A stretch of 59,077 bases of DNA from Bryobacterales bacterium. Its GTDB lineage: Bacteria > Acidobacteriota > Terriglobia > Bryobacterales > UBA6623. The notes below the pieces were generated by a model. That model was not told where the DNA came from and ran no database searches. It saw only the letters and a list, made by a program, of their open reading frames with translations. Where the stretch lies: the NCBI GenBank assembly GCA_026713545.1, contig JAPOOG010000009.1, forward strand, positions 1 to 59,077, written 5' to 3'. Shown here piece by piece: positions 1-59,077 of the stretch. Numbering within the stretch: the stretch's first letter is position 1; the number at the start of each line of letters is the position of its first letter. Made by a program: the position numbers and the translations under genes.

Positions 1-60
1 CCCCCCCCCCCCCCCGCCCCCCCCCCCGTGGCGCGCCCCCCCCCCCGCCGGTAAAAAATC
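1..60. other. Poly-C low-complexity window edge
   Basis: The first 47 or so bases are almost only C, broken by single G and GTGGCGCG. Nothing coding is visible. This looks like a contig end or a homopolymer assembly artefact rather than biology, but a real C-rich tract cannot be excluded from the sequence alone. Confidence 0.6.
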
Positions 61-166
61 CGCGCCAGGAGGTCGCAGGAAGCGTTTTCAGCCTTCGGAT
101 GGACACGGACTACCTGCCCCCGAAACGGATTGGGGGGTCTTTTCGAAGTCCGTCGCCGGGATCCTG

Positions 167-436
167 CTAGCGCCGCAGGGGCTCGAAATCGATCGCTGGT
201 ACGTCCTGGAGCAGCTCGGGCAGCGGTCCGTGCCGGAGGGGCGGTATGGGGTCGGAGAGGTCAAATCGCTGCAGGGCGCGCTTGAGCCGGAAGGCCTCCT
301 GCTCGGCCTTGACGGCGGTCTTGGTGAGGGGGGATTGGCGGGTGAGCCGGCGGCGCAGCGTAAGGACGGCGTCGGCGAGGCGGTTGTGGGCCTCGAGCAC
401 CGTTTCGAGGAGTTCGAGGCGTTCGTCTTCACTCAT
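167..436 (-). CDS. Small charged helical protein, copy 1 (paralogue at 4097-4390)
   Basis: Encodes 89 residues beginning MSEDERLELL. The ATG is preceded by GGAGGG about 7 nt upstream, which decides the start over longer in-frame possibilities. The first 60 residues are rich in E, R, K, A and L and look like two amphipathic helices, with the core AVKAEQEAFRLKR. A proline-rich tail with GPLPELL and FEPLRR follows. I do not recognise the family. A paralogue lies 4 kb away, sharing the start MSEDER, the central AVKAEQEAFRLKR and the aligned tail. Both copies are followed on their 5' side by the same repeat block. No signal peptide or membrane segment is visible, so the product is probably cytoplasmic. 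The function is unknown. Confidence 0.7.
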   Translation of the reverse strand: MSEDERLELLETVLEAHNRLADAVLTLRRRLTRQSPLTKTAVKAEQEAFRLKRALQRFDLSDPIPPLRHGPLPELLQDVPAIDFEPLRR

Positions 437-680
437 GGGGACCCTCCGCAAGGTGGCCGAATTCTTCAGGATAGCGGACGCGGCGGTGACGCGGAGATGG
501 TTTTGACGGGTCCCGTGCAGTTTTTTTCGGGGGGCATGCCGGGGCTCGGACCGGCCCCCATCGACCCTGGTGCGCCGCTGCTCGCGCCGTTTCCTTTGAT
601 CGGGAAAATGCCCTGTGAAAATGTCTCTTGTCACCGGACACGGAACTTGCATCGACGGCTTCGCAGGGCCGCGGTATCCC

Positions 681-806
681 CATCTCCCCGATTGCCGGGA
701 AGCGCGGCCGCGGCCTCACAGTGAGAGGGCCGCCATCACGAGGCGCGAGCCGCTTGGCGCGTTCGGGAATAGCGGCCATGGCGCCTCCGTCGGCCCTCGG
801 GGGCGC
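681..806. repeat. Repeat block A, copy 1 (relative of MITE family 1)
   Basis: About 125 bp with a close second copy at 4549-4670. It starts with a small hairpin around the loop ATTGC, then GCGCGGCC, a CTCACAGTGAG palindrome, and GAGAGGGCCG. It goes on with CACGAGGCGCGAGCCGCTTGGCGCG and GTAGCGGCCAT-like sequence. The part from GTGAGAGGGCC to CTTGGCGCG matches the left half of the inverted-repeat elements at 23194 and 56333. The hairpin stem differs between the two copies by a closing A-T to G-C exchange, which keeps pairing. Confidence 0.75.
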
Positions 807-967
807 GAAACACGAATCACAAAACAGGAATCATGGCCGTACGGTTCACTTGCAGTCAGACATTTCATCCTGGAGCCAACCAGGCCCCCGCCAACGGTTT
901 TCACGAAACACGAGACACGAATCACGGCCATACGGTTCACTGGCCGTCAGGCATTTCTTCTGGAGAA
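806..967. repeat. 84-91 bp repeat family, locus 1 (two units)
   Basis: Two tandem units run CGGTTCACTGGCCGTCAGGC, ATTTCTTCTGGAG, CAACGGTTTTCACG, then a variable number of ACACGA/ATCACGA words. The CGGTTCACT starts are 91 nt apart here (842 and 933). The same unit recurs at 4670-4886 and 6485-6640. No ORF is shared by all copies, so this looks like intergenic repeat DNA. Confidence 0.8.
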
Positions 968-1030
968 GACCAGGCCACGCAGAGAAAGGGCAATGCGAGA
1001 CAGTGTTCCCGAATCGGTGTTCCGTCAATG
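968..1030 (-). pseudogene. Stray fragment of an MFS transporter gene
   Basis: The top strand reads GACCAGGCCACGCAGAGAAAGGGCA and continues with weaker similarity. This nearly matches the coding sequence of the MFS gene near 5957. On the minus strand it gives ALPFLCVAWS, the same peptide found in that transporter. There is no open gene around it, so it is a remnant directly adjoining the 84-91 bp repeats. Confidence 0.55.
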
Positions 1031-1136
1031 TTGATAGAAATATGTCGAGCTTCTGCAGCGCCGTTATTGTGTGCCAAGCGTGCTGGAGAACTACCGTTTG
1101 GGGCCAGCCGGCCCGAAGTCTGGCCGTCTGCGCCGG

Positions 1137-2282
1137 TCACGTTCGGCCGCGGGAGCCGAAGAAACGGCGCCAGCTCATCGCGAGACCGGTCCAGACCATG
1201 ACGGCGACGCCCAGGGACACGACGCCGGCGATCGACTGGCCGACTACGCCGTACACCTCTCCGGTGTGCGCAAACCGCAACCAGCGCCGGATCTTGAAGC
1301 CGGGAGGGAAGGTCGGATAACCGGCGCGCTCGACCAGCTTCCCGGATGCCCGGTCGAACAGCAGGTCCTCGCTCTTCGAAGGCTGGCGGCCGTTTCCGCG
1401 GTCGGCCGCGACCACGACGGGGTCGTGAATCGACTCGGGAAGGTCGATCGTGAGCGTTCGCCATCCGGGCGTCTCGACGCCGGCTTTCGTGATCAGCGTC
1501 TGCAGCTCGGCCAACGGGGCCGTCGGCTGCGGCGCGACGGACGGGTTGTCCCGCGCGACTGACCGCCACGGCCGCGGCGACTGCTGAAACGGGGGTGTGT
1601 CGCCCGCCAGCCGATGGACGAGGTCGGCTGCCCACTGATACGAGATGGTCACCCCGCTGAAAACGATGATGACGAGCGGCAAGGCCGACCAGAAGCCGAT
1701 CACGCTATGCCAGTTGAAATCGCGCGCACGCCCCTTGAGGAGGCGGCGGAACCACAGGGCTTGTCTCCAGGCGGCGCGGTTTCGGATCGGCGGCCACCAG
1801 AGATAGACCCCGCTGACGAGCAGGAACAGGAATCCGAGGTTGGCGACTGCAACGACCGTCCTGCCGATGATCCGATATTCGCCCTCCAAGGCGAACCACC
1901 GGTGCCAGTACATGACGCTCCGGAGGAAGCGCCGCGTTCGCGTGTTGCCATCGCCCAGCCGCTCGCCGGTGAAGCGGTCGACGATGACGGTGGCTCCGCC
2001 GTCGAGCTCGACGAACGCCGGCTCTAGCGGGTCTCTGTGCAAGGCCACGGAAGTGACGACGCCTGCGGGCTGCCCGCCGGTCACCCGCGCGATCAGCTCG
2101 TCGAGCCCGAGCGGTGCGGCGCCCGGGCCCGGCGGATCGGCGCGATAGTCGCGCAGCGCCCACCGGTTGAGCTGTGCCTCGTAGGTGAGGATCACGCCGG
2201 TCATCGCCAGCATGAGGATCACGACGCCGGCAGTGACGCCGACCGTCAGATGGACCCAGAAGATCGCCTTGCGCAGGGACAT
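1137..2282 (-). CDS. PepSY-associated TM helix (PepSY_TM) membrane protein
   Basis: 381 residues from the ATG at MSLRKAIFWV. The family covers iron-regulated inner-membrane proteins, some acting as siderophore-iron reductases. Four membrane segments are visible: about 9-33, 141-163, 193-216 and 347-371. A periplasmic PepSY-like part lies between segments 1 and 2, and another after segment 3. Histidines at 11, 127, 192 and 339 lie at or beside the membrane segments and are the expected heme or metal ligands of the family. An in-frame TTG at 2363 would add 27 residues without sense, so the ATG is preferred although its RBS is weak. The small Tat lipoprotein gene lies just upstream on the same strand, so the two are probably co-transcribed. 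Iron or redox function is inferred from the family only. Confidence 0.85.
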   Translation of the reverse strand: MSLRKAIFWVHLTVGVTAGVVILMLAMTGVILTYEAQLNRWALRDYRADPPGPGAAPLGLDELIARVTGGQPAGVVTSVALHRDPLEPAFVELDGGATVIVDRFTGERLGDGNTRTRRFLRSVMYWHRWFALEGEYRIIGRTVVAVANLGFLFLLVSGVYLWWPPIRNRAAWRQALWFRRLLKGRARDFNWHSVIGFWSALPLVIIVFSGVTISYQWAADLVHRLAGDTPPFQQSPRPWRSVARDNPSVAPQPTAPLAELQTLITKAGVETPGWRTLTIDLPESIHDPVVVAADRGNGRQPSKSEDLLFDRASGKLVERAGYPTFPPGFKIRRWLRFAHTGEVYGVVGQSIAGVVSLGVAVMVWTGLAMSWRRFFGSRGRT

Positions 2283-2399
2283 GTCTGGTCGAGGCTCGGG
2301 GCCTCGGGCTACAAGCCAATTGTGAAATTCCGCATGGCGGCGAGGTGATGTGGGACCAACCAACCCTCAGGAGTTTGCGCCGTTGCCCTGCGCAGAATC

Positions 2400-2654
2400 C
2401 TACTGCTGGCTGTCGGAGTCGGTCGCCTGGTCGGAGTCGGTCTCCTGGCCACCGTCGTCGCCCCCGCCGTCGGAATCGGTGCCGCCGGGGCAGGCCGCGG
2501 TCATGGCGGCGGCCGCTGCGATCGAGCCGGCCGCGATCGCACGTGAGAAAAACGAGCGGCGATCGACCCGGGCGGTGGTAATGTCCTCGTCCGTCAGCGC
2601 CGTCGGCGGTCCGGCAGGGGTTGCGCCGGGGTCGCTGTTCTCCGATCTGCTCAT
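2400..2654 (-). CDS. Small Tat-exported lipoprotein, Asp/Ser/Gly-rich
   Basis: 84 residues. A 30-residue leader precedes a twin-arginine motif (RRSFFSRA, R32-R33). An alanine-rich hydrophobic stretch and a lipobox-like MTAAC with Cys55 follow. The mature part is under 30 residues and almost only D, S, G, Q and T. AGGAG lies 8 nt before the ATG. It precedes the PepSY_TM gene and probably shares its transcript. The mature sequence has no recognisable domain. It may be a surface-tethered acidic peptide, perhaps a metal scavenger, but that is speculation. Confidence 0.7.
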   Translation of the reverse strand: MSRSENSDPGATPAGPPTALTDEDITTARVDRRSFFSRAIAAGSIAAAAAMTAACPGGTDSDGGGDDGGQETDSDQATDSDSQQ

Positions 2655-2795
2655 GACATTGCTCCTGAATCTGGAAACTGGGAGCGAGTCTCAATATGCT
2701 AGTGATGCGTGCCATGGCTGTCAAGCCGTGACCCGCGCCGCGGGACCAATGTGCGACAACGAAGTATCATCGGCCGCACCGCACGGAGCGCTCAC

Positions 2796-4013
2796 ATGCC
2801 GACGGACCACACCGGGCCAAGTCCGGCGATCGACCGCGACTGGTACGCCTGGCTCATCGATCCGCTGCCGGCCGTGGAGTTCGAAAACGACTACTACGAG
2901 CAGCGGCTTTTTCACATCCGGCGCAAGGCGTCCGCGTACTACGCCGATCTCCTCACGGTGAGCGACCTTGACATCGTGCTCGGCACCCACTCGGCTGGTC
3001 ATCGGGACATTAAGCTGGTTCGGGCCGACGGTGACGTCGCCTCCCGTGAGTACACGAACGACGCCGGCAGGGTCCAGCCGCTCGAGGTCGCGAAACACTT
3101 CGACGACGGCGCGACCGTCATCTTCAACCAGGTCCATGCGCGCGTGCCGTCGCTGGCGCGGCTGTGCGTCGCGCTCGGGCGGCGCTTCTCGTCGCGAGTC
3201 CAGACCAACGTGTATCTCACGCCGCCCGACGCGCAGGGATTCGCCCCACACTGGGATACCCACGATGTCTTTGTGCTGCAGCTCAGCGGCACAAAGCGCT
3301 GGTCGATCTACGACACCAGGGTGAGATTGCCGTTGCGGGGCCAGCGCTTCGAACGCGGCACGCCTCCGGGCGGCGTCAGCAACGAGTTCGAACTCGGCCC
3401 GGGCAGCGCCCTCTACCTTCCGCGCGGCCTGATGCACTCGGCCCGCTCGACGGGTCAGGCGTCGTTGCATATCACGCTCGGGCTCACAGCGTTTACATGG
3501 GCGGAGTTCCTCGTCGAAAGCGTCAGCGCGGCGGCACTCGAGGAAGAATCGCTGCGCCGGAATCTCCCTCGCGGGTTCGCGCGCGCGGGGTTCCCTGTGG
3601 CCGAGCGAGAGCGTCTGTTCCGCGAGAAGCTGGCATTCCTGCAGTCACGGTTCGACCCCGAGGTCGTGTGGCGGCGCTTTACAGGCGAGGTCTTGGCCAC
3701 GGACGTGCCGCTGTTCACTGACCTGCTCAGCCAGCGGCTCCGCCAAGACCGGTTGACGCCGGGCTCGCGGGTAAGGCGCCGTGCCGGGTTGCTCACCGAA
3801 GCCGTGACGGACGGGGAGACGTGCCTCCTCCGGTTCTGTGACCGGGAGCTCAGGCTGCCGGTCGGCGTGTGGCCGGCGCTGCGGTTTGCCGTGACGGCTG
3901 ACGAGTTCGCCGTCCAGGACCTGCCCGACTGTCTGGATGTCGAGGGCAAGCTGACCCTGGTTATGCGGCTCGTCAAGGAGGGGATTCTCCAGAGTTCCTC
4001 CCAGGGGAGGTAG
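2796..4013 (+). CDS. JmjC/cupin-4 family oxygenase-like protein
   Basis: 405 residues from the ATG preceded by GGAG (7 nt). The cupin fold carries HWD (H152, D154) and a second histidine, H214, in the LMHSA segment. This is the Fe(II) facial triad of the ribosomal-oxygenase (RoxA/YcfD, MINA/NO66) class of JmjC enzymes, which hydroxylate protein residues using 2-oxoglutarate. The C-terminal 150 residues look like the winged-helix or dimerisation part of this class. The neighbouring genes give no hint of substrate. Metal and 2-oxoglutarate dependence are inferred from the motif; the target is unknown. Confidence 0.8.
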   Translation: MPTDHTGPSPAIDRDWYAWLIDPLPAVEFENDYYEQRLFHIRRKASAYYADLLTVSDLDIVLGTHSAGHRDIKLVRADGDVASREYTNDAGRVQPLEVAKHFDDGATVIFNQVHARVPSLARLCVALGRRFSSRVQTNVYLTPPDAQGFAPHWDTHDVFVLQLSGTKRWSIYDTRVRLPLRGQRFERGTPPGGVSNEFELGPGSALYLPRGLMHSARSTGQASLHITLGLTAFTWAEFLVESVSAAALEEESLRRNLPRGFARAGFPVAERERLFREKLAFLQSRFDPEVVWRRFTGEVLATDVPLFTDLLSQRLRQDRLTPGSRVRRRAGLLTEAVTDGETCLLRFCDRELRLPVGVWPALRFAVTADEFAVQDLPDCLDVEGKLTLVMRLVKEGILQSSSQGR

Positions 4014-4096
4014 GCCGCGCGAGCACCACGCGCGTTGCCGGGGTGGACCCAAAGCACCTGGGGATTTGAGTTGGGAGAGCGGTTTTGAGGGCCTTT

Positions 4097-4390
4097 TCAG
4101 GACTCCTCGTCGGGGCCCTTGCGCCGCCGCAGTCGCTCGATCTCGACGACCTTGCCGCCGCGGCGCACCTCGGACAACGGCCCGCGCCGTCGGGCTGGTT
4201 CGGGATCCTAGAGCGTGAGCCGCTGCAGCTCGCGCTTGAGGCGGAAGGCCTCCTGCTCGGCCTTCACGGCGGCCTTCAGCGCGGGGGCTTTCTGGGTCAG
4301 TTGCCGCCGCAGCTTGAAGGCGACCTCTCTCAGCCCCGAATGGGCATCGGCGACCGTTCGGACCATCTCCTGGCGTTCGTCTTCGCTCAA
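4097..4390 (-). pseudogene. Small helical protein, copy 2, with in-frame amber codon
   Basis: The TTG start has GAGGAG 6 nt upstream and gives MSEDERQEMV and 60 residues ending RLTL, then TAG (4208-4210). The same frame continues for 36 codons past the TAG to a TGA at 4097. That extension aligns with the tail of the paralogue at 167-436: DPEPARRRGPLSEV against DPIPPLRHGPLPELL, then VVEIERLRRR against AIDFEPLRR. The amber replaces a Ser codon of copy 1. Either this is a recent nonsense allele, or the product is a 60-residue short form, or the stop is read through. Nothing in the sequence distinguishes these. Confidence 0.7.
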
Positions 4391-4548
4391 GGTTGTCTCC
4401 TCGCGCCGCCCGGCCGCGGCCCTGATCTGACCATAGCACCCGGGGGAGGGGTATTTCGCCTGCGACCGCCCGACGCCTCAAAAAAACTCCCCCCTCAGAT
4501 CCCCATGGAGGCGTTTTCTCGATCGGCTGGACCCAGAAGACTGCCTCC

Positions 4549-4670
4549 CATCTCCCAATTGCTGGGAAGCGCGGCCGAGACCTCACAGTGAGAGGGCCGT
4601 CAGCACGAGGCGCGAGCCGCTTGGCGCGCTCAGGAGTAGCGGCCATATCGCCTCCTTCGGACCTCGGGTC
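4549..4670. repeat. Repeat block A, copy 2
   Basis: Second copy of the block at 681-806, in the same orientation and at a similar distance upstream of a small MSEDER gene. It opens with the hairpin TCCCAATTGCTGGGA and contains CTCACAGTGAGAGGGCCGTC and GCGCGAGCCGCTTGGCGCG. Confidence 0.75.
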
Positions 4671-4899
4671 ACGAAACACGAATCACAAAACAGGAATCAC
4701 GGCCTTGCGGTTCACTGGCCGTCAGGCATATCTTCTGGAGCGAACGAGGCCCCGGCCAACGGTTTTCACGAAACACGAAACACGGCCTTTACGGTTCACT
4801 TGTCGTCAGACATTTCTTCTGGAGCGAACGAGGCCTCGACCAACGGTTTTCACGAATCACGAAACACGAAACACGGCTTTTGCCGGGAAATGCAGGTTA
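4670..4899. repeat. 84-91 bp repeat family, locus 2, plus a MITE-1 end
   Basis: Two full units (CGGTTCACT at 4708 and 4792, period 84) and a truncated third. The block ends in GAAATGCAGGTTAG (4887-4900), which is the right end of the element at 23194-23392. The last bases overlap the stop codon of the MFS gene on the minus strand, whose TAA is at 4897-4899. Confidence 0.75.
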
Positions 4900-6222
4900 G
4901 CGCCAGGCCGCCGGCACTTTCTTCGGGTTGATGAAGAACCACGCCAGGGCGGCGACCCAGTAGATCCCGGCGATGAGATACAGCACCTGGTTCCAGTCGC
5001 CGCCGGTGCGTTCGATGTTGCCGATCATGTAGCCGACGACAATCGGCAGCGTGAATCCGCCGAAAGTCCCGCCCATGTTCATCAGCGCCATGACCAGGGG
5101 GGTTTGTCGTCCGGCGACATCCATGGTGGCGGTCCAGGCGGCGGGGCCGCAGAGTCCGGAAAACAGTGCTCCGAGCGCCATGGCGGCGACGAGCCGGGTC
5201 GGGTCGGGCGTCCATGAAGCCACAACGCACAGCAAGCCGGAAAGCCCCAGCGAAGCGATGGCGACGCCGCAGCGGCTGATGAACTTGTTCCCCGTGCGGA
5301 CCAGCAGCCAATCGGTGATGACCCCGCCGGCCAACGAGCCGATGACGACGCCGATCAGCGGAGAGCTCGCCATGAGGCCGGCGCTCTCGCGGGTCACGCC
5401 GTAGCCCTTCTCGAGAAACGCCGGAAACCACGTGACGAACATCTGGTAGCCGGCCGCCTTGAAGGCGGATTGGACGCACAGCGCCCACATGCTCAGCGAC
5501 GAGGCGGCGGTGACGGCGTGCTCGCGGAACGTCGGCTGGGGATCCATCGAAGGCTCCGCCGCTTCCGTGCCCGAGTCGCTGCTGTCGGCCTCGTCGGAAT
5601 GGATCACCGCTACCTCGGATTCGTTCACCCACGGGTGCTCTTCCGGCCTCGTTCGGAAAAGCAGGTAGAAGCCGGCCGCCCAGATCAGGCTTACGCCTGC
5701 CAACATCACGAACGCGGTGCGCCACGAGAACGATTCGAGAAGGACCGCCGTCAGCGCTATGCTGACCGCGCCGCCAACCGACATCGCGGAACCGCTCGCG
5801 GCGCTGGCCAGACCGCGCTGAGCCAGAGGGAACCAGTCCTTGACCACCTTCGCCGCGTTGGGAACGAGTCCCGCCTGCATCCCCCCGAACATCATGCGCG
5901 CCCAGATGAAACCCCAGAACGATGACACGGCCGCGAACCAGACGGTGCAGGCCGACCAGGCCACACAGAGAAAGGGCAGCGCGAAGCGTGTTCCGAAGCG
6001 AGTCCCCAACCAGCCGGTGGGAATCTGAAAGACGAAGTAGCCGATCGACATCACGCTGAGGATGTACCCCATCTGCTCGCTCGTGAGCCCGGTTTCGGCC
6101 TGGATGGTCGTGGCGGAGGGAGCGATGGCGTGTCGGGTGAGGTAGGCCGTGGTCGAAGCCAGGGAGACGAGCACCATCACCAGATAGCGGATTCTTGTCG
6201 GGGAGGCTCTGGAGTCAGTCAC
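4897..6222 (-). CDS. MFS transporter, anion:cation symporter (ACS) type
   Basis: 441 residues from a GTG (MTDSRASPTRIRYLV). An in-frame GTG at 6279 would add 19 residues. About twelve hydrophobic segments are present, with the MFS motif GWLGTRFGTR after segment 2 and a hydrophilic central loop rich in D, S and E between the halves (about residues 200-230). The N-terminal HAIAPSATTIQAE and the RLSYF-like arrangement resemble sugar-acid, sialate or glycerate symporters of the ACS group. The substrate is probably a carboxylate, inferred. The gene stands alone among repeats, and its stop codon coincides with a MITE-1 end. Confidence 0.85.
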   Translation of the reverse strand: MTDSRASPTRIRYLVMVLVSLASTTAYLTRHAIAPSATTIQAETGLTSEQMGYILSVMSIGYFVFQIPTGWLGTRFGTRFALPFLCVAWSACTVWFAAVSSFWGFIWARMMFGGMQAGLVPNAAKVVKDWFPLAQRGLASAASGSAMSVGGAVSIALTAVLLESFSWRTAFVMLAGVSLIWAAGFYLLFRTRPEEHPWVNESEVAVIHSDEADSSDSGTEAAEPSMDPQPTFREHAVTAASSLSMWALCVQSAFKAAGYQMFVTWFPAFLEKGYGVTRESAGLMASSPLIGVVIGSLAGGVITDWLLVRTGNKFISRCGVAIASLGLSGLLCVVASWTPDPTRLVAAMALGALFSGLCGPAAWTATMDVAGRQTPLVMALMNMGGTFGGFTLPIVVGYMIGNIERTGGDWNQVLYLIAGIYWVAALAWFFINPKKVPAAWR

Positions 6223-6484
6223 TTGGCGCTCTCGTCCGGGTCGAAAGCGCCCAATCTTAGCACACGGTAGCTCGCTCACCCCTGCGCGGAAGCAACCCGG
6301 ATGGCGTGGTTGCCGCGGCCGGCTTGTTCAGCTTTCGGAACCTGCCGCCTGCCGGCCCCTGTCCTGGGAGCGCGGGTGCCTTCTGGGCGCACGCACGCAT
6401 CGTTGCGGCTCCGCGAGATCGACTTGAAGTCGGCGCGGCGCTCGCTGTAGAGGCTGCCGCCCCACGAAGGCAATACGGCCCTAG

Positions 6485-6640
6485 GGTTTTCACGAATCAC
6501 GGCTTTTACGGTTCAACGGCCGTCAGACATTTCTTCTGGAGCGAACGAGGCCTCGGCCAACGGTTTTCACGAAACACGAGACACGAGACACGAAACACGG
6601 CTTTTATGCTTTTCACGAAACACGAGTCACGAATCACGGG
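6485..6640. repeat. 84-91 bp repeat family, locus 3
   Basis: One complete unit (CGGTTCAACGGCCGTCAGAC, ATTTCTTCTGGAGCGAACGAG, CAACGGTTTTCACG) flanked on both sides by runs of ACACGAGACACGA-type words. No block A copy or small MSEDER gene accompanies this locus. Confidence 0.75.
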
Positions 6641-7064
6641 TTTATCGAATCACCGCCTTGATTCCCTGCCCACTATTGCCCACCATTGCCCGTTATTGCC
6701 CGGCATTGCTCGGGTAAAAATATTGCCCTGCGCCAGTGTCCTCGCTCCGCCCGGACGGCCGCTCCCGCCGCGCAGTCACTGCTTCGCTGGGCGGGTTCGC
6801 GCGGCATGGCGCGGCCTCGCGCGGCCTCGCGCGGCGAAAAATGTTGCCCCCGCGCCGGTGTCCTTGCCCCGTCCGTCGTTCTCGGTCGGCCTTACGACGA
6901 GCGCCGGCCTCCGGGCTTCTATCGAGACCGCGAACGCCGATCGAACCCATGCTGAGAAAGGGGAACCTTCTGGTTTGCGTGTAGATCATAAAACCACGTA
7001 TTGTTCGCGCCGCCGGCCCGATGTTAGGATCAAGCTGGGTTCTTTCGTCAAGGTCCGCGTTCCT
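6641..7064. repeat. Intergenic region with 10-bp tandem repeat and a 120-bp-offset duplication
   Basis: Four 10-bp units of ATTGCCC plus three bases begin at 6675, 6685, 6695 and 6705. Further on, AAAAATATTGCCCTGCGCC (about 6716) recurs in similar form at about 6836 (AAAAATGTTGCCCCCGCGCC), followed in both by GTGTCCT and C/G-rich sequence. No credible gene lies here; the region ends at the DUF1592 gene start. Confidence 0.55.
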
Positions 7065-9080
7065 GTGTTTCTACGAACCGCACGAGTCATTGCCGCTCTC
7101 GGCGCTCTCGCCGCGTTCTTGATGACGTGGCCGGCGGCGGAGCTTGGGGCCGCGCGCGTTGACGACGCGTTCTTTGCCCGGAAGGTGTACCCCATCCTCG
7201 ATCAAGCGCAGTGCCGGCTTTGTCACGGCGAGAAGGGCGTTGCGTCGACCACGCGGCTGGAGTTCCCGCGCGAGGACGCGTCCGCCGCGCGGATTACGGC
7301 TTTCGGGCTGGCGCTGGCGGAGTTCATCGACCCCCAGAATCCCCGCAATTCGCTTCTTTTCCAGAAACCGACCAACCGCCAACAACATACCGGCGGCGAG
7401 CGGATCAAGCAGGGTAGTGACGAAGAGAAACTGTTGCTCTCATGGATCGGCCGTCTCGCCGAACTGTCCGCGGAAGAACGCTCCGTCGCCATCGCGTCCG
7501 GTTTGTCACATGCTGGTGGGCCGCACCATGGTGTGATGCGCCGGCTGACCCACAGCCAGTACAACAACACGGTTCGCGACTTGCTGGGCGATCGAACACA
7601 GCCGGCAAATCAGTTTCCGCCCGAGGATTTCATCCGTGGCTTCAAGAACCAGGCCGAGGGACAGAGCGTGCCGCCGCTGTTGGCCGAAGCCTACGGAGCA
7701 GCGGCGGAGAAGCTCGCCCGCAACGCTTTTCGGGGTGGCGACCGCAATCGGCTCGTGCCGTGTGCGCCGCGCTCGGCGGCGGATGCCCGTTGCCGCATGA
7801 AGTTCCTGCACAGCTTCGGCCGCTTGGCGTTTCGACGTCCGCTGACGGATCAGGAGATCGCCCAGTACGATGCGCTCTTCCGGAAAGAGGCGGCCGCCGG
7901 AGACTTTCCTCGCGGCGCTCAGATCGCCGTCGAAGCGATGTTGCAGTCTCCTCGTTTTCTGTTCCGCATGGAGCGAGGCCCCGAAGGCCCTTGGTATTCG
8001 TACGAAGTCGCTGCCCGGTTGTCGTACTTCTTGTGGGACACGATGCCGGACGAGAAGCTCTTTCGGTTGGCCGAGGCGGGTAAGCTCGAAACCCCGGAGC
8101 AAGTCGGCGCTGTGGCACGCGAGATGCTGCGGGACTCGCGTTCGCGTAAGTCGATGGAGGAGTTTCTCAGCCAGTGGCTGCGGTTCGATCGCGTGCTCAA
8201 CACCATCCGCGACCGGCGCCTCTATCGTGATTTCAACCCTGAGCTTGCGGCCGCCATGACCGAGGAGACCAAGCGCCTGTTCGGTGACCTCGTCTGGAAC
8301 GACGGCAACTTCATGGATTTCTTCACGGCGGACTACGGCTTCATCAGCACCGACCTCGCCAATCTGTATAAATTGTCGGAGCCCGAGTCCGAGTTCGACC
8401 GCGTCGATTTCCCGGAAGACAGCGGGCGGGGCGGCATCTTCGGTCAGGCGATGTTTCTCACCGTGACGAGCAAACCGTCCGATACTTCGCCGACCGAGCG
8501 CGGTCTCTACGTTCGCGAGCACTTCCTATGCCAGGAAGTGCCGCCCCCGCCGCCCGGCTTGAACGCCTCGCTGCCCCCGGTGACCGATGAAAAGCCGATG
8601 ACGAACCGCGAACGGCTGAACATCCACCTGACCAGCGAAAGCTGTGCGAGTTGTCATCGGCTGATTGACCCGATCGGATTCGGGTTCGAAAACTATGATG
8701 CCATCGGACGGCATCGCGACAAGCACTATCTGACGATCTATCCCACACGCGATGAGGTCATGAAAGGCCTCAAGAAAAAAGAAACGAAGTACGAACTGCC
8801 CATTGATTCATCCGCAAGCGTCACCGGGATCGTTGACTCGGAGTTCTCGACTCCGAAGGAACTGGGTGAAATCCTCGCGAAGGAGCCGAGTTGCCGCAAG
8901 TGTATCGTGCGGCAACTCTTCCGCTACGCGATGGGGCGCGAGGAAACGCCGGACGACCGCGCGGTGATCGAGGGGCTGTACGCGGATTTCCGGGACTCCC
9001 GGTTTCGGTTCCGCGAGTTGATCATTTCTCTTGTACAATCCGACGTATTCAGAGGAGTGCCCGTTCATGTCTATCCATAA
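7065..9080 (+). CDS. Exported cytochrome c-like DUF1592/DUF1588/DUF1585 protein
   Basis: 671 residues from a GTG with AAGG upstream, giving a clean signal peptide (about 1-28). The open frame continues further 5' into repeats, which I discount. Order: heme-binding PSCyt1-like region with CRLCH (C50-H54); DUF1587 ([17 protein letters not shown]); DUF1595; DUF1592 (FLFRMERG to [12 protein letters not shown]); DUF1588 with CASCH (C527-H531); C-terminal DUF1585 with CRKC (C610, C613). This architecture is common in Planctomycetes, Verrucomicrobia and Acidobacteria and is almost always paired with a DUF1552 Tat protein, as here. Proposed roles involve periplasmic oxidation linked to polysaccharide breakdown, but the reaction is not established. 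Confidence 0.88.
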
Positions 9081-10380
9081 CTCGTTGTCACGCCGCTCTT
9101 TTCTTCGCGGACTGGGTGTCGCGGGCGCCGCGGTGCGGGTCGGGTTGCCGGCTCTGGACGCCATGTTCAACACGAATGGGACGGCCTACGCGGCGGCAAC
9201 GCCGCGCTTGGCCTCTCAGGCGGTCGAGTCGCGCTTTGTCCTGTGGTTCAACGGCAACGGGATTATCGAGCGGTTCTGGATTCCGCGCGAGACGGGTTCG
9301 GATTATCGCATCACGCCCTGCTTGACGCCGCTTGCTCCGCATCGGAACGACATCCATATCATCACCGGCCTCGACAGTCCGGCGGCGCGGCTGCCCGGTC
9401 CGGGCAACGATCACCACCGTTCGATGAGCGCGCTGATGTCGGGAACCTCGTTTACGGGGCGCGGTTCGGGCGGGCCTTCGATCGATCAGGTCATCGCCAA
9501 CAAGATCGGACGGGATTCGCGCTTCCGTTCGATTCAGGTGGGCGTCTGCCAGGAATCCTTTGGTGAGAGTGTTCAGCGCAACATGAGTTGGGCGGACCGC
9601 GACCGTCCGCTGCCGCCGGAGATGATCCCGCAGCGGCTCTTTGACCGGCTCTTTGGCACGAAGGATGCCCATTGGATCGACCGCAAAAGGAGCGTGCTCG
9701 ATGCGGTTCGGGATGACGCGGCAACCCTCAAGGGCGAGTTGGGTTCGCATGACAAGGCCAGGCTCGATGAATACCTGTCGTCGGTGCGCGACGTCGAGCG
9801 TTCGATCGCCAGCCTGCCGCCGGAATACAGCGAGGTTGTCGAGCGCCCACCCGAGGGAGGCGACCTCAAGGACTGGCCGCGCATCGCGAAGCTCCAAACC
9901 GATTTGATGGTTCATGCCATGGCCTCGGGCCAGACGCGCGTTGCTTCCTACATGCTGACGAAGTGCCAGGGGCTATCGCGGTTCCCGTGGCTGGGCCACA
10001 CCGCCTGGAGGCACCACGAATACACCCACGGCAATGTCGAGACGCCCCCCGGCCAGCGGATTCTGCGCGACATCAACCGCTGGCATGTCGAGGAATTCGC
10101 CTATTTGATTGCCAAGCTGAAGTCGATGCCCGAGGGCTCCGGCACGATGCTTGATAACACTTGCCTGACGTACGTCCACGAGCACGCTGAAGCGAACGCT
10201 CACAAGAACAGCGGTTTGTCGCTGATCGTCGCGGGCGGCCTCGGTGGGCTCAAGACCGGCCTGCACACGCGGGTGACCGGTACGATCGGCGATCTCTACC
10301 TCACGATTGGCGCAGAGATCTTCAAGACCGGCATCGAGACGTTCCCGACGGCGAGTAAACGGCTGACCGAGATCATTTAG
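9067..10380 (+). CDS. Tat-exported DUF1552 protein
   Basis: 437 residues. The ATG at 9067 has GAGGAG about 10 nt upstream and lies inside the last codons of the preceding gene (14 nt overlap), so translation is probably coupled. The twin-arginine signal [15 protein letters not shown] (R9-R10) exports it folded. The DUF1552 body shows [10 protein letters not shown] near the start, [11 protein letters not shown], and a C-terminal [19 protein letters not shown] segment. The family is the standard partner of DUF1592 cytochromes and is related in layout to DUF1501 proteins. No catalytic reaction is established. The two products likely act together in the periplasm. Confidence 0.88.
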
Positions 10381-10412
10381 GCCGAAATCCCGTTCCCACC
10401 GCCGAGCGGACG

Positions 10413-11525
10413 CTACGGGGCGACGTTCTTGAACCGTTCCGGTTCGGGAGGCTTCTCCCACCACGTGATCCGGATGCGCGGGTGGTCGGTTCGGAAGCGC
10501 TCCACGCCCTCGGCGCTTGTCTCGGTTCCCCCAAGGAAGACCTGCCGCAACTCCGGCATCTCGCCAAGACGGCCCAGTACCTCGTCGGAGACTCCGGTTT
10601 CGGCCAGGTCGAGGGTCTCGACCGTCTTCAGGGCCGGCAGGTGAGCCGCGATTTCATCACCCACTTTCTCGCATTGCCACAGTCGCAGGCGTTTCAGGTT
10701 CGGCAACGCGCTGAGAGCCTTCACGCCGCGGCCGCTGACGGAGGTGCGGCTCAGATCAAGGGATTCAAGGCGGCTCAAGGAAGTGAGCTGCTCCAATCCC
10801 AGATCGGTCACCTTGGAGGCTTCGGCGTTTAGAGACTCCAGTCCGGCCAACGACTCGATGCTTTCGAGGTTGAAGTCGGAGAGGGCAAGCGCCCAAAGCC
10901 CCGAGTCGGTGCGCTGCTGTCCGCCCACGTCGAGATGCTTGAGGGACGGGAGCAGCCTCAGCAGAGGCAGTGCCGTGCCGCTCATCTTGTTGCCGCCGAA
11001 TCCGAGTGATGCGAGCTTGGCAAGGTCCGCCAAGTGTTCGAAACCGTCGTCGGTGACGCGGCTGAATCCAACGTCCAGAAACTCGAGGGTCTCGATCTGC
11101 GCAACGTGCTCGAAGACACGGCTGGTGGCCTTTGTCCCGCGAACGTCGAGATGCTTCAGTTTCTTCCAGTGCTTGATGTGGGCGATGCCGCCGTCCGTGA
11201 TGTTTTCGGTGTAATGAAGCCGTAGCTCCTCGATGCCTTCGAGCGGTTTGAGGTGTTCCAGGCCGATATCGGTGACCCACGTGTAAGAGAGGTCGATGCG
11301 TCTCAGATGCGGCGCGAAAGTGAGCTTTTCGAGGTCCGCGTCGTTGACCCAGGACGATGTCAGGTCGACCTCGGCAATGTTGCCGTTGTCATCCAGGAAG
11401 TAATGCCCGTCGATGTCCGTGATCCAGGCGGCGACGTCGTTCTGGGCCGGCTCGACTGCCGGAGCCGTGGAAGCAAGCACTGCGAGCAGCAAGGTGCTGA
11501 GACTCGATGTTGTTGCCCGCTTCAA
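10413..11525 (-). CDS. Exported leucine-rich-repeat protein (one module)
   Basis: 370 residues with a TTG start that overlaps the TGA of the upstream LRR gene (TTGA). GGAGG lies 5 nt before the TTG, so re-initiation is likely. Signal peptide about 1-22. A header containing VAAW (31-34) is followed by about eleven repeats of about 24 residues of the L..L.L..T.VTD.GL type, then a cap ending in HPRIRITWW. This repeat form is typical of planctomycete and acidobacterial exported LRR proteins. No catalytic domain is present. A binding or scaffold role in the periplasm or on the surface is inferred. Confidence 0.85.
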   Translation of the reverse strand: MKRATTSSLSTLLLAVLASTAPAVEPAQNDVAAWITDIDGHYFLDDNGNIAEVDLTSSWVNDADLEKLTFAPHLRRIDLSYTWVTDIGLEHLKPLEGIEELRLHYTENITDGGIAHIKHWKKLKHLDVRGTKATSRVFEHVAQIETLEFLDVGFSRVTDDGFEHLADLAKLASLGFGGNKMSGTALPLLRLLPSLKHLDVGGQQRTDSGLWALALSDFNLESIESLAGLESLNAEASKVTDLGLEQLTSLSRLESLDLSRTSVSGRGVKALSALPNLKRLRLWQCEKVGDEIAAHLPALKTVETLDLAETGVSDEVLGRLGEMPELRQVFLGGTETSAEGVERFRTDHPRIRITWWEKPPEPERFKNVAP

Positions 11526-13561
11526 CTACGCCTCCGGTTGGGCAGAGCCGAGTCGCGGTCCCAGATGATCTCGCAGTCCCCATAGTGGCCCTTGAGCTTC
11601 TGATAGGCTTGCTCGCCCACGAGGGTGTGATAGAGGTTCAACACGCGTAACTTCGGGAACACCGTCAGATGATCGAGCCCTTTCTCGGTGATGAGAGCGC
11701 TGTCAAGGCTCAACTCGGTAAGTTCCTTCAGTCCTCTTAAGTGGCGCAGGCCCGCGTCGGTGACATCGGTGTAGTCGAGATTCAGATGCTTGAGCTTCGT
11801 GAGCTTGCCGATGGTGTAGAGCTGCGGGTCCTTGAGCCTGGTGCGCACGAGGTCCAGGCTCTTCAGGTTCGTCAAACCTTCCAGATGGCACAGTCCATCC
11901 TGGCGGAAGCGCGTGTAGCTTAGCGATAACTTCTCCAGGCCGACCAACTCGCCCAGATATTCGAGCCCGTTGTCACGAATATCGGTCCCCGCTAGATCAA
12001 GCTCTTTCAATCCTTGTAACGGAGTGAGGTGATGCATGCCGTCATCGTCGATATCGGTGTAGGCGACGGATAGTTTCTCCAGAGAGGCGAGTTCTTTCAA
12101 AACGGCGAATCCGTCGTTGCCGACAGGCGAGCCCAGAAGGCTCATCTCTCGCAGGCTGTCCAGTTCCCTGAGGTGCGCCAGACCTTCGCCTTCGATCAGC
12201 GTGTTGTTGAGAGTGAGTTTGCGCAGGGCCTTCAGGCCCGCCAGGTGTGAAAGTCCGACGTCGGAAACGAGGGTGTTGCTCAGGTTAAGCTCTTCGAGAG
12301 TCGTGAGGGCGCTTAGCGAAGCCGCGCCGAGATCCCCGATCTCCGTAACCTGAAGTTCGAGTTTGCGCAGCTCTTTGAGGTGTCGAAGATGCTCGAGGTG
12401 AGTGTCCGTAACTGAGCTGGAAGCCAGCGAGATCTCCGTGAGTCGGCCGCTGTCGATAGTCGCCGTTCCGCCAAGCAAGCGCACCCAATCGGCAACCGCC
12501 TCGTCGCTCCTGCCCTTGGGGGCGTCCGTGGGCTTTCCTGCGTCCGCCGCTCGCAGGGAGAAGTCCAGGAACACCAGGCGTGTGTCCGGCAGTACCTCCT
12601 GGAGATCCGCGACGCCGGCGCCAGTGGCTCGGGAATAGCGCAGGTCCACTTCGCGTAGTCTGGTGAACTCCTTCAGCTTGTCGAGGCCGGCGTTGCTGAC
12701 TTTGGTGCGGTAGAGGTTGATGACCTCCAGGTTCTCGAGGTTTTTCAGATGATCCAGGCCGGCATCCGTCACATCGGCGCCGAGAAGATTCAAGTGCTTG
12801 AGCCGGGTGAGGCCGCTGAGATGCGCGAGGCCGCTGTCGCTGATGCGGGTCCCCCGAAGGTTGAGTTCCTCCAACTCGCTGAGGCCGCTGAGCGATGCGA
12901 GGCCCTCGTCGGTAACGAGCGTATCGCCGGCCCACAAACGTTTGAGGCGGCTCATGCCCTTGAGGTTCGCCAACCCCTTGTCGTCGAAGGGCGTGAAAGT
13001 CAGGTCCAGCGATTCGAGATTGTGAAACGGCGCCAGTGTGTGGCCCTCGACCTTGGTGCGGCGTACCCGGATGTTCTTGAGGTTCTTCATCCCGGCGATT
13101 TGTTCGAAGCCTTCGTCGTAGAACCGGATATAGGCCAGGAAGCTGTAGCTGAAAGTGAGCTTTTCGAGGGTGGTCAAGGGCGCGATATGCTTGAGGTCTT
13201 TGCTCTGGTTCTTGTTCGCGCCGGCGCGAGGGTTCCACATCGGCCCCGGCAGGTGCAGTTCCTCGAGTCCGCTCAGGGTGCTCAGGCGCGCCAAATCCGG
13301 CGGATCGATGTTGCAGCCGACAAGGTTGAGAACCTTCAGGCGGAAATCATCCGCCGGAAGATCCGCGACGCGGTAGGGCCGGGTTGATTGCCCGTGGATT
13401 TGTATCCAGCCTCCCATCCGGATCGCCCACTCGGCGACGGCTCGGTCGACCGGCGCGGCGCGGAGAACGGTCATCGGCGCGCTCAGGGAAAGCGCCGCAA
13501 TCGCTGCGATCACGAGCAGACGCTTCTGCATGGCTTTGATCTGTTGTGGCGGCAACTCCAT
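11522..13561 (-). CDS. Exported leucine-rich-repeat protein (two modules)
   Basis: 679 residues. ATG at 13561, or an internal ATG at 13531 giving MQKRLLVIAA; neither has a good RBS. Signal peptide within the first 36 residues. Header 1 (AVAEW, about 41-51) leads into LRRs at about 75-320, capped by LPDTRLVF. Header 2 (EAVADWVRLLGG, about 354-365) leads into a second array at about 372-650, capped by YGDCEIIW. Repeats follow L..LDL..T.VTDAGL..L. The module organisation matches the downstream gene at 10413-11525, so the pair holds three related modules. No enzyme domain is present; binding is the likely role. Confidence 0.85.
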   Translation of the reverse strand: MELPPQQIKAMQKRLLVIAAIAALSLSAPMTVLRAAPVDRAVAEWAIRMGGWIQIHGQSTRPYRVADLPADDFRLKVLNLVGCNIDPPDLARLSTLSGLEELHLPGPMWNPRAGANKNQSKDLKHIAPLTTLEKLTFSYSFLAYIRFYDEGFEQIAGMKNLKNIRVRRTKVEGHTLAPFHNLESLDLTFTPFDDKGLANLKGMSRLKRLWAGDTLVTDEGLASLSGLSELEELNLRGTRISDSGLAHLSGLTRLKHLNLLGADVTDAGLDHLKNLENLEVINLYRTKVSNAGLDKLKEFTRLREVDLRYSRATGAGVADLQEVLPDTRLVFLDFSLRAADAGKPTDAPKGRSDEAVADWVRLLGGTATIDSGRLTEISLASSSVTDTHLEHLRHLKELRKLELQVTEIGDLGAASLSALTTLEELNLSNTLVSDVGLSHLAGLKALRKLTLNNTLIEGEGLAHLRELDSLREMSLLGSPVGNDGFAVLKELASLEKLSVAYTDIDDDGMHHLTPLQGLKELDLAGTDIRDNGLEYLGELVGLEKLSLSYTRFRQDGLCHLEGLTNLKSLDLVRTRLKDPQLYTIGKLTKLKHLNLDYTDVTDAGLRHLRGLKELTELSLDSALITEKGLDHLTVFPKLRVLNLYHTLVGEQAYQKLKGHYGDCEIIWDRDSALPNRRRS

Positions 13562-13664
13562 ATAGACTGTAGCAGAGGGCTCCAGGGCGGCTTGGGACTT
13601 CGAGCAGAGTGCCCGTGGTGGCCTTTGCGGCTTTGCGAGACACTATGTTCGAAAGGAACGATTC

Positions 13665-14669
13665 ATGCCTCACCATCCTACTTCCACCAATCGCAGAGAC
13701 TTCCTTCGTTTCCTCGGAGCCGCCGGGCTGTCGTGGTCCCTATGGGGCGGGATGGGCTGCTCGTCGGCGCCCGCCGTGGACCTGAGGAAGTTCCAGGGCA
13801 TCTTCCCGATCGTCCAGACGCCCTACACCAACGACAACAAGATCGCCTTCGGCGAGTTGGAGAAAGAAGTCAAGTTCCTCGACAAGACCGGCGTCCACGG
13901 CATCGTCTGGCCGCAGCGTGCGAGCGAGTACCAGTTCCTGACGTTCGACGAACGCATCGAGGGCGCCGAGTTGATCGTCAAGGCGAACAAGGGTCTGAGC
14001 CCGGCGGTGGTCATCGGCGTTCAGGGACCCGACACCGAAACTGCGGTCAAGTACGCCAGGCACGCCGAGAAGCTGCAACCCGATGCCATCATCGCGCTGC
14101 CGACACGCGACGCCGGCGAGTTTGACCTCGACGAGGTGTTCGAATACTACAAGGCCATCGGTAAGGTCTGCGGCCTGCCGATGTTCGTTCAGACGACAGG
14201 CAACATGAGCGTCGAATTCGTGCTGAAGATGGCCAGGGAGATTCCGACGCTGTTGTTCGTCAAAGACGAAGCGGGCAACTCCATCAGCCGCATCAAGGAG
14301 TTCAACGCGGACGGCGAAGGCCGTGTGACGGTTTTCACCGGAGGCCATGGACGCAACCTGCCGGACGAGATGTCACTCGGCCTCGCCGGCAACATGCCGG
14401 CGTCGGGCTGGGTCGATCTCTACGTCAAGGTGTGGAACTTCTGGAAGGAAGGCAAGGTCAACGAGGCCCTCGATATGTTCTCGAAAGCGATGCTGTTCGT
14501 GACGCAAGCGGGCGTGTACGGCTTTCCGCTACTGAACTACGCCCTGCATCTGCGCGGCGTCTTCACGAACTGGTCCGTTCGCCGCCCCGAAGCCAAGCCG
14601 CTGGACGAAGACGCCATGAAAGAGATCCGGCGGGTGCACGACTTCGTCAAGCCGCACTTCGTTGTTTGA
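13665..14669 (+). CDS. DapA-family (dihydrodipicolinate synthase-like) protein with Tat lipoprotein signal
   Basis: 334 residues; AAGGA about 8 nt before the ATG. The N-terminus has NRRDFLRFLGAAG (R10-R11) and a lipobox-like GGMGC (C32), so it is probably Tat-exported and perhaps lipid-anchored. The rest is a DapA TIM barrel. The Schiff-base lysine is kept (LLFVKDEAG, K200), while the usual GTTGE segment is replaced by WPQRASEY. Family members include N-acetylneuraminate lyase, keto-deoxy-sugar-acid aldolases and DapA. Export argues against lysine biosynthesis and suggests a sugar-acid aldolase or a binding role. The substrate is unknown. Confidence 0.85.
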   Translation: MPHHPTSTNRRDFLRFLGAAGLSWSLWGGMGCSSAPAVDLRKFQGIFPIVQTPYTNDNKIAFGELEKEVKFLDKTGVHGIVWPQRASEYQFLTFDERIEGAELIVKANKGLSPAVVIGVQGPDTETAVKYARHAEKLQPDAIIALPTRDAGEFDLDEVFEYYKAIGKVCGLPMFVQTTGNMSVEFVLKMAREIPTLLFVKDEAGNSISRIKEFNADGEGRVTVFTGGHGRNLPDEMSLGLAGNMPASGWVDLYVKVWNFWKEGKVNEALDMFSKAMLFVTQAGVYGFPLLNYALHLRGVFTNWSVRRPEAKPLDEDAMKEIRRVHDFVKPHFVV

Positions 14670-14696
14670 GCCCGGGCCGATCGCCCCTCTCGGAGA

Positions 14697-15953
14697 TCAC
14701 CCGGCCGGGAACTTCTCCGCGACGGTGTTCATGGCGCAACGAGCAGCCGCCAGCGTCGTTTCGACTTCCTCGTCCCCATGGACGGTCGACACGTACCAAC
14801 GCCCGTCCGGCAGGAGATAGATGCCGTTGTCGAGCATTCCTTCGAGCCAGGCGCCCAGGCGCCCGGAGGGCGGACTCGTCAAGCCGCGCGCATCCGCGAC
14901 GGCGCCTTCGTCCGGGAACACGACCTTGAAGACCGTCCCCACTCCACGAACCGCCGCTGGAACACCCGCCTCGGCGGCGGCGGCGCGGATGCCTTCCATC
15001 AGTTGCTCTCCGCTGCGCCGGGCCGCTTTGAGAGCAGCGCCGTCATCGCGGGAAAGTTCTTCCAGCGTCGCTTCCGACGCGGCCAGGACCGTGGGATTGC
15101 CGTTGAAGCTTCCGCCGTGCAGCACGGTGGCGTCTTCGATCAACTTCAGAATCTCGCGGCGGCCGGCGATGACGCTCAGCGGGAACCCTCCGGCAACCGC
15201 TTTCCCGAAAGTGGCCAGGTCCGGAGTGATGCCGTACAAGCCTTGCGCGCCGTTCAGGTGCACCCGAAACCCAGTGATGACCTCGTCGAAGATCAGCACG
15301 ATCCCGTGCCTTGCCGTGATGTCTCTCAGCCCTTGCAGGAAGCCGTCGGCCGGCAGGATGCATCCGCCGTTGCACAGGATGGGCTCCAGAATCACGCAGG
15401 CGATCTCATCGGCGTGCTCCGCGACAGCTTTTTCGAGCGCATCTGCATCGTTCCACGGCAGGAACAAGGTTCCCGGCGGCGCTTCGAGCCAACCGTGATA
15501 GTGGTTTACGAATCGCAGAATGCGCTTCCGTCCGGTGAAGGCTCGGGACAGGCGAAAGGCGATCTGGTCAGCTTCCGTCCCCGTATTGCTGAAGACCACG
15601 CGGTCGGCGCAGGGAACAAGGTCGACGAGCCGCTCGGCGACACGGATTTCACCCTCATGCTGTGCTCCGTAGTCCCAACCGTCCCGCAAGGTTCGTTCGA
15701 CCGCGGCGGCGATCGCGGGATGCGCATGGCCGAGAATCAGCGGCCCCCAGGCAAGCGTGTAATCGAGATAGGTGTTGCCGTCGACGTCGGTGATGCTCGG
15801 CCCCTCACCATGCGTGAAATAGAGTGGATGGGGCACGGTCTTGGCGCGAAAAGCACTGGTCACGCCGCCCGCGATGGATTTCTTGGCGCGCTCCAGCAAA
15901 TCCACGGAAGTCTGGCGCAACGCGGCGGCGCTAACGGTTTCGGTTTCTGGCAT
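14697..15953 (-). CDS. Class III PLP aminotransferase (glutamate-1-semialdehyde aminomutase-like)
   Basis: 418 residues. PLP lysine in TFGKAVAGG (K251), cofactor aspartate in IFDEVITGFR (D223), and SNTGTEADQIAFRLSRAFTGR for phosphate binding. The fold is that of HemL and omega-aminotransferases. The opening RAKKSIAGGVTSAFR and the overall length resemble HemL-like proteins used in catabolic contexts. It converges with the DapA-like gene (27 nt apart) and stands alone otherwise, so the substrate cannot be told. The start ATG lacks a strong RBS. Confidence 0.85.
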   Translation of the reverse strand: MPETETVSAAALRQTSVDLLERAKKSIAGGVTSAFRAKTVPHPLYFTHGEGPSITDVDGNTYLDYTLAWGPLILGHAHPAIAAAVERTLRDGWDYGAQHEGEIRVAERLVDLVPCADRVVFSNTGTEADQIAFRLSRAFTGRKRILRFVNHYHGWLEAPPGTLFLPWNDADALEKAVAEHADEIACVILEPILCNGGCILPADGFLQGLRDITARHGIVLIFDEVITGFRVHLNGAQGLYGITPDLATFGKAVAGGFPLSVIAGRREILKLIEDATVLHGGSFNGNPTVLAASEATLEELSRDDGAALKAARRSGEQLMEGIRAAAAEAGVPAAVRGVGTVFKVVFPDEGAVADARGLTSPPSGRLGAWLEGMLDNGIYLLPDGRWYVSTVHGDEEVETTLAAARCAMNTVAEKFPAG

Positions 15954-16093
15954 TCGGCGAATCTCGGTATCGATTGAAAGGGACGACCCTGCGAAGGACG
16001 AAGTTGATTCTATCCTGCATTACTCACCACGTGGGTAGGAGGAGTCCGTGCCGGTCACGAGACGCGAGTCACGAAACAAGGCCTTTACCCATT

Positions 16094-16172
16094 GAGCAAG
16101 GCAAGCAAGAGCAACGAAGCCGTGACAGTCTTGTCACGTGTTTCCCCGTCATGTCGTGAGAAATGAAGGCTG
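16094..16172. repeat. Diverged right half of MITE family 1
   Basis: AAGGCAAGCAAGAGCAACGAAG, then a spacer with a 7-bp hairpin (CGTGACA/TGTCACG, loop GTCT), and GTCGTGAGAAATGAAGGCT. These align with the right half of the elements at 23194 and 56333. Just before it, 16058-16085 carries CACGAGACGCGAGTCACGAAAC words of the 84-91 bp family. It lies downstream of the gamma-glutamyltransferase gene. Confidence 0.6.
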
Positions 16173-16189
16173 GCGGCTGTCCCCCGCTC

Positions 16190-17905
16190 TCAATACCCTT
16201 CGGCGCTGCCCTCGGAGCGTGCGTCCGCCGCACCCAGCAGCCACTGGTCGGTGGCCTGGATCGCCATGACGCGACCCTGTTTCTCGACGAACGACAGCGG
16301 GTGGCCCCGCCGGCTGAGCCTCTCGACGGTATCTTGTGAATGGCCGTGGCGCTCGAGCCGCAGCCTGTCGGGCATCCACTGGTGATGGAAACGAGGGAAG
16401 TCGACAGCTTGTTGGAGGTTCATCTTGAAGTCGATCACGTTGATGATGATCTGCAGCACCGTCGAGATGATCGTCGGGCCGCCGGGTGAACCGACAACCA
16501 GGAAGAGCTTGCCGCCGCGGGCTGCGATGGTCGGTGTCATCGACGAGAGCGGCCGTTTGCCGGGCGCGATCGCGTTCTGCTCGCTCGTCAGTAATCCGGC
16601 GTTGTTCGGCGCGCCCGGTTTCGACGAAAAGTCATCCATCTCGTTGTTGAGGAGCACACCCGTGCCGACAGCCGTGACACCGGAGCCGAAGCTGCCGTTC
16701 AGCGTGTAGGTGACGGCCACGGCGTTGCCGGCGTCGTCCACGACGGAATAGTGCGTCGTCTCCGTGCTTTCGGATCCGGCGGAAAGGCCGGGCGGCATCT
16801 CGGAGCTTCTTCCGGCCCGGCCCCGATCGATCGTCTTGGCCCGTTGCCGTGCGTAGCTCTTCCGGGTAAGCCGTTCTACCGGCACGGAGACGAAGTCCGG
16901 ATCGCCGAAATAAGCCGCCCGATCGGCAAAGTAGCGGCGCATCGTTTCCGCCACGTAGTGAATTGCCGCGGCCGAACCGGCCCCGCTGCGCTCGTAACCG
17001 CTCTCCTCCAACATGTTCAGCATCTGGATAATGCCCACGCCGCCGGAACTGGGCGGGGGCGCGGTGATGATCTCGTACCCGCGGTAACTTCCCTCGAGTG
17101 GGGTGCGTTCGACCGGCTTGTACTGCTTCAGGTCGTCCAGCGTGATCGTGCCATGGTTCTTCTTCATGTCGGCGGCGATCAGCCGGGCGGTCTCACCGGC
17201 ATAGAAGTCGTCGGCCCCGTGCCTGGCGATTCGTTCCAGCGTCCGCTGCAGGTCGGGCTGCCGCAAGACTTCCCCCATCTCGTAGAATCGCCCGCCGCGT
17301 TGGAAGATCCGGCGGGACTCCGGAAACTTCGCCATCCGGCTGCTCTGCAGCGACTGGGACTGATCGAAAGTAACCGCGAAACCGTTGCTTGCCAAGCGGA
17401 CGGCCGGCTCTACGAGTTCTCTCAGTTGCTTAGTCCCATACTTCCGGGTGGCCATTTCGAGGCCTCGCGCCGTTCCCGGAACCCCCGACGCGCGATACCC
17501 CAGGATCATCTCGTCGGTCGGCTCCCCGTCCGGGCCGAGGTACATGTCGCGATGGGCCGCTGCCGGCGCCCGCTCCCGGAAGTCCAGGAATGTGGCGCGC
17601 CCATCGGCGAAACGGATCAACATGAATCCGCCGCCTCCGAGATTGCCCGCTCTGGGATGAGTCACCGCCAGAGCGAATCCCACCGCCACCGCGGCGTCCA
17701 CGGCGTTACCACCCGACTGGAGGACCTCGACTCCGGCACGGGTCGCGTCCGCTTGGGCGCTCACGACCATCGCGCGCCGTGCACGGACCGGCGCCCGCGT
17801 AGCGGCTTGGAGATCCGCGTTCGCGAGAAAAAGAGCGAGAACAGCAGCAATGAGGCGCACGGTCAATTGTAGCCATCGTGCGGTGGGTTTTGACAACCGG
17901 CGCAT
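16190..17905 (-). CDS. ggt: Gamma-glutamyltransferase, exported
   Basis: 571 residues, the usual length for a single-chain precursor, with a signal peptide at about 1-35. The autocleavage and nucleophile site is TTHYSVVD (T383), followed by NAVAVTYTLNGSFGSGV. The glutamate-binding region is near RERAPAAA, and the oxyanion region is PLSSMTPT. The enzyme cleaves glutathione and other gamma-glutamyl compounds in the periplasm and would self-process into two subunits. The C-terminal motif FPRFHHQWMPD is typical. It stands as a single gene. Confidence 0.93.
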   Translation of the reverse strand: MRRLSKPTARWLQLTVRLIAAVLALFLANADLQAATRAPVRARRAMVVSAQADATRAGVEVLQSGGNAVDAAVAVGFALAVTHPRAGNLGGGGFMLIRFADGRATFLDFRERAPAAAHRDMYLGPDGEPTDEMILGYRASGVPGTARGLEMATRKYGTKQLRELVEPAVRLASNGFAVTFDQSQSLQSSRMAKFPESRRIFQRGGRFYEMGEVLRQPDLQRTLERIARHGADDFYAGETARLIAADMKKNHGTITLDDLKQYKPVERTPLEGSYRGYEIITAPPPSSGGVGIIQMLNMLEESGYERSGAGSAAAIHYVAETMRRYFADRAAYFGDPDFVSVPVERLTRKSYARQRAKTIDRGRAGRSSEMPPGLSAGSESTETTHYSVVDDAGNAVAVTYTLNGSFGSGVTAVGTGVLLNNEMDDFSSKPGAPNNAGLLTSEQNAIAPGKRPLSSMTPTIAARGGKLFLVVGSPGGPTIISTVLQIIINVIDFKMNLQQAVDFPRFHHQWMPDRLRLERHGHSQDTVERLSRRGHPLSFVEKQGRVMAIQATDQWLLGAADARSEGSAEGY

Positions 17906-18069
17906 CGCGAAAGGATCGTGCGGCAGTCATTCGATATGCCTTGTCGAGAACCGTAGCCGAAAGGCCCGCCGCCGATCGCCAGTACCGTGAAAGATGAGAG
18001 TGCAGGTTGAGACGCTCTGCGGTTTCTTCCCTGCTGAAGAGGCTTTTCCAGAGGCTGTCGTTACAATGA

Positions 18070-18318
18070 ATGGCGATGTCGGAGCCGCGTGAGCAGCCGA
18101 CCTATGTTTGCCATGGTTGCGGGGCGGATCTTGAGGTCCGCGTCGGGTTCAAAGGCAAAGTCGTCTGGACGCTCCCGGCCGACAGTCCGGATTTCGGAAG
18201 CATCGAGCCGGAGTTGCGTGGCCGGTACCAGGATCCCAAGCTCGTCTGTTCCGCCGATGTAATGCATACAACCGGCTTCAAGCTCGTCGATGGCGTAATC
18301 GAGCCGGTCGAGACATAG
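18070..18318 (+). CDS. Small protein with CxxC, zinc-ribbon-like
   Basis: 82 residues (78 if the ATG at 18076 is used). A CHGCG pair is near the N-terminus and one more cysteine (LVCSADVMH) near the C-terminus, resembling half of a zinc ribbon followed by a compact beta domain. No signal peptide. TACAAT at 18063-18068 immediately before the start could be a -10 box, and would make the message nearly leaderless from 18076. The family is not recognised. Confidence 0.55.
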   Translation: MAMSEPREQPTYVCHGCGADLEVRVGFKGKVVWTLPADSPDFGSIEPELRGRYQDPKLVCSADVMHTTGFKLVDGVIEPVET

Positions 18319-18403
18319 CTGCGGGTGCTTCTTCACGACACGCGTCCGCGCCGCGGCTCCTCTCACTTGTCACAAGGCGACCGAGAAACCTACCATGGCT
18401 TGC

Positions 18404-18940
18404 ATGAAGCGTGTTGCGATCATCGTTCTTTTGCTCAACGTGGCGATCTTTCCCTCGATGGCGCAAGAGCTGCTCCCGCGCTGGGAAGCCATCGAAATGG
18501 CGCAAGGCGTTGATCTGCACGCGAACGAGATGAAGGCGCTCATTGAGCAAGTTCGGCCCAAGGAGTGGGTTCAGGACGGCGCACCGCAGGCGTATGTGTC
18601 TCAACACGAGGAGATGCTGAGAGACATGGATAGCCTGAGCCTCTCCGCTCAGGACATGATGCGCAATCCCGACAGGCTGATAGCCGTTGTGGACACCTTT
18701 CTGTGGGCTGATCGGCTGGGTTCGATGATCTCTTCGCTCGAGCAGGGTGTCCGCAAATATCAGAATGCCGCCGTCGCGGAACTTCTCGTTGCGGCCAAAG
18801 ACCGCAATACGTCGGAATCGGAAAAGCTCAAGGGCTACCTCAGGCAGCTTGCGGTGGCGCACGCAGCCGAGTTGGAAATTGCCGATAGTGAAGCCCAACG
18901 TTGCCGCGAGGATCTGGCTCGACAACCGGCGCAGCGCTGA
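18404..18940 (+). CDS. Exported helical protein of unknown function
   Basis: 178 residues from MKRVAIIVLLLNVAIF, with a signal peptide ending near MAQE. An ATG nine bases upstream is also possible. The mature part is almost entirely alpha-helical and charged, with paired cysteines absent until one near the end (QRCRED). No domain recognised. Probably periplasmic. Confidence 0.6.
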   Translation: MKRVAIIVLLLNVAIFPSMAQELLPRWEAIEMAQGVDLHANEMKALIEQVRPKEWVQDGAPQAYVSQHEEMLRDMDSLSLSAQDMMRNPDRLIAVVDTFLWADRLGSMISSLEQGVRKYQNAAVAELLVAAKDRNTSESEKLKGYLRQLAVAHAAELEIADSEAQRCREDLARQPAQR

Positions 18941-19024
18941 AGCGAACAACACCGCGGGTCGCGGACTCCGGCAGAATCGGCTTTTGGGCCCCTCTTGGAA
19001 ACGCCGCGGGCTGTTCGATGGAGA

Positions 19025-19300
19025 CTACGGGGACTCGATGGCCGTTGGGGCGGTTTCGATTTGGGGGCGGCGGTTGAAAAAGCCCTCGATCATTCCTTCG
19101 ATCCTCGCCAAACGCTGCTCCATGGCGCCGATACGCTGCTCCAGCGCGGCGAAGCGTTGGTCTATCGCTTCAAAGCGCTGGTCTCGACTGCCGGGAATGC
19201 GGCTTGCTCGGTCAACGCCTTTTCGACAATGTCCCGCGCACGGGGAGACATCTTCAGCTTCAAAGCCGCGGCGTGGCCCTTCTCGGACATCTTGCGCCAC
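19025..19300 (-). CDS. Small coiled-coil ORF overlapping the DUF4202 gene
   Basis: The last 50 residues are a regular heptad pattern (QRFEAIDQRF, AALEQRIGAM, EQRLARIEGM) ending in a proline-rich tail. The frame differs from the DUF4202 gene, whose 3' end it overlaps, and only the part after about 19190 has coding character. The true start is unclear: the first GTG (19298-19300) lies inside the neighbour. It is either a small coupled gene or the C-terminal coiled coil of the DUF4202 protein after a frameshift. Confidence 0.4.
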   Translation of the reverse strand: MAQDVREGPRRGFEAEDVSPCAGHCRKGVDRASRIPGSRDQRFEAIDQRFAALEQRIGAMEQRLARIEGMIEGFFNRRPQIETAPTAIESP

Positions 19301-19794
19301 GTCCGTCGGATGATGTTGACCAGTTTCGGTTCATCGTGTTCCTGTCGGAAGTCTTCGAAATAGAATTCCAGGAACACAACGCAGGCAACGTCTTCGAGTA
19401 GTTGGCAGTCCGGGTCTGTTTTCAGCCTCTCTTTGCGCAGCAGCGACTGGACGCGGGCGATTGTCTCCCCGTCATAGCCGGCTTCGCTCAGAATGGCGCC
19501 GGCCGTCTCGGCGTGGAACTTCCCCAGATTGGAGCGCCAGGCCCGATATCCCGGGCGGTTCATGGGATAGTTGCTTCGGGGGATTTTCCAGCGGCGGATG
19601 TGCTGTGCTCGAACGGCCAGGCGTACGGCTTCGGGAGCGCCGGGCTCGATCCGCTCCAGCCATGCGCTCATGCGCTGTCCGTAAAGCAGCTCCTTGGGGT
19701 GCTCCCGGCCCGCAAAGGTCTCCCGGCGGGGATCCTCGGCATTAGCCTTGTCGAAACGGCCGATCGCCAGTTCGAAGCGTTCTTCGGACGACAC
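19162..19794 (-). CDS. DUF4202 domain protein
   Basis: 210 residues from a GTG located 2 nt after the stop of the upstream gene. The opening FELAIGRFDKANAEDP is the DUF4202 signature. The central YRAWRSNLGKFHAETAG and the acidic VVFLEFYFEDFRQEHDE belong to the same family, which resembles metal-dependent HD-like hydrolases, unproven. Usual family length is about 190-200, so the frame looks complete. Fourth-to-last member of a compact cluster with ltaE. Confidence 0.8.
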   Translation of the reverse strand: MSSEERFELAIGRFDKANAEDPRRETFAGREHPKELLYGQRMSAWLERIEPGAPEAVRLAVRAQHIRRWKIPRSNYPMNRPGYRAWRSNLGKFHAETAGAILSEAGYDGETIARVQSLLRKERLKTDPDCQLLEDVACVVFLEFYFEDFRQEHDEPKLVNIIRRTWRKMSEKGHAAALKLKMSPRARDIVEKALTEQAAFPAVETSALKR

Positions 19795-19796
19795 CG

Positions 19797-20780
19797 CTAC
19801 CTCGCCGCGGCAACGCGGAACTCGACGGTCTTTCCGGCCTCCATACGAACCCCGCGCACCCGGTCGGCCCCGCCGCGCCGCTTCGTGGTCATCGTGTGGG
19901 GACCTACGATCAGCGGCATGTCGAGTGGGCAGATACCCATGTAGGAGCCATCTACATAGACCGGAGTGGGCGCCGCGCAGGAAACCACAAACCGCCCGGT
20001 GCGCAAGGGCTCATCCTGCCCGGTCAACCGCGCCGACCGGGCGATGGCCTTTGCGGGCGGAAGGTGCCATAGCGGCGGCTCCGTTCGGGGTATGCCGTTC
20101 TCGTCGACCCGCGGGACCGGCCCGATGCGCGGTGCGCTCGTAGTGATGGGCGGTTCGTCGTGGGCGCCGATGGGCTTGTCCTTGGGATGGTAGCCGAAAA
20201 CCGTGAAGGGCAGTTGCCGTCCTCGAATGAGGATGCGCAGCTCCTCATCCTCGACTTCCATGCTGAAGGTCTGTCCCGGCGCGACGTCGCGGCAGTCGCG
20301 CTGTGTGGCTTCGGCCGCTTTTTTCTCTTCCTGCTGCTTGTCGGAATTCCGCCTTCTTCGACGTCGGTAATCCGGCTCCTCTTGGGAGCCCTGCTCGATC
20401 TTCTTCAGCTCTTCGATCGAGAGACACCCCGCGAGGTAGACCGCCTCATCGAGATCTCTGAACAATGCGAGCGAAACGTCGACCGACTCGGGAGCACGAT
20501 CGCCGTGGAAGCTTCGCACACTGGCTTCCACGGGCGGACAGGTCAAGACATACAGGGCTCCTCCCGCGGCAATGCGGCAACGGCGCGCCCACTTGTCGAA
20601 CTGAACGTCCAGCGGTGTCGTCGTGCCGCTGAAGAAGCGCCCACGCTCGACATCCAGCGTGAACACCGCCGACGGATAAGCGGATTGGGCGGCGACTATC
20701 GAGAAACCGGCGACCGCCAGGGTGCAGAGAGTCAGGCGGATTATGATTGCTCGATCCGGGAAACACGGGCTATCACCCAC
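19797..20780 (-). CDS. Exported protein with C-terminal PEGA-like domain
   Basis: 327 residues. The N-terminal hydrophobic stretch (about 12-32) is a signal peptide or anchor. The middle holds a basic and glutamine-rich linker (YRRRRRRNSDKQQEEKK, about 139-155). The C-terminal TPVYVDGSYMGICPLDMPLIVGPHTM has the layout of a PEGA domain (a V.VDG..G..P..V..G.H pattern), often seen in surface proteins. The GTG start is 1 nt past the stop of ltaE, and the next gene starts 2 nt past its own stop. Function unknown. Confidence 0.6.
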   Translation of the reverse strand: MGDSPCFPDRAIIIRLTLCTLAVAGFSIVAAQSAYPSAVFTLDVERGRFFSGTTTPLDVQFDKWARRCRIAAGGALYVLTCPPVEASVRSFHGDRAPESVDVSLALFRDLDEAVYLAGCLSIEELKKIEQGSQEEPDYRRRRRRNSDKQQEEKKAAEATQRDCRDVAPGQTFSMEVEDEELRILIRGRQLPFTVFGYHPKDKPIGAHDEPPITTSAPRIGPVPRVDENGIPRTEPPLWHLPPAKAIARSARLTGQDEPLRTGRFVVSCAAPTPVYVDGSYMGICPLDMPLIVGPHTMTTKRRGGADRVRGVRMEAGKTVEFRVAAAR

Positions 20781-20781
20781 T

Positions 20782-21840
20782 TCAGTCTCCGACAGCCACT
20801 TGCACGCCGGAGCACACCTCGGCCATCACTTCCATGGCTCGCTCACACTGATCGCGAGTGACATCGTAGTGCGTGAGCATCCGCATGCGGTAGGGCGCGA
20901 CGGCGTTCGAAAGCACGCCGCGCTCGCGCAGCTTCGCGGAGACTTCCCTGCCGGTCATGCCGGTGCCCTCGACGTCGAAGATCACGATGTTCGTCTGCAC
21001 GTCTGTCGGATCAATCGAGATGCCCGGCACCCGGGCCAGAGCTTCCGCGATGAAACGCGCGTTTTCGTGATCCCGAGGCAGGCCCGCTGGAGAGTTCTCC
21101 AATGCCACGATGCCCGCGGCCGCCAGCACGCCCGCCTGCCGCATGCTGCCCCCGAACACCTTGCGCGCCATCCGCGCCCGATCGATGAACTCCCGGCTTC
21201 CCGCCAGCATCGATCCGACTGGCGCGCCCAGGCCCTTCGAAAGACAGAACATCACCGAGTCGACCTTTGCCGCCACTTCGTGGGGCGGCGTGCCGAGGTG
21301 CGTCGCCGCGTTGAAGATCCGTGCGCCGTCCATATGAACCGGGATGCCTCGGTCGTGCGCCTGATCGCAGATCTCGTTCAAGACCTCTTGAGGATAGACG
21401 TGTCCGCCGAGGATATTGTGGGTATTTTCCACCGCGATCAGTGCGACACCGTTGAAGTGGTCGCTCTCGCCACGGACCAGGGGCTCGATTCGGTTCCAGT
21501 CGAGGATGCCGTTCGGCGTGGAGATCGTCCGCGTCACACACCCGGAAAGCTGAGCCACGCCGCCGACCTCGTACAGAACGATGTGCGAACGCTCATGAAC
21601 GATGACCTCGTCGCCGCGCTGCGTATGCGCCCGGATTGCGCTCTGATTCCCCATCGTCCCGGTCGGCACGAAGACCGCGGCTTCCTTCCCGACGATTTCG
21701 GCCGCCAGCGTTTCCAGTCGATTGATGGTCGGGTCTTCGTGATAAACGTCGTCGCCGACTTCAGCTTCGAACATGGCCTGACGCATCGCCGGGGTCGGGC
21801 GTGTGACGGTGTCGCTTCGCAGATCGATGAACTCTCTCAT
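20782..21840 (-). CDS. ltaE: Low-specificity L-threonine aldolase
   Basis: 352 residues from the ATG preceded by GAGAGGAAGG. Cleaves threonine or allo-threonine to glycine and acetaldehyde with PLP. Opens with IDLRSDTVTRPT, carries EVGDDVYHEDPT, PTGTMGNQSA, HMDGARIFNAA and the PLP lysine in CLSKGLGAPVGS (K202). It heads a run of four tightly packed same-strand genes (PEGA-like, DUF4202, coiled coil). That arrangement is not explained by its enzymatic role. Confidence 0.92.
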   Translation of the reverse strand: MREFIDLRSDTVTRPTPAMRQAMFEAEVGDDVYHEDPTINRLETLAAEIVGKEAAVFVPTGTMGNQSAIRAHTQRGDEVIVHERSHIVLYEVGGVAQLSGCVTRTISTPNGILDWNRIEPLVRGESDHFNGVALIAVENTHNILGGHVYPQEVLNEICDQAHDRGIPVHMDGARIFNAATHLGTPPHEVAAKVDSVMFCLSKGLGAPVGSMLAGSREFIDRARMARKVFGGSMRQAGVLAAAGIVALENSPAGLPRDHENARFIAEALARVPGISIDPTDVQTNIVIFDVEGTGMTGREVSAKLRERGVLSNAVAPYRMRMLTHYDVTRDQCERAMEVMAEVCSGVQVAVGD

Positions 21841-21965
21841 GCAACCTTCCTCTCCTCGCATTGAGAATAGCGTTTGGGAGTCAAAAGAAAAACCCACATC
21901 GCCTTCCATGGGACTTTCACCATGCGTTGCTCAGGAACCTTCCGGGCGGCACCCGGGGAGAAGCC

Positions 21966-23078
21966 TTACTTCGCTGCGAGGAACTCCGCGTATGCTTCGT
22001 TCGAAAAGAGCAGGCCCTCCGGGGTGAGCGAGAGTCGGTTGCCGTTTTCGCGTCGGAGCCACCCACGCTCGATGAGCCGCCTCAAGGGCTCCTGAAACAA
22101 GACCATTTCCGAGGGAGGCGCGTCGAATCCTGCGATTTGACGTAGCCCTGTGATGAAGCGGTCTTCAGCGATTCGACGCTCATCGAGGGTTTCCGTCATT
22201 TTGCGAACGGACTCCCCCCGCTGGGAGCGGTCGAGATATTCCTTGACCGAAGCAACATTCCCCCAGCGCCGGCGTCCGTCGAAAGAGTGTGCATCAGCGC
22301 CGAACCCGATATAAGGCTCCATGCGCCAATACTTGCGGTTGTGAATGGATTCTTGCCCGGCCCTGGCGAAATTCGAAATCTCATACTGCCGAAGGGCGTG
22401 TTGCTTGAGCATTTCGATCGCGGTGGTGTAGAACTCGGTGATCTGATCGTCGCTTGGCACCGATGCGGCGCCGAAACGGGACCCTCCGCTCTGCAGTTCC
22501 CGACCGAGCCGGCTGTCGTCATCCACGTCGAGCATATACACCGAAACGTGGGACGGAGACAGCTTGGCGATCCAGTCGAGGGACTCCTGCCAACCTGCCG
22601 GCGTTTGATGGGCGAGACCGGCGAGCAGGTCGATGTTCACATCGTCGATTCCCACACGAGCCAACAGCGCCATCTCAGTCGCGACGGTCTCCGGCGTATG
22701 CTTCCGCCCGGTCGCTGCCACCTCTCGGGGAATAAAGGACTGGACGCCGAGACTCGCCCGATTGATGCCAAGCTCTTTCCATGCATGAACTCTCTCTTCG
22801 GTGACCGTGCCGGGGCTCGCTTCGATCGTGGCCTCGCGCCAATCCCTGGCGGGAAGGGCGCTGAGCAGTGTGTCAAGACGGTCGATCTCGATCAGGCTCG
22901 GCGTGCCTCCGCCGAGATAGAGCGTGTCCGGTTCCGAGGGGAAGTGGGCTGTCCGGATCTCGGTCTCCAGCGCCTCGAGGTAGGCGGGCATCCAGTCGGA
23001 GGGGAACACCCCCGATGAAAAGTGACAGTAGGTGCACTTCTGCAAACAAAAAGGGAATGAAATGTAAATCCCTGCCAC
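21966..23078 (-). CDS. hemW: HemW-like radical SAM protein
   Basis: 370 residues from a GTG with GGGAG about 5 nt upstream. The cluster motif is C11-LQK-C15-TY-C18-HF. A Phe follows, rather than the fourth Cys of the oxygen-independent coproporphyrinogen oxidase HemN, which marks it as HemW, a heme chaperone. Typical YLGGGTPSLI, GINRASLGVQSF, VNIDLLAGLAHQT, YEISNFARAGQ and GFGADAHSF segments are all present. The C-terminal winged part carries the LIERGWLRRENGNRLSLTPEG hallmark. Upstream lies the MITE at 23194. Confidence 0.9.
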   Translation of the reverse strand: MAGIYISFPFCLQKCTYCHFSSGVFPSDWMPAYLEALETEIRTAHFPSEPDTLYLGGGTPSLIEIDRLDTLLSALPARDWREATIEASPGTVTEERVHAWKELGINRASLGVQSFIPREVAATGRKHTPETVATEMALLARVGIDDVNIDLLAGLAHQTPAGWQESLDWIAKLSPSHVSVYMLDVDDDSRLGRELQSGGSRFGAASVPSDDQITEFYTTAIEMLKQHALRQYEISNFARAGQESIHNRKYWRMEPYIGFGADAHSFDGRRRWGNVASVKEYLDRSQRGESVRKMTETLDERRIAEDRFITGLRQIAGFDAPPSEMVLFQEPLRRLIERGWLRRENGNRLSLTPEGLLFSNEAYAEFLAAK

Positions 23079-23193
23079 TGGCTCCCGTTACTTGCGGATA
23101 GCCGCTTCCCGCGAAAGCGTTCTTCTATCGGATGGGTGATCTCCAAGCATTTTCTCATGCGAACCGGAGGGACCGGTGCGGACGATTGCTTTA

Positions 23194-23392
23194 GCCTGCA
23201 TGTCTCACCACGCAGCGAGGCGAAGTGCGTGAGAGGGCCGTCAGGACGAGGCGCGAGCCGGGCGGAGGAAAAAGGCGCGCGCAGGCGTACTTGACGGTAC
23301 GTCGAGCACGGCAAGCAAGCGTTGCGAAGGAAAAGCGAAGTCATGGCGGTTGTATCGCGTGCTTCGGCCGTCGGGTGGTGAGAAATGCAGGT
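23194..23392. mobile_element. MITE-like inverted-repeat element, family 1, copy 1
   Basis: 199 bp with 18-bp terminal inverted repeats, GCCTGCATGTCTCACCAC and its complement-related ACCTGCATTTCTCACCAC (two mismatches), each flanked by TA. The interior is a degenerate full-length palindrome centred near CGTACTTGACGGTACG. It encodes nothing. TA flanks suggest insertion by an IS630/Tc1-type transposase supplied in trans; none is in the window. Confidence 0.75.
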
Positions 23393-23432
23393 TAGCCTTG
23401 GGTTTCCGTCTTGCTACTATCCGATGCAAGCA

Positions 23433-24401
23433 ATGCACTCCTTGTTTTCCGCGGGACGATACGGGCTGATGTTGGGACTGTTGCTGGCCTTGGCCGGCTG
23501 TGGCACTCCTCGAAGCCGGCATGTTCGGAGCGTTCCTCCCCCTCCGCCGGAACCGGTCATGCCGTTGCCCGAGCCGGTGCATCCGGGGAATGACGCTCCG
23601 GAAATTTCCGCCGTGTCGGTGCTACTGTCGTTATCGGTTCCGATTCTTCCTCAGGATGTTCCCCTAGTCCTGCCGCCGCGCGAGATCCCCCCGGCGCCCG
23701 ACGATCCGTTGAAGTTGTTCGGGAGACATGTTTTTCACAGCGCCGGCGGACAGAAGCTGCCCTATCGGCTCCTCAAACCCTGGAACTTCGAACCGGATAA
23801 GGATTATCCGCTAGTGGTTTTCTTGCACGGGTCCCGGGCGCGTGGAAGCGACAACCATCGTCACTTGAACGGCAGCAGTGAGCTTGGGATCTCGTTGTGG
23901 ACGTCCAACGAGGTGCAAAGAGACTATCCCAGTTTTGTGCTCGCCCCACAGGCAAAGACGACTTGGGTGCGCAGTTGGGCGCTCGTCGAACGCTCTGCCA
24001 ACCGCCGGGAACCACTGGAACTGGTCGTCGAGCTTATCGAAAGTCTGAAGGGGCGGCACAACATCGATCCGCGGCGGGTCTACATCAGCGGCGTATCGAT
24101 GGGAGGGTTCGGTGTTTGGGGCGCGATCACGCGGCACCCAACGTTATTCGCCGGTGCCGTAGCCGTTTGCGGGGGCGGCAACCCTCGCATGGTGAAGCCA
24201 AACTCCACGCCGGTGTGGGTCTTTCACGGTTCGAGGGATACCGTTGTCTCGCCGCGCCGCTCTCGGGAGATGGTGGCGGCGCTGCGGCGAGTTGGCGGAA
24301 GCGTCAGGTACACCGAATACAAAGGCGTTCGTCACGACAGTTGGAAACTAGCCTTCAAAGAAGCTGAGCTTGTGCCTTGGTTGTTCTCTCAAAAGCTCTG
24401 A
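23433..24401 (+). CDS. Lipoprotein alpha/beta-hydrolase (esterase/PHB-depolymerase-like)
   Basis: 322 residues from MHSLFSAGRYG, with lipobox LALAGC (C23) and a proline-rich linker after it. The hydrolase domain starts near residue 90: PLVVFLHGSRARGSDN (oxyanion loop of the GERG type), nucleophile in SGVSMGGFG, acid in HGSRDTVVS, histidine in GVRHDSW. This set is complete for a serine esterase. Related proteins are predicted peptidases or feruloyl and acetyl esterases. It begins 40 nt after the MITE, so transcription may start from the element. Confidence 0.8.
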   Translation: MHSLFSAGRYGLMLGLLLALAGCGTPRSRHVRSVPPPPPEPVMPLPEPVHPGNDAPEISAVSVLLSLSVPILPQDVPLVLPPREIPPAPDDPLKLFGRHVFHSAGGQKLPYRLLKPWNFEPDKDYPLVVFLHGSRARGSDNHRHLNGSSELGISLWTSNEVQRDYPSFVLAPQAKTTWVRSWALVERSANRREPLELVVELIESLKGRHNIDPRRVYISGVSMGGFGVWGAITRHPTLFAGAVAVCGGGNPRMVKPNSTPVWVFHGSRDTVVSPRRSREMVAALRRVGGSVRYTEYKGVRHDSWKLAFKEAELVPWLFSQKL

Positions 24402-24486
24402 CGAGAAGAGCCGACCGCTGGACTTCTCGAACCCGCTACGCTTCTGGGGTAGTGCCCGAGAAAAAGCCGAGCATGACAGCCCCGGC

Positions 24487-25191
24487 ATGAAATGGCTCTG
24501 GAAGCGGAAACGGCGCAACAGGAAGCGCCGGCGGCTGCCGCCGCTCGTGCGCTGGCTGTTGCTGCTGGGGCTTGGTTTCTACGCCTACTGTGCGATTGTA
24601 CTGGTGGGACTGAGATGGTTCATCCCAATCTCCACCGGTGTTCAGATTCAAAGGCGCGTTGAATCGTTTTTCCAACAAGGTGAGTACAGCCCCGTACAGA
24701 TATTCGTACCGCTGGAGAACATCCCGATCCATGTACAACGGGCCGTCATCGCGGCGGAGGACGGGCGGTTTTACGAACACCGTGGTATCGATTGGCTCGA
24801 GTTGGCAAAGGTTTTCGAGGAAGTCGAGACACGGGGCCGGTTGCGAGGAGGCTCGACTATCTCCCAGCAACTTGTCAAGAACCTGTTCCTGACCACGCAT
24901 CGTTCGCCCATCAGAAAGGGACTCGAGTTGACGTTGGTGCCGATCGCGGAACTCTTTCTTTCTAAGGATCGGATCCTGGAGCTGTATTTGAACCTTATCG
25001 AATGGGGCCCGGGCATCTGGGGTGTGGAGGCGGCGTCACGTTACCACTACGGAACTTCGGTCAATCGACTTGACCGGGAGCAGAGCGCTCGCTTGGCGGC
25101 CTGCATCCCCGATCCGCTCCGGCGGCGTCCTTCGCAAATGGACGCCTACAGCGGGATCATCCTGGAACGGATGAGAAGCCGAGGGTGGTAG
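24487..25191 (+). CDS. mtgA: Monofunctional peptidoglycan glycosyltransferase
   Basis: 234 residues from MKWLWKRKRRN, one transmembrane anchor (about 22-43), then a GT51 domain: AEDGRFYEHRGIDW (catalytic Glu), GGSTISQQLVKNLFL, and EWGPGIWGVEAASRYHYG. No transpeptidase domain. Polymerises lipid II in the periplasm. Confidence 0.9.
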   Translation: MKWLWKRKRRNRKRRRLPPLVRWLLLLGLGFYAYCAIVLVGLRWFIPISTGVQIQRRVESFFQQGEYSPVQIFVPLENIPIHVQRAVIAAEDGRFYEHRGIDWLELAKVFEEVETRGRLRGGSTISQQLVKNLFLTTHRSPIRKGLELTLVPIAELFLSKDRILELYLNLIEWGPGIWGVEAASRYHYGTSVNRLDREQSARLAACIPDPLRRRPSQMDAYSGIILERMRSRGW

Positions 25192-25406
25192 CCGGCAGCG
25201 AAAGGGCTCTAGCGAAAAGAGGTCCGTCCTCTTCGCACCATCAGAGAAAGCCTGTCATACGGCGGCGGGATGCAGGAAAAGGCTCCTGTCCCGATTCCGG
25301 GAATCCTCCTCTTTCGGAATTGCGTACGAACAAACGGCTCGGCCGTTCAATGGTTCCTTCTCATCATTCGGCCTCCGCTTCTTCGATATAATTCCTCGCA
25401 TCGACA

Positions 25407-26672
25407 ATGGCTTCCCCTCGGTACACCGCAAGATGTTTTCCGGGCCGCGCTATCCGTCTGATCGCGGCGGCGTTGCTGCTCAGCACCGTCTCCTGGAGTC
25501 AAAACATGCTGCGGCCCTCCCTGCAGGACGGCTCGATTCGTATCATCAACTCCGATCGGGCCGTTCTTTCGTCGCCGGAAAGACGAAAAGATGTTCCTTG
25601 CTCGGTATTCCCGTCCAAGCCGAAGTTGGGATTTGATCTGCAGTTCACCGCGGGATACATGGCGACCGTTCCGCTGCGTGCGCTCGCCGGCTCGGGAAAC
25701 AGCCTGCGTATCTTGTTCCGCGTCGAGCCGCTCGACGGCAAGGGCAAGCGGCATTACTTCTGGGACCGCTATTCCGTGCCGGCGCTCACACCCGATGCCG
25801 TGGGTGAAGCCGCCATTCCCGGGCGCTTCAAGTTGGGGGCCGGCCGCTACCGTGTGGCCTGGCTCTTGCGCGACCAGTCCGAGAGAGTCTGTTCCGAGCA
25901 ATGGGAAATCGAGTGCTCGGTGCCCGGACTCATAGAGGACCGTGGCGGAACGCGTCAGCCCTTTACGGTCGGTCCGAACGAGGTCGAGTTGTTCCTGGAA
26001 GAGCCGCCTGTCCAGCGCGTGAAGGCCGACAGGCTGTTGCATGTCAAACTGCTTGTCAACTTCACTCCCACCGACGCAAGCAAGGTCAAACTGCATCCTT
26101 ACGACCTGCAGAACATTGTGTCGATCGTCCGCGCCATCTCGCGGGAACCCCGCATCGGTTCATTCAGCTTTGTCGGCTTCAACATGCAGGAAGAGCGCGT
26201 GATCCTGGAGCAGCAGGACGTGCGCCGCATCGACTTCCCGGCCCTCGGTGAAGCGGTGGCCTCGATTGAAGGCGGCATCATCGATTTCGCTCAGCTTCAG
26301 GATGAGGAAAGCGACTATCGTTTTCTCACCGAGCTGTTCACCAGGCATCTCGGCCCGCAAGAGCCCGATCCTGACGCGGTGGTGATCATCGGCCCGAAGC
26401 TGATGCTCGAAAAGAAAGTGTCGCACAAGGTCCTGGCCGAGAATCCCCAGGTGCGCGCGCCTGTCTTCTATCTGATCTACAACACCGACCCCTACGTTTA
26501 CCCCTGGCGGGATGCGATCAGCAGCGCGCTGAAGTTCTACCGCGGGTTGGAGTACACCATCTCGCTGCCGAAGGACTTCGGCAGAGCGATGAAAGACATG
26601 ATGGCCCGCATCGTCGGCAAGACCGAGCCCTCGGTGAACACGTTCCTCGAAACGGGAGTCTCCACCCAATAG
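25407..26672 (+). CDS. Exported protein of unknown function
   Basis: 421 residues, signal peptide in the first 32 (RLIAAALLLSTVSWSQ). The mature protein has a beta-rich first half and a helical second half with VVIIGPKLMLEKKVSHK and PVFYLIYNTDP. Proteins with this arrangement occur in acidobacterial genomes as hypothetical exported proteins; I recognise no domain. Preceded by a 215-base gap without obvious features, followed closely by the NucS-like gene. Confidence 0.7.
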   Translation: MASPRYTARCFPGRAIRLIAAALLLSTVSWSQNMLRPSLQDGSIRIINSDRAVLSSPERRKDVPCSVFPSKPKLGFDLQFTAGYMATVPLRALAGSGNSLRILFRVEPLDGKGKRHYFWDRYSVPALTPDAVGEAAIPGRFKLGAGRYRVAWLLRDQSERVCSEQWEIECSVPGLIEDRGGTRQPFTVGPNEVELFLEEPPVQRVKADRLLHVKLLVNFTPTDASKVKLHPYDLQNIVSIVRAISREPRIGSFSFVGFNMQEERVILEQQDVRRIDFPALGEAVASIEGGIIDFAQLQDEESDYRFLTELFTRHLGPQEPDPDAVVIIGPKLMLEKKVSHKVLAENPQVRAPVFYLIYNTDPYVYPWRDAISSALKFYRGLEYTISLPKDFGRAMKDMMARIVGKTEPSVNTFLETGVSTQ

Positions 26673-26718
26673 ACACTTCCGTTCTCGAAGACCCGATGAG
26701 ACCCTGAAGGAGGAGCCG

Positions 26719-27775
26719 GTGCTGTTTCGACTCATTCGCGAGGCTGAAAAGACCGACTTTCAGCAATTCATGAAACGACCGGCTTCAGAGTTGTGCCTCC
26801 TAGAGAAGGATGTGGAGAACCGGATTGCCAGGCACCCGGAACTGCTGTTTGGAAGCGGCGAGAAGGTATTGGTGGTCGCTCAATCCGTCAGCGGTCACAG
26901 CATGGCCGACGCATTGGCTCTGGACGCCGAAGGAAAGCTGGTCATTGTCGAGATAAAACGGGACTGGTCCGATAGAGCGACAGTTGGCCAACTGCTCGAA
27001 TATGCAGCTGCAATGACTGGGAAGAATTATGAAGATCTGGAAGAACTGTACCGGAACTACTGGACTCGACTCAATGGCGAAAGTCCGTGTGTTTCCTTGC
27101 TCGAAGAGTTTCAAAAGCTAACCGAAGACCCTACGATTGAAGAAAAGGACATTCCGAAACGTCCGCGAGGTCATCGGATTTGTATCGTGGCTCCGGACTC
27201 CGACCAAGGTCTGCGGCGGATCATAAAATGGTTGCAGGAGTATGATGTGCCGATTAGCTTCGTGCCCTTCGCTCTCTATGCTGATAACGATACTTCGAAC
27301 ATTCTGCTAGAGATAGAGCCTCTGCCGAAGGTTCAAGCGGCAGGCGAAAGTGTCGGTGGCAAGTGGGACGGAGATTGGTTTTTCAATACGAACGAAACCT
27401 ACAAGCCGGACGCATATTTGAATATGTTTGAACAGGATGTAATCGCTATTTTCGGCTACGATGACGGTCCGGCGCGCCTGGAGGGAAGCTCCGCAGGAGA
27501 GAGTCTTCGCCTACGTCAACGGAAAAGGAGTTCTGGCAGTTGTGCATATCGTTAACGGCCAAGTCGTCCCTGGAGACAAAGTTTTCAATGAGGTTCGCGA
27601 GTTCCATGTGAAAGTCAAATGGGAAACAGTTGTGGACGATGACAAGGGTGTAAAGAATTGGGAGGTCCGACAGAAATATGACTACGGTCTCCCTGTTCGC
27701 AATGTCTTTTGTGGCATGTATCGTCATGACATCGCGAACTGGATTGCTGATGAGCTTCAACGCAGGAAGCAGTGA
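26719..27775 (+). pseudogene. NucS-like endonuclease-fold gene with a frameshift
   Basis: GTG start after an excellent AAGGAGGAG. Frame 1 runs to 27555 and holds a PD-(D/E)XK-type core (ALALDAEGKLVIVEIKRD) in the N-terminal half. The 3' part reads properly only in another frame (from about 27461 to 27775): RVFAYVNGKGVLAVVHIV and DYGLPVRNVFCGMYRHDIANW. A single base gain or loss at about 27465-27500 would join the frames. The region is lower in GC than its neighbours, so it was probably acquired. It may be inactive or a sequencing error; neither can be ruled out here. Confidence 0.65.
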
Positions 27776-27789
27776 ACTCCACTACCTCA

Positions 27790-28132
27790 AGGAACCGCGC
27801 GATATGGTTCCTGCGGTCACCCCGTGTAGAGTGAGGAAGACGGCGACCCGGGGCAATCTCCTCCGACGAATGACAAACCCGACGTCTTGGGCGGTCGCCT
27901 CTTCGGTCACAGTGAGCAGCGAGATCAGCACCCTGGGAGCGCGGGCATCCTGCCCGCATCATCGCCGCCGGAGAGAATCGGAATAAAAAAAGTCCGTCTC
28001 CCAAAGGATTACCCGCCGATTCCGGCTGACGGCGCGGAATGCGTGGCGCCTGAGTTTCTCAAGCGACCAAGCGTTTACTCAATCGGCCCCATGACGCGTA
28101 ACGCCGCCTGCGTGACTTTCATCACGGGCTGC
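27790..28132. mobile_element. Intergenic element, family 2, copy 1
   Basis: About 340 bp, sharing blocks with the element at 43601: TCCTGCGGTC, GAGTGAGGAAGACGGCGACCCGGG, ATCTCCTCCGACGAATGAC, and a 3' end GACGCGTAACGCCGCCTGCG, TGACTTTCATCACGGGCTGCC. It also carries a stem (GCGGGCATCCTGCCCGC) typical of REP-like repeats. No ORF of interest inside. Confidence 0.6.
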
Positions 28133-28150
28133 CAACACCGGATGACCGTT

Positions 28151-28453
28151 CTACGACCCGGCTCGCGTGCTCGCCCGTTGTAGATCCCAGTCTGCCTGGA
28201 GCCTCATCCAGAACTGAGGCGAGGTCTTCAACAATCGTGACAATCGCAGGGCGGTATCCGTCGTGATGCGGCGCTTGCCGAGTACGGCTTTATTGAGACG
28301 ATTCGCTGAAATCCCCAGTTGTTTCGCGACTTGCGTTTGCCGGAGTCCCAAAGGTTTGAGGAACTCTTGGAGCAATATCTCCCCGGGCGGGATGGCTGGT
28401 CCCGGCCAACTCGGGTTCCTGATGATCGTCTTCGATTCCAACTTCGCGGGCAT
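28151..28453 (-). CDS. higA: HigA-type antitoxin, no partner toxin visible
   Basis: 100 residues with GGGAG 7 nt before the ATG. Opens with NPSWPGPAIPPGEILLQEFLKPLGL (HigA addiction-module antidote signature) and a helix-turn-helix around QTQVAKQLGISANRLNKAVLGKRRI. It lies 21 nt after the Xaa-Pro aminopeptidase stop, so may share its transcript. HigB is normally just upstream; here that place is the peptidase, and no RelE-like ORF lies downstream either. Confidence 0.85.
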   Translation of the reverse strand: MPAKLESKTIIRNPSWPGPAIPPGEILLQEFLKPLGLRQTQVAKQLGISANRLNKAVLGKRRITTDTALRLSRLLKTSPQFWMRLQADWDLQRASTRAGS

Positions 28454-28474
28454 GGCCGTTCTCCCAGTGGGCCG

Positions 28475-29773
28475 TCAATGCCCTCGCATCAGCTTTTCGA
28501 TCTCGTCCGCCTCTTTCGGCAGCGCCTTGCTGAGCAACAGCGCCCCATTCTCGGTGACGAGGACCATGTCTTCGATGCGCACGCCGAGCTCTGCCTCCGG
28601 CAGGTAGAGGCCGGGTTCGATGGTGATGACCATGCCGGCCTTCAGAGGCTGGGAAGGGTCGATCGGGTCGTGCACGCCGAGCCCCACGCTGTGACCGACA
28701 CCGTGGAGAAAGCGGGCTCCCATAGCTTCGCCGACCGCCTCCCGCCCCGCTTCATCGAAATACCGCTTCGCTTTGTGCGTGAGGCCGCGGAGCGTCTCGC
28801 CGGTCTTGACGGCGGCGATGACCTTCCGCTGAACGTGGAGCACCAAGTCGTAGATCTCGCGTTGCCGCTCGTTGAACACGCCGTCGACGGGAACCGTTCG
28901 CGTCAGGTCGGCAGCGTAGTGGGCGTATTCACCCCCTACGTCCATCACGACGACCTCGCCCGGTTCCAGCCGCCGCCTGCCGGCAGTGTAGTGCAGTGCG
29001 GTCGAGTTCGGTCCGCTGCCGATGATCGGGGCATACGCGGGCCGCAGGCAGCCGCGATCGATCATCGCGGCCAGCATCGGGCCCAGGATCTGGTATTCGT
29101 ACAGGCCGGCTTCAATTTTTCGCCACGCTTCTATATGAGCCGCAATGGAGGCGTCAACCGCCTTCCGGATCAAGCGGATTTCGCCCTCGGATTTGACCGC
29201 CCGCATCGCCTCCAACTGGGCGCGAATATCGGCGATCGGCAACTCGCCGGCATAGGTTTGCAGCTTTTCCCGTCGGTCCGGTTCGGGTTGCTGTCCCTCG
29301 CCGGCTCGATGAGGGAATAGCGTGTAGACGTGCGAACGTTTCTTCGCGGCTCGGCTCAGCCGGGTTGCCAGCTTCGAAATGGGAAGGACCCTTTCAAACC
29401 CGGTCTGCGAGCGGATATCCGCGTCATCCGGCGCTGCTCGTGGCCCGTGCCACTTTTCGTGCGAAGGGTCATCAGGCGGCAGGAAGAGCAACTCTCGGTA
29501 CACGCTTCCGTCGCCTTGGGCCGGGATCAGCAGCAGCGCCGCGCCGGGCTCGTTCCAGCCGGTCAGGTAATAGAAGTTGTTTTCCTGGCGGAACGGCGAT
29601 CGGACCGCCTGCGCCTCCTGCCGCTCGTAGCCGAGGAGCAGGATGAGGCCGTCGGGATGAACCTCCGACACGGCCCGCCGGCGCTGATGGTAGACCTCGA
29701 AGGCCTCTCGCTCCAGGCCCCGCGATGCGCCGTGCGGAAGGACGAGGAGTAGCAGAACAGCGAGGCGGCGCAT
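28475..29773 (-). CDS. pepP: Exported Xaa-Pro aminopeptidase, M24B family
   Basis: 432 residues from MRRLAVLLLLVLPHGASRG, with a signal peptide and GAGG close upstream. The N-terminal creatinase-like domain (RQENNFYYLTGWNEPGA) is followed by the metal-binding pita-bread domain: MDVGGEYAHYAADLTRT (Asp ligands), HGVGHSVGLGVHD (His ligand), ITIEPGLYLPEAELGVRIEDM (Glu ligands). It removes an N-terminal residue before proline; export would place it in the periplasm. HigA follows on the same strand. Confidence 0.9.
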   Translation of the reverse strand: MRRLAVLLLLVLPHGASRGLEREAFEVYHQRRRAVSEVHPDGLILLLGYERQEAQAVRSPFRQENNFYYLTGWNEPGAALLLIPAQGDGSVYRELLFLPPDDPSHEKWHGPRAAPDDADIRSQTGFERVLPISKLATRLSRAAKKRSHVYTLFPHRAGEGQQPEPDRREKLQTYAGELPIADIRAQLEAMRAVKSEGEIRLIRKAVDASIAAHIEAWRKIEAGLYEYQILGPMLAAMIDRGCLRPAYAPIIGSGPNSTALHYTAGRRRLEPGEVVVMDVGGEYAHYAADLTRTVPVDGVFNERQREIYDLVLHVQRKVIAAVKTGETLRGLTHKAKRYFDEAGREAVGEAMGARFLHGVGHSVGLGVHDPIDPSQPLKAGMVITIEPGLYLPEAELGVRIEDMVLVTENGALLLSKALPKEADEIEKLMRGH

Positions 29774-29892
29774 CCGCCTCAGTATAGGTAGGACTTTTTC
29801 GATGCATGACGAGCAAGCCATTCCGGCCCCGCGCTGCAGAATGTGTTTCGGTTACAATTCAGACTCCTCGGCTTGATTGCCCCTGTCGTCCT

Positions 29893-30324
29893 ATGTATCT
29901 TGTTCGTGGCTTCTTTCGTCTGCTGGCCGTGGCGTTCACGCTCGTTGTGTCTCTGTTCCTGTTGGGAGTAGGCCTGCTCGCCATGGGGAACGCTGACACC
30001 CTTCGCTTCGACGTCGTGCCGCTGCTGACCGGGGAAGCATTGGCTCGCTTTCTGACGGGCATGGGCATTCTGGGGCTTGGCGCGCTCATCTTGCTGTTTC
30101 GCCTCAAATCGCTTGCGTCCTGGCTGTTGCTTCTCTGGAACCTGGTGGTCGTCAGCATCCTGCTGTGCGCCGTCACACGACCTTCCTATCAGTTCGATGG
30201 CATGGACCATTTCGAGAACGGGGTGTATTTGTTTCTGCTCGCTCTCGCGGCGCTTTGGGGAAGCTGGTTCCAGCTACGAGCGGCGCGAAGTCGAAGTCAC
30301 CGTTATAGAACACGTACAGGATGA
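29893..30324 (+). CDS. Small four-helix membrane protein
   Basis: 143 residues from ATG at MYLVRGFFRLL. Four hydrophobic segments (about 8-28, 51-72, 75-96, 110-130), an arginine-rich C-terminus. TTACAATTC at 29853 upstream may be part of a -10. Family not identified; membrane location is clear. Confidence 0.55.
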   Translation: MYLVRGFFRLLAVAFTLVVSLFLLGVGLLAMGNADTLRFDVVPLLTGEALARFLTGMGILGLGALILLFRLKSLASWLLLLWNLVVVSILLCAVTRPSYQFDGMDHFENGVYLFLLALAALWGSWFQLRAARSRSHRYRTRTG

Positions 30325-30351
30325 TTCTCGAGCCGGCTCGCCGGCCGCATC

Positions 30352-30759
30352 ATGGAAGACCTGATCCTCCACCTCGTAGGCCCCCTTGCTGCACTGCTCT
30401 TCCTGCTATTGGGGCTCGCTTTCACCGTCTTTTCGATCATGGGGATATGGAAGATGTTCGAAAAGGCGGATCAGCCGGGTTGGGGCATCCTGGTCCCGAT
30501 TTATAACCTGATCCTCATTGTTCGGGTGGCGGGTCTGCCGGGATGGATGTTCCTGCTGCTTCTGATTCCCGTCCTCAACTTCGTGGCGAATATCATCGTG
30601 TCTCTGGAACTCCGCAAAAGGTTTTCAAAAGGGGTTGGATTCACGATCGGCCTCATTTTCCTGCCGGCGCTGTTCTACTCCTTGCTCGGATTCGGCTCCG
30701 ATGTGTACATGCCGCGGCCTGCAGCTACGGAACATGCCCCGCCGCGCCCTGAACAATAG
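30352..30759 (+). CDS. DUF5684 membrane protein
   Basis: 135 residues, three to four membrane segments. The signature WKMFEKADQPGWGILVPIYN, then GLPGWMFLLLLIPVLN and ELRKRFSKGVGFTIGLIFLPALFYSLLGFG, matches DUF5684. No function is known. It lies 27 nt after the preceding membrane gene. Confidence 0.8.
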   Translation: MEDLILHLVGPLAALLFLLLGLAFTVFSIMGIWKMFEKADQPGWGILVPIYNLILIVRVAGLPGWMFLLLLIPVLNFVANIIVSLELRKRFSKGVGFTIGLIFLPALFYSLLGFGSDVYMPRPAATEHAPPRPEQ

Positions 30760-30765
30760 CCTGCA

Positions 30766-31059
30766 ATGCGACTGCGCGCCACGCGTGACCGGCTGAAAGT
30801 CGAGCACTCGATCATCGAAGGCTTGCGTCGTGTGCTGGAAGACCTCCTCGAACAGAACCCGGAGATACGATCGATCATCCCCGGCGCGATCAAACCGGTT
30901 CGCAAGGCGCGCGGCAAGATCAGGATCCGAGTCACAATCCCGACGCTGACGGGGTGGAAGGGCATTGCTCTTGCCGCGGGCGCTCGGCAAGAACTGTTCA
31001 TTACGACGACGCTCTCGCAAGAAGAACTCGCATCGCGAATTGCGGCCGTCCTGGAGTAA
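30766..31059 (+). CDS. DUF2103-like small protein
   Basis: 97 residues, only 6 nt after the preceding gene. SIIPGAIKPVRKARGKIRIRVTIP and a C-terminal QELFITTTLSQEELASRIA recall the DUF2103 family (predicted metal-binding). The assignment is from general pattern resemblance. Confidence 0.5.
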   Translation: MRLRATRDRLKVEHSIIEGLRRVLEDLLEQNPEIRSIIPGAIKPVRKARGKIRIRVTIPTLTGWKGIALAAGARQELFITTTLSQEELASRIAAVLE

Positions 31060-31062
31060 CTC

Positions 31063-31890
31063 CTATAGCCCGTATGCTTCAACGGCCGTCCCGTCCCAGA
31101 AACGCTCCTGTTCGGTATCGCTGAGGCGGGCAACGTATTTCTCGACGAGCCGGAACCAGCGTCCATATGGAGTCGCCAGCAGGCACATGGGCCAGTCTGA
31201 GCCGAACATCAGGCGTTTCGGACCGAACGCTGAAAATATGATGTCGAAGTATGGCATGAGCTGCTCTTCGCTCCACGTACCCCAGTCCGCCTCGTTCACC
31301 ATGCCTGAGACTTTGCAGTAGACGTTGGGCCGTTGCGCGAGTTGTGTAAGGTTCGACTGCCACGGCGCAAGCAAACCCTCCTTGATGCGCGGTTTGGCGG
31401 CGTGATCAAGAACAAAAACCTGATCCGGGTGCCGGTCGACGAACTGCAGGGTCTGCGGCAGATGCCGCTCGAAGATCAGGATGTCATAGACCAGACCGAA
31501 GTCCTTGAGCAGCGCAACGCCCCGATTGAAGTCGTCGCGCAGCATGTAGTGGTTGTCCGGTTCGCTTTGCAGGACATGTCGCACCCCCTTCAACTCGTCT
31601 CGATCGGCGAACCTTTCGATCTCTTCTCGTACGGAACCGCTCACGAGCGGGACCCAGCCCACCACTCCGCGGATGAAGTCGTGCTCCTGCGCCCAGGCAA
31701 GCAGGTCTTCGGTCTCCGACAGGGTCTGCCTTGCCTGTACCGATACGACGCCGTCAATGCCGACTTCGGCGATCTCCCGCTCGAGATCGAGCGGGAGGAA
31801 ACTGCGGCGGATCGTCCGCATGCCGTCGTGGATCCAACCGTATTCCGATTGGGAATAGCGCCAAAAGTGGTGATGAGAGTCGCTCTTCAT
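31063..31890 (-). CDS. Amidohydrolase-fold lactonase (L-fuconolactonase-like)
   Basis: 275 residues. Opens with SDSHHHFWRY (metal-binding His), then VLDHAAKP, NVYCKVSGM and the C-terminal RLMFGSDWPMCL, which are the L-fucono-1,5-lactonase and 2-pyrone-4,6-dicarboxylate-lactonase signatures. It opens the lactone to the sugar acid. It follows the aldo-keto reductase gene by 58 nt on the same strand, consistent with a two-step oxidation of a deoxy-sugar. Confidence 0.82.
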   Translation of the reverse strand: MKSDSHHHFWRYSQSEYGWIHDGMRTIRRSFLPLDLEREIAEVGIDGVVSVQARQTLSETEDLLAWAQEHDFIRGVVGWVPLVSGSVREEIERFADRDELKGVRHVLQSEPDNHYMLRDDFNRGVALLKDFGLVYDILIFERHLPQTLQFVDRHPDQVFVLDHAAKPRIKEGLLAPWQSNLTQLAQRPNVYCKVSGMVNEADWGTWSEEQLMPYFDIIFSAFGPKRLMFGSDWPMCLLATPYGRWFRLVEKYVARLSDTEQERFWDGTAVEAYGL

Positions 31891-31948
31891 GGTTCCGGAA
31901 CCATACCGCTATGGTGTCCTGCTCCCGTCGCTTGTCACCCGCCGGGAC

Positions 31949-32914
31949 CTACTCTTTCCGCTTGCCCTCGATGTGGTCGAGGTAGTCCTGGTTCTCGGGA
32001 TGCCCGCTCGGCCAAATGTGATGCAAGACCGGTGCGGCAAAAGCTTCGATTTCCGCAAGCAGCTCGGGATCGTTGGTCTCGTCGAAAATCTCAAGGTTCT
32101 GCCGTACCTGCTCCACCGTTGCCAGACCGACGAGCGTCGTCGAGATGTACGGGTGGTCCAGACAGAAACGCAACGCTACCTTCGGGGCGGGCTTGCCCCG
32201 CGCATCGCACAGCTCCACGACTTTGCGTCCGATCTCCTTGACCTCCGGCGAGGCCGGATGCCACTCCGGCGCCCCCTGTGGCGTCAGGACACGCAAATGC
32301 AGCGGTGATGCGTTGATCAAGCCGATGCCCTGCTCCTTGGCGAACGGCGTCATCAGTTTGTCCAGGTCGCGAGCTATGAGATTGTGGCGGGCATAGGACA
32401 GGATCGTATCCACGGGCGCGGCCTCGGCCACGCGACGCAGCGCCTTGAGCTGGAGTCCCGTAATGCCGATGTAGCGGACTTTGCCGGCCTGTTGCACCTT
32501 GCGGGCGGCCGGAACCGCCTCTTCGATCACTTGCCGCAGGTCTCCGAATTCGATGTCGTGGATCTGATAGAGATCGACATGATCCGTCCGTAGCCGCCGT
32601 AGTGACCGATCGATGCTCTCCTCGACCCGCTTCGCGGAGAAATCGAAGTCATTCAGGCCGTATCGCGAACATTTGGTCGCGATCAAGACCTCCTGCCGCC
32701 GCCCTCCCAACGCCTTGCCGAGCCGCTCTTCCGACAGCGTCCGGCCATAGTAGGGCGCTGTGTCGAAGAAGTTGATGCCACGGTCGATGGCGAAGTGGAC
32801 GGCACGCTCAGCTTCAACCTCGTCGATGGCGCCGTATTCATCCCCGAGCGGCGCCGCTCCGAAACCGAGGACCGAGACTTCGAGATCGGTTTGACCTAGT
32901 CGTTTGCGTTGCAT
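31949..32914 (-). CDS. Aldo-keto reductase (L-fucose/L-galactose dehydrogenase-like)
   Basis: 321 residues. Catalytic tetrad positions: Asp in FFDTAPYYG, Tyr following it, Lys in IATKCSRYG, His in LYQIHDIEFG. Opening GQTDLEVSVLGFGAAPLG is typical of AKR sugar dehydrogenases oxidising L-fucose, D-arabinose or L-galactose. The lactonase downstream would hydrolyse the product. Confidence 0.85.
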   Translation of the reverse strand: MQRKRLGQTDLEVSVLGFGAAPLGDEYGAIDEVEAERAVHFAIDRGINFFDTAPYYGRTLSEERLGKALGGRRQEVLIATKCSRYGLNDFDFSAKRVEESIDRSLRRLRTDHVDLYQIHDIEFGDLRQVIEEAVPAARKVQQAGKVRYIGITGLQLKALRRVAEAAPVDTILSYARHNLIARDLDKLMTPFAKEQGIGLINASPLHLRVLTPQGAPEWHPASPEVKEIGRKVVELCDARGKPAPKVALRFCLDHPYISTTLVGLATVEQVRQNLEIFDETNDPELLAEIEAFAAPVLHHIWPSGHPENQDYLDHIEGKRKE

Positions 32915-33159
32915 GGGGCCACCTGGGGCCGCTGTTCTGCGATCCTCAGGCTAGCTAGTGTAGTACGTCAAACGGGTTGTAACTCTCGGCGGGTATCTCG
33001 GCCTCGGGAAGCTATCCGGAACAGAGCCGGGCGCGTCCAACAGACAGCGGACGCAACAGACGGATGCCGCTGGTATGAAACTGAACGAAATGGACCTGCG
33101 TCCCTATCCATAGAGGCAGTCATTTTCCCGGCAAATCTGAGATTGAGGAGGCTTGTGGT

Positions 33160-34647
33160 ATGTATTCACCCGCAATGAAGCATCGATTTCTCGCGCTCAG
33201 CGGAGCGTGCACGCTTATTCTGGTCCTGGCTGCCGTGCTCGCTACGGACCTGCTCCCCGGGTCGGCCTACGGCAAGACCGTTCCGACAATTCCGGCTCTG
33301 GCGGCGTCGGTCGGACCCGACTCTGATGCGAGCCGGATTCCCGAATCAGGCACGTTTGCTCCCACCATCAAAAAGGCTTCACCCGCCGTTGTGAGCATCA
33401 CGGTGTCGATGACGGAGCACAGCCCGGCGGTCCGAAGGCATTTTGATGCACCGTTTTTTGGCCCCGGCTTTGGGCCGTTCCCCAACGAGGACTCCCCGCG
33501 CCGACGTCACGGTTCCGGGTCGGGCGTCATCATTAGTGAGGAGGGTTATATCGTTACGAATCACCACGTCATAGAAGGTGCTGACGAAATCAAGGTTCAC
33601 CTCGCGGATAAACGGAGCTTCGACGCGGATTTGATCGGGGCGGATGCGAAGACGGACATCGCCGTCCTCAAGTTCACGGCAAGTGATCTCCCGGTGCTGC
33701 CTCTGGGCAACTCGGACGATGTAGAAATCGGCGATATCGTCCTGGCGATCGGCAATCCTTTCGGCATCGGACAGACAGTAACGATGGGCATTGTCGGCGC
33801 GACCGGACGCGGCGACCTCGGGATCAAACACTATGAGGACTTCATCCAAACGGACGCCGCCATCAACCCCGGAAACTCAGGCGGTGCCCTGATCAACGTG
33901 CGCGGGGAACTGGTAGGCATCAACACCGCCATTCTTTCTCGAGGCTCCGGCGGCAACCAAGGTGTGGGATTCGCCGTTCCGGTGAACCTTGCGCACCACG
34001 TGATGACGCAGCTTGTTGATCGTGGCCGCGTCGTCCGAGGTTACCTCGGTGTCGGTATCCAGGATCTGAACCCGAAGATGGCGCAGGCATTCGAACTTCC
34101 CGATGCACGAGGCGCCCTTGTGCGCTCCGTGCAGCCGCACAGTCCCGCCGCGGATGCCGGTCTCGAACAAGGCGACGTGATCATCGGTATCGACGGTGAG
34201 AAGTTCGATGACTCCCGCGAGCTGCGTTTCGGAATCGCTGCCGAGCAACCGGGCACAACGCTGCGGTTGGCGGTAATTCGCGATGGCGACGAACGCACGA
34301 TCCCGGTGCAACTCGGAGAATTCCCCGAGGAGAATCGCGGTCCCGAGCGCTCCTTCGATGGCAGGTCTTCCTCGTTGGGGCTCACTGTTGACGAGTTGAC
34401 GTCGGCGGTCGCGCGTCAATTGGACCTCCCCAAGCAGACCCAAGGAGTGGTCGTCGTCAATGTAAAACCCGGCAGCCCGGCGGCCGAAGCAGACTTGCGG
34501 CGGGGCGACGTGATCAGCGAAGTCGCTCGCCGGCCGGTACTCGGGGTGGCGGACTTTCATCGAGCAGTTCGGGAAAGCAACGACAGCGTGTTGCTTTTGA
34601 TCCAACGCGGAGATGATCCTTTCTTCACCCTGCTCGAAACGAAGTGA
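33160..34647 (+). CDS. degP: HtrA/DegP-type periplasmic serine protease
   Basis: 495 residues; the ATG at 33160 has GAGGAGG 8 nt upstream, which decides the start over MKHRFL. An N-terminal hydrophobic segment (signal or anchor) is followed by the trypsin-like domain with catalytic H136 (TNHHVIEG), D166 (KTDIAVL) and S240 (NPGNSGGAL). Two PDZ domains follow (about 275-365 and 400-485; GYLGVGIQDL and GVVVVNVKPGSPA). Degrades or refolds misfolded envelope proteins. The 245-base upstream gap might hold a stress promoter, but I see no clear one. Confidence 0.92.
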   Translation: MYSPAMKHRFLALSGACTLILVLAAVLATDLLPGSAYGKTVPTIPALAASVGPDSDASRIPESGTFAPTIKKASPAVVSITVSMTEHSPAVRRHFDAPFFGPGFGPFPNEDSPRRRHGSGSGVIISEEGYIVTNHHVIEGADEIKVHLADKRSFDADLIGADAKTDIAVLKFTASDLPVLPLGNSDDVEIGDIVLAIGNPFGIGQTVTMGIVGATGRGDLGIKHYEDFIQTDAAINPGNSGGALINVRGELVGINTAILSRGSGGNQGVGFAVPVNLAHHVMTQLVDRGRVVRGYLGVGIQDLNPKMAQAFELPDARGALVRSVQPHSPAADAGLEQGDVIIGIDGEKFDDSRELRFGIAAEQPGTTLRLAVIRDGDERTIPVQLGEFPEENRGPERSFDGRSSSLGLTVDELTSAVARQLDLPKQTQGVVVVNVKPGSPAAEADLRRGDVISEVARRPVLGVADFHRAVRESNDSVLLLIQRGDDPFFTLLETK

Positions 34648-34660
34648 GCAAAGATCCCAG

Positions 34661-34689
34661 GGGCGGGGCGTAAGACCCGCCCTTCTGTG
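34661..34689 (+). terminator. Terminator-like hairpin after degP
   Basis: GGGCGGG, loop GCGTAAGA, CCCGCCC then TTCTG, 13 nt after the degP stop codon. Strong stem but only a short T tract. Confidence 0.45.
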
Positions 34690-34800
34690 ACCGGAAGTCC
34701 GAGCGTTGGCTTCAGGGCCGGGTCAGAACAATTCGCCTCTTCTGTTGACGCCTGCTCCTGCCCCGACCCACAATACAAGAAAGGGGGAAAAGGAGACCGA

Positions 34801-35238
34801 ATGGCGGTTCATCGAACAACAAAGCTGCTTTTTGTCTTCTGTCTTGCCGTGGCATCCGTACCGCTGGTGGGTCAGCGGCCTTCGAGTGAGAAGAATCTCG
34901 AGACCGACACGGTCTCTCGCGGCCCGGCAACCCCCCTGAATCGGCAGGCCTCCGTTCTTGACATCATCAAGGTCAAGGGTTCGATCGGCAAGGTCGATCT
35001 GGAAAAGCGCAGTGTCACCGTAGTGCCCCACGGAAAGAAGGCAGGAGGCGAGGTCGAGCTCACCTTTCCCCAGCCGCGAGGGCGCGAGCAAATCAAGGTT
35101 TCGAAGAAGGCCGCCAAGCGCCTGGGCAAGAAGGACATCGAGTTGGAGGAATTGAAGCCGGGCGCCTCCGTGCGGCTCCAATACTATCCGAGCCTGCAAC
35201 AGGTCATGGAATTGATCGTCGATCAGCCAGCCGGCTGA
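34801..35238 (+). CDS. Exported basic protein of unknown function
   Basis: 145 residues; AAGGAG 6 nt before the ATG. Signal peptide (about 1-24). The mature part is small and basic, with IKVKGSIGKVDLEKRSVTVVPHGKK, which resembles an OB-like or beta-strand-rich exported protein of DUF5666 type. No firm assignment. Confidence 0.6.
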   Translation: MAVHRTTKLLFVFCLAVASVPLVGQRPSSEKNLETDTVSRGPATPLNRQASVLDIIKVKGSIGKVDLEKRSVTVVPHGKKAGGEVELTFPQPRGREQIKVSKKAAKRLGKKDIELEELKPGASVRLQYYPSLQQVMELIVDQPAG

Positions 35239-35326
35239 GGGCTCACCTACCCGCATTCCTGACGAGAAGGCCGTCAGGAGCAGCCTCGGCTTCACTTGGA
35301 TGAAGGGCTGTAATAATGGTGGCTCC

Positions 35327-36202
35327 ATGCGGCTCCGAGGCATCTTCGTCTGTCTGACGACACCTTTCGATCATCTCGGAAGCATCTATGTCGCCAAAGT
35401 TCTCCACAACATTGGGCTTTATGACAGAACCACTGTTTCCGGATATGTCTTCGGCACGGCTGAAGGGGAAGCAGCGTTGTTGTCGCACGAAGAGAGGGTC
35501 GCGCTGTGGAAAACCTCCGCCACGGCCGGTACCGAGAAGATTCTCGTGCCGGCGGTAGATGCGCCCTCCGTGCACGAGACTCTGGAATTGATCGGCCGCG
35601 CCTCCGACATGGGTTTCGAGATCGCCCTGCTTCAAATGCCAAGCGGGTCCGATCAGGGGTTGGAGCATGCAGAGACACAGGCGCTCTTCGTTCGTGCGGT
35701 CGCGGACCACTCGCCTCTGCCGTTGATTGTTTCCAGCGAGCGGCATCCGGGCGGGCGGCTGAGTCCCGAAAGGCTCGCTTCGCTCGGTGAACACCCGCGG
35801 GTTACGGGACTTCGTGTCGTGACCGATGACGCCGATTACTTCGGAGCCTGCCTGCAAGCAAGCCGGTGTGACGCCGACGTCATTGCCGGTTGCGCTTCAC
35901 TTCTCGCCCAAGGCCTCACAGAAGGAGCTTCGGCGGCCATGACTGCTTTCTCGGCGGTGGCGCCGTATCTCTGCCTCTCGATCGAAGAGGCAGTGCGTAC
36001 GCGCGAATTCGATGCAGCCAAAGATCTACAGGGAGTAGCCTTACCGGCAATCCACACGATCCGGAAGTTCGGAATTCCTGGACTCAAGGCTGCCGCCGAC
36101 CTCCAGGGCTACTACGGCGGCGTTCCACGGCTGCCGTTGACGCCGTTGGGCCCCGAGGCAAAGGCCGAGATTGCAGAGGTGCTGTGGAACATCAGGAGTT
36201 GA
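35327..36202 (+). CDS. DapA-family protein lacking the Schiff-base lysine
   Basis: 291 residues from the ATG at MRLRGIFVCLTTPFD. The TIM-barrel DapA pattern is plain: GYVFGTAEGEAALLSHEERVAL in place of GTTGE, and VTGLRVVTDDAD where DapA has GIK followed by an acidic residue. The lysine is replaced by arginine, and the conserved tyrosine (LYN.P) is replaced by VSSERHP. Hence a class I aldolase mechanism seems excluded. Probably a binding protein or an altered enzyme. The N-terminus is well conserved. The gene is separate from the exported DapA homologue at 13665. Confidence 0.8.
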   Translation: MRLRGIFVCLTTPFDHLGSIYVAKVLHNIGLYDRTTVSGYVFGTAEGEAALLSHEERVALWKTSATAGTEKILVPAVDAPSVHETLELIGRASDMGFEIALLQMPSGSDQGLEHAETQALFVRAVADHSPLPLIVSSERHPGGRLSPERLASLGEHPRVTGLRVVTDDADYFGACLQASRCDADVIAGCASLLAQGLTEGASAAMTAFSAVAPYLCLSIEEAVRTREFDAAKDLQGVALPAIHTIRKFGIPGLKAAADLQGYYGGVPRLPLTPLGPEAKAEIAEVLWNIRS

Positions 36203-36211
36203 GCCCTCCGC

Positions 36212-36658
36212 TCAAAGTGACCGCTCGGCCAACTCGCCCACCAGGGGTAGAGAGTACCGCTCGCCCCGGCTGGTCTTTACGAGCATGAAGATCCAAACTC
36301 CGATCAGCAGCAAGTCCAGCAGAAAACCTAACGGCAGATCGGGCCCCGGCATCCTTTTGAACCAAGGTCCAATGGCCCAGTCAACGATCAGCCACGCGAC
36401 AAAAAGATACAGCCCTTGGTAAGCGTGAAAGCGAGTGACGCGGTCCCCGCGAAACCGGGCCGAGGCCAAGATGTAGATAGCTACGACCCACCCCAACCAG
36501 GGGAGATAGCTGAGAATCGCCGCCGCTTGCGAACTCAATCCAGATGATGCGTCGTGCGAAGCCGCCCCACCCTGCCTCACCGGTTGGCGTGCGCCGCAAG
36601 CACGACAGAATACGTCGGTCGGCTGGGCCTTGGCTCCGCATTGCGTGCAAAACGGCAA
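36212..36658 (-). CDS. Zinc-ribbon plus DUF4870-like membrane protein
   Basis: 148 residues. The TTG start is supported by AGGAG 11 nt upstream, and by the cysteine pairs CTQCG and CRACG at the very N-terminus (zinc ribbon). The rest holds about three membrane segments with YLPWLGWVVAIYILASA, HAYQGLYLFVAWLIVD and DLLLIGVWIFMLVKT, as in DUF4870. Function unknown. Confidence 0.7.
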   Translation of the reverse strand: MPFCTQCGAKAQPTDVFCRACGARQPVRQGGAASHDASSGLSSQAAAILSYLPWLGWVVAIYILASARFRGDRVTRFHAYQGLYLFVAWLIVDWAIGPWFKRMPGPDLPLGFLLDLLLIGVWIFMLVKTSRGERYSLPLVGELAERSL

Positions 36659-36776
36659 CGGTCTTTGGTCTCCTAGCTGAGCAATACGTACTATCGTGGC
36701 GTCATGTTCCCGCTCGCGGTGAGTGCCGGTCTTGAAAGTAGTAGTCGGGAATGCGGTGCAGCGTATGTCATTTCCG

Positions 36777-38387
36777 TTAGAGCGTCAATACCTGGTGATC
36801 ATGACAGTCGGGTCTGACCGCCCTCCGCACCGACTCCACGAAGTCGGGACCGTGGCGCGCGTAGAACGACAGTGCTGAATACAGGCGCTCCTGGGGATGC
36901 CGCTCGGGATAGATCAAGTTGGTGAGATAGTCTGCGTCCCCCTGGGCACGTGCATCACGACGCAGGCCCTCTTGGGCTGCCTTGGAACGGATCTTGTTGA
37001 ACTGGTAGAGCATCTTCTTGCTGGTGTTTTCGAGCGCCTGCCCTAACGTAGTGTCGAAAGCCGCAAGTTCCCGATGCACCTCGGTCAAGGCCCTTTCGAT
37101 CCGGCTCTGGCCGGTCTCCATTTGTTGCTCCAAACCTGCGGGAACCAGACGCCGCGCAATCTTTCTACGCAAGTCTTCCGCTGTTTGCAAACAGTCGGTC
37201 GGGGAGAGTCGGTAGCGCTTGAGCAAACGTTCGGCTCTTGCATTGATGATGGTCAACGAGACCCGAGGCAACACGGCAGGCATCCGGCCCAACAGCCGGT
37301 CATAGAGGACTTCCGCCTGTGCCAGATAGGCGATCTCGGACGGTCCCGCGATGTAAACCGCCGTGGGCAGCAGGAAGTCCTGAGTCACCGGCCTCAGCAG
37401 GGCATTCGGGGAAAAGCATTGCGGTGCCTCCGCCAAGGTCTCGCGCATGCTGTCGACGGAACAGGCGCCCTCTTCATCTTGATAGCCCTGCGGCGTGCGC
37501 TTCAGAGCAATGCGGAGATCCTGCTCGATGCGAAACAGCAGCGAGGTCTCAGGAGCAACGCGCACCTGCGCGTGATAACCGGCGTCCACAAGAGCTTGGG
37601 ATCGCTCTGCGAGCGCCTCGTTCAACTCCGGTTCCTGCCTTAGCACGCTGTCGAACAGCGGCGCCGCTAGCCTGCGTATGGCCGGGTCCAACGGGTCCAG
37701 GAAGATCAGGCCTGCGTCGCGAAGCAACGAGTTGAGAAGACACCGGAAGCCGTCGCGGAAAGAAACGCCGGCAGGATATGCTCGTTCCGCCAGAACGAGG
37801 GCTTGGGAGCTAAAAGGTAGCTCGGCAAGGTGAGCGCGCAGCTCATCGAGAACGGTGTCCGCAAGGACTACGGTGCCTACCGGTTGGTTCTCGGAGTGCG
37901 GCGCTTTTCCTTGCAGCCTCGCCGGCAGAGTGCTCGTGTCGTGAACCCACGCATGGTCGACTTCGGCGAGATCGTGATCCTCCGTGGCTAACCAGAAGAC
38001 GGCAACCGCGGGCTGCCCGGCCTCTCGCAGCCTCCGGGCGTGTTCCAGAGCCGTAATCGCTTTGTAGAGTGTGAATACCGGGCCGGTATAGATCCCAACC
38101 TGTTGACCGGTCACCGCGACGATCGTATCCGAGCGGCTCAGCAGTTCGACATTCGATGCGGTTGCTTCCCCCATGCCGCTGTTCTGCTGCCGGAGAGCCG
38201 CAACCAGGTCCTGCCGATGTTGAGCCGGTAGGCTTGCTTGCCGGGCTGCTTGGTGAATCGCGTTCGTATCGGGTGGTTGTTGATAGAACGCTCGGACGCG
38301 GTCAAAGCGGTAAAGGTAATCCGTGAAGAGCGCCGTCGAGCCCGGCATCTGGGTCTGCTTCAGGCAGACACTTTCAAGGTCGCTCAA
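36777..38387 (-). CDS. bshC: Bacillithiol biosynthesis cysteine-adding enzyme BshC
   Basis: 536 residues from a TTG at MSDLESVCLKQTQMPGST; another in-frame TTG at 38468 would add 27 residues with no family match. The opening GSTALFTDYLYRFDRVRAFY, TGQQVGIYTGPVFTLYKAITALEHAR, VFWLATEDHDLAEV and YIAGPSEIAYLAQ are BshC signatures. It adds cysteine to glucosamine-malate to give bacillithiol. The C-terminal coiled coil is present. A bacillithiol-transferase-type DinB protein lies at 49720, so the thiol is probably both made and used. Confidence 0.92.
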   Translation of the reverse strand: MSDLESVCLKQTQMPGSTALFTDYLYRFDRVRAFYQQPPDTNAIHQAARQASLPAQHRQDLVAALRQQNSGMGEATASNVELLSRSDTIVAVTGQQVGIYTGPVFTLYKAITALEHARRLREAGQPAVAVFWLATEDHDLAEVDHAWVHDTSTLPARLQGKAPHSENQPVGTVVLADTVLDELRAHLAELPFSSQALVLAERAYPAGVSFRDGFRCLLNSLLRDAGLIFLDPLDPAIRRLAAPLFDSVLRQEPELNEALAERSQALVDAGYHAQVRVAPETSLLFRIEQDLRIALKRTPQGYQDEEGACSVDSMRETLAEAPQCFSPNALLRPVTQDFLLPTAVYIAGPSEIAYLAQAEVLYDRLLGRMPAVLPRVSLTIINARAERLLKRYRLSPTDCLQTAEDLRRKIARRLVPAGLEQQMETGQSRIERALTEVHRELAAFDTTLGQALENTSKKMLYQFNKIRSKAAQEGLRRDARAQGDADYLTNLIYPERHPQERLYSALSFYARHGPDFVESVRRAVRPDCHDHQVLTL

Positions 38388-38916
38388 TCTTCTTGCCCTG
38401 TTGGTCCGGAATTCGTTGCCGGAGCGCTTGGTAGCGGGTGGGGAGGGATGCTTGAATCGCCTTGCCAAGGCGTCACGAGCTTGATGCTACTCTCAGGATC
38501 AGAATAACAGATCGCATTGAGCCAACCCGCGACCAGGCCCGACCAGACTGGACCTCTGCTGTAATACTCTCAGAGCTGTTCCGATGAAGCCTCTGCAAGC
38601 TGCGTTGGGAACGAAGTCAACATGGTTTGGAGTACTGAGTGGATCTCGGTCCGCGCATTCAAGAACGAGAGTCTTGTTAAAGAAAACTCCTTGGCGTACA
38701 TCAGATATCGAAGGAGTTGTGAATCACTGGGAAAGCTCCCGCTTGACCTCCCGTCTCAGCCGTCAGGTGACGTGCCAGGCAGGCTAGAATCGAAATCTTG
38801 CCGCAAGTTCCTGGATGCTTCGGGAGCATGGGCACAGAATCTCCCGGAATGAACACCGGAACCGGAGTCTTCAGCGGGCCGTCCGTCTCTACAGGGCTTT
38901 CTCGAAGGAGCGTGGT
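38388..38916. other. Intergenic region without a recognised feature
   Basis: About 530 bases between bshC and the beta-barrel gene. Short open frames (for example 38622-38852, 76 codons) show no family and no RBS. I see no repeats shared with the other loci here. AAGGAG before 38917 is the only clear signal. Confidence 0.5.
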
Positions 38917-39510
38917 ATGAAACGAATGCTTTGCGCAGTTTGCTTGGTCTTGCTCAACGCCGGCACGGCGGCCTCGCAGTCAGCGGAACTCGGATTGACG
39001 GCAGGCATTTCGGCTTTCAATGACAACGGAATCGGCTCGCTCAGGTCGTTCGCGGAAGGAAATATCCCGGTGACCCTCGGAAACGGCGTGCGGGTCGGCG
39101 CGCGTTGGGCGACGAACAGTTGGACATTTCTGGGACACGAGTTCAGCTACGCGTTTCAGCGCTCGTCGCTGAATATCGGCGACGGGCAATCCCAAGGGAT
39201 GAACGTGCAGAATATCTACTACAACTTCGTCGCGCACGCCACGCCGTCAGGCACACCGGTGCGGCCCTTTGTAACGGCCGGAGCGGGCGTTTCCGTCTAT
39301 TTTCCGCCGGGTGTCTCGTCGCTTTCGGGAGGTGGCAATAATAACTTCGGATACAACTACGGTGGCGGGTTGAAGTTCAAGCTCAGCAACACATTCGGGC
39401 TGCGGTTCGATGTGCGGGATCACGTCACCGGGCGGCCGTTTGACCTCGACGACTCGTCGGGTCGATTTCATAACGTGGAATACTCGGCTACATTCTCACT
39501 GCTGTTCTAG
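38917..39510 (+). CDS. Outer-membrane beta-barrel protein
   Basis: 197 residues; AAGGAG 6 nt before the ATG. Signal peptide MKRMLCAVCLVLLNAGTAASQS, then alternating strands and a terminal aromatic residue (ATFSLLF), as expected for OmpA/OmpW-like barrels. Gly- and Asn-rich loop SSLSGGGNNNFGYNYGGG. Cargo or ligand unknown. Confidence 0.75.
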   Translation: MKRMLCAVCLVLLNAGTAASQSAELGLTAGISAFNDNGIGSLRSFAEGNIPVTLGNGVRVGARWATNSWTFLGHEFSYAFQRSSLNIGDGQSQGMNVQNIYYNFVAHATPSGTPVRPFVTAGAGVSVYFPPGVSSLSGGGNNNFGYNYGGGLKFKLSNTFGLRFDVRDHVTGRPFDLDDSSGRFHNVEYSATFSLLF

Positions 39511-39537
39511 AAAGGGGGAGGCCGCCCCGTCTTTCTC
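39509..39537 (+). terminator. Terminator-like hairpin
   Basis: AGAAAGGGGG, GGCC loop, CCCCGTCTTTCT immediately after the beta-barrel gene. Several mismatches but symmetrical A/T arms that could serve both directions. Confidence 0.45.
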
Positions 39538-39645
39538 GATGGCATTCCGTCGAAGCCTGTCGCCCCGAGAACGATCGGGCAAGCCCACCCCCCAAGCAGG
39601 CTCCGGCCTGCATTTCTCGTCACTCCGCGGCTGAAGGAAGTACGC

Positions 39646-40434
39646 TTACGAATAACTGAGAACCGCGTCGGCTTCGCTGTCGAATGTCTCGAAAACCGTG
39701 TAGAGTTTGGTGATCTGGAGCAGGTCGTTGACCTTCTGCTGCAGGTTGATCAGCTTGAGGCCGGCGCCCTGGTTCGACGCTGTCGTGTAGCTCGACACCA
39801 ATTCGCCGAGACCGGAACTATCGATATAGCCGACGTCTCCGAGGTTCAGCAAGATCTTCTTCTGTCCTTTGCCGAGGACTTCCCGGACCGTGTCCCGGAG
39901 CGTGCCGGATCCTTCTCCGAGTGTAATGCGTCCGCTGAGGTCGATTACGGTTACGCCATCCACATCACGAACGTTCGTTGAAAGGCTCACTTCCTCCTCC
40001 TTGTGACTCCATTCTTGCGGTATCTTCTTGACCATCGCAACTTCGGTGCCCCGCGGCGACACGGGACGAAACGTGATTTCGTCCACGAACGCCCGCGAAA
40101 GCAACAGGCCCCGCCCGGAAGCCTTGAACAAGTTGTCGCCTTCCGTGGGGTCCGGGACCGAATCGGGATCGAATCCGTCCCCTTCGTCCCGAATTGTGAT
40201 GGACAGTTGAGATGGACTGGTGGCTACTGAAAAGTAGACTGACTTCTCCTTACTGTACCGGTTTCCATGAATGACTGCGTTCACGGTGATCTCACGAACC
40301 GCCATCGCAAGCTTTGCGATGACTTCTTCGCCAAGACCGTGATCCTGAGCCAGCGTCTTTACGATGATCTCCGCCGCGTCGACGCTCGATAGAGTACTAT
40401 CAAGCCTCAGGTTCAATTCTCGGCCTGCCGACAT
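39646..40434 (-). CDS. HATPase (RsbW-like anti-sigma kinase) fused to a STAS anti-anti-sigma domain
   Basis: 262 residues from the ATG at MSAGRELNLRLDS. Residues about 1-140 are an HATPase_c-type serine kinase (REITVNAVIHGNR N-box, RDEGDGFDPD G1, ASGRGLLLSRAFVD). About 149-262 are a STAS domain (VTVIDLSGRITLGEGS, ILLNLGDVGYIDSSGLGELV with the phosphorylatable serine). One reading frame covers both. At the join a GTG (39988-39990) is preceded by a perfect AAGGAGG with 5 nt spacing, in the same frame, so free STAS protein could be made too. Normally these two partners are separate genes in a partner-switching pathway that controls a sigma factor or other regulator. Confidence 0.85.
   Translation of the reverse strand: MSAGRELNLRLDSTLSSVDAAEIIVKTLAQDHGLGEEVIAKLAMAVREITVNAVIHGNRYSKEKSVYFSVATSPSQLSITIRDEGDGFDPDSVPDPTEGDNLFKASGRGLLLSRAFVDEITFRPVSPRGTEVAMVKKIPQEWSHKEEEVSLSTNVRDVDGVTVIDLSGRITLGEGSGTLRDTVREVLGKGQKKILLNLGDVGYIDSSGLGELVSSYTTASNQGAGLKLINLQQKVNDLLQITKLYTVFETFDSEADAVLSYS
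39988..40002 (-). promoter_or_regulatory. In-frame internal ribosome-binding site and GTG start
   Basis: On the minus strand AAGGAGG (40002 down to 39996), 5 nt spacer, GTG (39990-39988) start MSLSTNVRDVDGV. It would give a 114-residue STAS protein, matching the usual length of a free antagonist. Confidence 0.65.
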
Positions 40435-40601
40435 AGACGACGGAAATCCGTCTGACCTTCGGTTGTTCCCCCAGCCTGGGGATAGGAAACGATTGCACAC
40501 CCCGAAAGCGAAAGTCAAGGGATCAGCGGGGAGCCTGCGGGAACCGCTGCCTTGGCAGTGTTTCGACGGCTGAAGCGATCCGCTACGCCGAGCGATCGAC
40601 G

Positions 40602-42191
40602 ATGATGGCTACCCGTTACGACATCATCGTCATCGGCGGCGGGCACAACGGTCTTGTTGCCGCCGCCCGGATCGCTGACCGCGGGCTACGGGTATTGGTT
40701 CTCGAGCGCCGGCCGCTCGTCGGTGGCGCCTGCGTCACCGAGAGGATCTTTCCGGGGTACCGCGTCTCAACCGCGGCGTATCTCGTCAGCTTGCTCCCGC
40801 AGCGTATCGTCGATGAGCTGGAGCTTTACCGCTTCGGATACCGGGTGGATCCCAAGGACCCGGCATTCTTTTCGCTCTTCCCGGAAGGTCGGACGTTCAC
40901 CATGTGGCAGGATCAGCGTCGAACCATCGAGGAGATCGGCAAGTTCTCCAAGCGAGATGCTGAGATGTATCCGCGTTATTGCGAGCATATCGACCGTCTG
41001 TCGCGAGTTGTCGAGCCGCTCCTGTTTGTCAGGCCGCCGGATGTTCCGCCGACCACGCTGACAGGCTGGCTGGAGACGCTCAAGCTGGCGGGCCGTTTGC
41101 GTAGTCTTGACGCCAAAGCTTGGAACGGCCTCATCAAGATTTTCACTCAGAGCGTTCATGAGTTCCTGAGTGAATGGTTCGAATCGCAAGCGGTGCGGGC
41201 AACACTGGCAACGGATGGGGTCATCGGTGCGAACGGCGGTCCGATGTCACCCGGCACGGCTTATGTGCTGCTGCATCACTACATGGGCGGCGTCGGAGGA
41301 GTACGCGGCTTGTGGGGGTTCGCCCGGGGCGGAATGGGGACAGTGACGCAAGCAATGGCCGATTGCGCTCGAAGCCGTGGCGCGAAGATCCGTACCGATG
41401 CAACGGTCGGGCGCGTGCTGATTCGGGGCGGCGGGGTCCAGGGGGTCGTACTGGAAAACGGAGAAGAGATCCGAGCGCGGTGCGTTCTCTCGAATGCCGA
41501 TCCGAAGCGGACGTTCTTGGGTCTTGTCGATCCGGGCGACCTTGACAACGAGTTTCGTCAAGCCATCGAGAACTACCGTTCGGAGGGTACCTCGCTGAAG
41601 ATCAACCTCGCGCTTGACCGCCTGCCGGAGTTTACGGCCGCTCCGGGTGCTGGGCCGCATCTTCGAGCCACGATACACATCTGTCCGACCATCGAATACA
41701 TGGAACGCGCCTGGGACAATGCGAAGTACGGGAGCCCGTCGCAACGCCCCATCATCGAGATGACCATCCCCACCATCTACGACCCCTCTCTCGCACCGCC
41801 GGGAAAGCACATCATGGGAGTGTTCGTGCAATACGCGCCCTACACGCTGCGGGAAGGGACTTGGGACGAACTTCGGGATACCTATGCTGACCGGGTTATC
41901 GACTGTATCGCCGAGTACGCACCGAACATTCGCGACATCATTCTGCACCGCCAGGTTCTCACGCCCCTCGACATCGAGCGGGTCTACGGCATTACCGGCG
42001 GTAACATCTTTCACGGGGCGATGAGCATCGACCAGATGTTCTTCAGCCGTCCGGTGGCGCGATGCGCACGATACGCCACACCGGTCCGGGGGTTGTATCT
42101 GTGCGGCGCCGGGGCACACCCCGGCGGCGGCGTCATCGGCGCCGCCGGTTTCAACGCCGCCGGCCGCGTCCTGAAGGATCTGAGGCGGTAG
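40602..42191 (+). CDS. FAD-dependent oxidoreductase (PYROXD2/phytoene-desaturase-like)
   Basis: 529 residues. FAD dinucleotide fold at the N-terminus (DIIVIGGGHNGLVAAARIADRGLRVLVLERR), then GGMGTVTQAMADCARSRGA and the C-terminal GLYLCGAGAHPGGGVIGAAG typical of carotenoid-desaturase-fold oxidoreductases. Closest to human PYROXD2 by overall pattern. The substrate is unknown; no carotenoid genes are nearby. Divergent from the HATPase-STAS gene with an 83-base gap from its TTG alternative. Confidence 0.85.
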   Translation: MMATRYDIIVIGGGHNGLVAAARIADRGLRVLVLERRPLVGGACVTERIFPGYRVSTAAYLVSLLPQRIVDELELYRFGYRVDPKDPAFFSLFPEGRTFTMWQDQRRTIEEIGKFSKRDAEMYPRYCEHIDRLSRVVEPLLFVRPPDVPPTTLTGWLETLKLAGRLRSLDAKAWNGLIKIFTQSVHEFLSEWFESQAVRATLATDGVIGANGGPMSPGTAYVLLHHYMGGVGGVRGLWGFARGGMGTVTQAMADCARSRGAKIRTDATVGRVLIRGGGVQGVVLENGEEIRARCVLSNADPKRTFLGLVDPGDLDNEFRQAIENYRSEGTSLKINLALDRLPEFTAAPGAGPHLRATIHICPTIEYMERAWDNAKYGSPSQRPIIEMTIPTIYDPSLAPPGKHIMGVFVQYAPYTLREGTWDELRDTYADRVIDCIAEYAPNIRDIILHRQVLTPLDIERVYGITGGNIFHGAMSIDQMFFSRPVARCARYATPVRGLYLCGAGAHPGGGVIGAAGFNAAGRVLKDLRR

Positions 42192-42253
42192 AAACCATCC
42201 GACCCCAGCACGGACCGGAAGTTGGGTTCGGCAAGCGCTTCGACCTCATCCGA

Positions 42254-43579
42254 TCAAGCGTCGCACTTCTTGTTCGGCCAGCGGCTCTCGACATACTCCA
42301 TCGCCTCCTGCCGTGTAGCAATCCGCCCCTCGAGTTGAGCATCCTCCACATCCCCGAGCATCTCCTGAAACAACGGTCCAGGCGCATATCCCGCCGCAAT
42401 CAGATCATTCCCGGTTAACAAGCGTGGTGGGCTCAGCTCCTCTTCCGGCAGGGCGGCGAGCTTCGCGCGGGCCATGTCGTACAAGCGCAGCTTGCCGTGG
42501 CTCCCAAGGCAATCGAGACGGTGGAGCTCGAGGTGCTCCTCGATGTGCGGCATGCGCAGGAACTTCTTGAGAGTGCTCTGCCGCATCTCCGGCACATGGA
42601 TGAACCGCATGTGGTTCGCGACCAGCGCAAGCACCTGCTCTGTCACCTCGCCCGGATACCGCAGACGCCTGCAGATTGCCTCTGCCATCTTCATGCCGAC
42701 CTCGACATGACCGTTGAATCGGATACGCTCCGGAGAACGCTCGAACGTAGCCGGTTTGCCGATGTCGTGCAATAGCGTCCCGAGCGCCAGCGTCACCGTC
42801 GGGTTCTGCAGCTTGTCGAGCATGATGAGCGTGTGCGTCCACACATCGCCTTCAGGGTGGTGTTGCGGCGATTGCTCGACGCCCTTCAGCGACGAGACCT
42901 CAGGCAGAATCACTTTCAGCAATCCCGTTTCATCCAGCAGCTCGAAACCGCGTCGCGCCCCGCCCTCGCAGAGAATACGGCTGATCTCGTCGCGAATCCG
43001 CTCGACCGAGATCTGTCTGATCGTGGGCGCCTGCTTCTGGATCGCCTCGAACGTCGCGGCCTCGATCTCGAATCCGAGCCGCGCAGCGAAGCGGATAGCC
43101 CGCAGCATCCGCAGCTTGTCTTCCGTAAACCGTTTGTGCGGATCGCCGATCGCTCGAATGCGACTATCCGTCAGATCGGCGCGGCCTTCAACAAAGTCCA
43201 GATACTTCTTCCCGACCGGGTCGAAGAGAATGCCGTTGATCGTAAAGTCGCGCCGGCGAACGTCCTCCTTCGCGTTCCGCGTAAACGTCACACCCTCGGG
43301 ACGCCGTCCGTCGCGATAGTCGTGGTCCGAACGGAAAGTCGCTACCTGCACGTCCACGCCGTCCCGGCGAACCAATACCACGCCGAACTGCGCTCCAACG
43401 TGGATGGCGTCTGGGAAATGGCGCAGCAGGTTCTCCGGCGTCGCGTCGGTGGCGACGTCGTAGTCCTTTGCGGCAATGCCGAGCAGCCGATCACGCACGC
43501 ACCCGCCCGCCCAGTAGGCCTCATGACCGTGCGACCGCAGCGTATTGATGATTTCGCGTGAAAGTTGCTCGCTGTCCAT
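42254..43579 (-). CDS. cca: CCA tRNA nucleotidyltransferase or poly(A) polymerase
   Basis: 441 residues; AAGGCGGAC before the ATG. Class II nucleotidyltransferase: GGCVRDRLLG (25-34), DYDVATDATPE (Mg-binding DxD), RRDFTINGILFD, ERIRDEISRIL, and an HD domain with LLHDIGKP. Adds CCA to tRNA 3' ends; family members may instead be poly(A) polymerases. Confidence 0.88.
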   Translation of the reverse strand: MDSEQLSREIINTLRSHGHEAYWAGGCVRDRLLGIAAKDYDVATDATPENLLRHFPDAIHVGAQFGVVLVRRDGVDVQVATFRSDHDYRDGRRPEGVTFTRNAKEDVRRRDFTINGILFDPVGKKYLDFVEGRADLTDSRIRAIGDPHKRFTEDKLRMLRAIRFAARLGFEIEAATFEAIQKQAPTIRQISVERIRDEISRILCEGGARRGFELLDETGLLKVILPEVSSLKGVEQSPQHHPEGDVWTHTLIMLDKLQNPTVTLALGTLLHDIGKPATFERSPERIRFNGHVEVGMKMAEAICRRLRYPGEVTEQVLALVANHMRFIHVPEMRQSTLKKFLRMPHIEEHLELHRLDCLGSHGKLRLYDMARAKLAALPEEELSPPRLLTGNDLIAAGYAPGPLFQEMLGDVEDAQLEGRIATRQEAMEYVESRWPNKKCDA

Positions 43580-43600
43580 GTCCGCCTTGTCTTGATGCTA

Positions 43601-43858
43601 GCAGCCCGTGGTGGAAGTCCCGTGGAAGGCGCGGAGGGCTCCTGCGGTCGCACGGCGAGGAGTGAGGAGGATGGCGATCCGGGTGATCTCCTCCGAAGAA
43701 CGACATAGCCGACGACCGCAAACGCCCGTCGCCCAAAGGGTTACGCGCCGCTTCCGGCCAGCTAAGCAGAGAGCACAGTGCCGAGTTCCTGGACTGGGCA
43801 CGCGTTACGCAATGGCCCCAAGGCGCGTAACGCCGCCGCGTGACTTGCACCACGGGCC
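43601..43858. mobile_element. MITE-like element, family 2, copy 2
   Basis: 258 bp, flanked by TA on both sides, with imperfect terminal inverted repeats (GCCCGTGGTGGAAGTCCCG and complement of CGTGACTTGCACCACGGGC). Inner inverted pair GTTACGCGCC (about 43739) and GGCGCGTAAC (about 43822). Shares interior blocks with 27790-28132. It encodes nothing. Confidence 0.7.
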
Positions 43859-43888
43859 TAGGGGCGGTCTCTGACGGAATCAAGTTCA

Positions 43889-43923
43889 TTGGGACAATCA
43901 GGCTCTGTCGTACACTGTGGCCA
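43889..43923 (+). promoter_or_regulatory. Possible leaderless promoter for the Tat esterase
   Basis: TTGGGA (43889-43894), 16-base spacer, TACACT (43911-43916), ATG at 43923, seven bases after the -10. No Shine-Dalgarno is visible. The spacing suggests transcription starts at or next to the ATG. Confidence 0.4.
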
Positions 43924-45083
43924 TGCCCGTCAAACTTACACGTCGCGAACTCGGTCTCAGCGGCCTCGGTGTCGCCGCTCTGGCTTCTTCGGCCAGTGAC
44001 GCGGAGACCGAATCCGCCTACTCCGGAGCGCTCGACGGCTTTGAAGAGCAAGTCGATCTCGTTACATTCGATCCCGTGATCTGGTCTCGCCAGCGTCATG
44101 ACAAGGCCCCGCTTCAGATGACGTTCCGAGCCACATCCCTCCCGCAAGCCCGGACGTGGCAGAAGCGTCTCCGGAAGAAGCTGACCGAGCTCGTAGGGGG
44201 CTTCCCTCAGGAGCGAGGAGATCTCAAGACGCAAACTCTCGAGGTCAAGGAGTACCCCGAGTACCGCCGCGAGAAGTTCGTTTTCGAGTCACGGCCGGGA
44301 GTCTACGTTCTCGGCTATCTGTTGACCCCGAAGAACGCCTCGTCGCCGCACCGAACGGTAATCTGTCTGCCCGGCCACGGCCGTGGCGTGGACGACATTG
44401 TCGGCATCGACGACCAAGGACGCGACCGCACGGACAAGGACGGCTACCAGCACGACTTCGCCATCCAGTGCGCCGAGCAGGGTCTCGCCTCCGTCGCGAT
44501 CGAACAAATGGCCTTCGGCTGCCGCCGCGACCCGCGCGCCAAGAAACGAAGCCTCGGCACGGCCTCATGCCGCCCCGCCGCTGGGGCCGCCCTGCTGCTC
44601 GGCGAAACCATGGTCGGCTGGCGCGTGTGGGACGTGATGCGCACCATCGACTGGATTGAGACCCGTGATGAGCTCGACGCCAGCCGTGTCGGCTGCATGG
44701 GCATCTCCGGCGGCGGAACGATTACCACGTTCGGTGCGGCGCTCGAAACCCGCATCAAGGCGGCCTTCATCAGCGGCTACCTCAATACCTTCCGTGACAG
44801 CATCCTGAGCATTTCGCACTGCATCGACAACTACGTGCCGGGCATCTTGAACTGGTGCGAGATGTATGATGTCGCCGGACTGATCGCGCCGCGTGCGGTC
44901 TTCGTGGAGTCGGGGGACGAAGACCGCATTTTCCCCGTCGATGCCAGCCGCGAATGCTTCACACGCGTGAAGAAGATCTACGAGGTACTCGGTGTCGCCG
45001 AACGCGCCGGCCACGAAGTTTTCGCCGGCGAGCACAGCTTCTGGGGCAAGCAGGGCATCCCGTTTCTGGTCAAGCATTTGTAG
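43923..45083 (+). CDS. Tat-exported alpha/beta-hydrolase (acetyl-xylan-esterase-like)
   Basis: 386 residues from ATG at MPVKLTRRELGLSG; twin arginine in RREL. A GTG six bases upstream is an alternative. Hydrolase core: VICLPGHGRGVDD, MGISGGGTITTF (nucleophile serine), VESGDEDRIFP (acid) and GEHSFWG (His). The family includes large acetyl-xylan esterase and dienelactone-hydrolase-like proteins. Exported, acting on plant-type polymers is plausible, inferred. Confidence 0.85.
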   Translation: MPVKLTRRELGLSGLGVAALASSASDAETESAYSGALDGFEEQVDLVTFDPVIWSRQRHDKAPLQMTFRATSLPQARTWQKRLRKKLTELVGGFPQERGDLKTQTLEVKEYPEYRREKFVFESRPGVYVLGYLLTPKNASSPHRTVICLPGHGRGVDDIVGIDDQGRDRTDKDGYQHDFAIQCAEQGLASVAIEQMAFGCRRDPRAKKRSLGTASCRPAAGAALLLGETMVGWRVWDVMRTIDWIETRDELDASRVGCMGISGGGTITTFGAALETRIKAAFISGYLNTFRDSILSISHCIDNYVPGILNWCEMYDVAGLIAPRAVFVESGDEDRIFPVDASRECFTRVKKIYEVLGVAERAGHEVFAGEHSFWGKQGIPFLVKHL

Positions 45084-45268
45084 CCGCTGACACGACCGCG
45101 GCCGCCTGTTTCCGGAGCACCCCCCAAGAAGTTGACCAACGCAACGAGCCAGATGGGCCGTCGAACGGCGTCTCAGGGTGCGAACGGATCGTTTTCAGTA
45201 AGTGCCTCGGCGATTGATCCGATAGATCACTATCGCTGGTTTCAGCAACGATTCGTCAGAGGAGTGCA

Positions 45269-47224
<1,956 letters not shown>

Positions 47225-47231
47225 GAAGATT

Positions 47232-48551
47232 TCACCCCTCGATCCATGCGCAGATTTTATCGGCGGCTTCCAGGATGCCGCCGCAGTGGGTCTCGACGAA
47301 CGAATCGCCCAGCGGTTCTTCGAGTGGCATCGATTGCGAGGCGGCGAGCGCCTCGGCGCCATCGAAATCCACGTAGGCCAAGCGCGCCGTCAATTCTTCG
47401 CGAGGACGGCCGAAATGGCTGCCGGGCAAGATAGCTACCCCCGTATCTTCCAGCAGGCGTTCGCAAAGACTGACGCTGTCCGCCAGGCCTCTCGCCGCGA
47501 GAGACTCCCGGTGAGGATGGAAGCTCGGGAAAAGGTAGAAGCCTCCCTGGGGCGGTGCGACCTCGATTCCTGCCGCGCGCAACCGCCCGGCGAGCTTCTT
47601 GCCCAGAGAGTGCAGAATCCGGCGGGAGTGCTTCAGGTAGCTCTCGATCTCCGTGCCGCCTTGGAAGGCGCGTACCGCTGCGTACTGGATGGGTGCGCAG
47701 GTCGATGTGTAGGTCTCGCTCGCGACGATCGACATGGCGTCGAGAAGCCAGCGCAGCCCGCGTGGAAAGATGAACGTCCCGAGACGCCAGCCGCCAGCTC
47801 CGCACCATTTGCTCAAGCCGCTGCTTGTGATCGTTCCCTCGGGATAGAACCGGGCGATCGAGATATGGCGGCCCTCGTGGTGCAGCTCGCCATAGATTTC
47901 GTCGGAGAGCAGGACGCAATGGTGACGCCTCGCCACAGCCGCTAGATCCTCGAGCTCTCGGCGATGATAGGTGCCTCCGGTCGGATTCGATGGGTAATTG
48001 AGAATCACGATGCGCGGCCGCCCGGGGTCCTCCGAGCAAAGGCGGTCCATCGCATCGGCGGTAAGCCGCCAGCCGTCGGACTCTTTCGTGTCGAGCCAGC
48101 GAACATGCCTGCCGATGATATGTGCCTGCGGGGCGTACGATACCCAAGTCGGCGTCGGTATCACCAGATCGCCGTAGTAGACCAGTTGCAGCAGGAACAT
48201 CAGCTCTTTCGAGCCGGGTCCGATCAGAACATCGTCGCCGCTGCAATCGGTCCCATGCCGGAGCCGGCGGTAAGTGGCAACGGCGTCGCGCAACTCGCGG
48301 AGGCCCCGGACGGCCAGATAGTCTTTCCGAAAGGCGTTGTCGCGAAGCGCGTCGACCAACGGAGTCGGCACCGGGAACGGCGACTGGCCGAGGCCCAGCT
48401 TGTGAATCGTGCGGCCTTCCCGGCGCAGCCGGTTTGACCGCTCGTTGATCGCCAGTGTCGCGGAGGGTTCGAGTCCACGGACGTTGAGATTCAGATGAAC
48501 CGGAAGAGAATGCTTGCCAGTAATCGGCGCCATGGAGCTCTTGGGATTCAT
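47232..48551 (-). CDS. Class I/II PLP aminotransferase
   Basis: 439 residues. PLP lysine in SSGLSKWCGAGGWRLG, substrate arginine near LAYVDFDG, NYPSNPTGG and SDEIYGELH are all present. Related to aspartate-family aminotransferases. Located just upstream of the acetoacetate-CoA ligase and probably co-transcribed; the link between them is not clear. Confidence 0.85.
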   Translation of the reverse strand: MNPKSSMAPITGKHSLPVHLNLNVRGLEPSATLAINERSNRLRREGRTIHKLGLGQSPFPVPTPLVDALRDNAFRKDYLAVRGLRELRDAVATYRRLRHGTDCSGDDVLIGPGSKELMFLLQLVYYGDLVIPTPTWVSYAPQAHIIGRHVRWLDTKESDGWRLTADAMDRLCSEDPGRPRIVILNYPSNPTGGTYHRRELEDLAAVARRHHCVLLSDEIYGELHHEGRHISIARFYPEGTITSSGLSKWCGAGGWRLGTFIFPRGLRWLLDAMSIVASETYTSTCAPIQYAAVRAFQGGTEIESYLKHSRRILHSLGKKLAGRLRAAGIEVAPPQGGFYLFPSFHPHRESLAARGLADSVSLCERLLEDTGVAILPGSHFGRPREELTARLAYVDFDGAEALAASQSMPLEEPLGDSFVETHCGGILEAADKICAWIEG

Positions 48552-48812
48552 GCGCAACGCGCTTCGTCACCTTGCCGAAGGCCGTTCCTGCTTGGTTGGA
48601 AGTTTTAGTGTACGCGTGAACCGGATGAGACGCAGGCTCGCTATGGTCTGAGTGATCTGTCCGAATCGACACCCGGCGGTGAGGACCCACCGGCTGCATG
48701 TGCGCCCCTGACGCCGGAACGCACCACAGCGCCGTCCGGACGGCCGACGGCTGGCCCCCCAAACGAACGTTGTTATTCTGAGGGAGGCGTACTTCGGCGC
48801 GGCCGTCCGCCT

Positions 48813-49688
48813 ATGCCAGCACGCGAAAGCGAATCCCTGATTCTGAGAACGTACCCCTACCGTGAGGCTGATCTTGTGGTCAGCTTTGTCAGCCGCGAGC
48901 AGGGCAAGCTGCGCGGCATTGCCCGCGCGGCCCGGCGTCCCAAGAGCCGCTGGGGATCGGGCCTCGAGAGTCTCGCGCACGTTCGGCTGTTTTACTTTCT
49001 GCGGGAAAACCAGGAACTCGCGCGGCTCGATCGCTGCGAGTTGCAAAGCCCTCCCTTGTTTCTGAAAGCGGACTATTCCGTGAGCGTGGCGCAAGCTTTC
49101 GTTGCGGAGGTCAGCGAGAAACTTCTGCCGGAACACGAGCCGAACGACGCCTACTTCCGCCTGTTGCTGCTGGTGCTCGATGAGATGAAAGAGGGGGTAA
49201 ACGGCAAGCTGACGACGGTGGGCACGACCTCGCCTGGTAACGCCGAAGGACCTGTGGTTGCAAGCAACGGACCGGCGGACGCAACCTCGAAACCGCGTGC
49301 AGCCGCGCCGCCTTCATCGGATGTGCCCGTCTGGCTCTGGCGGACACTGGTCTACTTCGCGCTTTGGTCGCTTCGGCTGGGCGGCTGGTTGGCTCCTCTG
49401 AACGTGTGCGTTCAAAGCGGCGTGGAGTTGGGTCCCGAGGAGACGGCCTATTTCGACCGCGGGCAGGATGGCCTCTACTCGGCCGATTTCCGGAACGCGG
49501 ATTCGTGGCCTCTCAGCGCCTTGTCGCGTCAACTTTCCAACAGGATGCTGCGCCATTCGCTTCCGGAACTTCGCGAGAGTCTCAGCCCGAACAGTAATCA
49601 AGCCGACTTGTTCCGGTTCTTGACGCAGCGGCTGGAATTCCATTTCGAGCAGCGGCTCAAATCCGCCGCGTTGCTCAGTCAGCTTTAA
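48813..49688 (+). CDS. recO: DNA repair protein RecO
   Basis: 291 residues. OB-fold N-terminus (SLILRTYPYREADLVVSFVSREQGKLRGIARAARRPKSR) and a helical C-terminus. A 50-residue S/T/P/A-rich insert (about 130-170) lengthens it. The usual four-cysteine zinc site is reduced to one Cys (LNVCVQSG), so it probably does not bind zinc. The last 45 residues recur downstream in 50277-50423. Confidence 0.88.
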   Translation: MPARESESLILRTYPYREADLVVSFVSREQGKLRGIARAARRPKSRWGSGLESLAHVRLFYFLRENQELARLDRCELQSPPLFLKADYSVSVAQAFVAEVSEKLLPEHEPNDAYFRLLLLVLDEMKEGVNGKLTTVGTTSPGNAEGPVVASNGPADATSKPRAAAPPSSDVPVWLWRTLVYFALWSLRLGGWLAPLNVCVQSGVELGPEETAYFDRGQDGLYSADFRNADSWPLSALSRQLSNRMLRHSLPELRESLSPNSNQADLFRFLTQRLEFHFEQRLKSAALLSQL

Positions 49689-49719
49689 TACAAAGAATAG
49701 TCAGAGGTATCGTTCTTCA

Positions 49720-50280
49720 ATGGAATTGATCAGCACGGAGGCACCGGACCTCCGTTACCCCATTGAGCAGTTCTCACCTCCGGACACAACAGTCACGCGG
49801 GACCAGCTCGATCGTTGGATTGACGACATCGCGGCGTTGCCCTCCGATCTCCGGGGCACCGTTTCTACTTTGACCGACGAGCAACTCGATACCCCGTATC
49901 GTCCGGACGGCTGGACTGTCCGGCAAGTCGTCCATCACCTGCCCGACAGCCACATGAACAGTCTCATCCGCTTCAAGTGGGCGCTGACCGAAGACCGGCC
50001 GCTGATCAAGGCCTACGATGAAAAGGGCTGGGCCGTGCTTCCCGACTGCTGCAAGCCGATCGGGCATTCGCTGGACCTCCTCGATGCCCTGCACCGCCGC
50101 TGGGCGGACTTGCTGCGCGGCTTGAGCTGGCCGCAACTGCAGCGCGAGTTCGTGCACCCCGAGTCCGGCCCGGTGGAACTGGCCGTCACGGTCGGCGCCT
50201 ACGCCTGGCACGGGCGGCATCATCTGGCTCACATCGAGCGGCTGATCGAACGCGAGGGATGGAACGAACGAGCCCGCTGA
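49720..50280 (+). CDS. YfiT/DinB-type putative bacillithiol S-transferase
   Basis: 186 residues. LRYPIEQFSPPDTTVTRDQLDRWIDDIAALP, VRQVVHHLPDSHMNSLIRFKWALTEDRPLIKAYDE and a C-terminal HGRHHLAHI. The histidines form a metal site. This is the YfiT/BstA signature, in which thiol transfer uses bacillithiol. It stands between recO and a recO remnant. The link to bshC is metabolic. Confidence 0.85.
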   Translation: MELISTEAPDLRYPIEQFSPPDTTVTRDQLDRWIDDIAALPSDLRGTVSTLTDEQLDTPYRPDGWTVRQVVHHLPDSHMNSLIRFKWALTEDRPLIKAYDEKGWAVLPDCCKPIGHSLDLLDALHRRWADLLRGLSWPQLQREFVHPESGPVELAVTVGAYAWHGRHHLAHIERLIEREGWNERAR

Positions 50281-50423
50281 GCAGGTTGTTTTCGCTTCCG
50301 GATCTTCGCGGCCGCCATGACCCGAGCAGCCATCGCGACGACTTGTTCCGGTTCCTGACTCGGCGGCTGCAATTCCACTTCGAGCATCTGCTCAAAAACG
50401 CCGCGCGGCTCGGTCAGCTATAA
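50277..50423 (+). pseudogene. Remnant of a second recO 3' end
   Basis: Frame opening near CTGAGCAGGTTG reads SRLFSLPDLRGRHDPSSHRD, DLFRFLTRRLQFHFEHLLKN, AARLGQL and TAA (50421-50423). It aligns with the RecO C-terminus DLFRFLTQRLEFHFEQRLKS and AALLSQL. After the stop, both copies continue with A-rich sequence (TAATACAAAGAATAG, TAAAGAAAGATACG), so the duplicated stretch reaches past the coding end. Confidence 0.75.
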
Positions 50424-50492
50424 AGAAAGATACGTCCTCACGGCGCCGGGACCCCGGCCGCTGTTTCTTGTAGTAGCTGTCCCCGCTCACAC

Positions 50493-51383
50493 ATGCAGAC
50501 GTATCAGGACATCATCCTCAAGCTGAAGTCTTTCTGGGCGGCGCAAGACGCGGTCATCCAGGAGCCTTTCGACATGGAAGTCGGGGCCGGCACGATGTGT
50601 CCGGAGACCTTTCTGCGAGTGCTCGGTCCGAAACCCTACCGAACGGTCTACGTGCAGCCGAGCCGGCGCCCGGCGGACGGCCGCTACGGCGAGAACCCCA
50701 ACCGGCTCTACAAGCACATGCAGCTTCAGGTGATTCTCAAGCCGTCCCCGGACGACATCGTCGAGCTGTACATGCGCAGTCTGGAGGCCATCGGCATCGA
50801 TCTGCGGCGGCATGACTTCAAGCTCGAAGAGGACAACTGGGAAGCGCCTACGCTGGGCGCCTGGGGCATCGGCTGGCAAGTGATGCTCGATGGCCTGGAA
50901 ATCACCCAGTTCACCTACTTCCAGCAATGCGGCGGTATCGACCTCGACCTGGTGCCCGTGGAGTTGACCTATGGGCTCGAACGCCTCACGGCTTTTCTGC
51001 AGAACGTCGACAGCATGTACGACATCCAGTGGAACGATACCTGGACGTACCGCGACGTGCGCTTGCTCGACGAGCAGCAGTACTCGGTCTACAACTTCGA
51101 GAAGGCCGACGTCTCGGCCATACGTAAGGCCTTCGAGATCCACGAAGCGGAGAGCCGGCGCTTGGTCGGCGAGTACCAGACCGTCGAGGATACAGCCGAG
51201 AGCGCGCGCTTCCCCCTGCTTCCTGCTTACGATCAGGTGCTCAAGTGCTCCCACCTGTTCAACACGCTCGATGCGCGAGGGGCGATCAGCGTGGCCGAGC
51301 GGGCTGCGATGATCCAACGGGTTCGCAAGCTCGCTGTTAGTTTGGCGGCGGCCTGGATGGACCAGCAGGAGGCGATCGGCTGA
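50493..51383 (+). CDS. glyQ: Glycyl-tRNA synthetase alpha subunit
   Basis: 296 residues, usual for the alpha chain. [66 protein letters not shown] covers class II motifs 1-2 regions; its stop overlaps the glyS start (TGATG). With the beta subunit it charges tRNA-Gly. Confidence 0.97.
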
Positions 51384-53440
51384 TGGCTGAATTCCTGCTG
51401 GAGATCGGCGTCGAGGAGATTCCGGATTGGATGATCGAGCCCGCCTGCGAGCATCTGAAGCGCAATTTCCTGGGCGTGCTGACGGAGACAGGCTTGGCGG
51501 AAGGAGTGGCCTGCGTCACACACGCGACACCTCGCCGTCTGGTGCTGGCTGCTCAGCAAGTCCCCGAGCGGCAAGCCGACAAGGAAGAGGTGCTGAAGGG
51601 TCCGCCCAGAAAGATCGCTTTTGACGCGGGCGGCAAGCCCACGAAAGCCGGTGAGGGCTTCGCCAGGCGGGCGGGCGTTGCGATGACCGACATTCAGGTC
51701 GGTATCGACGACCGGCTTTTTGTGAAGCGAATCATGAAAGGCCGGGGGACGCTCGAGATTCTGGGCGAAGCGCTCCCGGCCGTCATCCTCAAGATTCACT
51801 TTCCGAAGACGATGTATTGGACCGGGAAGTCCGGGCCGCGTTTTATCCGCCCGATTCGTTGGCTTGTGGCGCTGCTCGACGGGCGGGTCGTGCCGTTCGA
51901 GATCGCCGGCGTCGCATCCGGTGGAAGCACGCAAGGTCATCGGCGTCTGGGCTCCGTCGGCATCGACGTCACAAGCTTCGCTGATTACCAGGATCAACTC
52001 TACGAAAACTACGTGCTGCTTTCGGCGCCAACGCGGCGGGAGCGAATCGAAAAGCTCGCGGAAGAACTTGTGCACGACGGCCTGCGGGTCCGTAAGAACG
52101 ACAAACTACTCAAGACGCTGTGCTACTTGACGGAATACCCGACGCCGATTCTCGGCAAGTTCGAAGAGGAATTCCTCGACCTGCCGGAAGAGGTGCTCGA
52201 GACCGTGATGCAGCACCACCAGCGGTACTTTGCCGTCGAGAACGCCAACGGCAAGCTGCAGCCGCACTTCATTGCTGTGGCCAACCTGGACGGCGACCCG
52301 GCTGGGGAGATTCAGCGCGGCCACGAGCGGGTCCTTCGGGCGCGGTTCAACGACGGACGTTTCTTCTGGGAAGTCGATCAGAAACAGAAGCTCTCCGAAC
52401 GTGTGGAGGATCTGGAAGGTGTCGTCTTTCACGCCAAGCTGGGCACGTACCTGGCCAAGAGCAGGAGGATGATAAGAATCGTCGGCGAAATTGCCTCGGA
52501 ACTCGGCGTCAACGATGAGACATCGCGGCATGCGCGCCGTGCAGCCGAGCTGGCGAAGTGCGATCTGACGACCGCGATGGTCGGCGAGTTCCCGGAGTTG
52601 CAAGGGGTGATCGGGGGCTTGTACGCGACCCACCAGGGAGAGCCGCGAGAAGTGGCCGATGCGATCTACGATCACTATCTGCCGGCCGGAGCGGAAGAAG
52701 AGATCCCGAGGGGCCTCGCTGGCAGGATGGTGGCGATTACCGACAAGCTCGATACGCTGGGAGGCTTCTTTGCGGCCGGCATGATGCCGAGCGGTTCGCG
52801 GGACCCCTTCGCGCTGCGTCGCGCGGCCTACGGCATCATCCGCATCCTGATTGAGGGCGAACTGCCGCTGTCGGTCGACCGGCTTTGCGAGCTGGCCGGC
52901 GCGGGCGGTCACGCCGGCGATTTGCGCACATTCTTCGTCGACCGCCTGCGCTATTACCTTCGCGAAGTACGGGGCTACCGCTACGACGAGGTGAACGCCG
53001 TGATCGGTGCCTCTTCGGAGGTTCCGCTGGACGTGAGGCTTCGTACGGAAGCCATTTCACGAGTGCGTCCGACCCCCGATTTCGAACCTCTGGCGGTCAG
53101 CTTCAAACGCATCGAAAACATCCTGAGGAAGGCTGGCGGTGTCGAGAAGTACGCTGTGCAGACGGTCGCCATGGACCTGCTCGAAGAGGGCTCGGAGGCC
53201 GACTTGTACCGCGCCGTGACTGCTCTCAGCGCCCAGGTCAGCCGCAGGAAGAGAATGGGTGAGTACGCCGCGGCGTTGATCGCCATCGCCTCGTTGCGGC
53301 CCGCCGTCGATCGATTCTTTGACGACGTGCTCGTTATGGCCGAAGACGAAGCCGTGCGCAATAACCGCCTCGTCTTCCTGGCTCACGTGCTGACCGAGTT
53401 CTCTACCATCGCAGACTTCGGGGAGATCGTTTCCGGCTGA
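51383..53440 (+). CDS. glyS: Glycyl-tRNA synthetase beta subunit
   Basis: 685 residues; ATG overlaps the glyQ stop (TGATG). [22 protein letters not shown] at the start, [31 protein letters not shown] HD-like region in the middle, and the anticodon-binding C-terminal domain. Complete. Confidence 0.97.
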   Translation: [685 protein letters not shown]

Positions 53441-53506
53441 ATTCGGAAGCGTCGTATGGCAGAACCAGAACAACGAGCACAAATAAAAAACGGAGCAAAA
53501 AAGAAG

Positions 53507-56182
53507 ATGGACAAGTACATCTATGCATTCGGATCAGGGACGGCCGAAGGCGACGGGACGATGAAAGACACTCTCGGGGGCAAGGGCGCGGGCTTGGCAG
53601 AAATGAGCCGGGCCGGAGTGCCGGTTCCCCCAGGCTTCACCATCGCAACCCAGGTCTGCAACCTGTACTTCGAGAACGGCAATACGACCCCGCCCGCGAT
53701 CCAGGAAGAGATGGAGCGGCAGCTCACGAAGCTCGAAGAAACGATGGGCCAGAAGCTGGGTGATACGGACAACCCGCTTCTGGTGAGCGTCCGCTCGGGC
53801 GCCAAGTTCTCGATGCCGGGCATGATGGACACCATCCTCAACCTCGGGCTCAATGACGAGACCACGAAGGTGCTCGCAAACAAATCGGGCAATCCCCGCT
53901 TCGCCTACGATTGCTATCGGCGCTTCATTCAGATGTTCGGCAATGTCGTGTTGGCTATCGACAAGGATGATTTCGAGCATCTGCTCGAAGACCTCAAGAA
54001 GCAGCGGAAAGCCAAGCTCGACACCGACCTCACGGTGGAAGACCTCAAGCTCTTGACGCAGCAGTTCAAAGGGGTTGTCCAGCAGAAAACCGGGAAGGAT
54101 TTCCCCCAGAACGCTCGGCAGCAGCTCGACATGGCGCGGGACGCCGTCTTCCGGTCGTGGCACAACCCGCGAGCCAGGCATTACCGCCGTATGAACGAGA
54201 TCGCCGATGACCTCGGTACGGGCGTGAATGTGCAAACGATGGTGTTTGGCAACCTCGGCGATACGTCGGCGACCGGTGTGGGTTTCACGCGCAATCCCGC
54301 GACGGGAGAGAAGGTGTTCTACGGTGAATTCCTGATCAACGCGCAAGGGGAAGACGTCGTCGCCGGCATTCGCACGCCGCGGCCGATTTCAGAGCTCCAG
54401 GAGTTGATGCCCGAGGCTTTTGATGAGTTGCGGAAGATCACGACCAATCTGGAAAACCACTACCGCGATGTGCAGGATTTCGAGTTCACGATCCAGGACC
54501 GCAAGCTCTACATGCTGCAGACGCGCAACGGCAAGCGCACCGGCCCGGCCGCCGTTCGCATCGCGGTCGAGATGGTCGAAGAGGGCCTGATCTCTAAGCA
54601 GGAAGCCGTGCTGCGAGTCGACCCCGCGCAGCTCGACCAATTGCTTCACCCCGTTCTTGAAGCGAAATCGAAAGCCTCTCTCAACCGTTTGACAGTTGGC
54701 TTGCCGGCTTCGCCCGGGGCGTCGGTGGGGCGGATTGTCTTCACTGCCGACGAGGCTGTCAAACAGGCGGCTAGGGCCCCGGTCGTACTGGTTCGCGCCG
54801 AGACGACACCGGACGACATCCACGGCATGGAGGTCGCGAGGGGCATCCTTACCTCGCGCGGCGGAATGACGAGCCACGCGGCGGTTGTCGCGCGCGGTAT
54901 GGGAACGCCTTGCGTGGCCGGCGCGGGCGAGATCAACGTCGATACCAGAGCCAAGCGCTTGCAGTGCCGCACGACGACGTTGAAAGACGGTGACTGGATA
55001 TCGCTCGACGGCTCGACCGGTGACGTTTTTGAGGGTCAGGCGGCCACGATTGATCCCGACCCATCGGGCAGCCACCTCGCAAGCTTCATGTCGTGGGTGG
55101 ACGAGTTTCGGACGGTCGGCGTCCGCACCAACGCCGAGGTGCCGCGCGACGCGAAGACCGCTCGCAAGTTCGGCGCGGAGGGCATCGGCCTTTGCCGCAC
55201 CGAGCATATGTTCTTCGCGGGTGAGCGCATCGAACACATGCGTGCGATGATCCTTGCGGATAACGAGACGGATCGGCGCAAAGCCCTCGAGAAGCTTCTG
55301 CCGATGCAACGCAAGGATTTTCGCGACCTGTTCGAGGTCATGGACGGCTATCCGGTCATTATCCGTACGCTGGACCCGCCGCTGCATGAGTTCTTGCCGA
55401 AGCGTGAAGACTTGATGGTCGAGATCGCCGCCATGAAGGCCTCCAACGAGAGCCGCGGCATCAAGGCCAGGGAAGAGTTGCTCGTCCGCGTCGAAGAACT
55501 CCACGAGTTCAACCCCATGCTGGGCCACCGCGGCTGCCGCCTGGGCATTACTTTCCCGGAAATCACCGAGATGCAGGCGCAGGCCATTTTCGAAGCTGCG
55601 GTCCAGTGCGCCAGAGAAGGCATCAGGGTCATTCCGGAAATCATGATTCCGCTGGTGGGAAATGTCCGGGAATTGGAAAACCAGAAACGCATCGTTGTGG
55701 AAACGGCCGACAAGGTGTTCACTCAAGCAGGAATGAAGGTGGATTACATGGTCGGCACGATGATCGAAGTGCCCCGCAGCGCGCTGACGGCCGATCAGAT
55801 CGCTCGGGAAGCCGAGTTCTTCAGCATCGGCACGAACGACCTCACGCAAACGACCTTCGGTTTTTCACGGGATGACTCGGGCGGATTCATCCAGGAGTAT
55901 CAGAAGCGGAACATCATCGATCAGGATCCGTTCGCTGTCATCGATCGCGATGGCGTTGGCTCGCTGATCAAGACCGCTCTCCGGAAGGGCCGCGAGACCC
56001 GCCCGGATCTCGAAATCGGCATCTGTGGCGAGCACGGCGGCGACCCGAAATCCGTCGAGTTCTGCGTCCATGCCGGACTGGACTATGTGAGCGCTTCCCC
56101 GTATCGCGTGCCGATCGCTAAACTGGCGGCGGCGCAGGCAGCGATCTCCAGAGGCAAGGAAGAGTTGATGCGGACGGCTTGA
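53507..56182 (+). CDS. ppdK: Pyruvate, phosphate dikinase
   Basis: 891 residues from MDKYIYAFGSGTAEG; an ATG at 53456 would add 17. Interconverts pyruvate and PEP. N-terminal ATP-grasp domain, phosphohistidine in GGMTSHAAVVARG (H457), and the C-terminal PEP-binding barrel with GICGEHGGDP (C840 general acid). Follows glyS by 66 nt; T-rich tract GACTTTTTCG after the stop. Confidence 0.96.
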   Translation: MDKYIYAFGSGTAEGDGTMKDTLGGKGAGLAEMSRAGVPVPPGFTIATQVCNLYFENGNTTPPAIQEEMERQLTKLEETMGQKLGDTDNPLLVSVRSGAKFSMPGMMDTILNLGLNDETTKVLANKSGNPRFAYDCYRRFIQMFGNVVLAIDKDDFEHLLEDLKKQRKAKLDTDLTVEDLKLLTQQFKGVVQQKTGKDFPQNARQQLDMARDAVFRSWHNPRARHYRRMNEIADDLGTGVNVQTMVFGNLGDTSATGVGFTRNPATGEKVFYGEFLINAQGEDVVAGIRTPRPISELQELMPEAFDELRKITTNLENHYRDVQDFEFTIQDRKLYMLQTRNGKRTGPAAVRIAVEMVEEGLISKQEAVLRVDPAQLDQLLHPVLEAKSKASLNRLTVGLPASPGASVGRIVFTADEAVKQAARAPVVLVRAETTPDDIHGMEVARGILTSRGGMTSHAAVVARGMGTPCVAGAGEINVDTRAKRLQCRTTTLKDGDWISLDGSTGDVFEGQAATIDPDPSGSHLASFMSWVDEFRTVGVRTNAEVPRDAKTARKFGAEGIGLCRTEHMFFAGERIEHMRAMILADNETDRRKALEKLLPMQRKDFRDLFEVMDGYPVIIRTLDPPLHEFLPKREDLMVEIAAMKASNESRGIKAREELLVRVEELHEFNPMLGHRGCRLGITFPEITEMQAQAIFEAAVQCAREGIRVIPEIMIPLVGNVRELENQKRIVVETADKVFTQAGMKVDYMVGTMIEVPRSALTADQIAREAEFFSIGTNDLTQTTFGFSRDDSGGFIQEYQKRNIIDQDPFAVIDRDGVGSLIKTALRKGRETRPDLEIGICGEHGGDPKSVEFCVHAGLDYVSASPYRVPIAKLAAAQAAISRGKEELMRTA

Positions 56183-56289
56183 CTTTTTCGCTCAACAGCA
56201 TCCGGGGATCGCGAAAGAAGGAAAAATCCTGTCCGCATCACTGCGTCACTGCGTTCCTCGATCGTCCACGAGTTGCTCCATCGTCCCCG

Positions 56290-56332
56290 GTGGGCGTAAT
56301 GCCGCCCGCGTGACTGTTGCTACGGGCAGCTA
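56290..56332. mobile_element. Right-end fragment of element family 2
   Basis: GGGCGTAATGCCGCCCGCGTGACTGTTGCTACGGGCAGC aligns with the right ends of the elements at 27790 and 43601. It is followed by TA and then directly by the left end of the family-1 element at 56333. Confidence 0.55.
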
Positions 56333-56510
56333 CCCTGTCTTTCTCACCACGCGGCGAGGTGAAGTGCGTGAGAGGGCCGTCAGGACGAGGCGCGAGCCGC
56401 TTGGCGCGAGCAGGCGTACTTGACAGTACATCGAGCACGGCAAGCAAGCGCAACGAAGTCATGGCGGTCTTACTGCGTGCTTCGGCCGTCGGGTGGTGAG
56501 AAATGCAGGC
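56333..56510. mobile_element. MITE-like inverted-repeat element, family 1, copy 2
   Basis: 178 bp. Left end CCCTGTCTTTCTCACCAC (preceded by TA), right end GTGGTGAGAAATGCAGGC. Interior aligns with the copy at 23194 throughout, with GTACTTGACAGTAC at the centre. The right end is 2 nt from the stop codon of the enolase-family gene (minus strand). Confidence 0.78.
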
Positions 56511-56511
56511 T

Positions 56512-57897
56512 CTAAGGCCGGATCACCGAGCCATCCCGCCGGCGCGTCGTGCCCCAGTGGTAGTCAAAGGGCGTCGGCAGCCGGTCCGCCGGATATTTCG
56601 CCGCGGCCGACTCATCGAGTTCCACGCCCCAGCCGGGTTTCTCGTTGGCCCAGAAATACCCGTCCTTGAGTTGCGGACAGCCCGGGAAGACCTCTTGCGT
56701 CTCTTCCGGAAAGACCGTTCTCTCCTGAATGCCGAAGTTGTAGCAGGCAAGATCGAGCGCGATATTGGCGCAGTGGCCGATCGGCGAGACATCCCCCGGA
56801 CCGTGCCAGGCGGTGCGCACCCCAAACCACTCGCAAAGTGCGGCCAGTTTGCGTGCGGGACTCAGGCCGCCGATTTGCGAGATGTGCACGCGCATGTAAT
56901 CGATGAGCCGGTCGGTCACGAGCCCGATAAACTCGTGCGGGCTGTTGAACAACTCGCCCATGGCGATCGGCGTTGTCGTGTTCGCCCGGATGTGCTTGAA
57001 ATAGCCGATCTGCTCGGGAGCGAGCGGATCTTCGATGAAGAACGGCTTGTACTGCTCGAGTTCCTTGCACAGGTTGAGCGCCTGGTCCGGTGAGACGCGC
57101 TCGTGCACGTCGTGGAGCAACTCGATTTCGCTCCCCAGAGTCGTGCGCATGTGCTCGAAGAGTTTCGGAATGATCCGCACGTACGGTCCCGGTTCGTAGA
57201 CCCGTTCCCGGGGCGGCCCCGCGGGAGGGGGCGGCAGTTCGCTCGCGGCCTCGTCCGCGTCGGAACCTCCTGAACGGCGGGCGCCGTAGTTCGCCATGCC
57301 GGGAATGCCGACCTGAATCCGTACGTGCCGGTAGCCTTCTTCGATAAAGCCCCGCGCCATGTCCTCGACTTCTTTGAAAGTGTTGCCGGAAGCGTGTGCG
57401 TAGCAATCGGCCGCCATCCGTGTCTTGCCGCCGAGCAACTGGTAGACCGGCATGTTGGCGCGTTTGCCCTTGATGTCCCACAGAGCCTGATCGACGCCGC
57501 TCATCGCGTTGTAGAGCACCGGGCCGTTGCGCCAATACGAGCTGACGTACATCGACTGCCAGATGTCTTCGATGTGGTCTGGGTCTTTGCCTTTGAGGAA
57601 TGGCGCCAGGAACTCGTCGACCGCCGTGACGACCGCCTTGGCGCGTTGGTTGAAGGTCGCGCAGCCAAGGCCGTAGAGCCCAGGTTCGCTGGTGTCGACT
57701 TTGACGACCGTCAGTCGGATGCGCGGCGCGGCGACGAGGACCGCCTTCACGTTGGTGATCTTCAACGCCGGAAGCCCGTTTTGCGCCTGCCGCTCCTGCG
57801 CGCTCGGCCGGTAGGCGAAGGCTTGATGCGCCGTCAACCCGGCTAGATTAAGGGCGGCGCCTCCGGTGGCGAGTCGAAACATCTCACGTCGGTTCAT
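56512..57897 (-). CDS. Tat-exported mandelate-racemase/ManD-like enolase-family protein
   Basis: 461 residues; AAGGAG 8 nt before the ATG, twin arginine MNRREMFRLATGGAAL. The body resembles RspA/mannonate dehydratase: IWQSMYVSSYWRNGPVLYNAMSGVDQALWDIKGK, LLHDVHERVSP (Mg-binding Asp, catalytic His), FIEDPLAPEQ, IAMGELFNSP, and the ending GYFWANEKPGWGVELDE. A proline-rich loop ELPPPPAGPPRE is inserted. Sugar-acid dehydration in the periplasm is implied; unusual for a family normally cytoplasmic. Confidence 0.85.
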   Translation of the reverse strand: MNRREMFRLATGGAALNLAGLTAHQAFAYRPSAQERQAQNGLPALKITNVKAVLVAAPRIRLTVVKVDTSEPGLYGLGCATFNQRAKAVVTAVDEFLAPFLKGKDPDHIEDIWQSMYVSSYWRNGPVLYNAMSGVDQALWDIKGKRANMPVYQLLGGKTRMAADCYAHASGNTFKEVEDMARGFIEEGYRHVRIQVGIPGMANYGARRSGGSDADEAASELPPPPAGPPRERVYEPGPYVRIIPKLFEHMRTTLGSEIELLHDVHERVSPDQALNLCKELEQYKPFFIEDPLAPEQIGYFKHIRANTTTPIAMGELFNSPHEFIGLVTDRLIDYMRVHISQIGGLSPARKLAALCEWFGVRTAWHGPGDVSPIGHCANIALDLACYNFGIQERTVFPEETQEVFPGCPQLKDGYFWANEKPGWGVELDESAAAKYPADRLPTPFDYHWGTTRRRDGSVIRP

Positions 57898-58166
57898 GGC
57901 ATCGTTCTCCTTGGGCAACAACGAACTCCCTATCATCGGCAATGAACCCCCGCGTCGCAAGAGAGCGGCAAGCCGAGACGGAGCTTCGCGTTCTGCGCTC
58001 ACGAATATCTTCGCAGTACGGTACACCACCGCTCGGTGTACCTTTGCATGCATTTCTGCATGCTCCATGGCTATTCAAGCCTGGAGCACATCCATGCCGC
58101 TGTAACAGTGAAAACGTAATCGAGGTCTCAACTGGCCTCGACATCATTGCGGGAGGAATCATACCG

Positions 58167-58538
58167 ATGAAAAAAATGACCATCATGCTGATGTTGGTCG
58201 CGATGGCGGTTCTCGTGCCGACAACAGTGTCCGCGTCCGGCTCCATCTCGGCTGGGCGAGGTATCAACCCCAGAGACGCATACACGCAGGGCAAGGCGCT
58301 CACGTTCAAGAAGCTCGTGTGCGCATCCTGCCCTCTGCAAAAGGGTGACCTGGATCGGTCGCGCGCCCAGAGCTTGAAGACCAGCCTCGAGGCCCGTGAC
58401 GCTGCGGAGAAGCCGGGCACTCCGGACGACGAGCACATCCAGGTGCTATGCCCGGGCGACCGTGGCTCCGAGTGTGACGGCAAGGTGGACGAACAGGAAC
58501 TCGTCCACTACTACCTCACTCGGCGCTACAAGCTGTAA
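58167..58538 (+). CDS. Small exported protein with CxxC pair
   Basis: 123 residues; GGGAGGA about 10 nt before the ATG. Signal peptide MKKMTIMLMLVAMAVLVPTTVSAS. Two cysteine sites: KLVCASCPL and QVLCPGDRGSEC. No histidine after CxxC, so not a heme site. A calcium-like DRGSECDGKVDEQELV stretch is present. Followed by the outer-membrane protein gene, perhaps in one operon. Confidence 0.7.
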   Translation: MKKMTIMLMLVAMAVLVPTTVSASGSISAGRGINPRDAYTQGKALTFKKLVCASCPLQKGDLDRSRAQSLKTSLEARDAAEKPGTPDDEHIQVLCPGDRGSECDGKVDEQELVHYYLTRRYKL

Positions 58539-58603
58539 GCGCATTATTTTCGATAAGAGCAAAATAACCAAAACAACTGAGGTAGGGAATCAAGGTACAT
58601 AAT

Positions 58604-59077
58604 TTGCAACGTAATTTAATGATTATTCTGGCTGCGATCGCAGCCATCGCCGTCTTCCCGGCGCCGGCTTTCGCCGGCAGCTCGCCGTGGCTTCCCGCAC
58701 CCGGGGGAGGCTCTATCACCGTGTCCTATGTGTCGCAGGGCGCTACTGAGTTCTATCGCAGCACCGTGAAAGGCCCGACTCCTGGCGGGGGTGCCAATCT
58801 CTCGCAGCAAACCGTGTGGGTGGATGGGGTCTACGGTCTTTCAGATTCCGTCGCGTTGGACTTTCGGGTAGGTGAAGCCCGAAGTTCATTCATCACCGGG
58901 GAGGGACTGCCCCCCTCGCAGCAGAGTATCAACGGTTTGCAGGATATCAATGTCGGCGTGGTCTGGCGTGCCGTCGACGAAGTCGTGAGTTCCGGACCGA
59001 GCATTGCTTTCCGCATCGCGGGGATCAAGGCCGGGAATTACGAAACCGGCTACATCAACTCGCTCGGCGATGGCGGG
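58604..59077 (+). CDS. Exported beta-barrel-like protein, cut by the window end
   Basis: TTG start (MQRNLMIILAAIAAIAVFPAPAFAGS) with AAGG 8 nt upstream; ATG at 58619 is the alternative. Signal peptide, then alternating polar and aromatic stretches (ITVSYVSQGATEFYRSTV, QQTVWVDGVYGLSDSVALDFRVG, INVGVVWRAVDEVV) typical of outer-membrane barrels. The frame is open at 59077, so at least 158 residues are encoded here. Family not recognised. Confidence 0.7.
   Translation, partial: MQRNLMIILAAIAAIAVFPAPAFAGSSPWLPAPGGGSITVSYVSQGATEFYRSTVKGPTPGGGANLSQQTVWVDGVYGLSDSVALDFRVGEARSSFITGEGLPPSQQSINGLQDINVGVVWRAVDEVVSSGPSIAFRIAGIKAGNYETGYINSLGDGG

What the first reader, a model, noticed from the sequence alone, without database searches (positions are those of the whole stretch)
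23194..56510. TA-flanked, fully palindromic non-coding element (MITE family 1) whose ends sit on gene stop codons
Two complete copies (23194-23392, 56333-56510) have near-perfect TCTCACCAC/GTGGTGAGA ends extending to about 18 bp. Each is an imperfect palindrome over its full length with a CGTACTTGAC-type centre. A half copy is at 16094-16172, and its right end alone occurs at 4887-4900. The elements look TA-flanked. On the minus strand the end reads TA followed by A or G, then CCTGCAT. If such an element inserts into the TA of a stop codon TAA/TAG it would restore a stop. The MFS gene stop (4897) lies exactly at such an end and the enolase gene stop (56512) lies 2 nt from one. The conserved folded core suggests selection on structure.
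Basis: partly seen in the sequence, partly recalled or inferred. Interest (0 to 1): 0.7.

Follow-up and report, generated by a model that had tools for sequence, protein, structure and literature searches.

The report
Hairpin mobile elements with IS1380 ends
This is a short, non-coding jumping DNA that a known type of bacterial transposase (IS1380) probably moves; it folds into one long hairpin that has been kept in very different bacteria, and it often sits exactly on gene stop codons without harming the gene.

Summary
The window copies belong to a family with 17-bp inverted tips (CCTGCATTTCTCACCAC) flanked by 4 bp, YTAR, not plain TA. The Bryobacterales genome holds at least 131 matches to a model of the whole element and 256 exact 12-bp tips, against 0 in the reversed control. 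Intact IS1380-family insertion sequences elsewhere, two in a sister species, have similar ends and flanks: best read as an IS1380-mobilised MITE.

The body looks like more than a relic. Copies from Acidobacteriota and Gammaproteobacteria keep one 176-nt hairpin in register while sequence diverges (23 of 57 pairs with change on both sides). One strand folds better (100 of 100 copies of this genus), suggesting RNA or single-stranded DNA.

Ends on stop codons are real: 46 of 146 non-genic elements against 33.7 expected (P about 0.011). YTAR contains TAA/TAG and insertion keeps the stop, so this is mostly passive.

Unexplained: in 15 of 21 insertions absent from the sister species the two flanking tetranucleotides differ, unlike IS1380A on an Acetobacter plasmid (14 of 16 identical).

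The parts
23195..23391 (+). complete 197-bp element (copy 1); inverted ends CCTGCATGTCTCACCAC / GTGGTGAGAAATGCAGG
23191..23194 (.). left 4-bp flank TTAG
23392..23395 (.). right 4-bp flank TTAG (identical to left)
56334..56509 (+). complete 176-bp element (copy 2), full-length hairpin
   Evidence: fold, z -7.2; model match; this copy was one of the seven the model was built from
56330..56333 (.). left flank CTAC
56510..56513 (.). right flank CTCT; the stop codon (TAG, minus strand) of the enolase-superfamily gene is at 56512-56514
16014..16169 (+). complete 156-bp element whose middle holds a heptamer stretch; flanks CTAT / CTGG
4884..4896 (+). lone right end beside a heptamer array
4897..4900 (.). 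TTAG flank; 4897-4899 is the TAA stop of the minus-strand MFS gene 4897-6279
39607..39623 (+). lone left end, flank CCGG, no right partner found

Best explanation
A high-copy, non-coding element with 17-bp inverted ends, moved in trans by IS1380-family transposases that recognise similar ends and insert into a YTAR-like tetranucleotide (ends, flanks and transposases shown; mobilisation inferred). The body is one imperfect hairpin of about 176 nt, kept between Acidobacteriota and Gammaproteobacteria with compensatory changes, and better on one strand in this genus (shown), so a single-stranded form, RNA or single-stranded DNA, is probably needed for its spread or persistence (inferred; which one is open). 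Ends lie on stop codons because YTAR contains TAA/TAG, in-frame TAR cannot occur inside genes, and the flank keeps the stop intact (location shown, passive cause inferred).
For: Ends and partner: four intact IS1380-family ISs match the element's tips at 13-16 of 17 positions per end, with YTAR flanks (CTAG or CTAA) on both sides in three and on one side in the fourth: two in the sister Bryobacterales MAG, one Gammaproteobacterial, one Planctomycetota (CTAG/CTGA); NF033539 E 3e-115 to 2e-121 for the 3 of 3 proteins scanned; two plasmid copies of one IS1380 element in Pseudomonas and Stutzerimonas have CTAG on both sides. Flank: positions 1 and 4 of left and right tetramer agree in 104 and 109 of 146 copies against 72.7 and 85.4 for shuffled pairing. 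Mobility: 21 accepted filled/empty pairs between the sister species. Non-coding: no frame without stops in more than 52 of 100 copies. Structure: z -6.4 to -10.7 for 5 of 5 copies folded; seven aligned copies, 23 of 57 pairs with change on both sides, 0 of 500 shuffles as high, 6-9 when slid; the model matches in 9 of 13 tip-bearing genomes, six of which gave it no sequence. Strand: forward fold better in 100 of 100 copies; single changes at inner pairs G-U 204, A-C 88, other mismatch 221; C>T 244/4088 against G>A 120/4088 at paired sites, reversed at unpaired sites, 17/596 against 82/1692. Stops: frames open for 150 codons or more ending in the flank codon at 97 of 487 sides, 34 and 27 in the other frames.
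Against: No intact IS1380 gene among the 8 and 9 matches in the window's own genome; one element-rich Gammaproteobacterial MAG (98 model matches) shows none at all, so a live partner is not seen everywhere. Unequal flanks in most young copies do not fit plain IS1380 transposition. L187 shows no strand difference (-90.5 against -91.0). The element is not oriented with the gene whose stop it touches (35 sense, 39 antisense; in tandem gene pairs 56 and 39), so read-through mRNA is not clearly the selected RNA. No expression data. All genomes but the plasmids are MAGs.
Confidence: 0.72

Rival explanations
1. The element is a REP/BIME-type palindrome moved by a Y1 (RAYT, IS200/IS605-like) single-strand transposase.
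For: Palindromic, mostly intergenic, high copy; a strand-specific hairpin fits a single-stranded substrate.
Against: Y1_Tnp (PF01797): 0 matches in own genome and in G015, the two element-rich genomes searched; 9 in G016, which has only 17 model matches. Ends and flanks match IS1380. The other tip-bearing genomes were not searched for Y1.
Confidence: 0.06
2. A plain deletion derivative of IS1380 whose palindrome arose by chance or is selected as double-stranded DNA (cruciform).
For: Ends match IS1380; minimal tip-to-tip forms of 34 and 39 bp exist; L187 shows no strand difference.
Against: The same 176-nt register and compensatory changes between phyla; strand asymmetry is not expected of a cruciform, which exposes both strands.
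Confidence: 0.15
3. Unequal flanks arise because the excised element carries its donor 4-nt flank into the new site (as known for piggyBac overhangs; recalled), so one flank is target and one is donor.
For: Mismatch with the empty site is confined to the 4 bp: 48/168 against 102/1008 in the adjacent 24+24 nt, Fisher P 2e-9 (both flanks are held against one empty site, so counts are not independent); exactly one flank equals the empty site in 8 of 21; unequal flanks in 15 of 21, binomial P 7e-4 at the neighbouring divergence. Copies at least 97% identical to another still differ in 18 of 30.
Against: IS1380A: 14 of 16 copies have identical flanks, five of them at unusual targets. Neither flank equals the empty site in 12 of 21.
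Confidence: 0.35
4. Unequal flanks arise after insertion by exchange (gene conversion) between copies, helped by ordinary mutation.
For: At 8 of 10 sites filled in both species the two copies differ in length by 10 nt or more and are less alike than the best copy elsewhere; at four of the ten both flanks have changed as well.
Against: At the other six shared sites the unequal flank pair differs by at most one base between species, and the mismatch with empty sites stops sharply at 4 bp without a gradient. Internal deletions could explain some of the length differences.
Confidence: 0.4

Closest known systems
IS1380 family (NF033539; IS1380A, and the CTAG-flanked group on Pseudomonas/Stutzerimonas plasmids)
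   Same: similar inverted ends and YTAR-like 4-bp flank in this group
   Different: the element has no gene and its flanks are often unequal; its body was not compared systematically with IS interiors; IS1380A itself has other ends and a TCGA-like target
Bacterial MITEs with stem-loop transcripts: ERIC, Correia/NEMIS, RUP, YAPL (passages of PMC2229807)
   Same: 100-200 bp, long stem-loops, inverted ends, non-autonomous
   Different: most of those reviewed have TA ends; here YTAR and IS1380-like ends, and one hairpin in register between phyla
piggyBac superfamily (passages of PMC10813416 and PMC10140906)
   Same: 4-bp TTAA target; IS1380 transposases used there as distant prokaryotic relatives/outgroup
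   Different: no fold or sequence comparison with piggyBac made here; target YTAR, unequal flanks
REP/RAYT palindromes
   Same: high-copy palindromes
   Different: no Y1 transposase in the two element-rich genomes searched; correlated 4-bp flanks

Membership tests
MITE | short, non-coding, inverted ends, many copies | tested here: met
MITE | target-site duplication | tested here: inconclusive
   left and right correlate but are unequal in 15 of 21 young insertions
IS1380-mobilised element | ends shared with an IS1380-family IS | tested here: met
   four intact ISs match at 13-16 of 17 positions per end, one further is broken; for family
IS1380-mobilised element | moved in trans by that transposase | not testable with these tools
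   needs a transposition assay
IS1380-mobilised element | intact transposase in the same genome | tested here: inconclusive
   intact in G015 (2 copies), no intact one in the own genome, none found in G009
REP/RAYT | Y1 transposase in the genome | tested here: not met
   0 in own genome and G015
MITE of another DDE family (IS5-like, YTAR) | partner of that family with these ends | tested here: inconclusive
   PF01609 gives 2 places in the own genome: the IS1380 relic and one 125-aa open frame at C1 whose ends were not examined; other transposase families were not searched
Described structured RNA family | Rfam match | tested here: not met
   no match over the window; over 8 other loci one match, not on an element
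piggyBac-like mechanism | donor flank carried to the new site | tested here: inconclusive

The most novel reading that the evidence does not exclude
The element encodes a conserved single-stranded hairpin, most likely an RNA, that takes part in its own mobilisation by a cut-and-paste IS1380 transposase, and it carries its own flanking tetranucleotide from site to site: a structured-RNA-dependent DDE transposon that spread across phyla.
Probability: 0.15. Interest if true: 0.88.

Novelty: new variant of a known kind. Interest (0 to 1): 0.6.

Why it matters
Many bacterial MITEs are taken as decayed insertion sequences (general view, recalled). Here a family with IS1380-like ends keeps one hairpin, in register, between phyla and better on one strand, which a mere relic would not be expected to do. 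It gives a testable case for a role of a single-stranded hairpin in the life of a DDE element, shows how a YTAR target makes stop codons a safe landing place in a dense genome, and raises an open question on how IS1380 elements process their flanks.

Tried and rejected
Plain TA duplication: rejected, the correlated unit is 4 bp. Duplications of 2, 3 or 5-9 bp: not in excess. Inverted rather than direct relation of the flanks: weak (positions 3 and 4 only, shuffle P 0.007 and 0.02). IS5-type partner, first guessed from the YTAR flank: not supported. RAYT partner: no gene. Orientation with the neighbouring gene: no bias at stops, 35/39; tandem pairs 56/39. Built-in start codon (tip reads GGTGGTGAGAAATG outward): coding-like frames from the tip ATG 25, other frames 13 and 9 of 487 sides, but merely open frames of 100 codons or more are 75, 94 and 41, which does not favour the ATG frame; one clear case, a phosphofructokinase gene; kept as a side observation. 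RNAalifold on 100 similar copies gave no useful consensus fold, so the fold of the consensus and the cross-phylum alignment were used. Gene calls come from my own codon-score caller, not a standard tool. Stop-codon count: of 195 elements collected, 8 of mixed origin and 11 from far genomes were left out, as were 20 with under 600 bases of flank and 10 called genic. Filled/empty pairs: 7 of 28 dropped (listed there); one pair used (L061) fell out when the loci were merged; two of the 21 kept (own_C88:96324, L083:7580) have poor identity further out.

Paper searches: (listings only), passages of five papers. In the listings and passages seen none describes an IS1380 MITE of this kind; the papers listed were not read whole. 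That piggyBac carries TTAA overhangs without DNA synthesis is recalled; one search shows only that papers hold such a phrase.

Full report
What is there. The window is contig C144 of a 5.6-Mb genome in 170 contigs. A sister species in the same genus (G015) is taken to be the public MAG Bryobacterales bacterium RHO3_bin_12: the genome holding locus L061 of that MAG has its two intact IS1380 genes on the same contig numbers and nearly the same coordinates as G015. The two complete copies, the copy at 16014-16169 (complete, 156 bp, not half) and two lone ends are placed in the parts list. The end motif GAGAAATGCAGG occurs 256 times in the genome and 0 times reversed. A DNA search gave 40 near full-length matches among the 40 candidates scored of 576. 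A model of the whole element gave 131 matches from 131 scored candidates; only part of them is listed, and those listed from the own genome span the model 1-176. Both counts are lower bounds.

Flanks. In 146 copies (54 own, 92 from other records) the bases beside the ends read mostly Y-T-A-R on both sides. Positions 1 and 4 agree between left and right in 104 and 109 copies, against 72.7 and 85.4 for shuffled pairs; positions 2 and 3 do not exceed shuffling. The correlated unit is therefore 4 bp, not TA.

Partner. No intact IS1380 gene shows among the 8 PF13701 and 9 NF033539 matches in the own genome. Of 14 tip-bearing genomes, 9 have a PF13701 match. Four intact ISs have the same kind of ends and flanks: L162 and L169 in the sister species (CTAA/CTAA and CTAG/CTAG), L161 in a Gammaproteobacterium (CTAG/CTAG) and L160 in a Planctomycetote (CTAG/CTGA); they match the element's tips at 13-16 of 17 positions per end. 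L163 in a Terriglobium (TTAA/TTAG) is broken by two stops. The three proteins scanned are all IS1380 family. IS1380 relatives on Pseudomonas and Stutzerimonas plasmids have CTAG-flanked CCCGCATTTCTCACA ends. No Y1 transposase is found in the two element-rich genomes searched. One element-rich MAG, G009, has no IS1380 gene found.

Distribution. It is rare at large: 2 of 396 genomes drawn from the phylum, own genome included, and 3 of 61 relatives, own genome included, with the 17-bp tip. Misbinned contigs cannot be excluded for single hits; three Gammaproteobacterial MAGs with 52, 74 and 98 model matches are not of that kind.

Structure. Copies of 175-176 nt from this window, from another genus of the same order and from three Gammaproteobacterial MAGs each fold into one full-length hairpin, z -6.4 to -10.7, with 0 of 200 shuffles as good. 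Among the four copies of exactly 176 nt, compared without any gap, inner pairs of one copy are canonical in another at 56-92%, against 16-58% when slid; the unslid value is the highest in 12 of 12 ordered comparisons, and interior identity is 36-65%. In the alignment of seven copies, 90.5% of pair cells are standard, 23 of 57 pairs have a change on both sides, none of 500 shuffles reaches these values, and slid structures give 6-9 such pairs. The structure was derived from the same alignment, which favours it over the slid versions. The model then matched in 9 of 13 tip-bearing genomes. Three of the nine (G008, G009, G010) had given sequences to the model, so hits there are partly by construction; six had not, among them the Deltaproteobacterial (85 matches), Thermoanaerobaculales (60) and a further Gammaproteobacterial (74) genome. 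In 16 of 21 relatives, own genome included in the 21, there was no match; same-genus G016, without any exact 17-bp tip, has 17.

Strand. The 100 copies of 174-179 nt from the two sister species were oriented by shared 8-mers with the window copy, the Gammaproteobacterial copies by eye on the centre motif, neither by energy. The forward strand folds better in 100 of 100 (mean -100.3 against -76.6 kcal/mol) and in the three Gammaproteobacterial copies, but not in L187. At inner Watson-Crick pairs, single changes give G-U 204 times, A-C 88 times and other mismatches 221 times. Double Watson-Crick changes number 56 against a shuffled mean of 19.5, maximum 31. C>T exceeds G>A at paired sites (5.97% against 2.94%), and the reverse holds at unpaired sites (2.85% against 4.85%), so strand-biased mutation alone does not explain it. 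Copies are related and cells are not independent events. The inference is that a single-stranded hairpin was selected while copies spread; RNA and single-stranded DNA are not told apart. The copies are not protein-coding: the most open frame lacks a stop in 52 of 100 copies.

Stop codons. With a home-made gene caller, the emptied contigs hold 128 YTAR sites at stop codons, 510 between genes and 453 inside genes. Of 156 elements in the two sister species with at least 600 bases of flank, 10 were called genic and left out. Of the other 146, 46 have a gene's stop exactly in the gene-side flank; the availability of sites predicts 33.7 (P about 0.011). A stop under selection also keeps its flank readable, which biases towards an excess. 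The frame test without gene calls agrees that stops are there: 97 of 487 sides have a frame open for 150 codons or more ending in the flank codon, against 34 and 27 in the other frames.

Flank puzzle. Comparing the two sister species gave 28 candidate filled/empty pairs, 21 kept. The two flanks differ in 15 of 21. The flanks differ from the empty site at 48 of 168 bases, against 102 of 1008 in the adjacent 24+24 nt, with a sharp edge at 4 bp. Exactly one flank equals the empty site in 8, both in 1, neither in 12. Copies at least 97% identical to another copy still differ in 18 of 30; the share of unequal pairs rises to 56 of 65 among copies with no close relative. By contrast IS1380A on an Acetobacter plasmid has equal flanks in 14 of 16 copies, including five unusual targets (read by eye from 17 printed junction pairs; one with a replaced right end was left out, as were two partial copies of the 19 matches). 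At 10 sites filled in both species, 8 hold copies that differ in length by 10 nt or more and are less alike than the best copy elsewhere (copies elsewhere were compared only when of similar length), so exchange between copies may be common. Carry-over of the donor flank and exchange after insertion both remain open.

Verdict. An IS1380-mobilised MITE family is the best reading, with a hairpin conserved between phyla and better on one strand as the new part. Stop-codon placement is real but ordinary. The flank inequality is unexplained.

Noticed in passing
window 818-938, 4670-4887, 6484-6650, 16063-16092: Degenerate heptamer arrays (CACGARW)n; 154 doublets in 1.54 Mb of own contigs, 0 reversed; doublets sit inside 28 of 120 own and 41 of 133 sister-species elements, in some replacing the centre.
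   Followed up: partly
L359:5497-6672 (G015), empty site in L150: A phosphofructokinase gene whose start is replaced by the element tip: GGTGGTGAGAA-ATG-CAG-GCT reads into the gene in frame; the own genome has ATG-GCT-AGG there.
   Followed up: yes
own_C48 31242-31275; G15_C19 148886-148919: 34-bp elements made of two tips only.
   Followed up: no
G003 (Deltaproteobacteria MAG, record of L070): 85 model matches, many of those listed with the same score of 124.4 bits, suggesting a recent burst of nearly identical 178-nt copies.
   Followed up: no
window 208-373 with 4162-4327, and 687-801 with 4554-4668: Longer direct repeats at 72% and 89% identity near the heptamer arrays.
   Followed up: no
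L097:179-251: Rfam group II intron match just over threshold.
   Followed up: no

What the first reader, a model, noticed from the sequence alone, without database searches (positions are those of the whole stretch)
39646..40434. HATPase-STAS fusion with strong in-frame internal start for the STAS domain
Kinase and antagonist of a partner-switching module normally are separate proteins whose binding is regulated by phosphorylation. Here one frame encodes both. A textbook ribosome-binding site and GTG lie exactly where a free STAS protein should start. The gene may give both a self-inhibited fusion and free antagonist, or the stop between two genes has been lost.
Basis: partly seen in the sequence, partly recalled or inferred. 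Interest (0 to 1): 0.6.

Follow-up and report, generated by a model that had tools for sequence, protein, structure and literature searches.

The report
Kinase–antagonist fusion with internal start
In this acidobacterium two normally separate partner proteins of a regulatory switch are read as one protein, yet the second partner keeps its own strong translation start inside the gene, so the gene probably makes both the fusion and the free second partner, an arrangement that arose at least three times.

Summary
Confirmed, on the minus strand: ATG 40434 to stop 39646 encodes one 262-aa protein, HATPase_c_2 (RsbW/SpoIIAB-like kinase) plus STAS (RsbV/SpoIIAA-like antagonist), with AAGGAGG-5 nt-GTG at the joint (39988-40002). 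The site is not chance. In 100 related pairs the two are separate adjacent genes, and the STAS gene starts at this very position behind a strong Shine-Dalgarno (SD). The one-frame state is derived: the three genomes of the window's genus, one of another genus, and four genera of another family. A tree forces at least three changes. All eight fused genes keep ATG or GTG at the homologous codon; six of seven non-redundant ones have strong SD pairing, against 3 of 87 other in-frame ATG/GTG codons in the same genes (Fisher p 7e-7), although the linkers differ. Best reading: one mRNA gives a weakly initiated kinase-antagonist fusion and abundant free antagonist, and no free kinase. Expression, cis-phosphorylation and the target are untested. 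HATPase-STAS fusions (Rv1364c, SipA) and internal starts (SctQ) are known separately; I found no report of the combination in a partner-switching pair. New variant of a known kind.

The parts
39646..40434 (-). Single open frame of 262 aa: HATPase (RsbW/SpoIIAB-like kinase) fused to STAS (RsbV/SpoIIAA-like antagonist)
40027..40395 (-). HATPase_c_2 domain; N-box E48/N52, D83-x-G85-x-G87 and S106-G-R-G109 invariant in 50 aligned relatives (G87 nearly so)
39664..39975 (-). STAS domain; D205-S206-S207-G208 phosphorylation motif invariant in 50 relatives
39996..40002 (-). Internal Shine-Dalgarno AAGGAGG; anti-SD pairing -11.4 to -12.1 kcal/mol depending on the stretch used
39988..39990 (-). Internal GTG start (codon 149), homologous to the start codon of the separate STAS gene in relatives
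39646..39990 (-). Predicted free STAS antagonist, 114 aa
   Evidence: the product itself is inferred
40432..40434 (-). ATG start of the fusion, weak SD pairing (-3.3 kcal/mol)

Best explanation
An ancestral two-gene partner-switching operon (rsbW-like then rsbV-like) became one reading frame through loss of the stop and frame separation between the genes, while the downstream gene's own ribosome-binding site and start codon stayed in use. One mRNA therefore gives (a) a weakly initiated kinase-antagonist fusion, which takes the place of the free kinase, and (b) free antagonist in excess from the internal GTG. Shown: the frame, the two domains with intact motifs, the ancestry, the recurrence, and retention of the start signals in all fused genes found. 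Inferred: that the internal start is used; that the kinase domain phosphorylates the tethered and the free STAS serine; that a SpoIIE-type phosphatase elsewhere in the genome reverses this; that the unphosphorylated tethered domain competes with the unknown target for the kinase domain.
For: Split pairs in 100 of 104 distinct loci; STAS gene start GTG 59, ATG 43, TTG 2 and an SD match of 6 nt or more in 85 of the 104. In 97 split pairs the STAS SD is stronger than the HATPase SD in 93 (medians -10.3 and -5.1 kcal/mol); the fused window gene keeps the same bias (-11.4 and -3.3). Fused frames: 3 genomes of genus g1 plus G002 and 4 genera of family f93. g1 and G002 fusions in one clade rejected, AU p 2.8e-6; at least 3 changes forced by well-supported branches on the wider tree, 6 most parsimonious. 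All 8 fused genes keep ATG/GTG at the homologous codon; SD pairing of -9 or stronger in 6 of 7 non-redundant ones against 3 of 87 control codons, p 7e-7. 17 identical nt AAGGAGGAGGAAGTGAG between G000 and G003, tied for the longest run in a gene 77.6% identical. Invariant catalytic and phosphosite motifs. Five SpoIIE matches in the genome.
Against: No expression data. The codon-level test within the genus alone is weak (p about 0.06). L163 has a weaker site (-6.6). Fusions of unknown age could keep the start signals as relics. The anti-SD of this organism's own 16S could not be checked (no match to the 16S 3' end). Relative domain orientation is undefined in the model (pTM 0.57).
Confidence: 0.75

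Rival explanations
1. The gene makes only the fusion; the internal SD and GTG are an unused relic or a by-product of Lys-Glu codons, and the single protein works as a cis switch.
For: A kinase-STAS polypeptide that acts on itself is known: Rv1364c autophosphorylates and dephosphorylates its own STAS domain (PMC7693655, PMC10950880). The within-genus conservation test is only p about 0.06.
Against: Start codon kept in 8 of 8 and strong SD in 6 of 7 fused genes with unlike linkers. A different STAS fusion in the same genome (M20 peptidase-STAS, L155) has no ATG/GTG/TTG across its junction (residues 371-402).
Confidence: 0.17
2. Both products are made, but the fusion is a near-neutral accident: free STAS from the internal start does the antagonist's work, and the STAS tail on the kinase has no role. 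(This is a sub-case of the dual-product reading, so its confidence overlaps with the best explanation.)
For: The STAS start is much stronger than the kinase start, and fusions are sporadic and recurrent.
Against: The frame has stayed open, with a linker of constant length, between species at 81% identity. Conservation of the STAS domain itself does not test the tail, since the same bases encode the free protein.
Confidence: 0.25
3. Assembly or sequencing error removed the stop.
For: The two named relatives in the genus are metagenome-assembled genomes.
Against: The same open frame is in three genus members, one at 81% identity, and in other lineages, one of them an assembly of 3 contigs.
Confidence: 0.01

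Closest known systems
RsbW-RsbV / SpoIIAB-SpoIIAA partner-switching pairs
   Same: Both domains and their motifs; the best fold matches are SpoIIAB and RsbW/RsbV complexes
   Different: One frame instead of two genes; no SigB/F/G-type sigma above cut-off in the genome
Rv1364c of M. tuberculosis (PAS-PP2C-HATPase-STAS)
   Same: Kinase followed by STAS in one polypeptide, acting on its own serine (PMC7693655, PMC10950880)
   Different: Carries its own sensor and phosphatase; the passages read mention no separately initiated STAS product (not tested here)
SipA of Actinoplanes missouriensis (PMC10733313)
   Same: STAS and RsbW-like domains in one protein, and the two bind each other
   Different: Opposite order (STAS first); its partner is a sigma factor that itself carries a STAS domain
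SctQ/YscQ type III secretion C-ring genes (PMC4295842)
   Same: An internal in-frame start yields the free C-terminal part besides the full protein, and both are needed
   Different: Unrelated protein; structural, not a kinase-substrate pair

Membership tests
RsbW/SpoIIAB kinase (anti-sigma type HATPase) | HATPase_c_2 fold with N-box Glu/Asn, DxGxG and GRG motifs | tested here: met
RsbW/SpoIIAB kinase (anti-sigma type HATPase) | Equivalog-level score for SpoIIAB or RsbW | tested here: not met
   spIIAB 49.9 bits against cut-off 135; RsbW models 28.8 and 37 against 155 and 145. So it is a relative, not filed as RsbW or SpoIIAB itself
RsbW/SpoIIAB kinase (anti-sigma type HATPase) | Binds and inhibits a sigma factor | not testable with these tools
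   No SigB/F/G sigma over cut-off; three RpoD-like and further sigma-70 family matches in the genome
RsbV/SpoIIAA-type antagonist (TIGR00377) | Superfamily score and phosphorylatable Ser in DSSG | tested here: met
   62.4 bits against 53.45; D205-S206-S207-G208 invariant
Dual-product gene with internal in-frame start | SD and start codon at the domain boundary, kept among relatives with the same frame | tested here: met
Dual-product gene with internal in-frame start | Two products detected | not testable with these tools
   needs proteomics or tagging
Rv1364c-like autoregulating fusion | Sensor and PP2C phosphatase in the same chain | tested here: not met
   only HATPase and STAS domains found

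The most novel reading that the evidence does not exclude
A recurrent design in which a kinase and its substrate-antagonist are fused while the antagonist is also made free from an internal start, so that no free kinase exists and translation sets the ratio of tethered to free antagonist: a partner switch with a built-in cis antagonist and a trans excess, with the tether functionally important.
Probability: 0.4. Interest if true: 0.6.

Novelty: new variant of a known kind. Interest (0 to 1): 0.5.

Why it matters
It shows how two genes of a dosage-sensitive switch can fuse without losing separate supply of the second protein: the old ribosome-binding site between the genes becomes linker codons and apparently stays in use. 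Repeated origins make it a natural test of what tethering does to partner switching, and a caution for annotation, since the second product is missed when only the long frame is called.

Tried and rejected
Assembly error (rejected: several genomes). Codon coincidence of Lys-Glu-Glu-Glu (rejected: homologous position in split genes; different linkers in other fused genes). A single old fusion (rejected for g1 and G002 together, AU p 2.8e-6). A neighbouring sigma or phosphatase gene as partner: none beside the gene in the window, and none among the neighbours sampled in four relatives apart from a response regulator in L094. Checking the anti-SD in the organism's own 16S: no match found. A first mixed alignment of separate domains (A2) was badly aligned and was dropped for A3. 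Literature on fused kinase-antagonist genes with internal starts: none found in the searches run, but most subscription papers are not held.

Full report
OBSERVATION. The minus-strand frame 40434..39646 encodes 262 aa with HATPase_c_2 (14-136) and STAS (154-257). At the joint AAGGAGG-AGGAA-GTG lies in frame, with GTG at 39990..39988. Among 38 long non-overlapping ORFs in the window it is the only internal AAGGAGG with proper spacing and an in-frame start, and among 590 internal ATG/GTG codons only 2 reach its pairing strength.

ANCESTRY. Searches of the family (18 genomes), order (257), class (399) and phylum (396) find relatives of the pair. The public records behind two relatives in the genus and behind G002 are titled Bryobacterales or Acidobacteria metagenome bins, so the window belongs to that group. 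In 100 of 104 distinct loci the two domains are separate adjacent genes with a short gap or a 4-nt overlap, and the STAS gene starts at the homologous position behind an SD. This sample over-represents pairs that lie in the same phase, because the protein search chains them. The window's AAGGAGG-GTG is therefore the old start of the downstream gene. A split relative of the same family, G001, has CAG TAA GGA GGA GTT GAA ATG where the window has CAC AAG GAG GAG GAA GTG; the change was a small rearrangement of frame and spacing, not only one lost stop.

RECURRENCE. The one-frame state occurs in the three genomes of the window's genus (the relatives at 99% and 81% identity), in G002 of another genus, and in four genera of family f93. 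In the class search 8 of the 58 genomes with a strong full-length match have no stop. On a tree of 36 pairs, g1 and G002 are not one clade (AU p 2.8e-6). On a tree of 44, well-supported branches force at least three changes and the fewest is six; branching inside f93 is poorly resolved, so gains and losses there cannot be told apart.

CONSERVATION OF THE INTERNAL START. This is the key test. The four f93 fusions are 52-60% identical to each other, with linkers unlike in sequence and length, yet each has ATG or GTG at the homologous codon: GGGGAGGAGCATAGC-ATG, CCAGGAGCACAGCAAA-GTG, ACAGGGGGACACAAA-ATG, CCAAGGAGGCTCAGAAC-ATG. G002 has AGGAGG-10-ATG. Over seven non-redundant fused genes, six sites pair at -9 kcal/mol or stronger, against 3 of 87 other in-frame ATG/GTG codons of the same genes (Fisher p 7e-7); ATG plus GTG make up 5.5% of codons there. 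Shared ancestry means the seven are not fully independent. Within the genus alone the evidence is weaker: a 17-nt identical run, tied for the longest, with p about 0.06 given the amino acids. As a contrast, another STAS fusion in the same genome (M20 peptidase-STAS) has no start codon across its junction.

DOSAGE. In 97 split pairs the antagonist's SD is stronger than the kinase's in 93. The fused gene keeps that bias (-3.3 for the fusion start, -11.4 for the internal start). This fits a need for antagonist in excess over kinase (inference). A fused frame leaves no route to free kinase short of proteolysis (inference).

MECHANISM. Kinase motifs (E48, N52, D83-G85-G87, SGRG) and the STAS DSSG motif are invariant or nearly so in 50 aligned relatives. 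Sequence and fold match SpoIIAB, SpoIIAA and the RsbV/RsbW complex. AlphaFold2 gives pLDDT 90.7 but pTM 0.57, with residues 141-150 the least certain: two well-folded domains on a loose joint. The genome also has two other HATPase-STAS sets that are split (contigs C5 and C49; on C49 a SpoIIE match lies beside the pair), five SpoIIE matches, three RpoD-like sigma factors and further sigma-70 family matches, and no SigB/F/G over cut-off. The target is unknown.

KNOWN OR NEW. HATPase-STAS fusion: Rv1364c (PMC7693655, PMC10950880) and SipA, in the other order (PMC10733313). Internal start giving a free C-terminal part: YscQ (PMC4295842). The combination in a kinase-antagonist pair, arising repeatedly with the start retained, was not found in the library searched. 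I file it as a new variant of a known kind.

Noticed in passing
L155:1486-2994 (-), own genome contig C87: A 503-aa frame joins an ArgE/DapE-type M20 deacylase (residues 20-379) to a C-terminal anti-sigma-antagonist STAS domain (393-496), with no start codon across the junction.
   Followed up: partly
L186 (G660 C43) and L187 (G672 C53): Two genomes of family f93 carry a split paralogue of the pair besides the fused copy.
   Followed up: partly
window 36777-38468 (-): BshC-type bacillithiol biosynthesis protein, both Pfam domains present.
   Followed up: no
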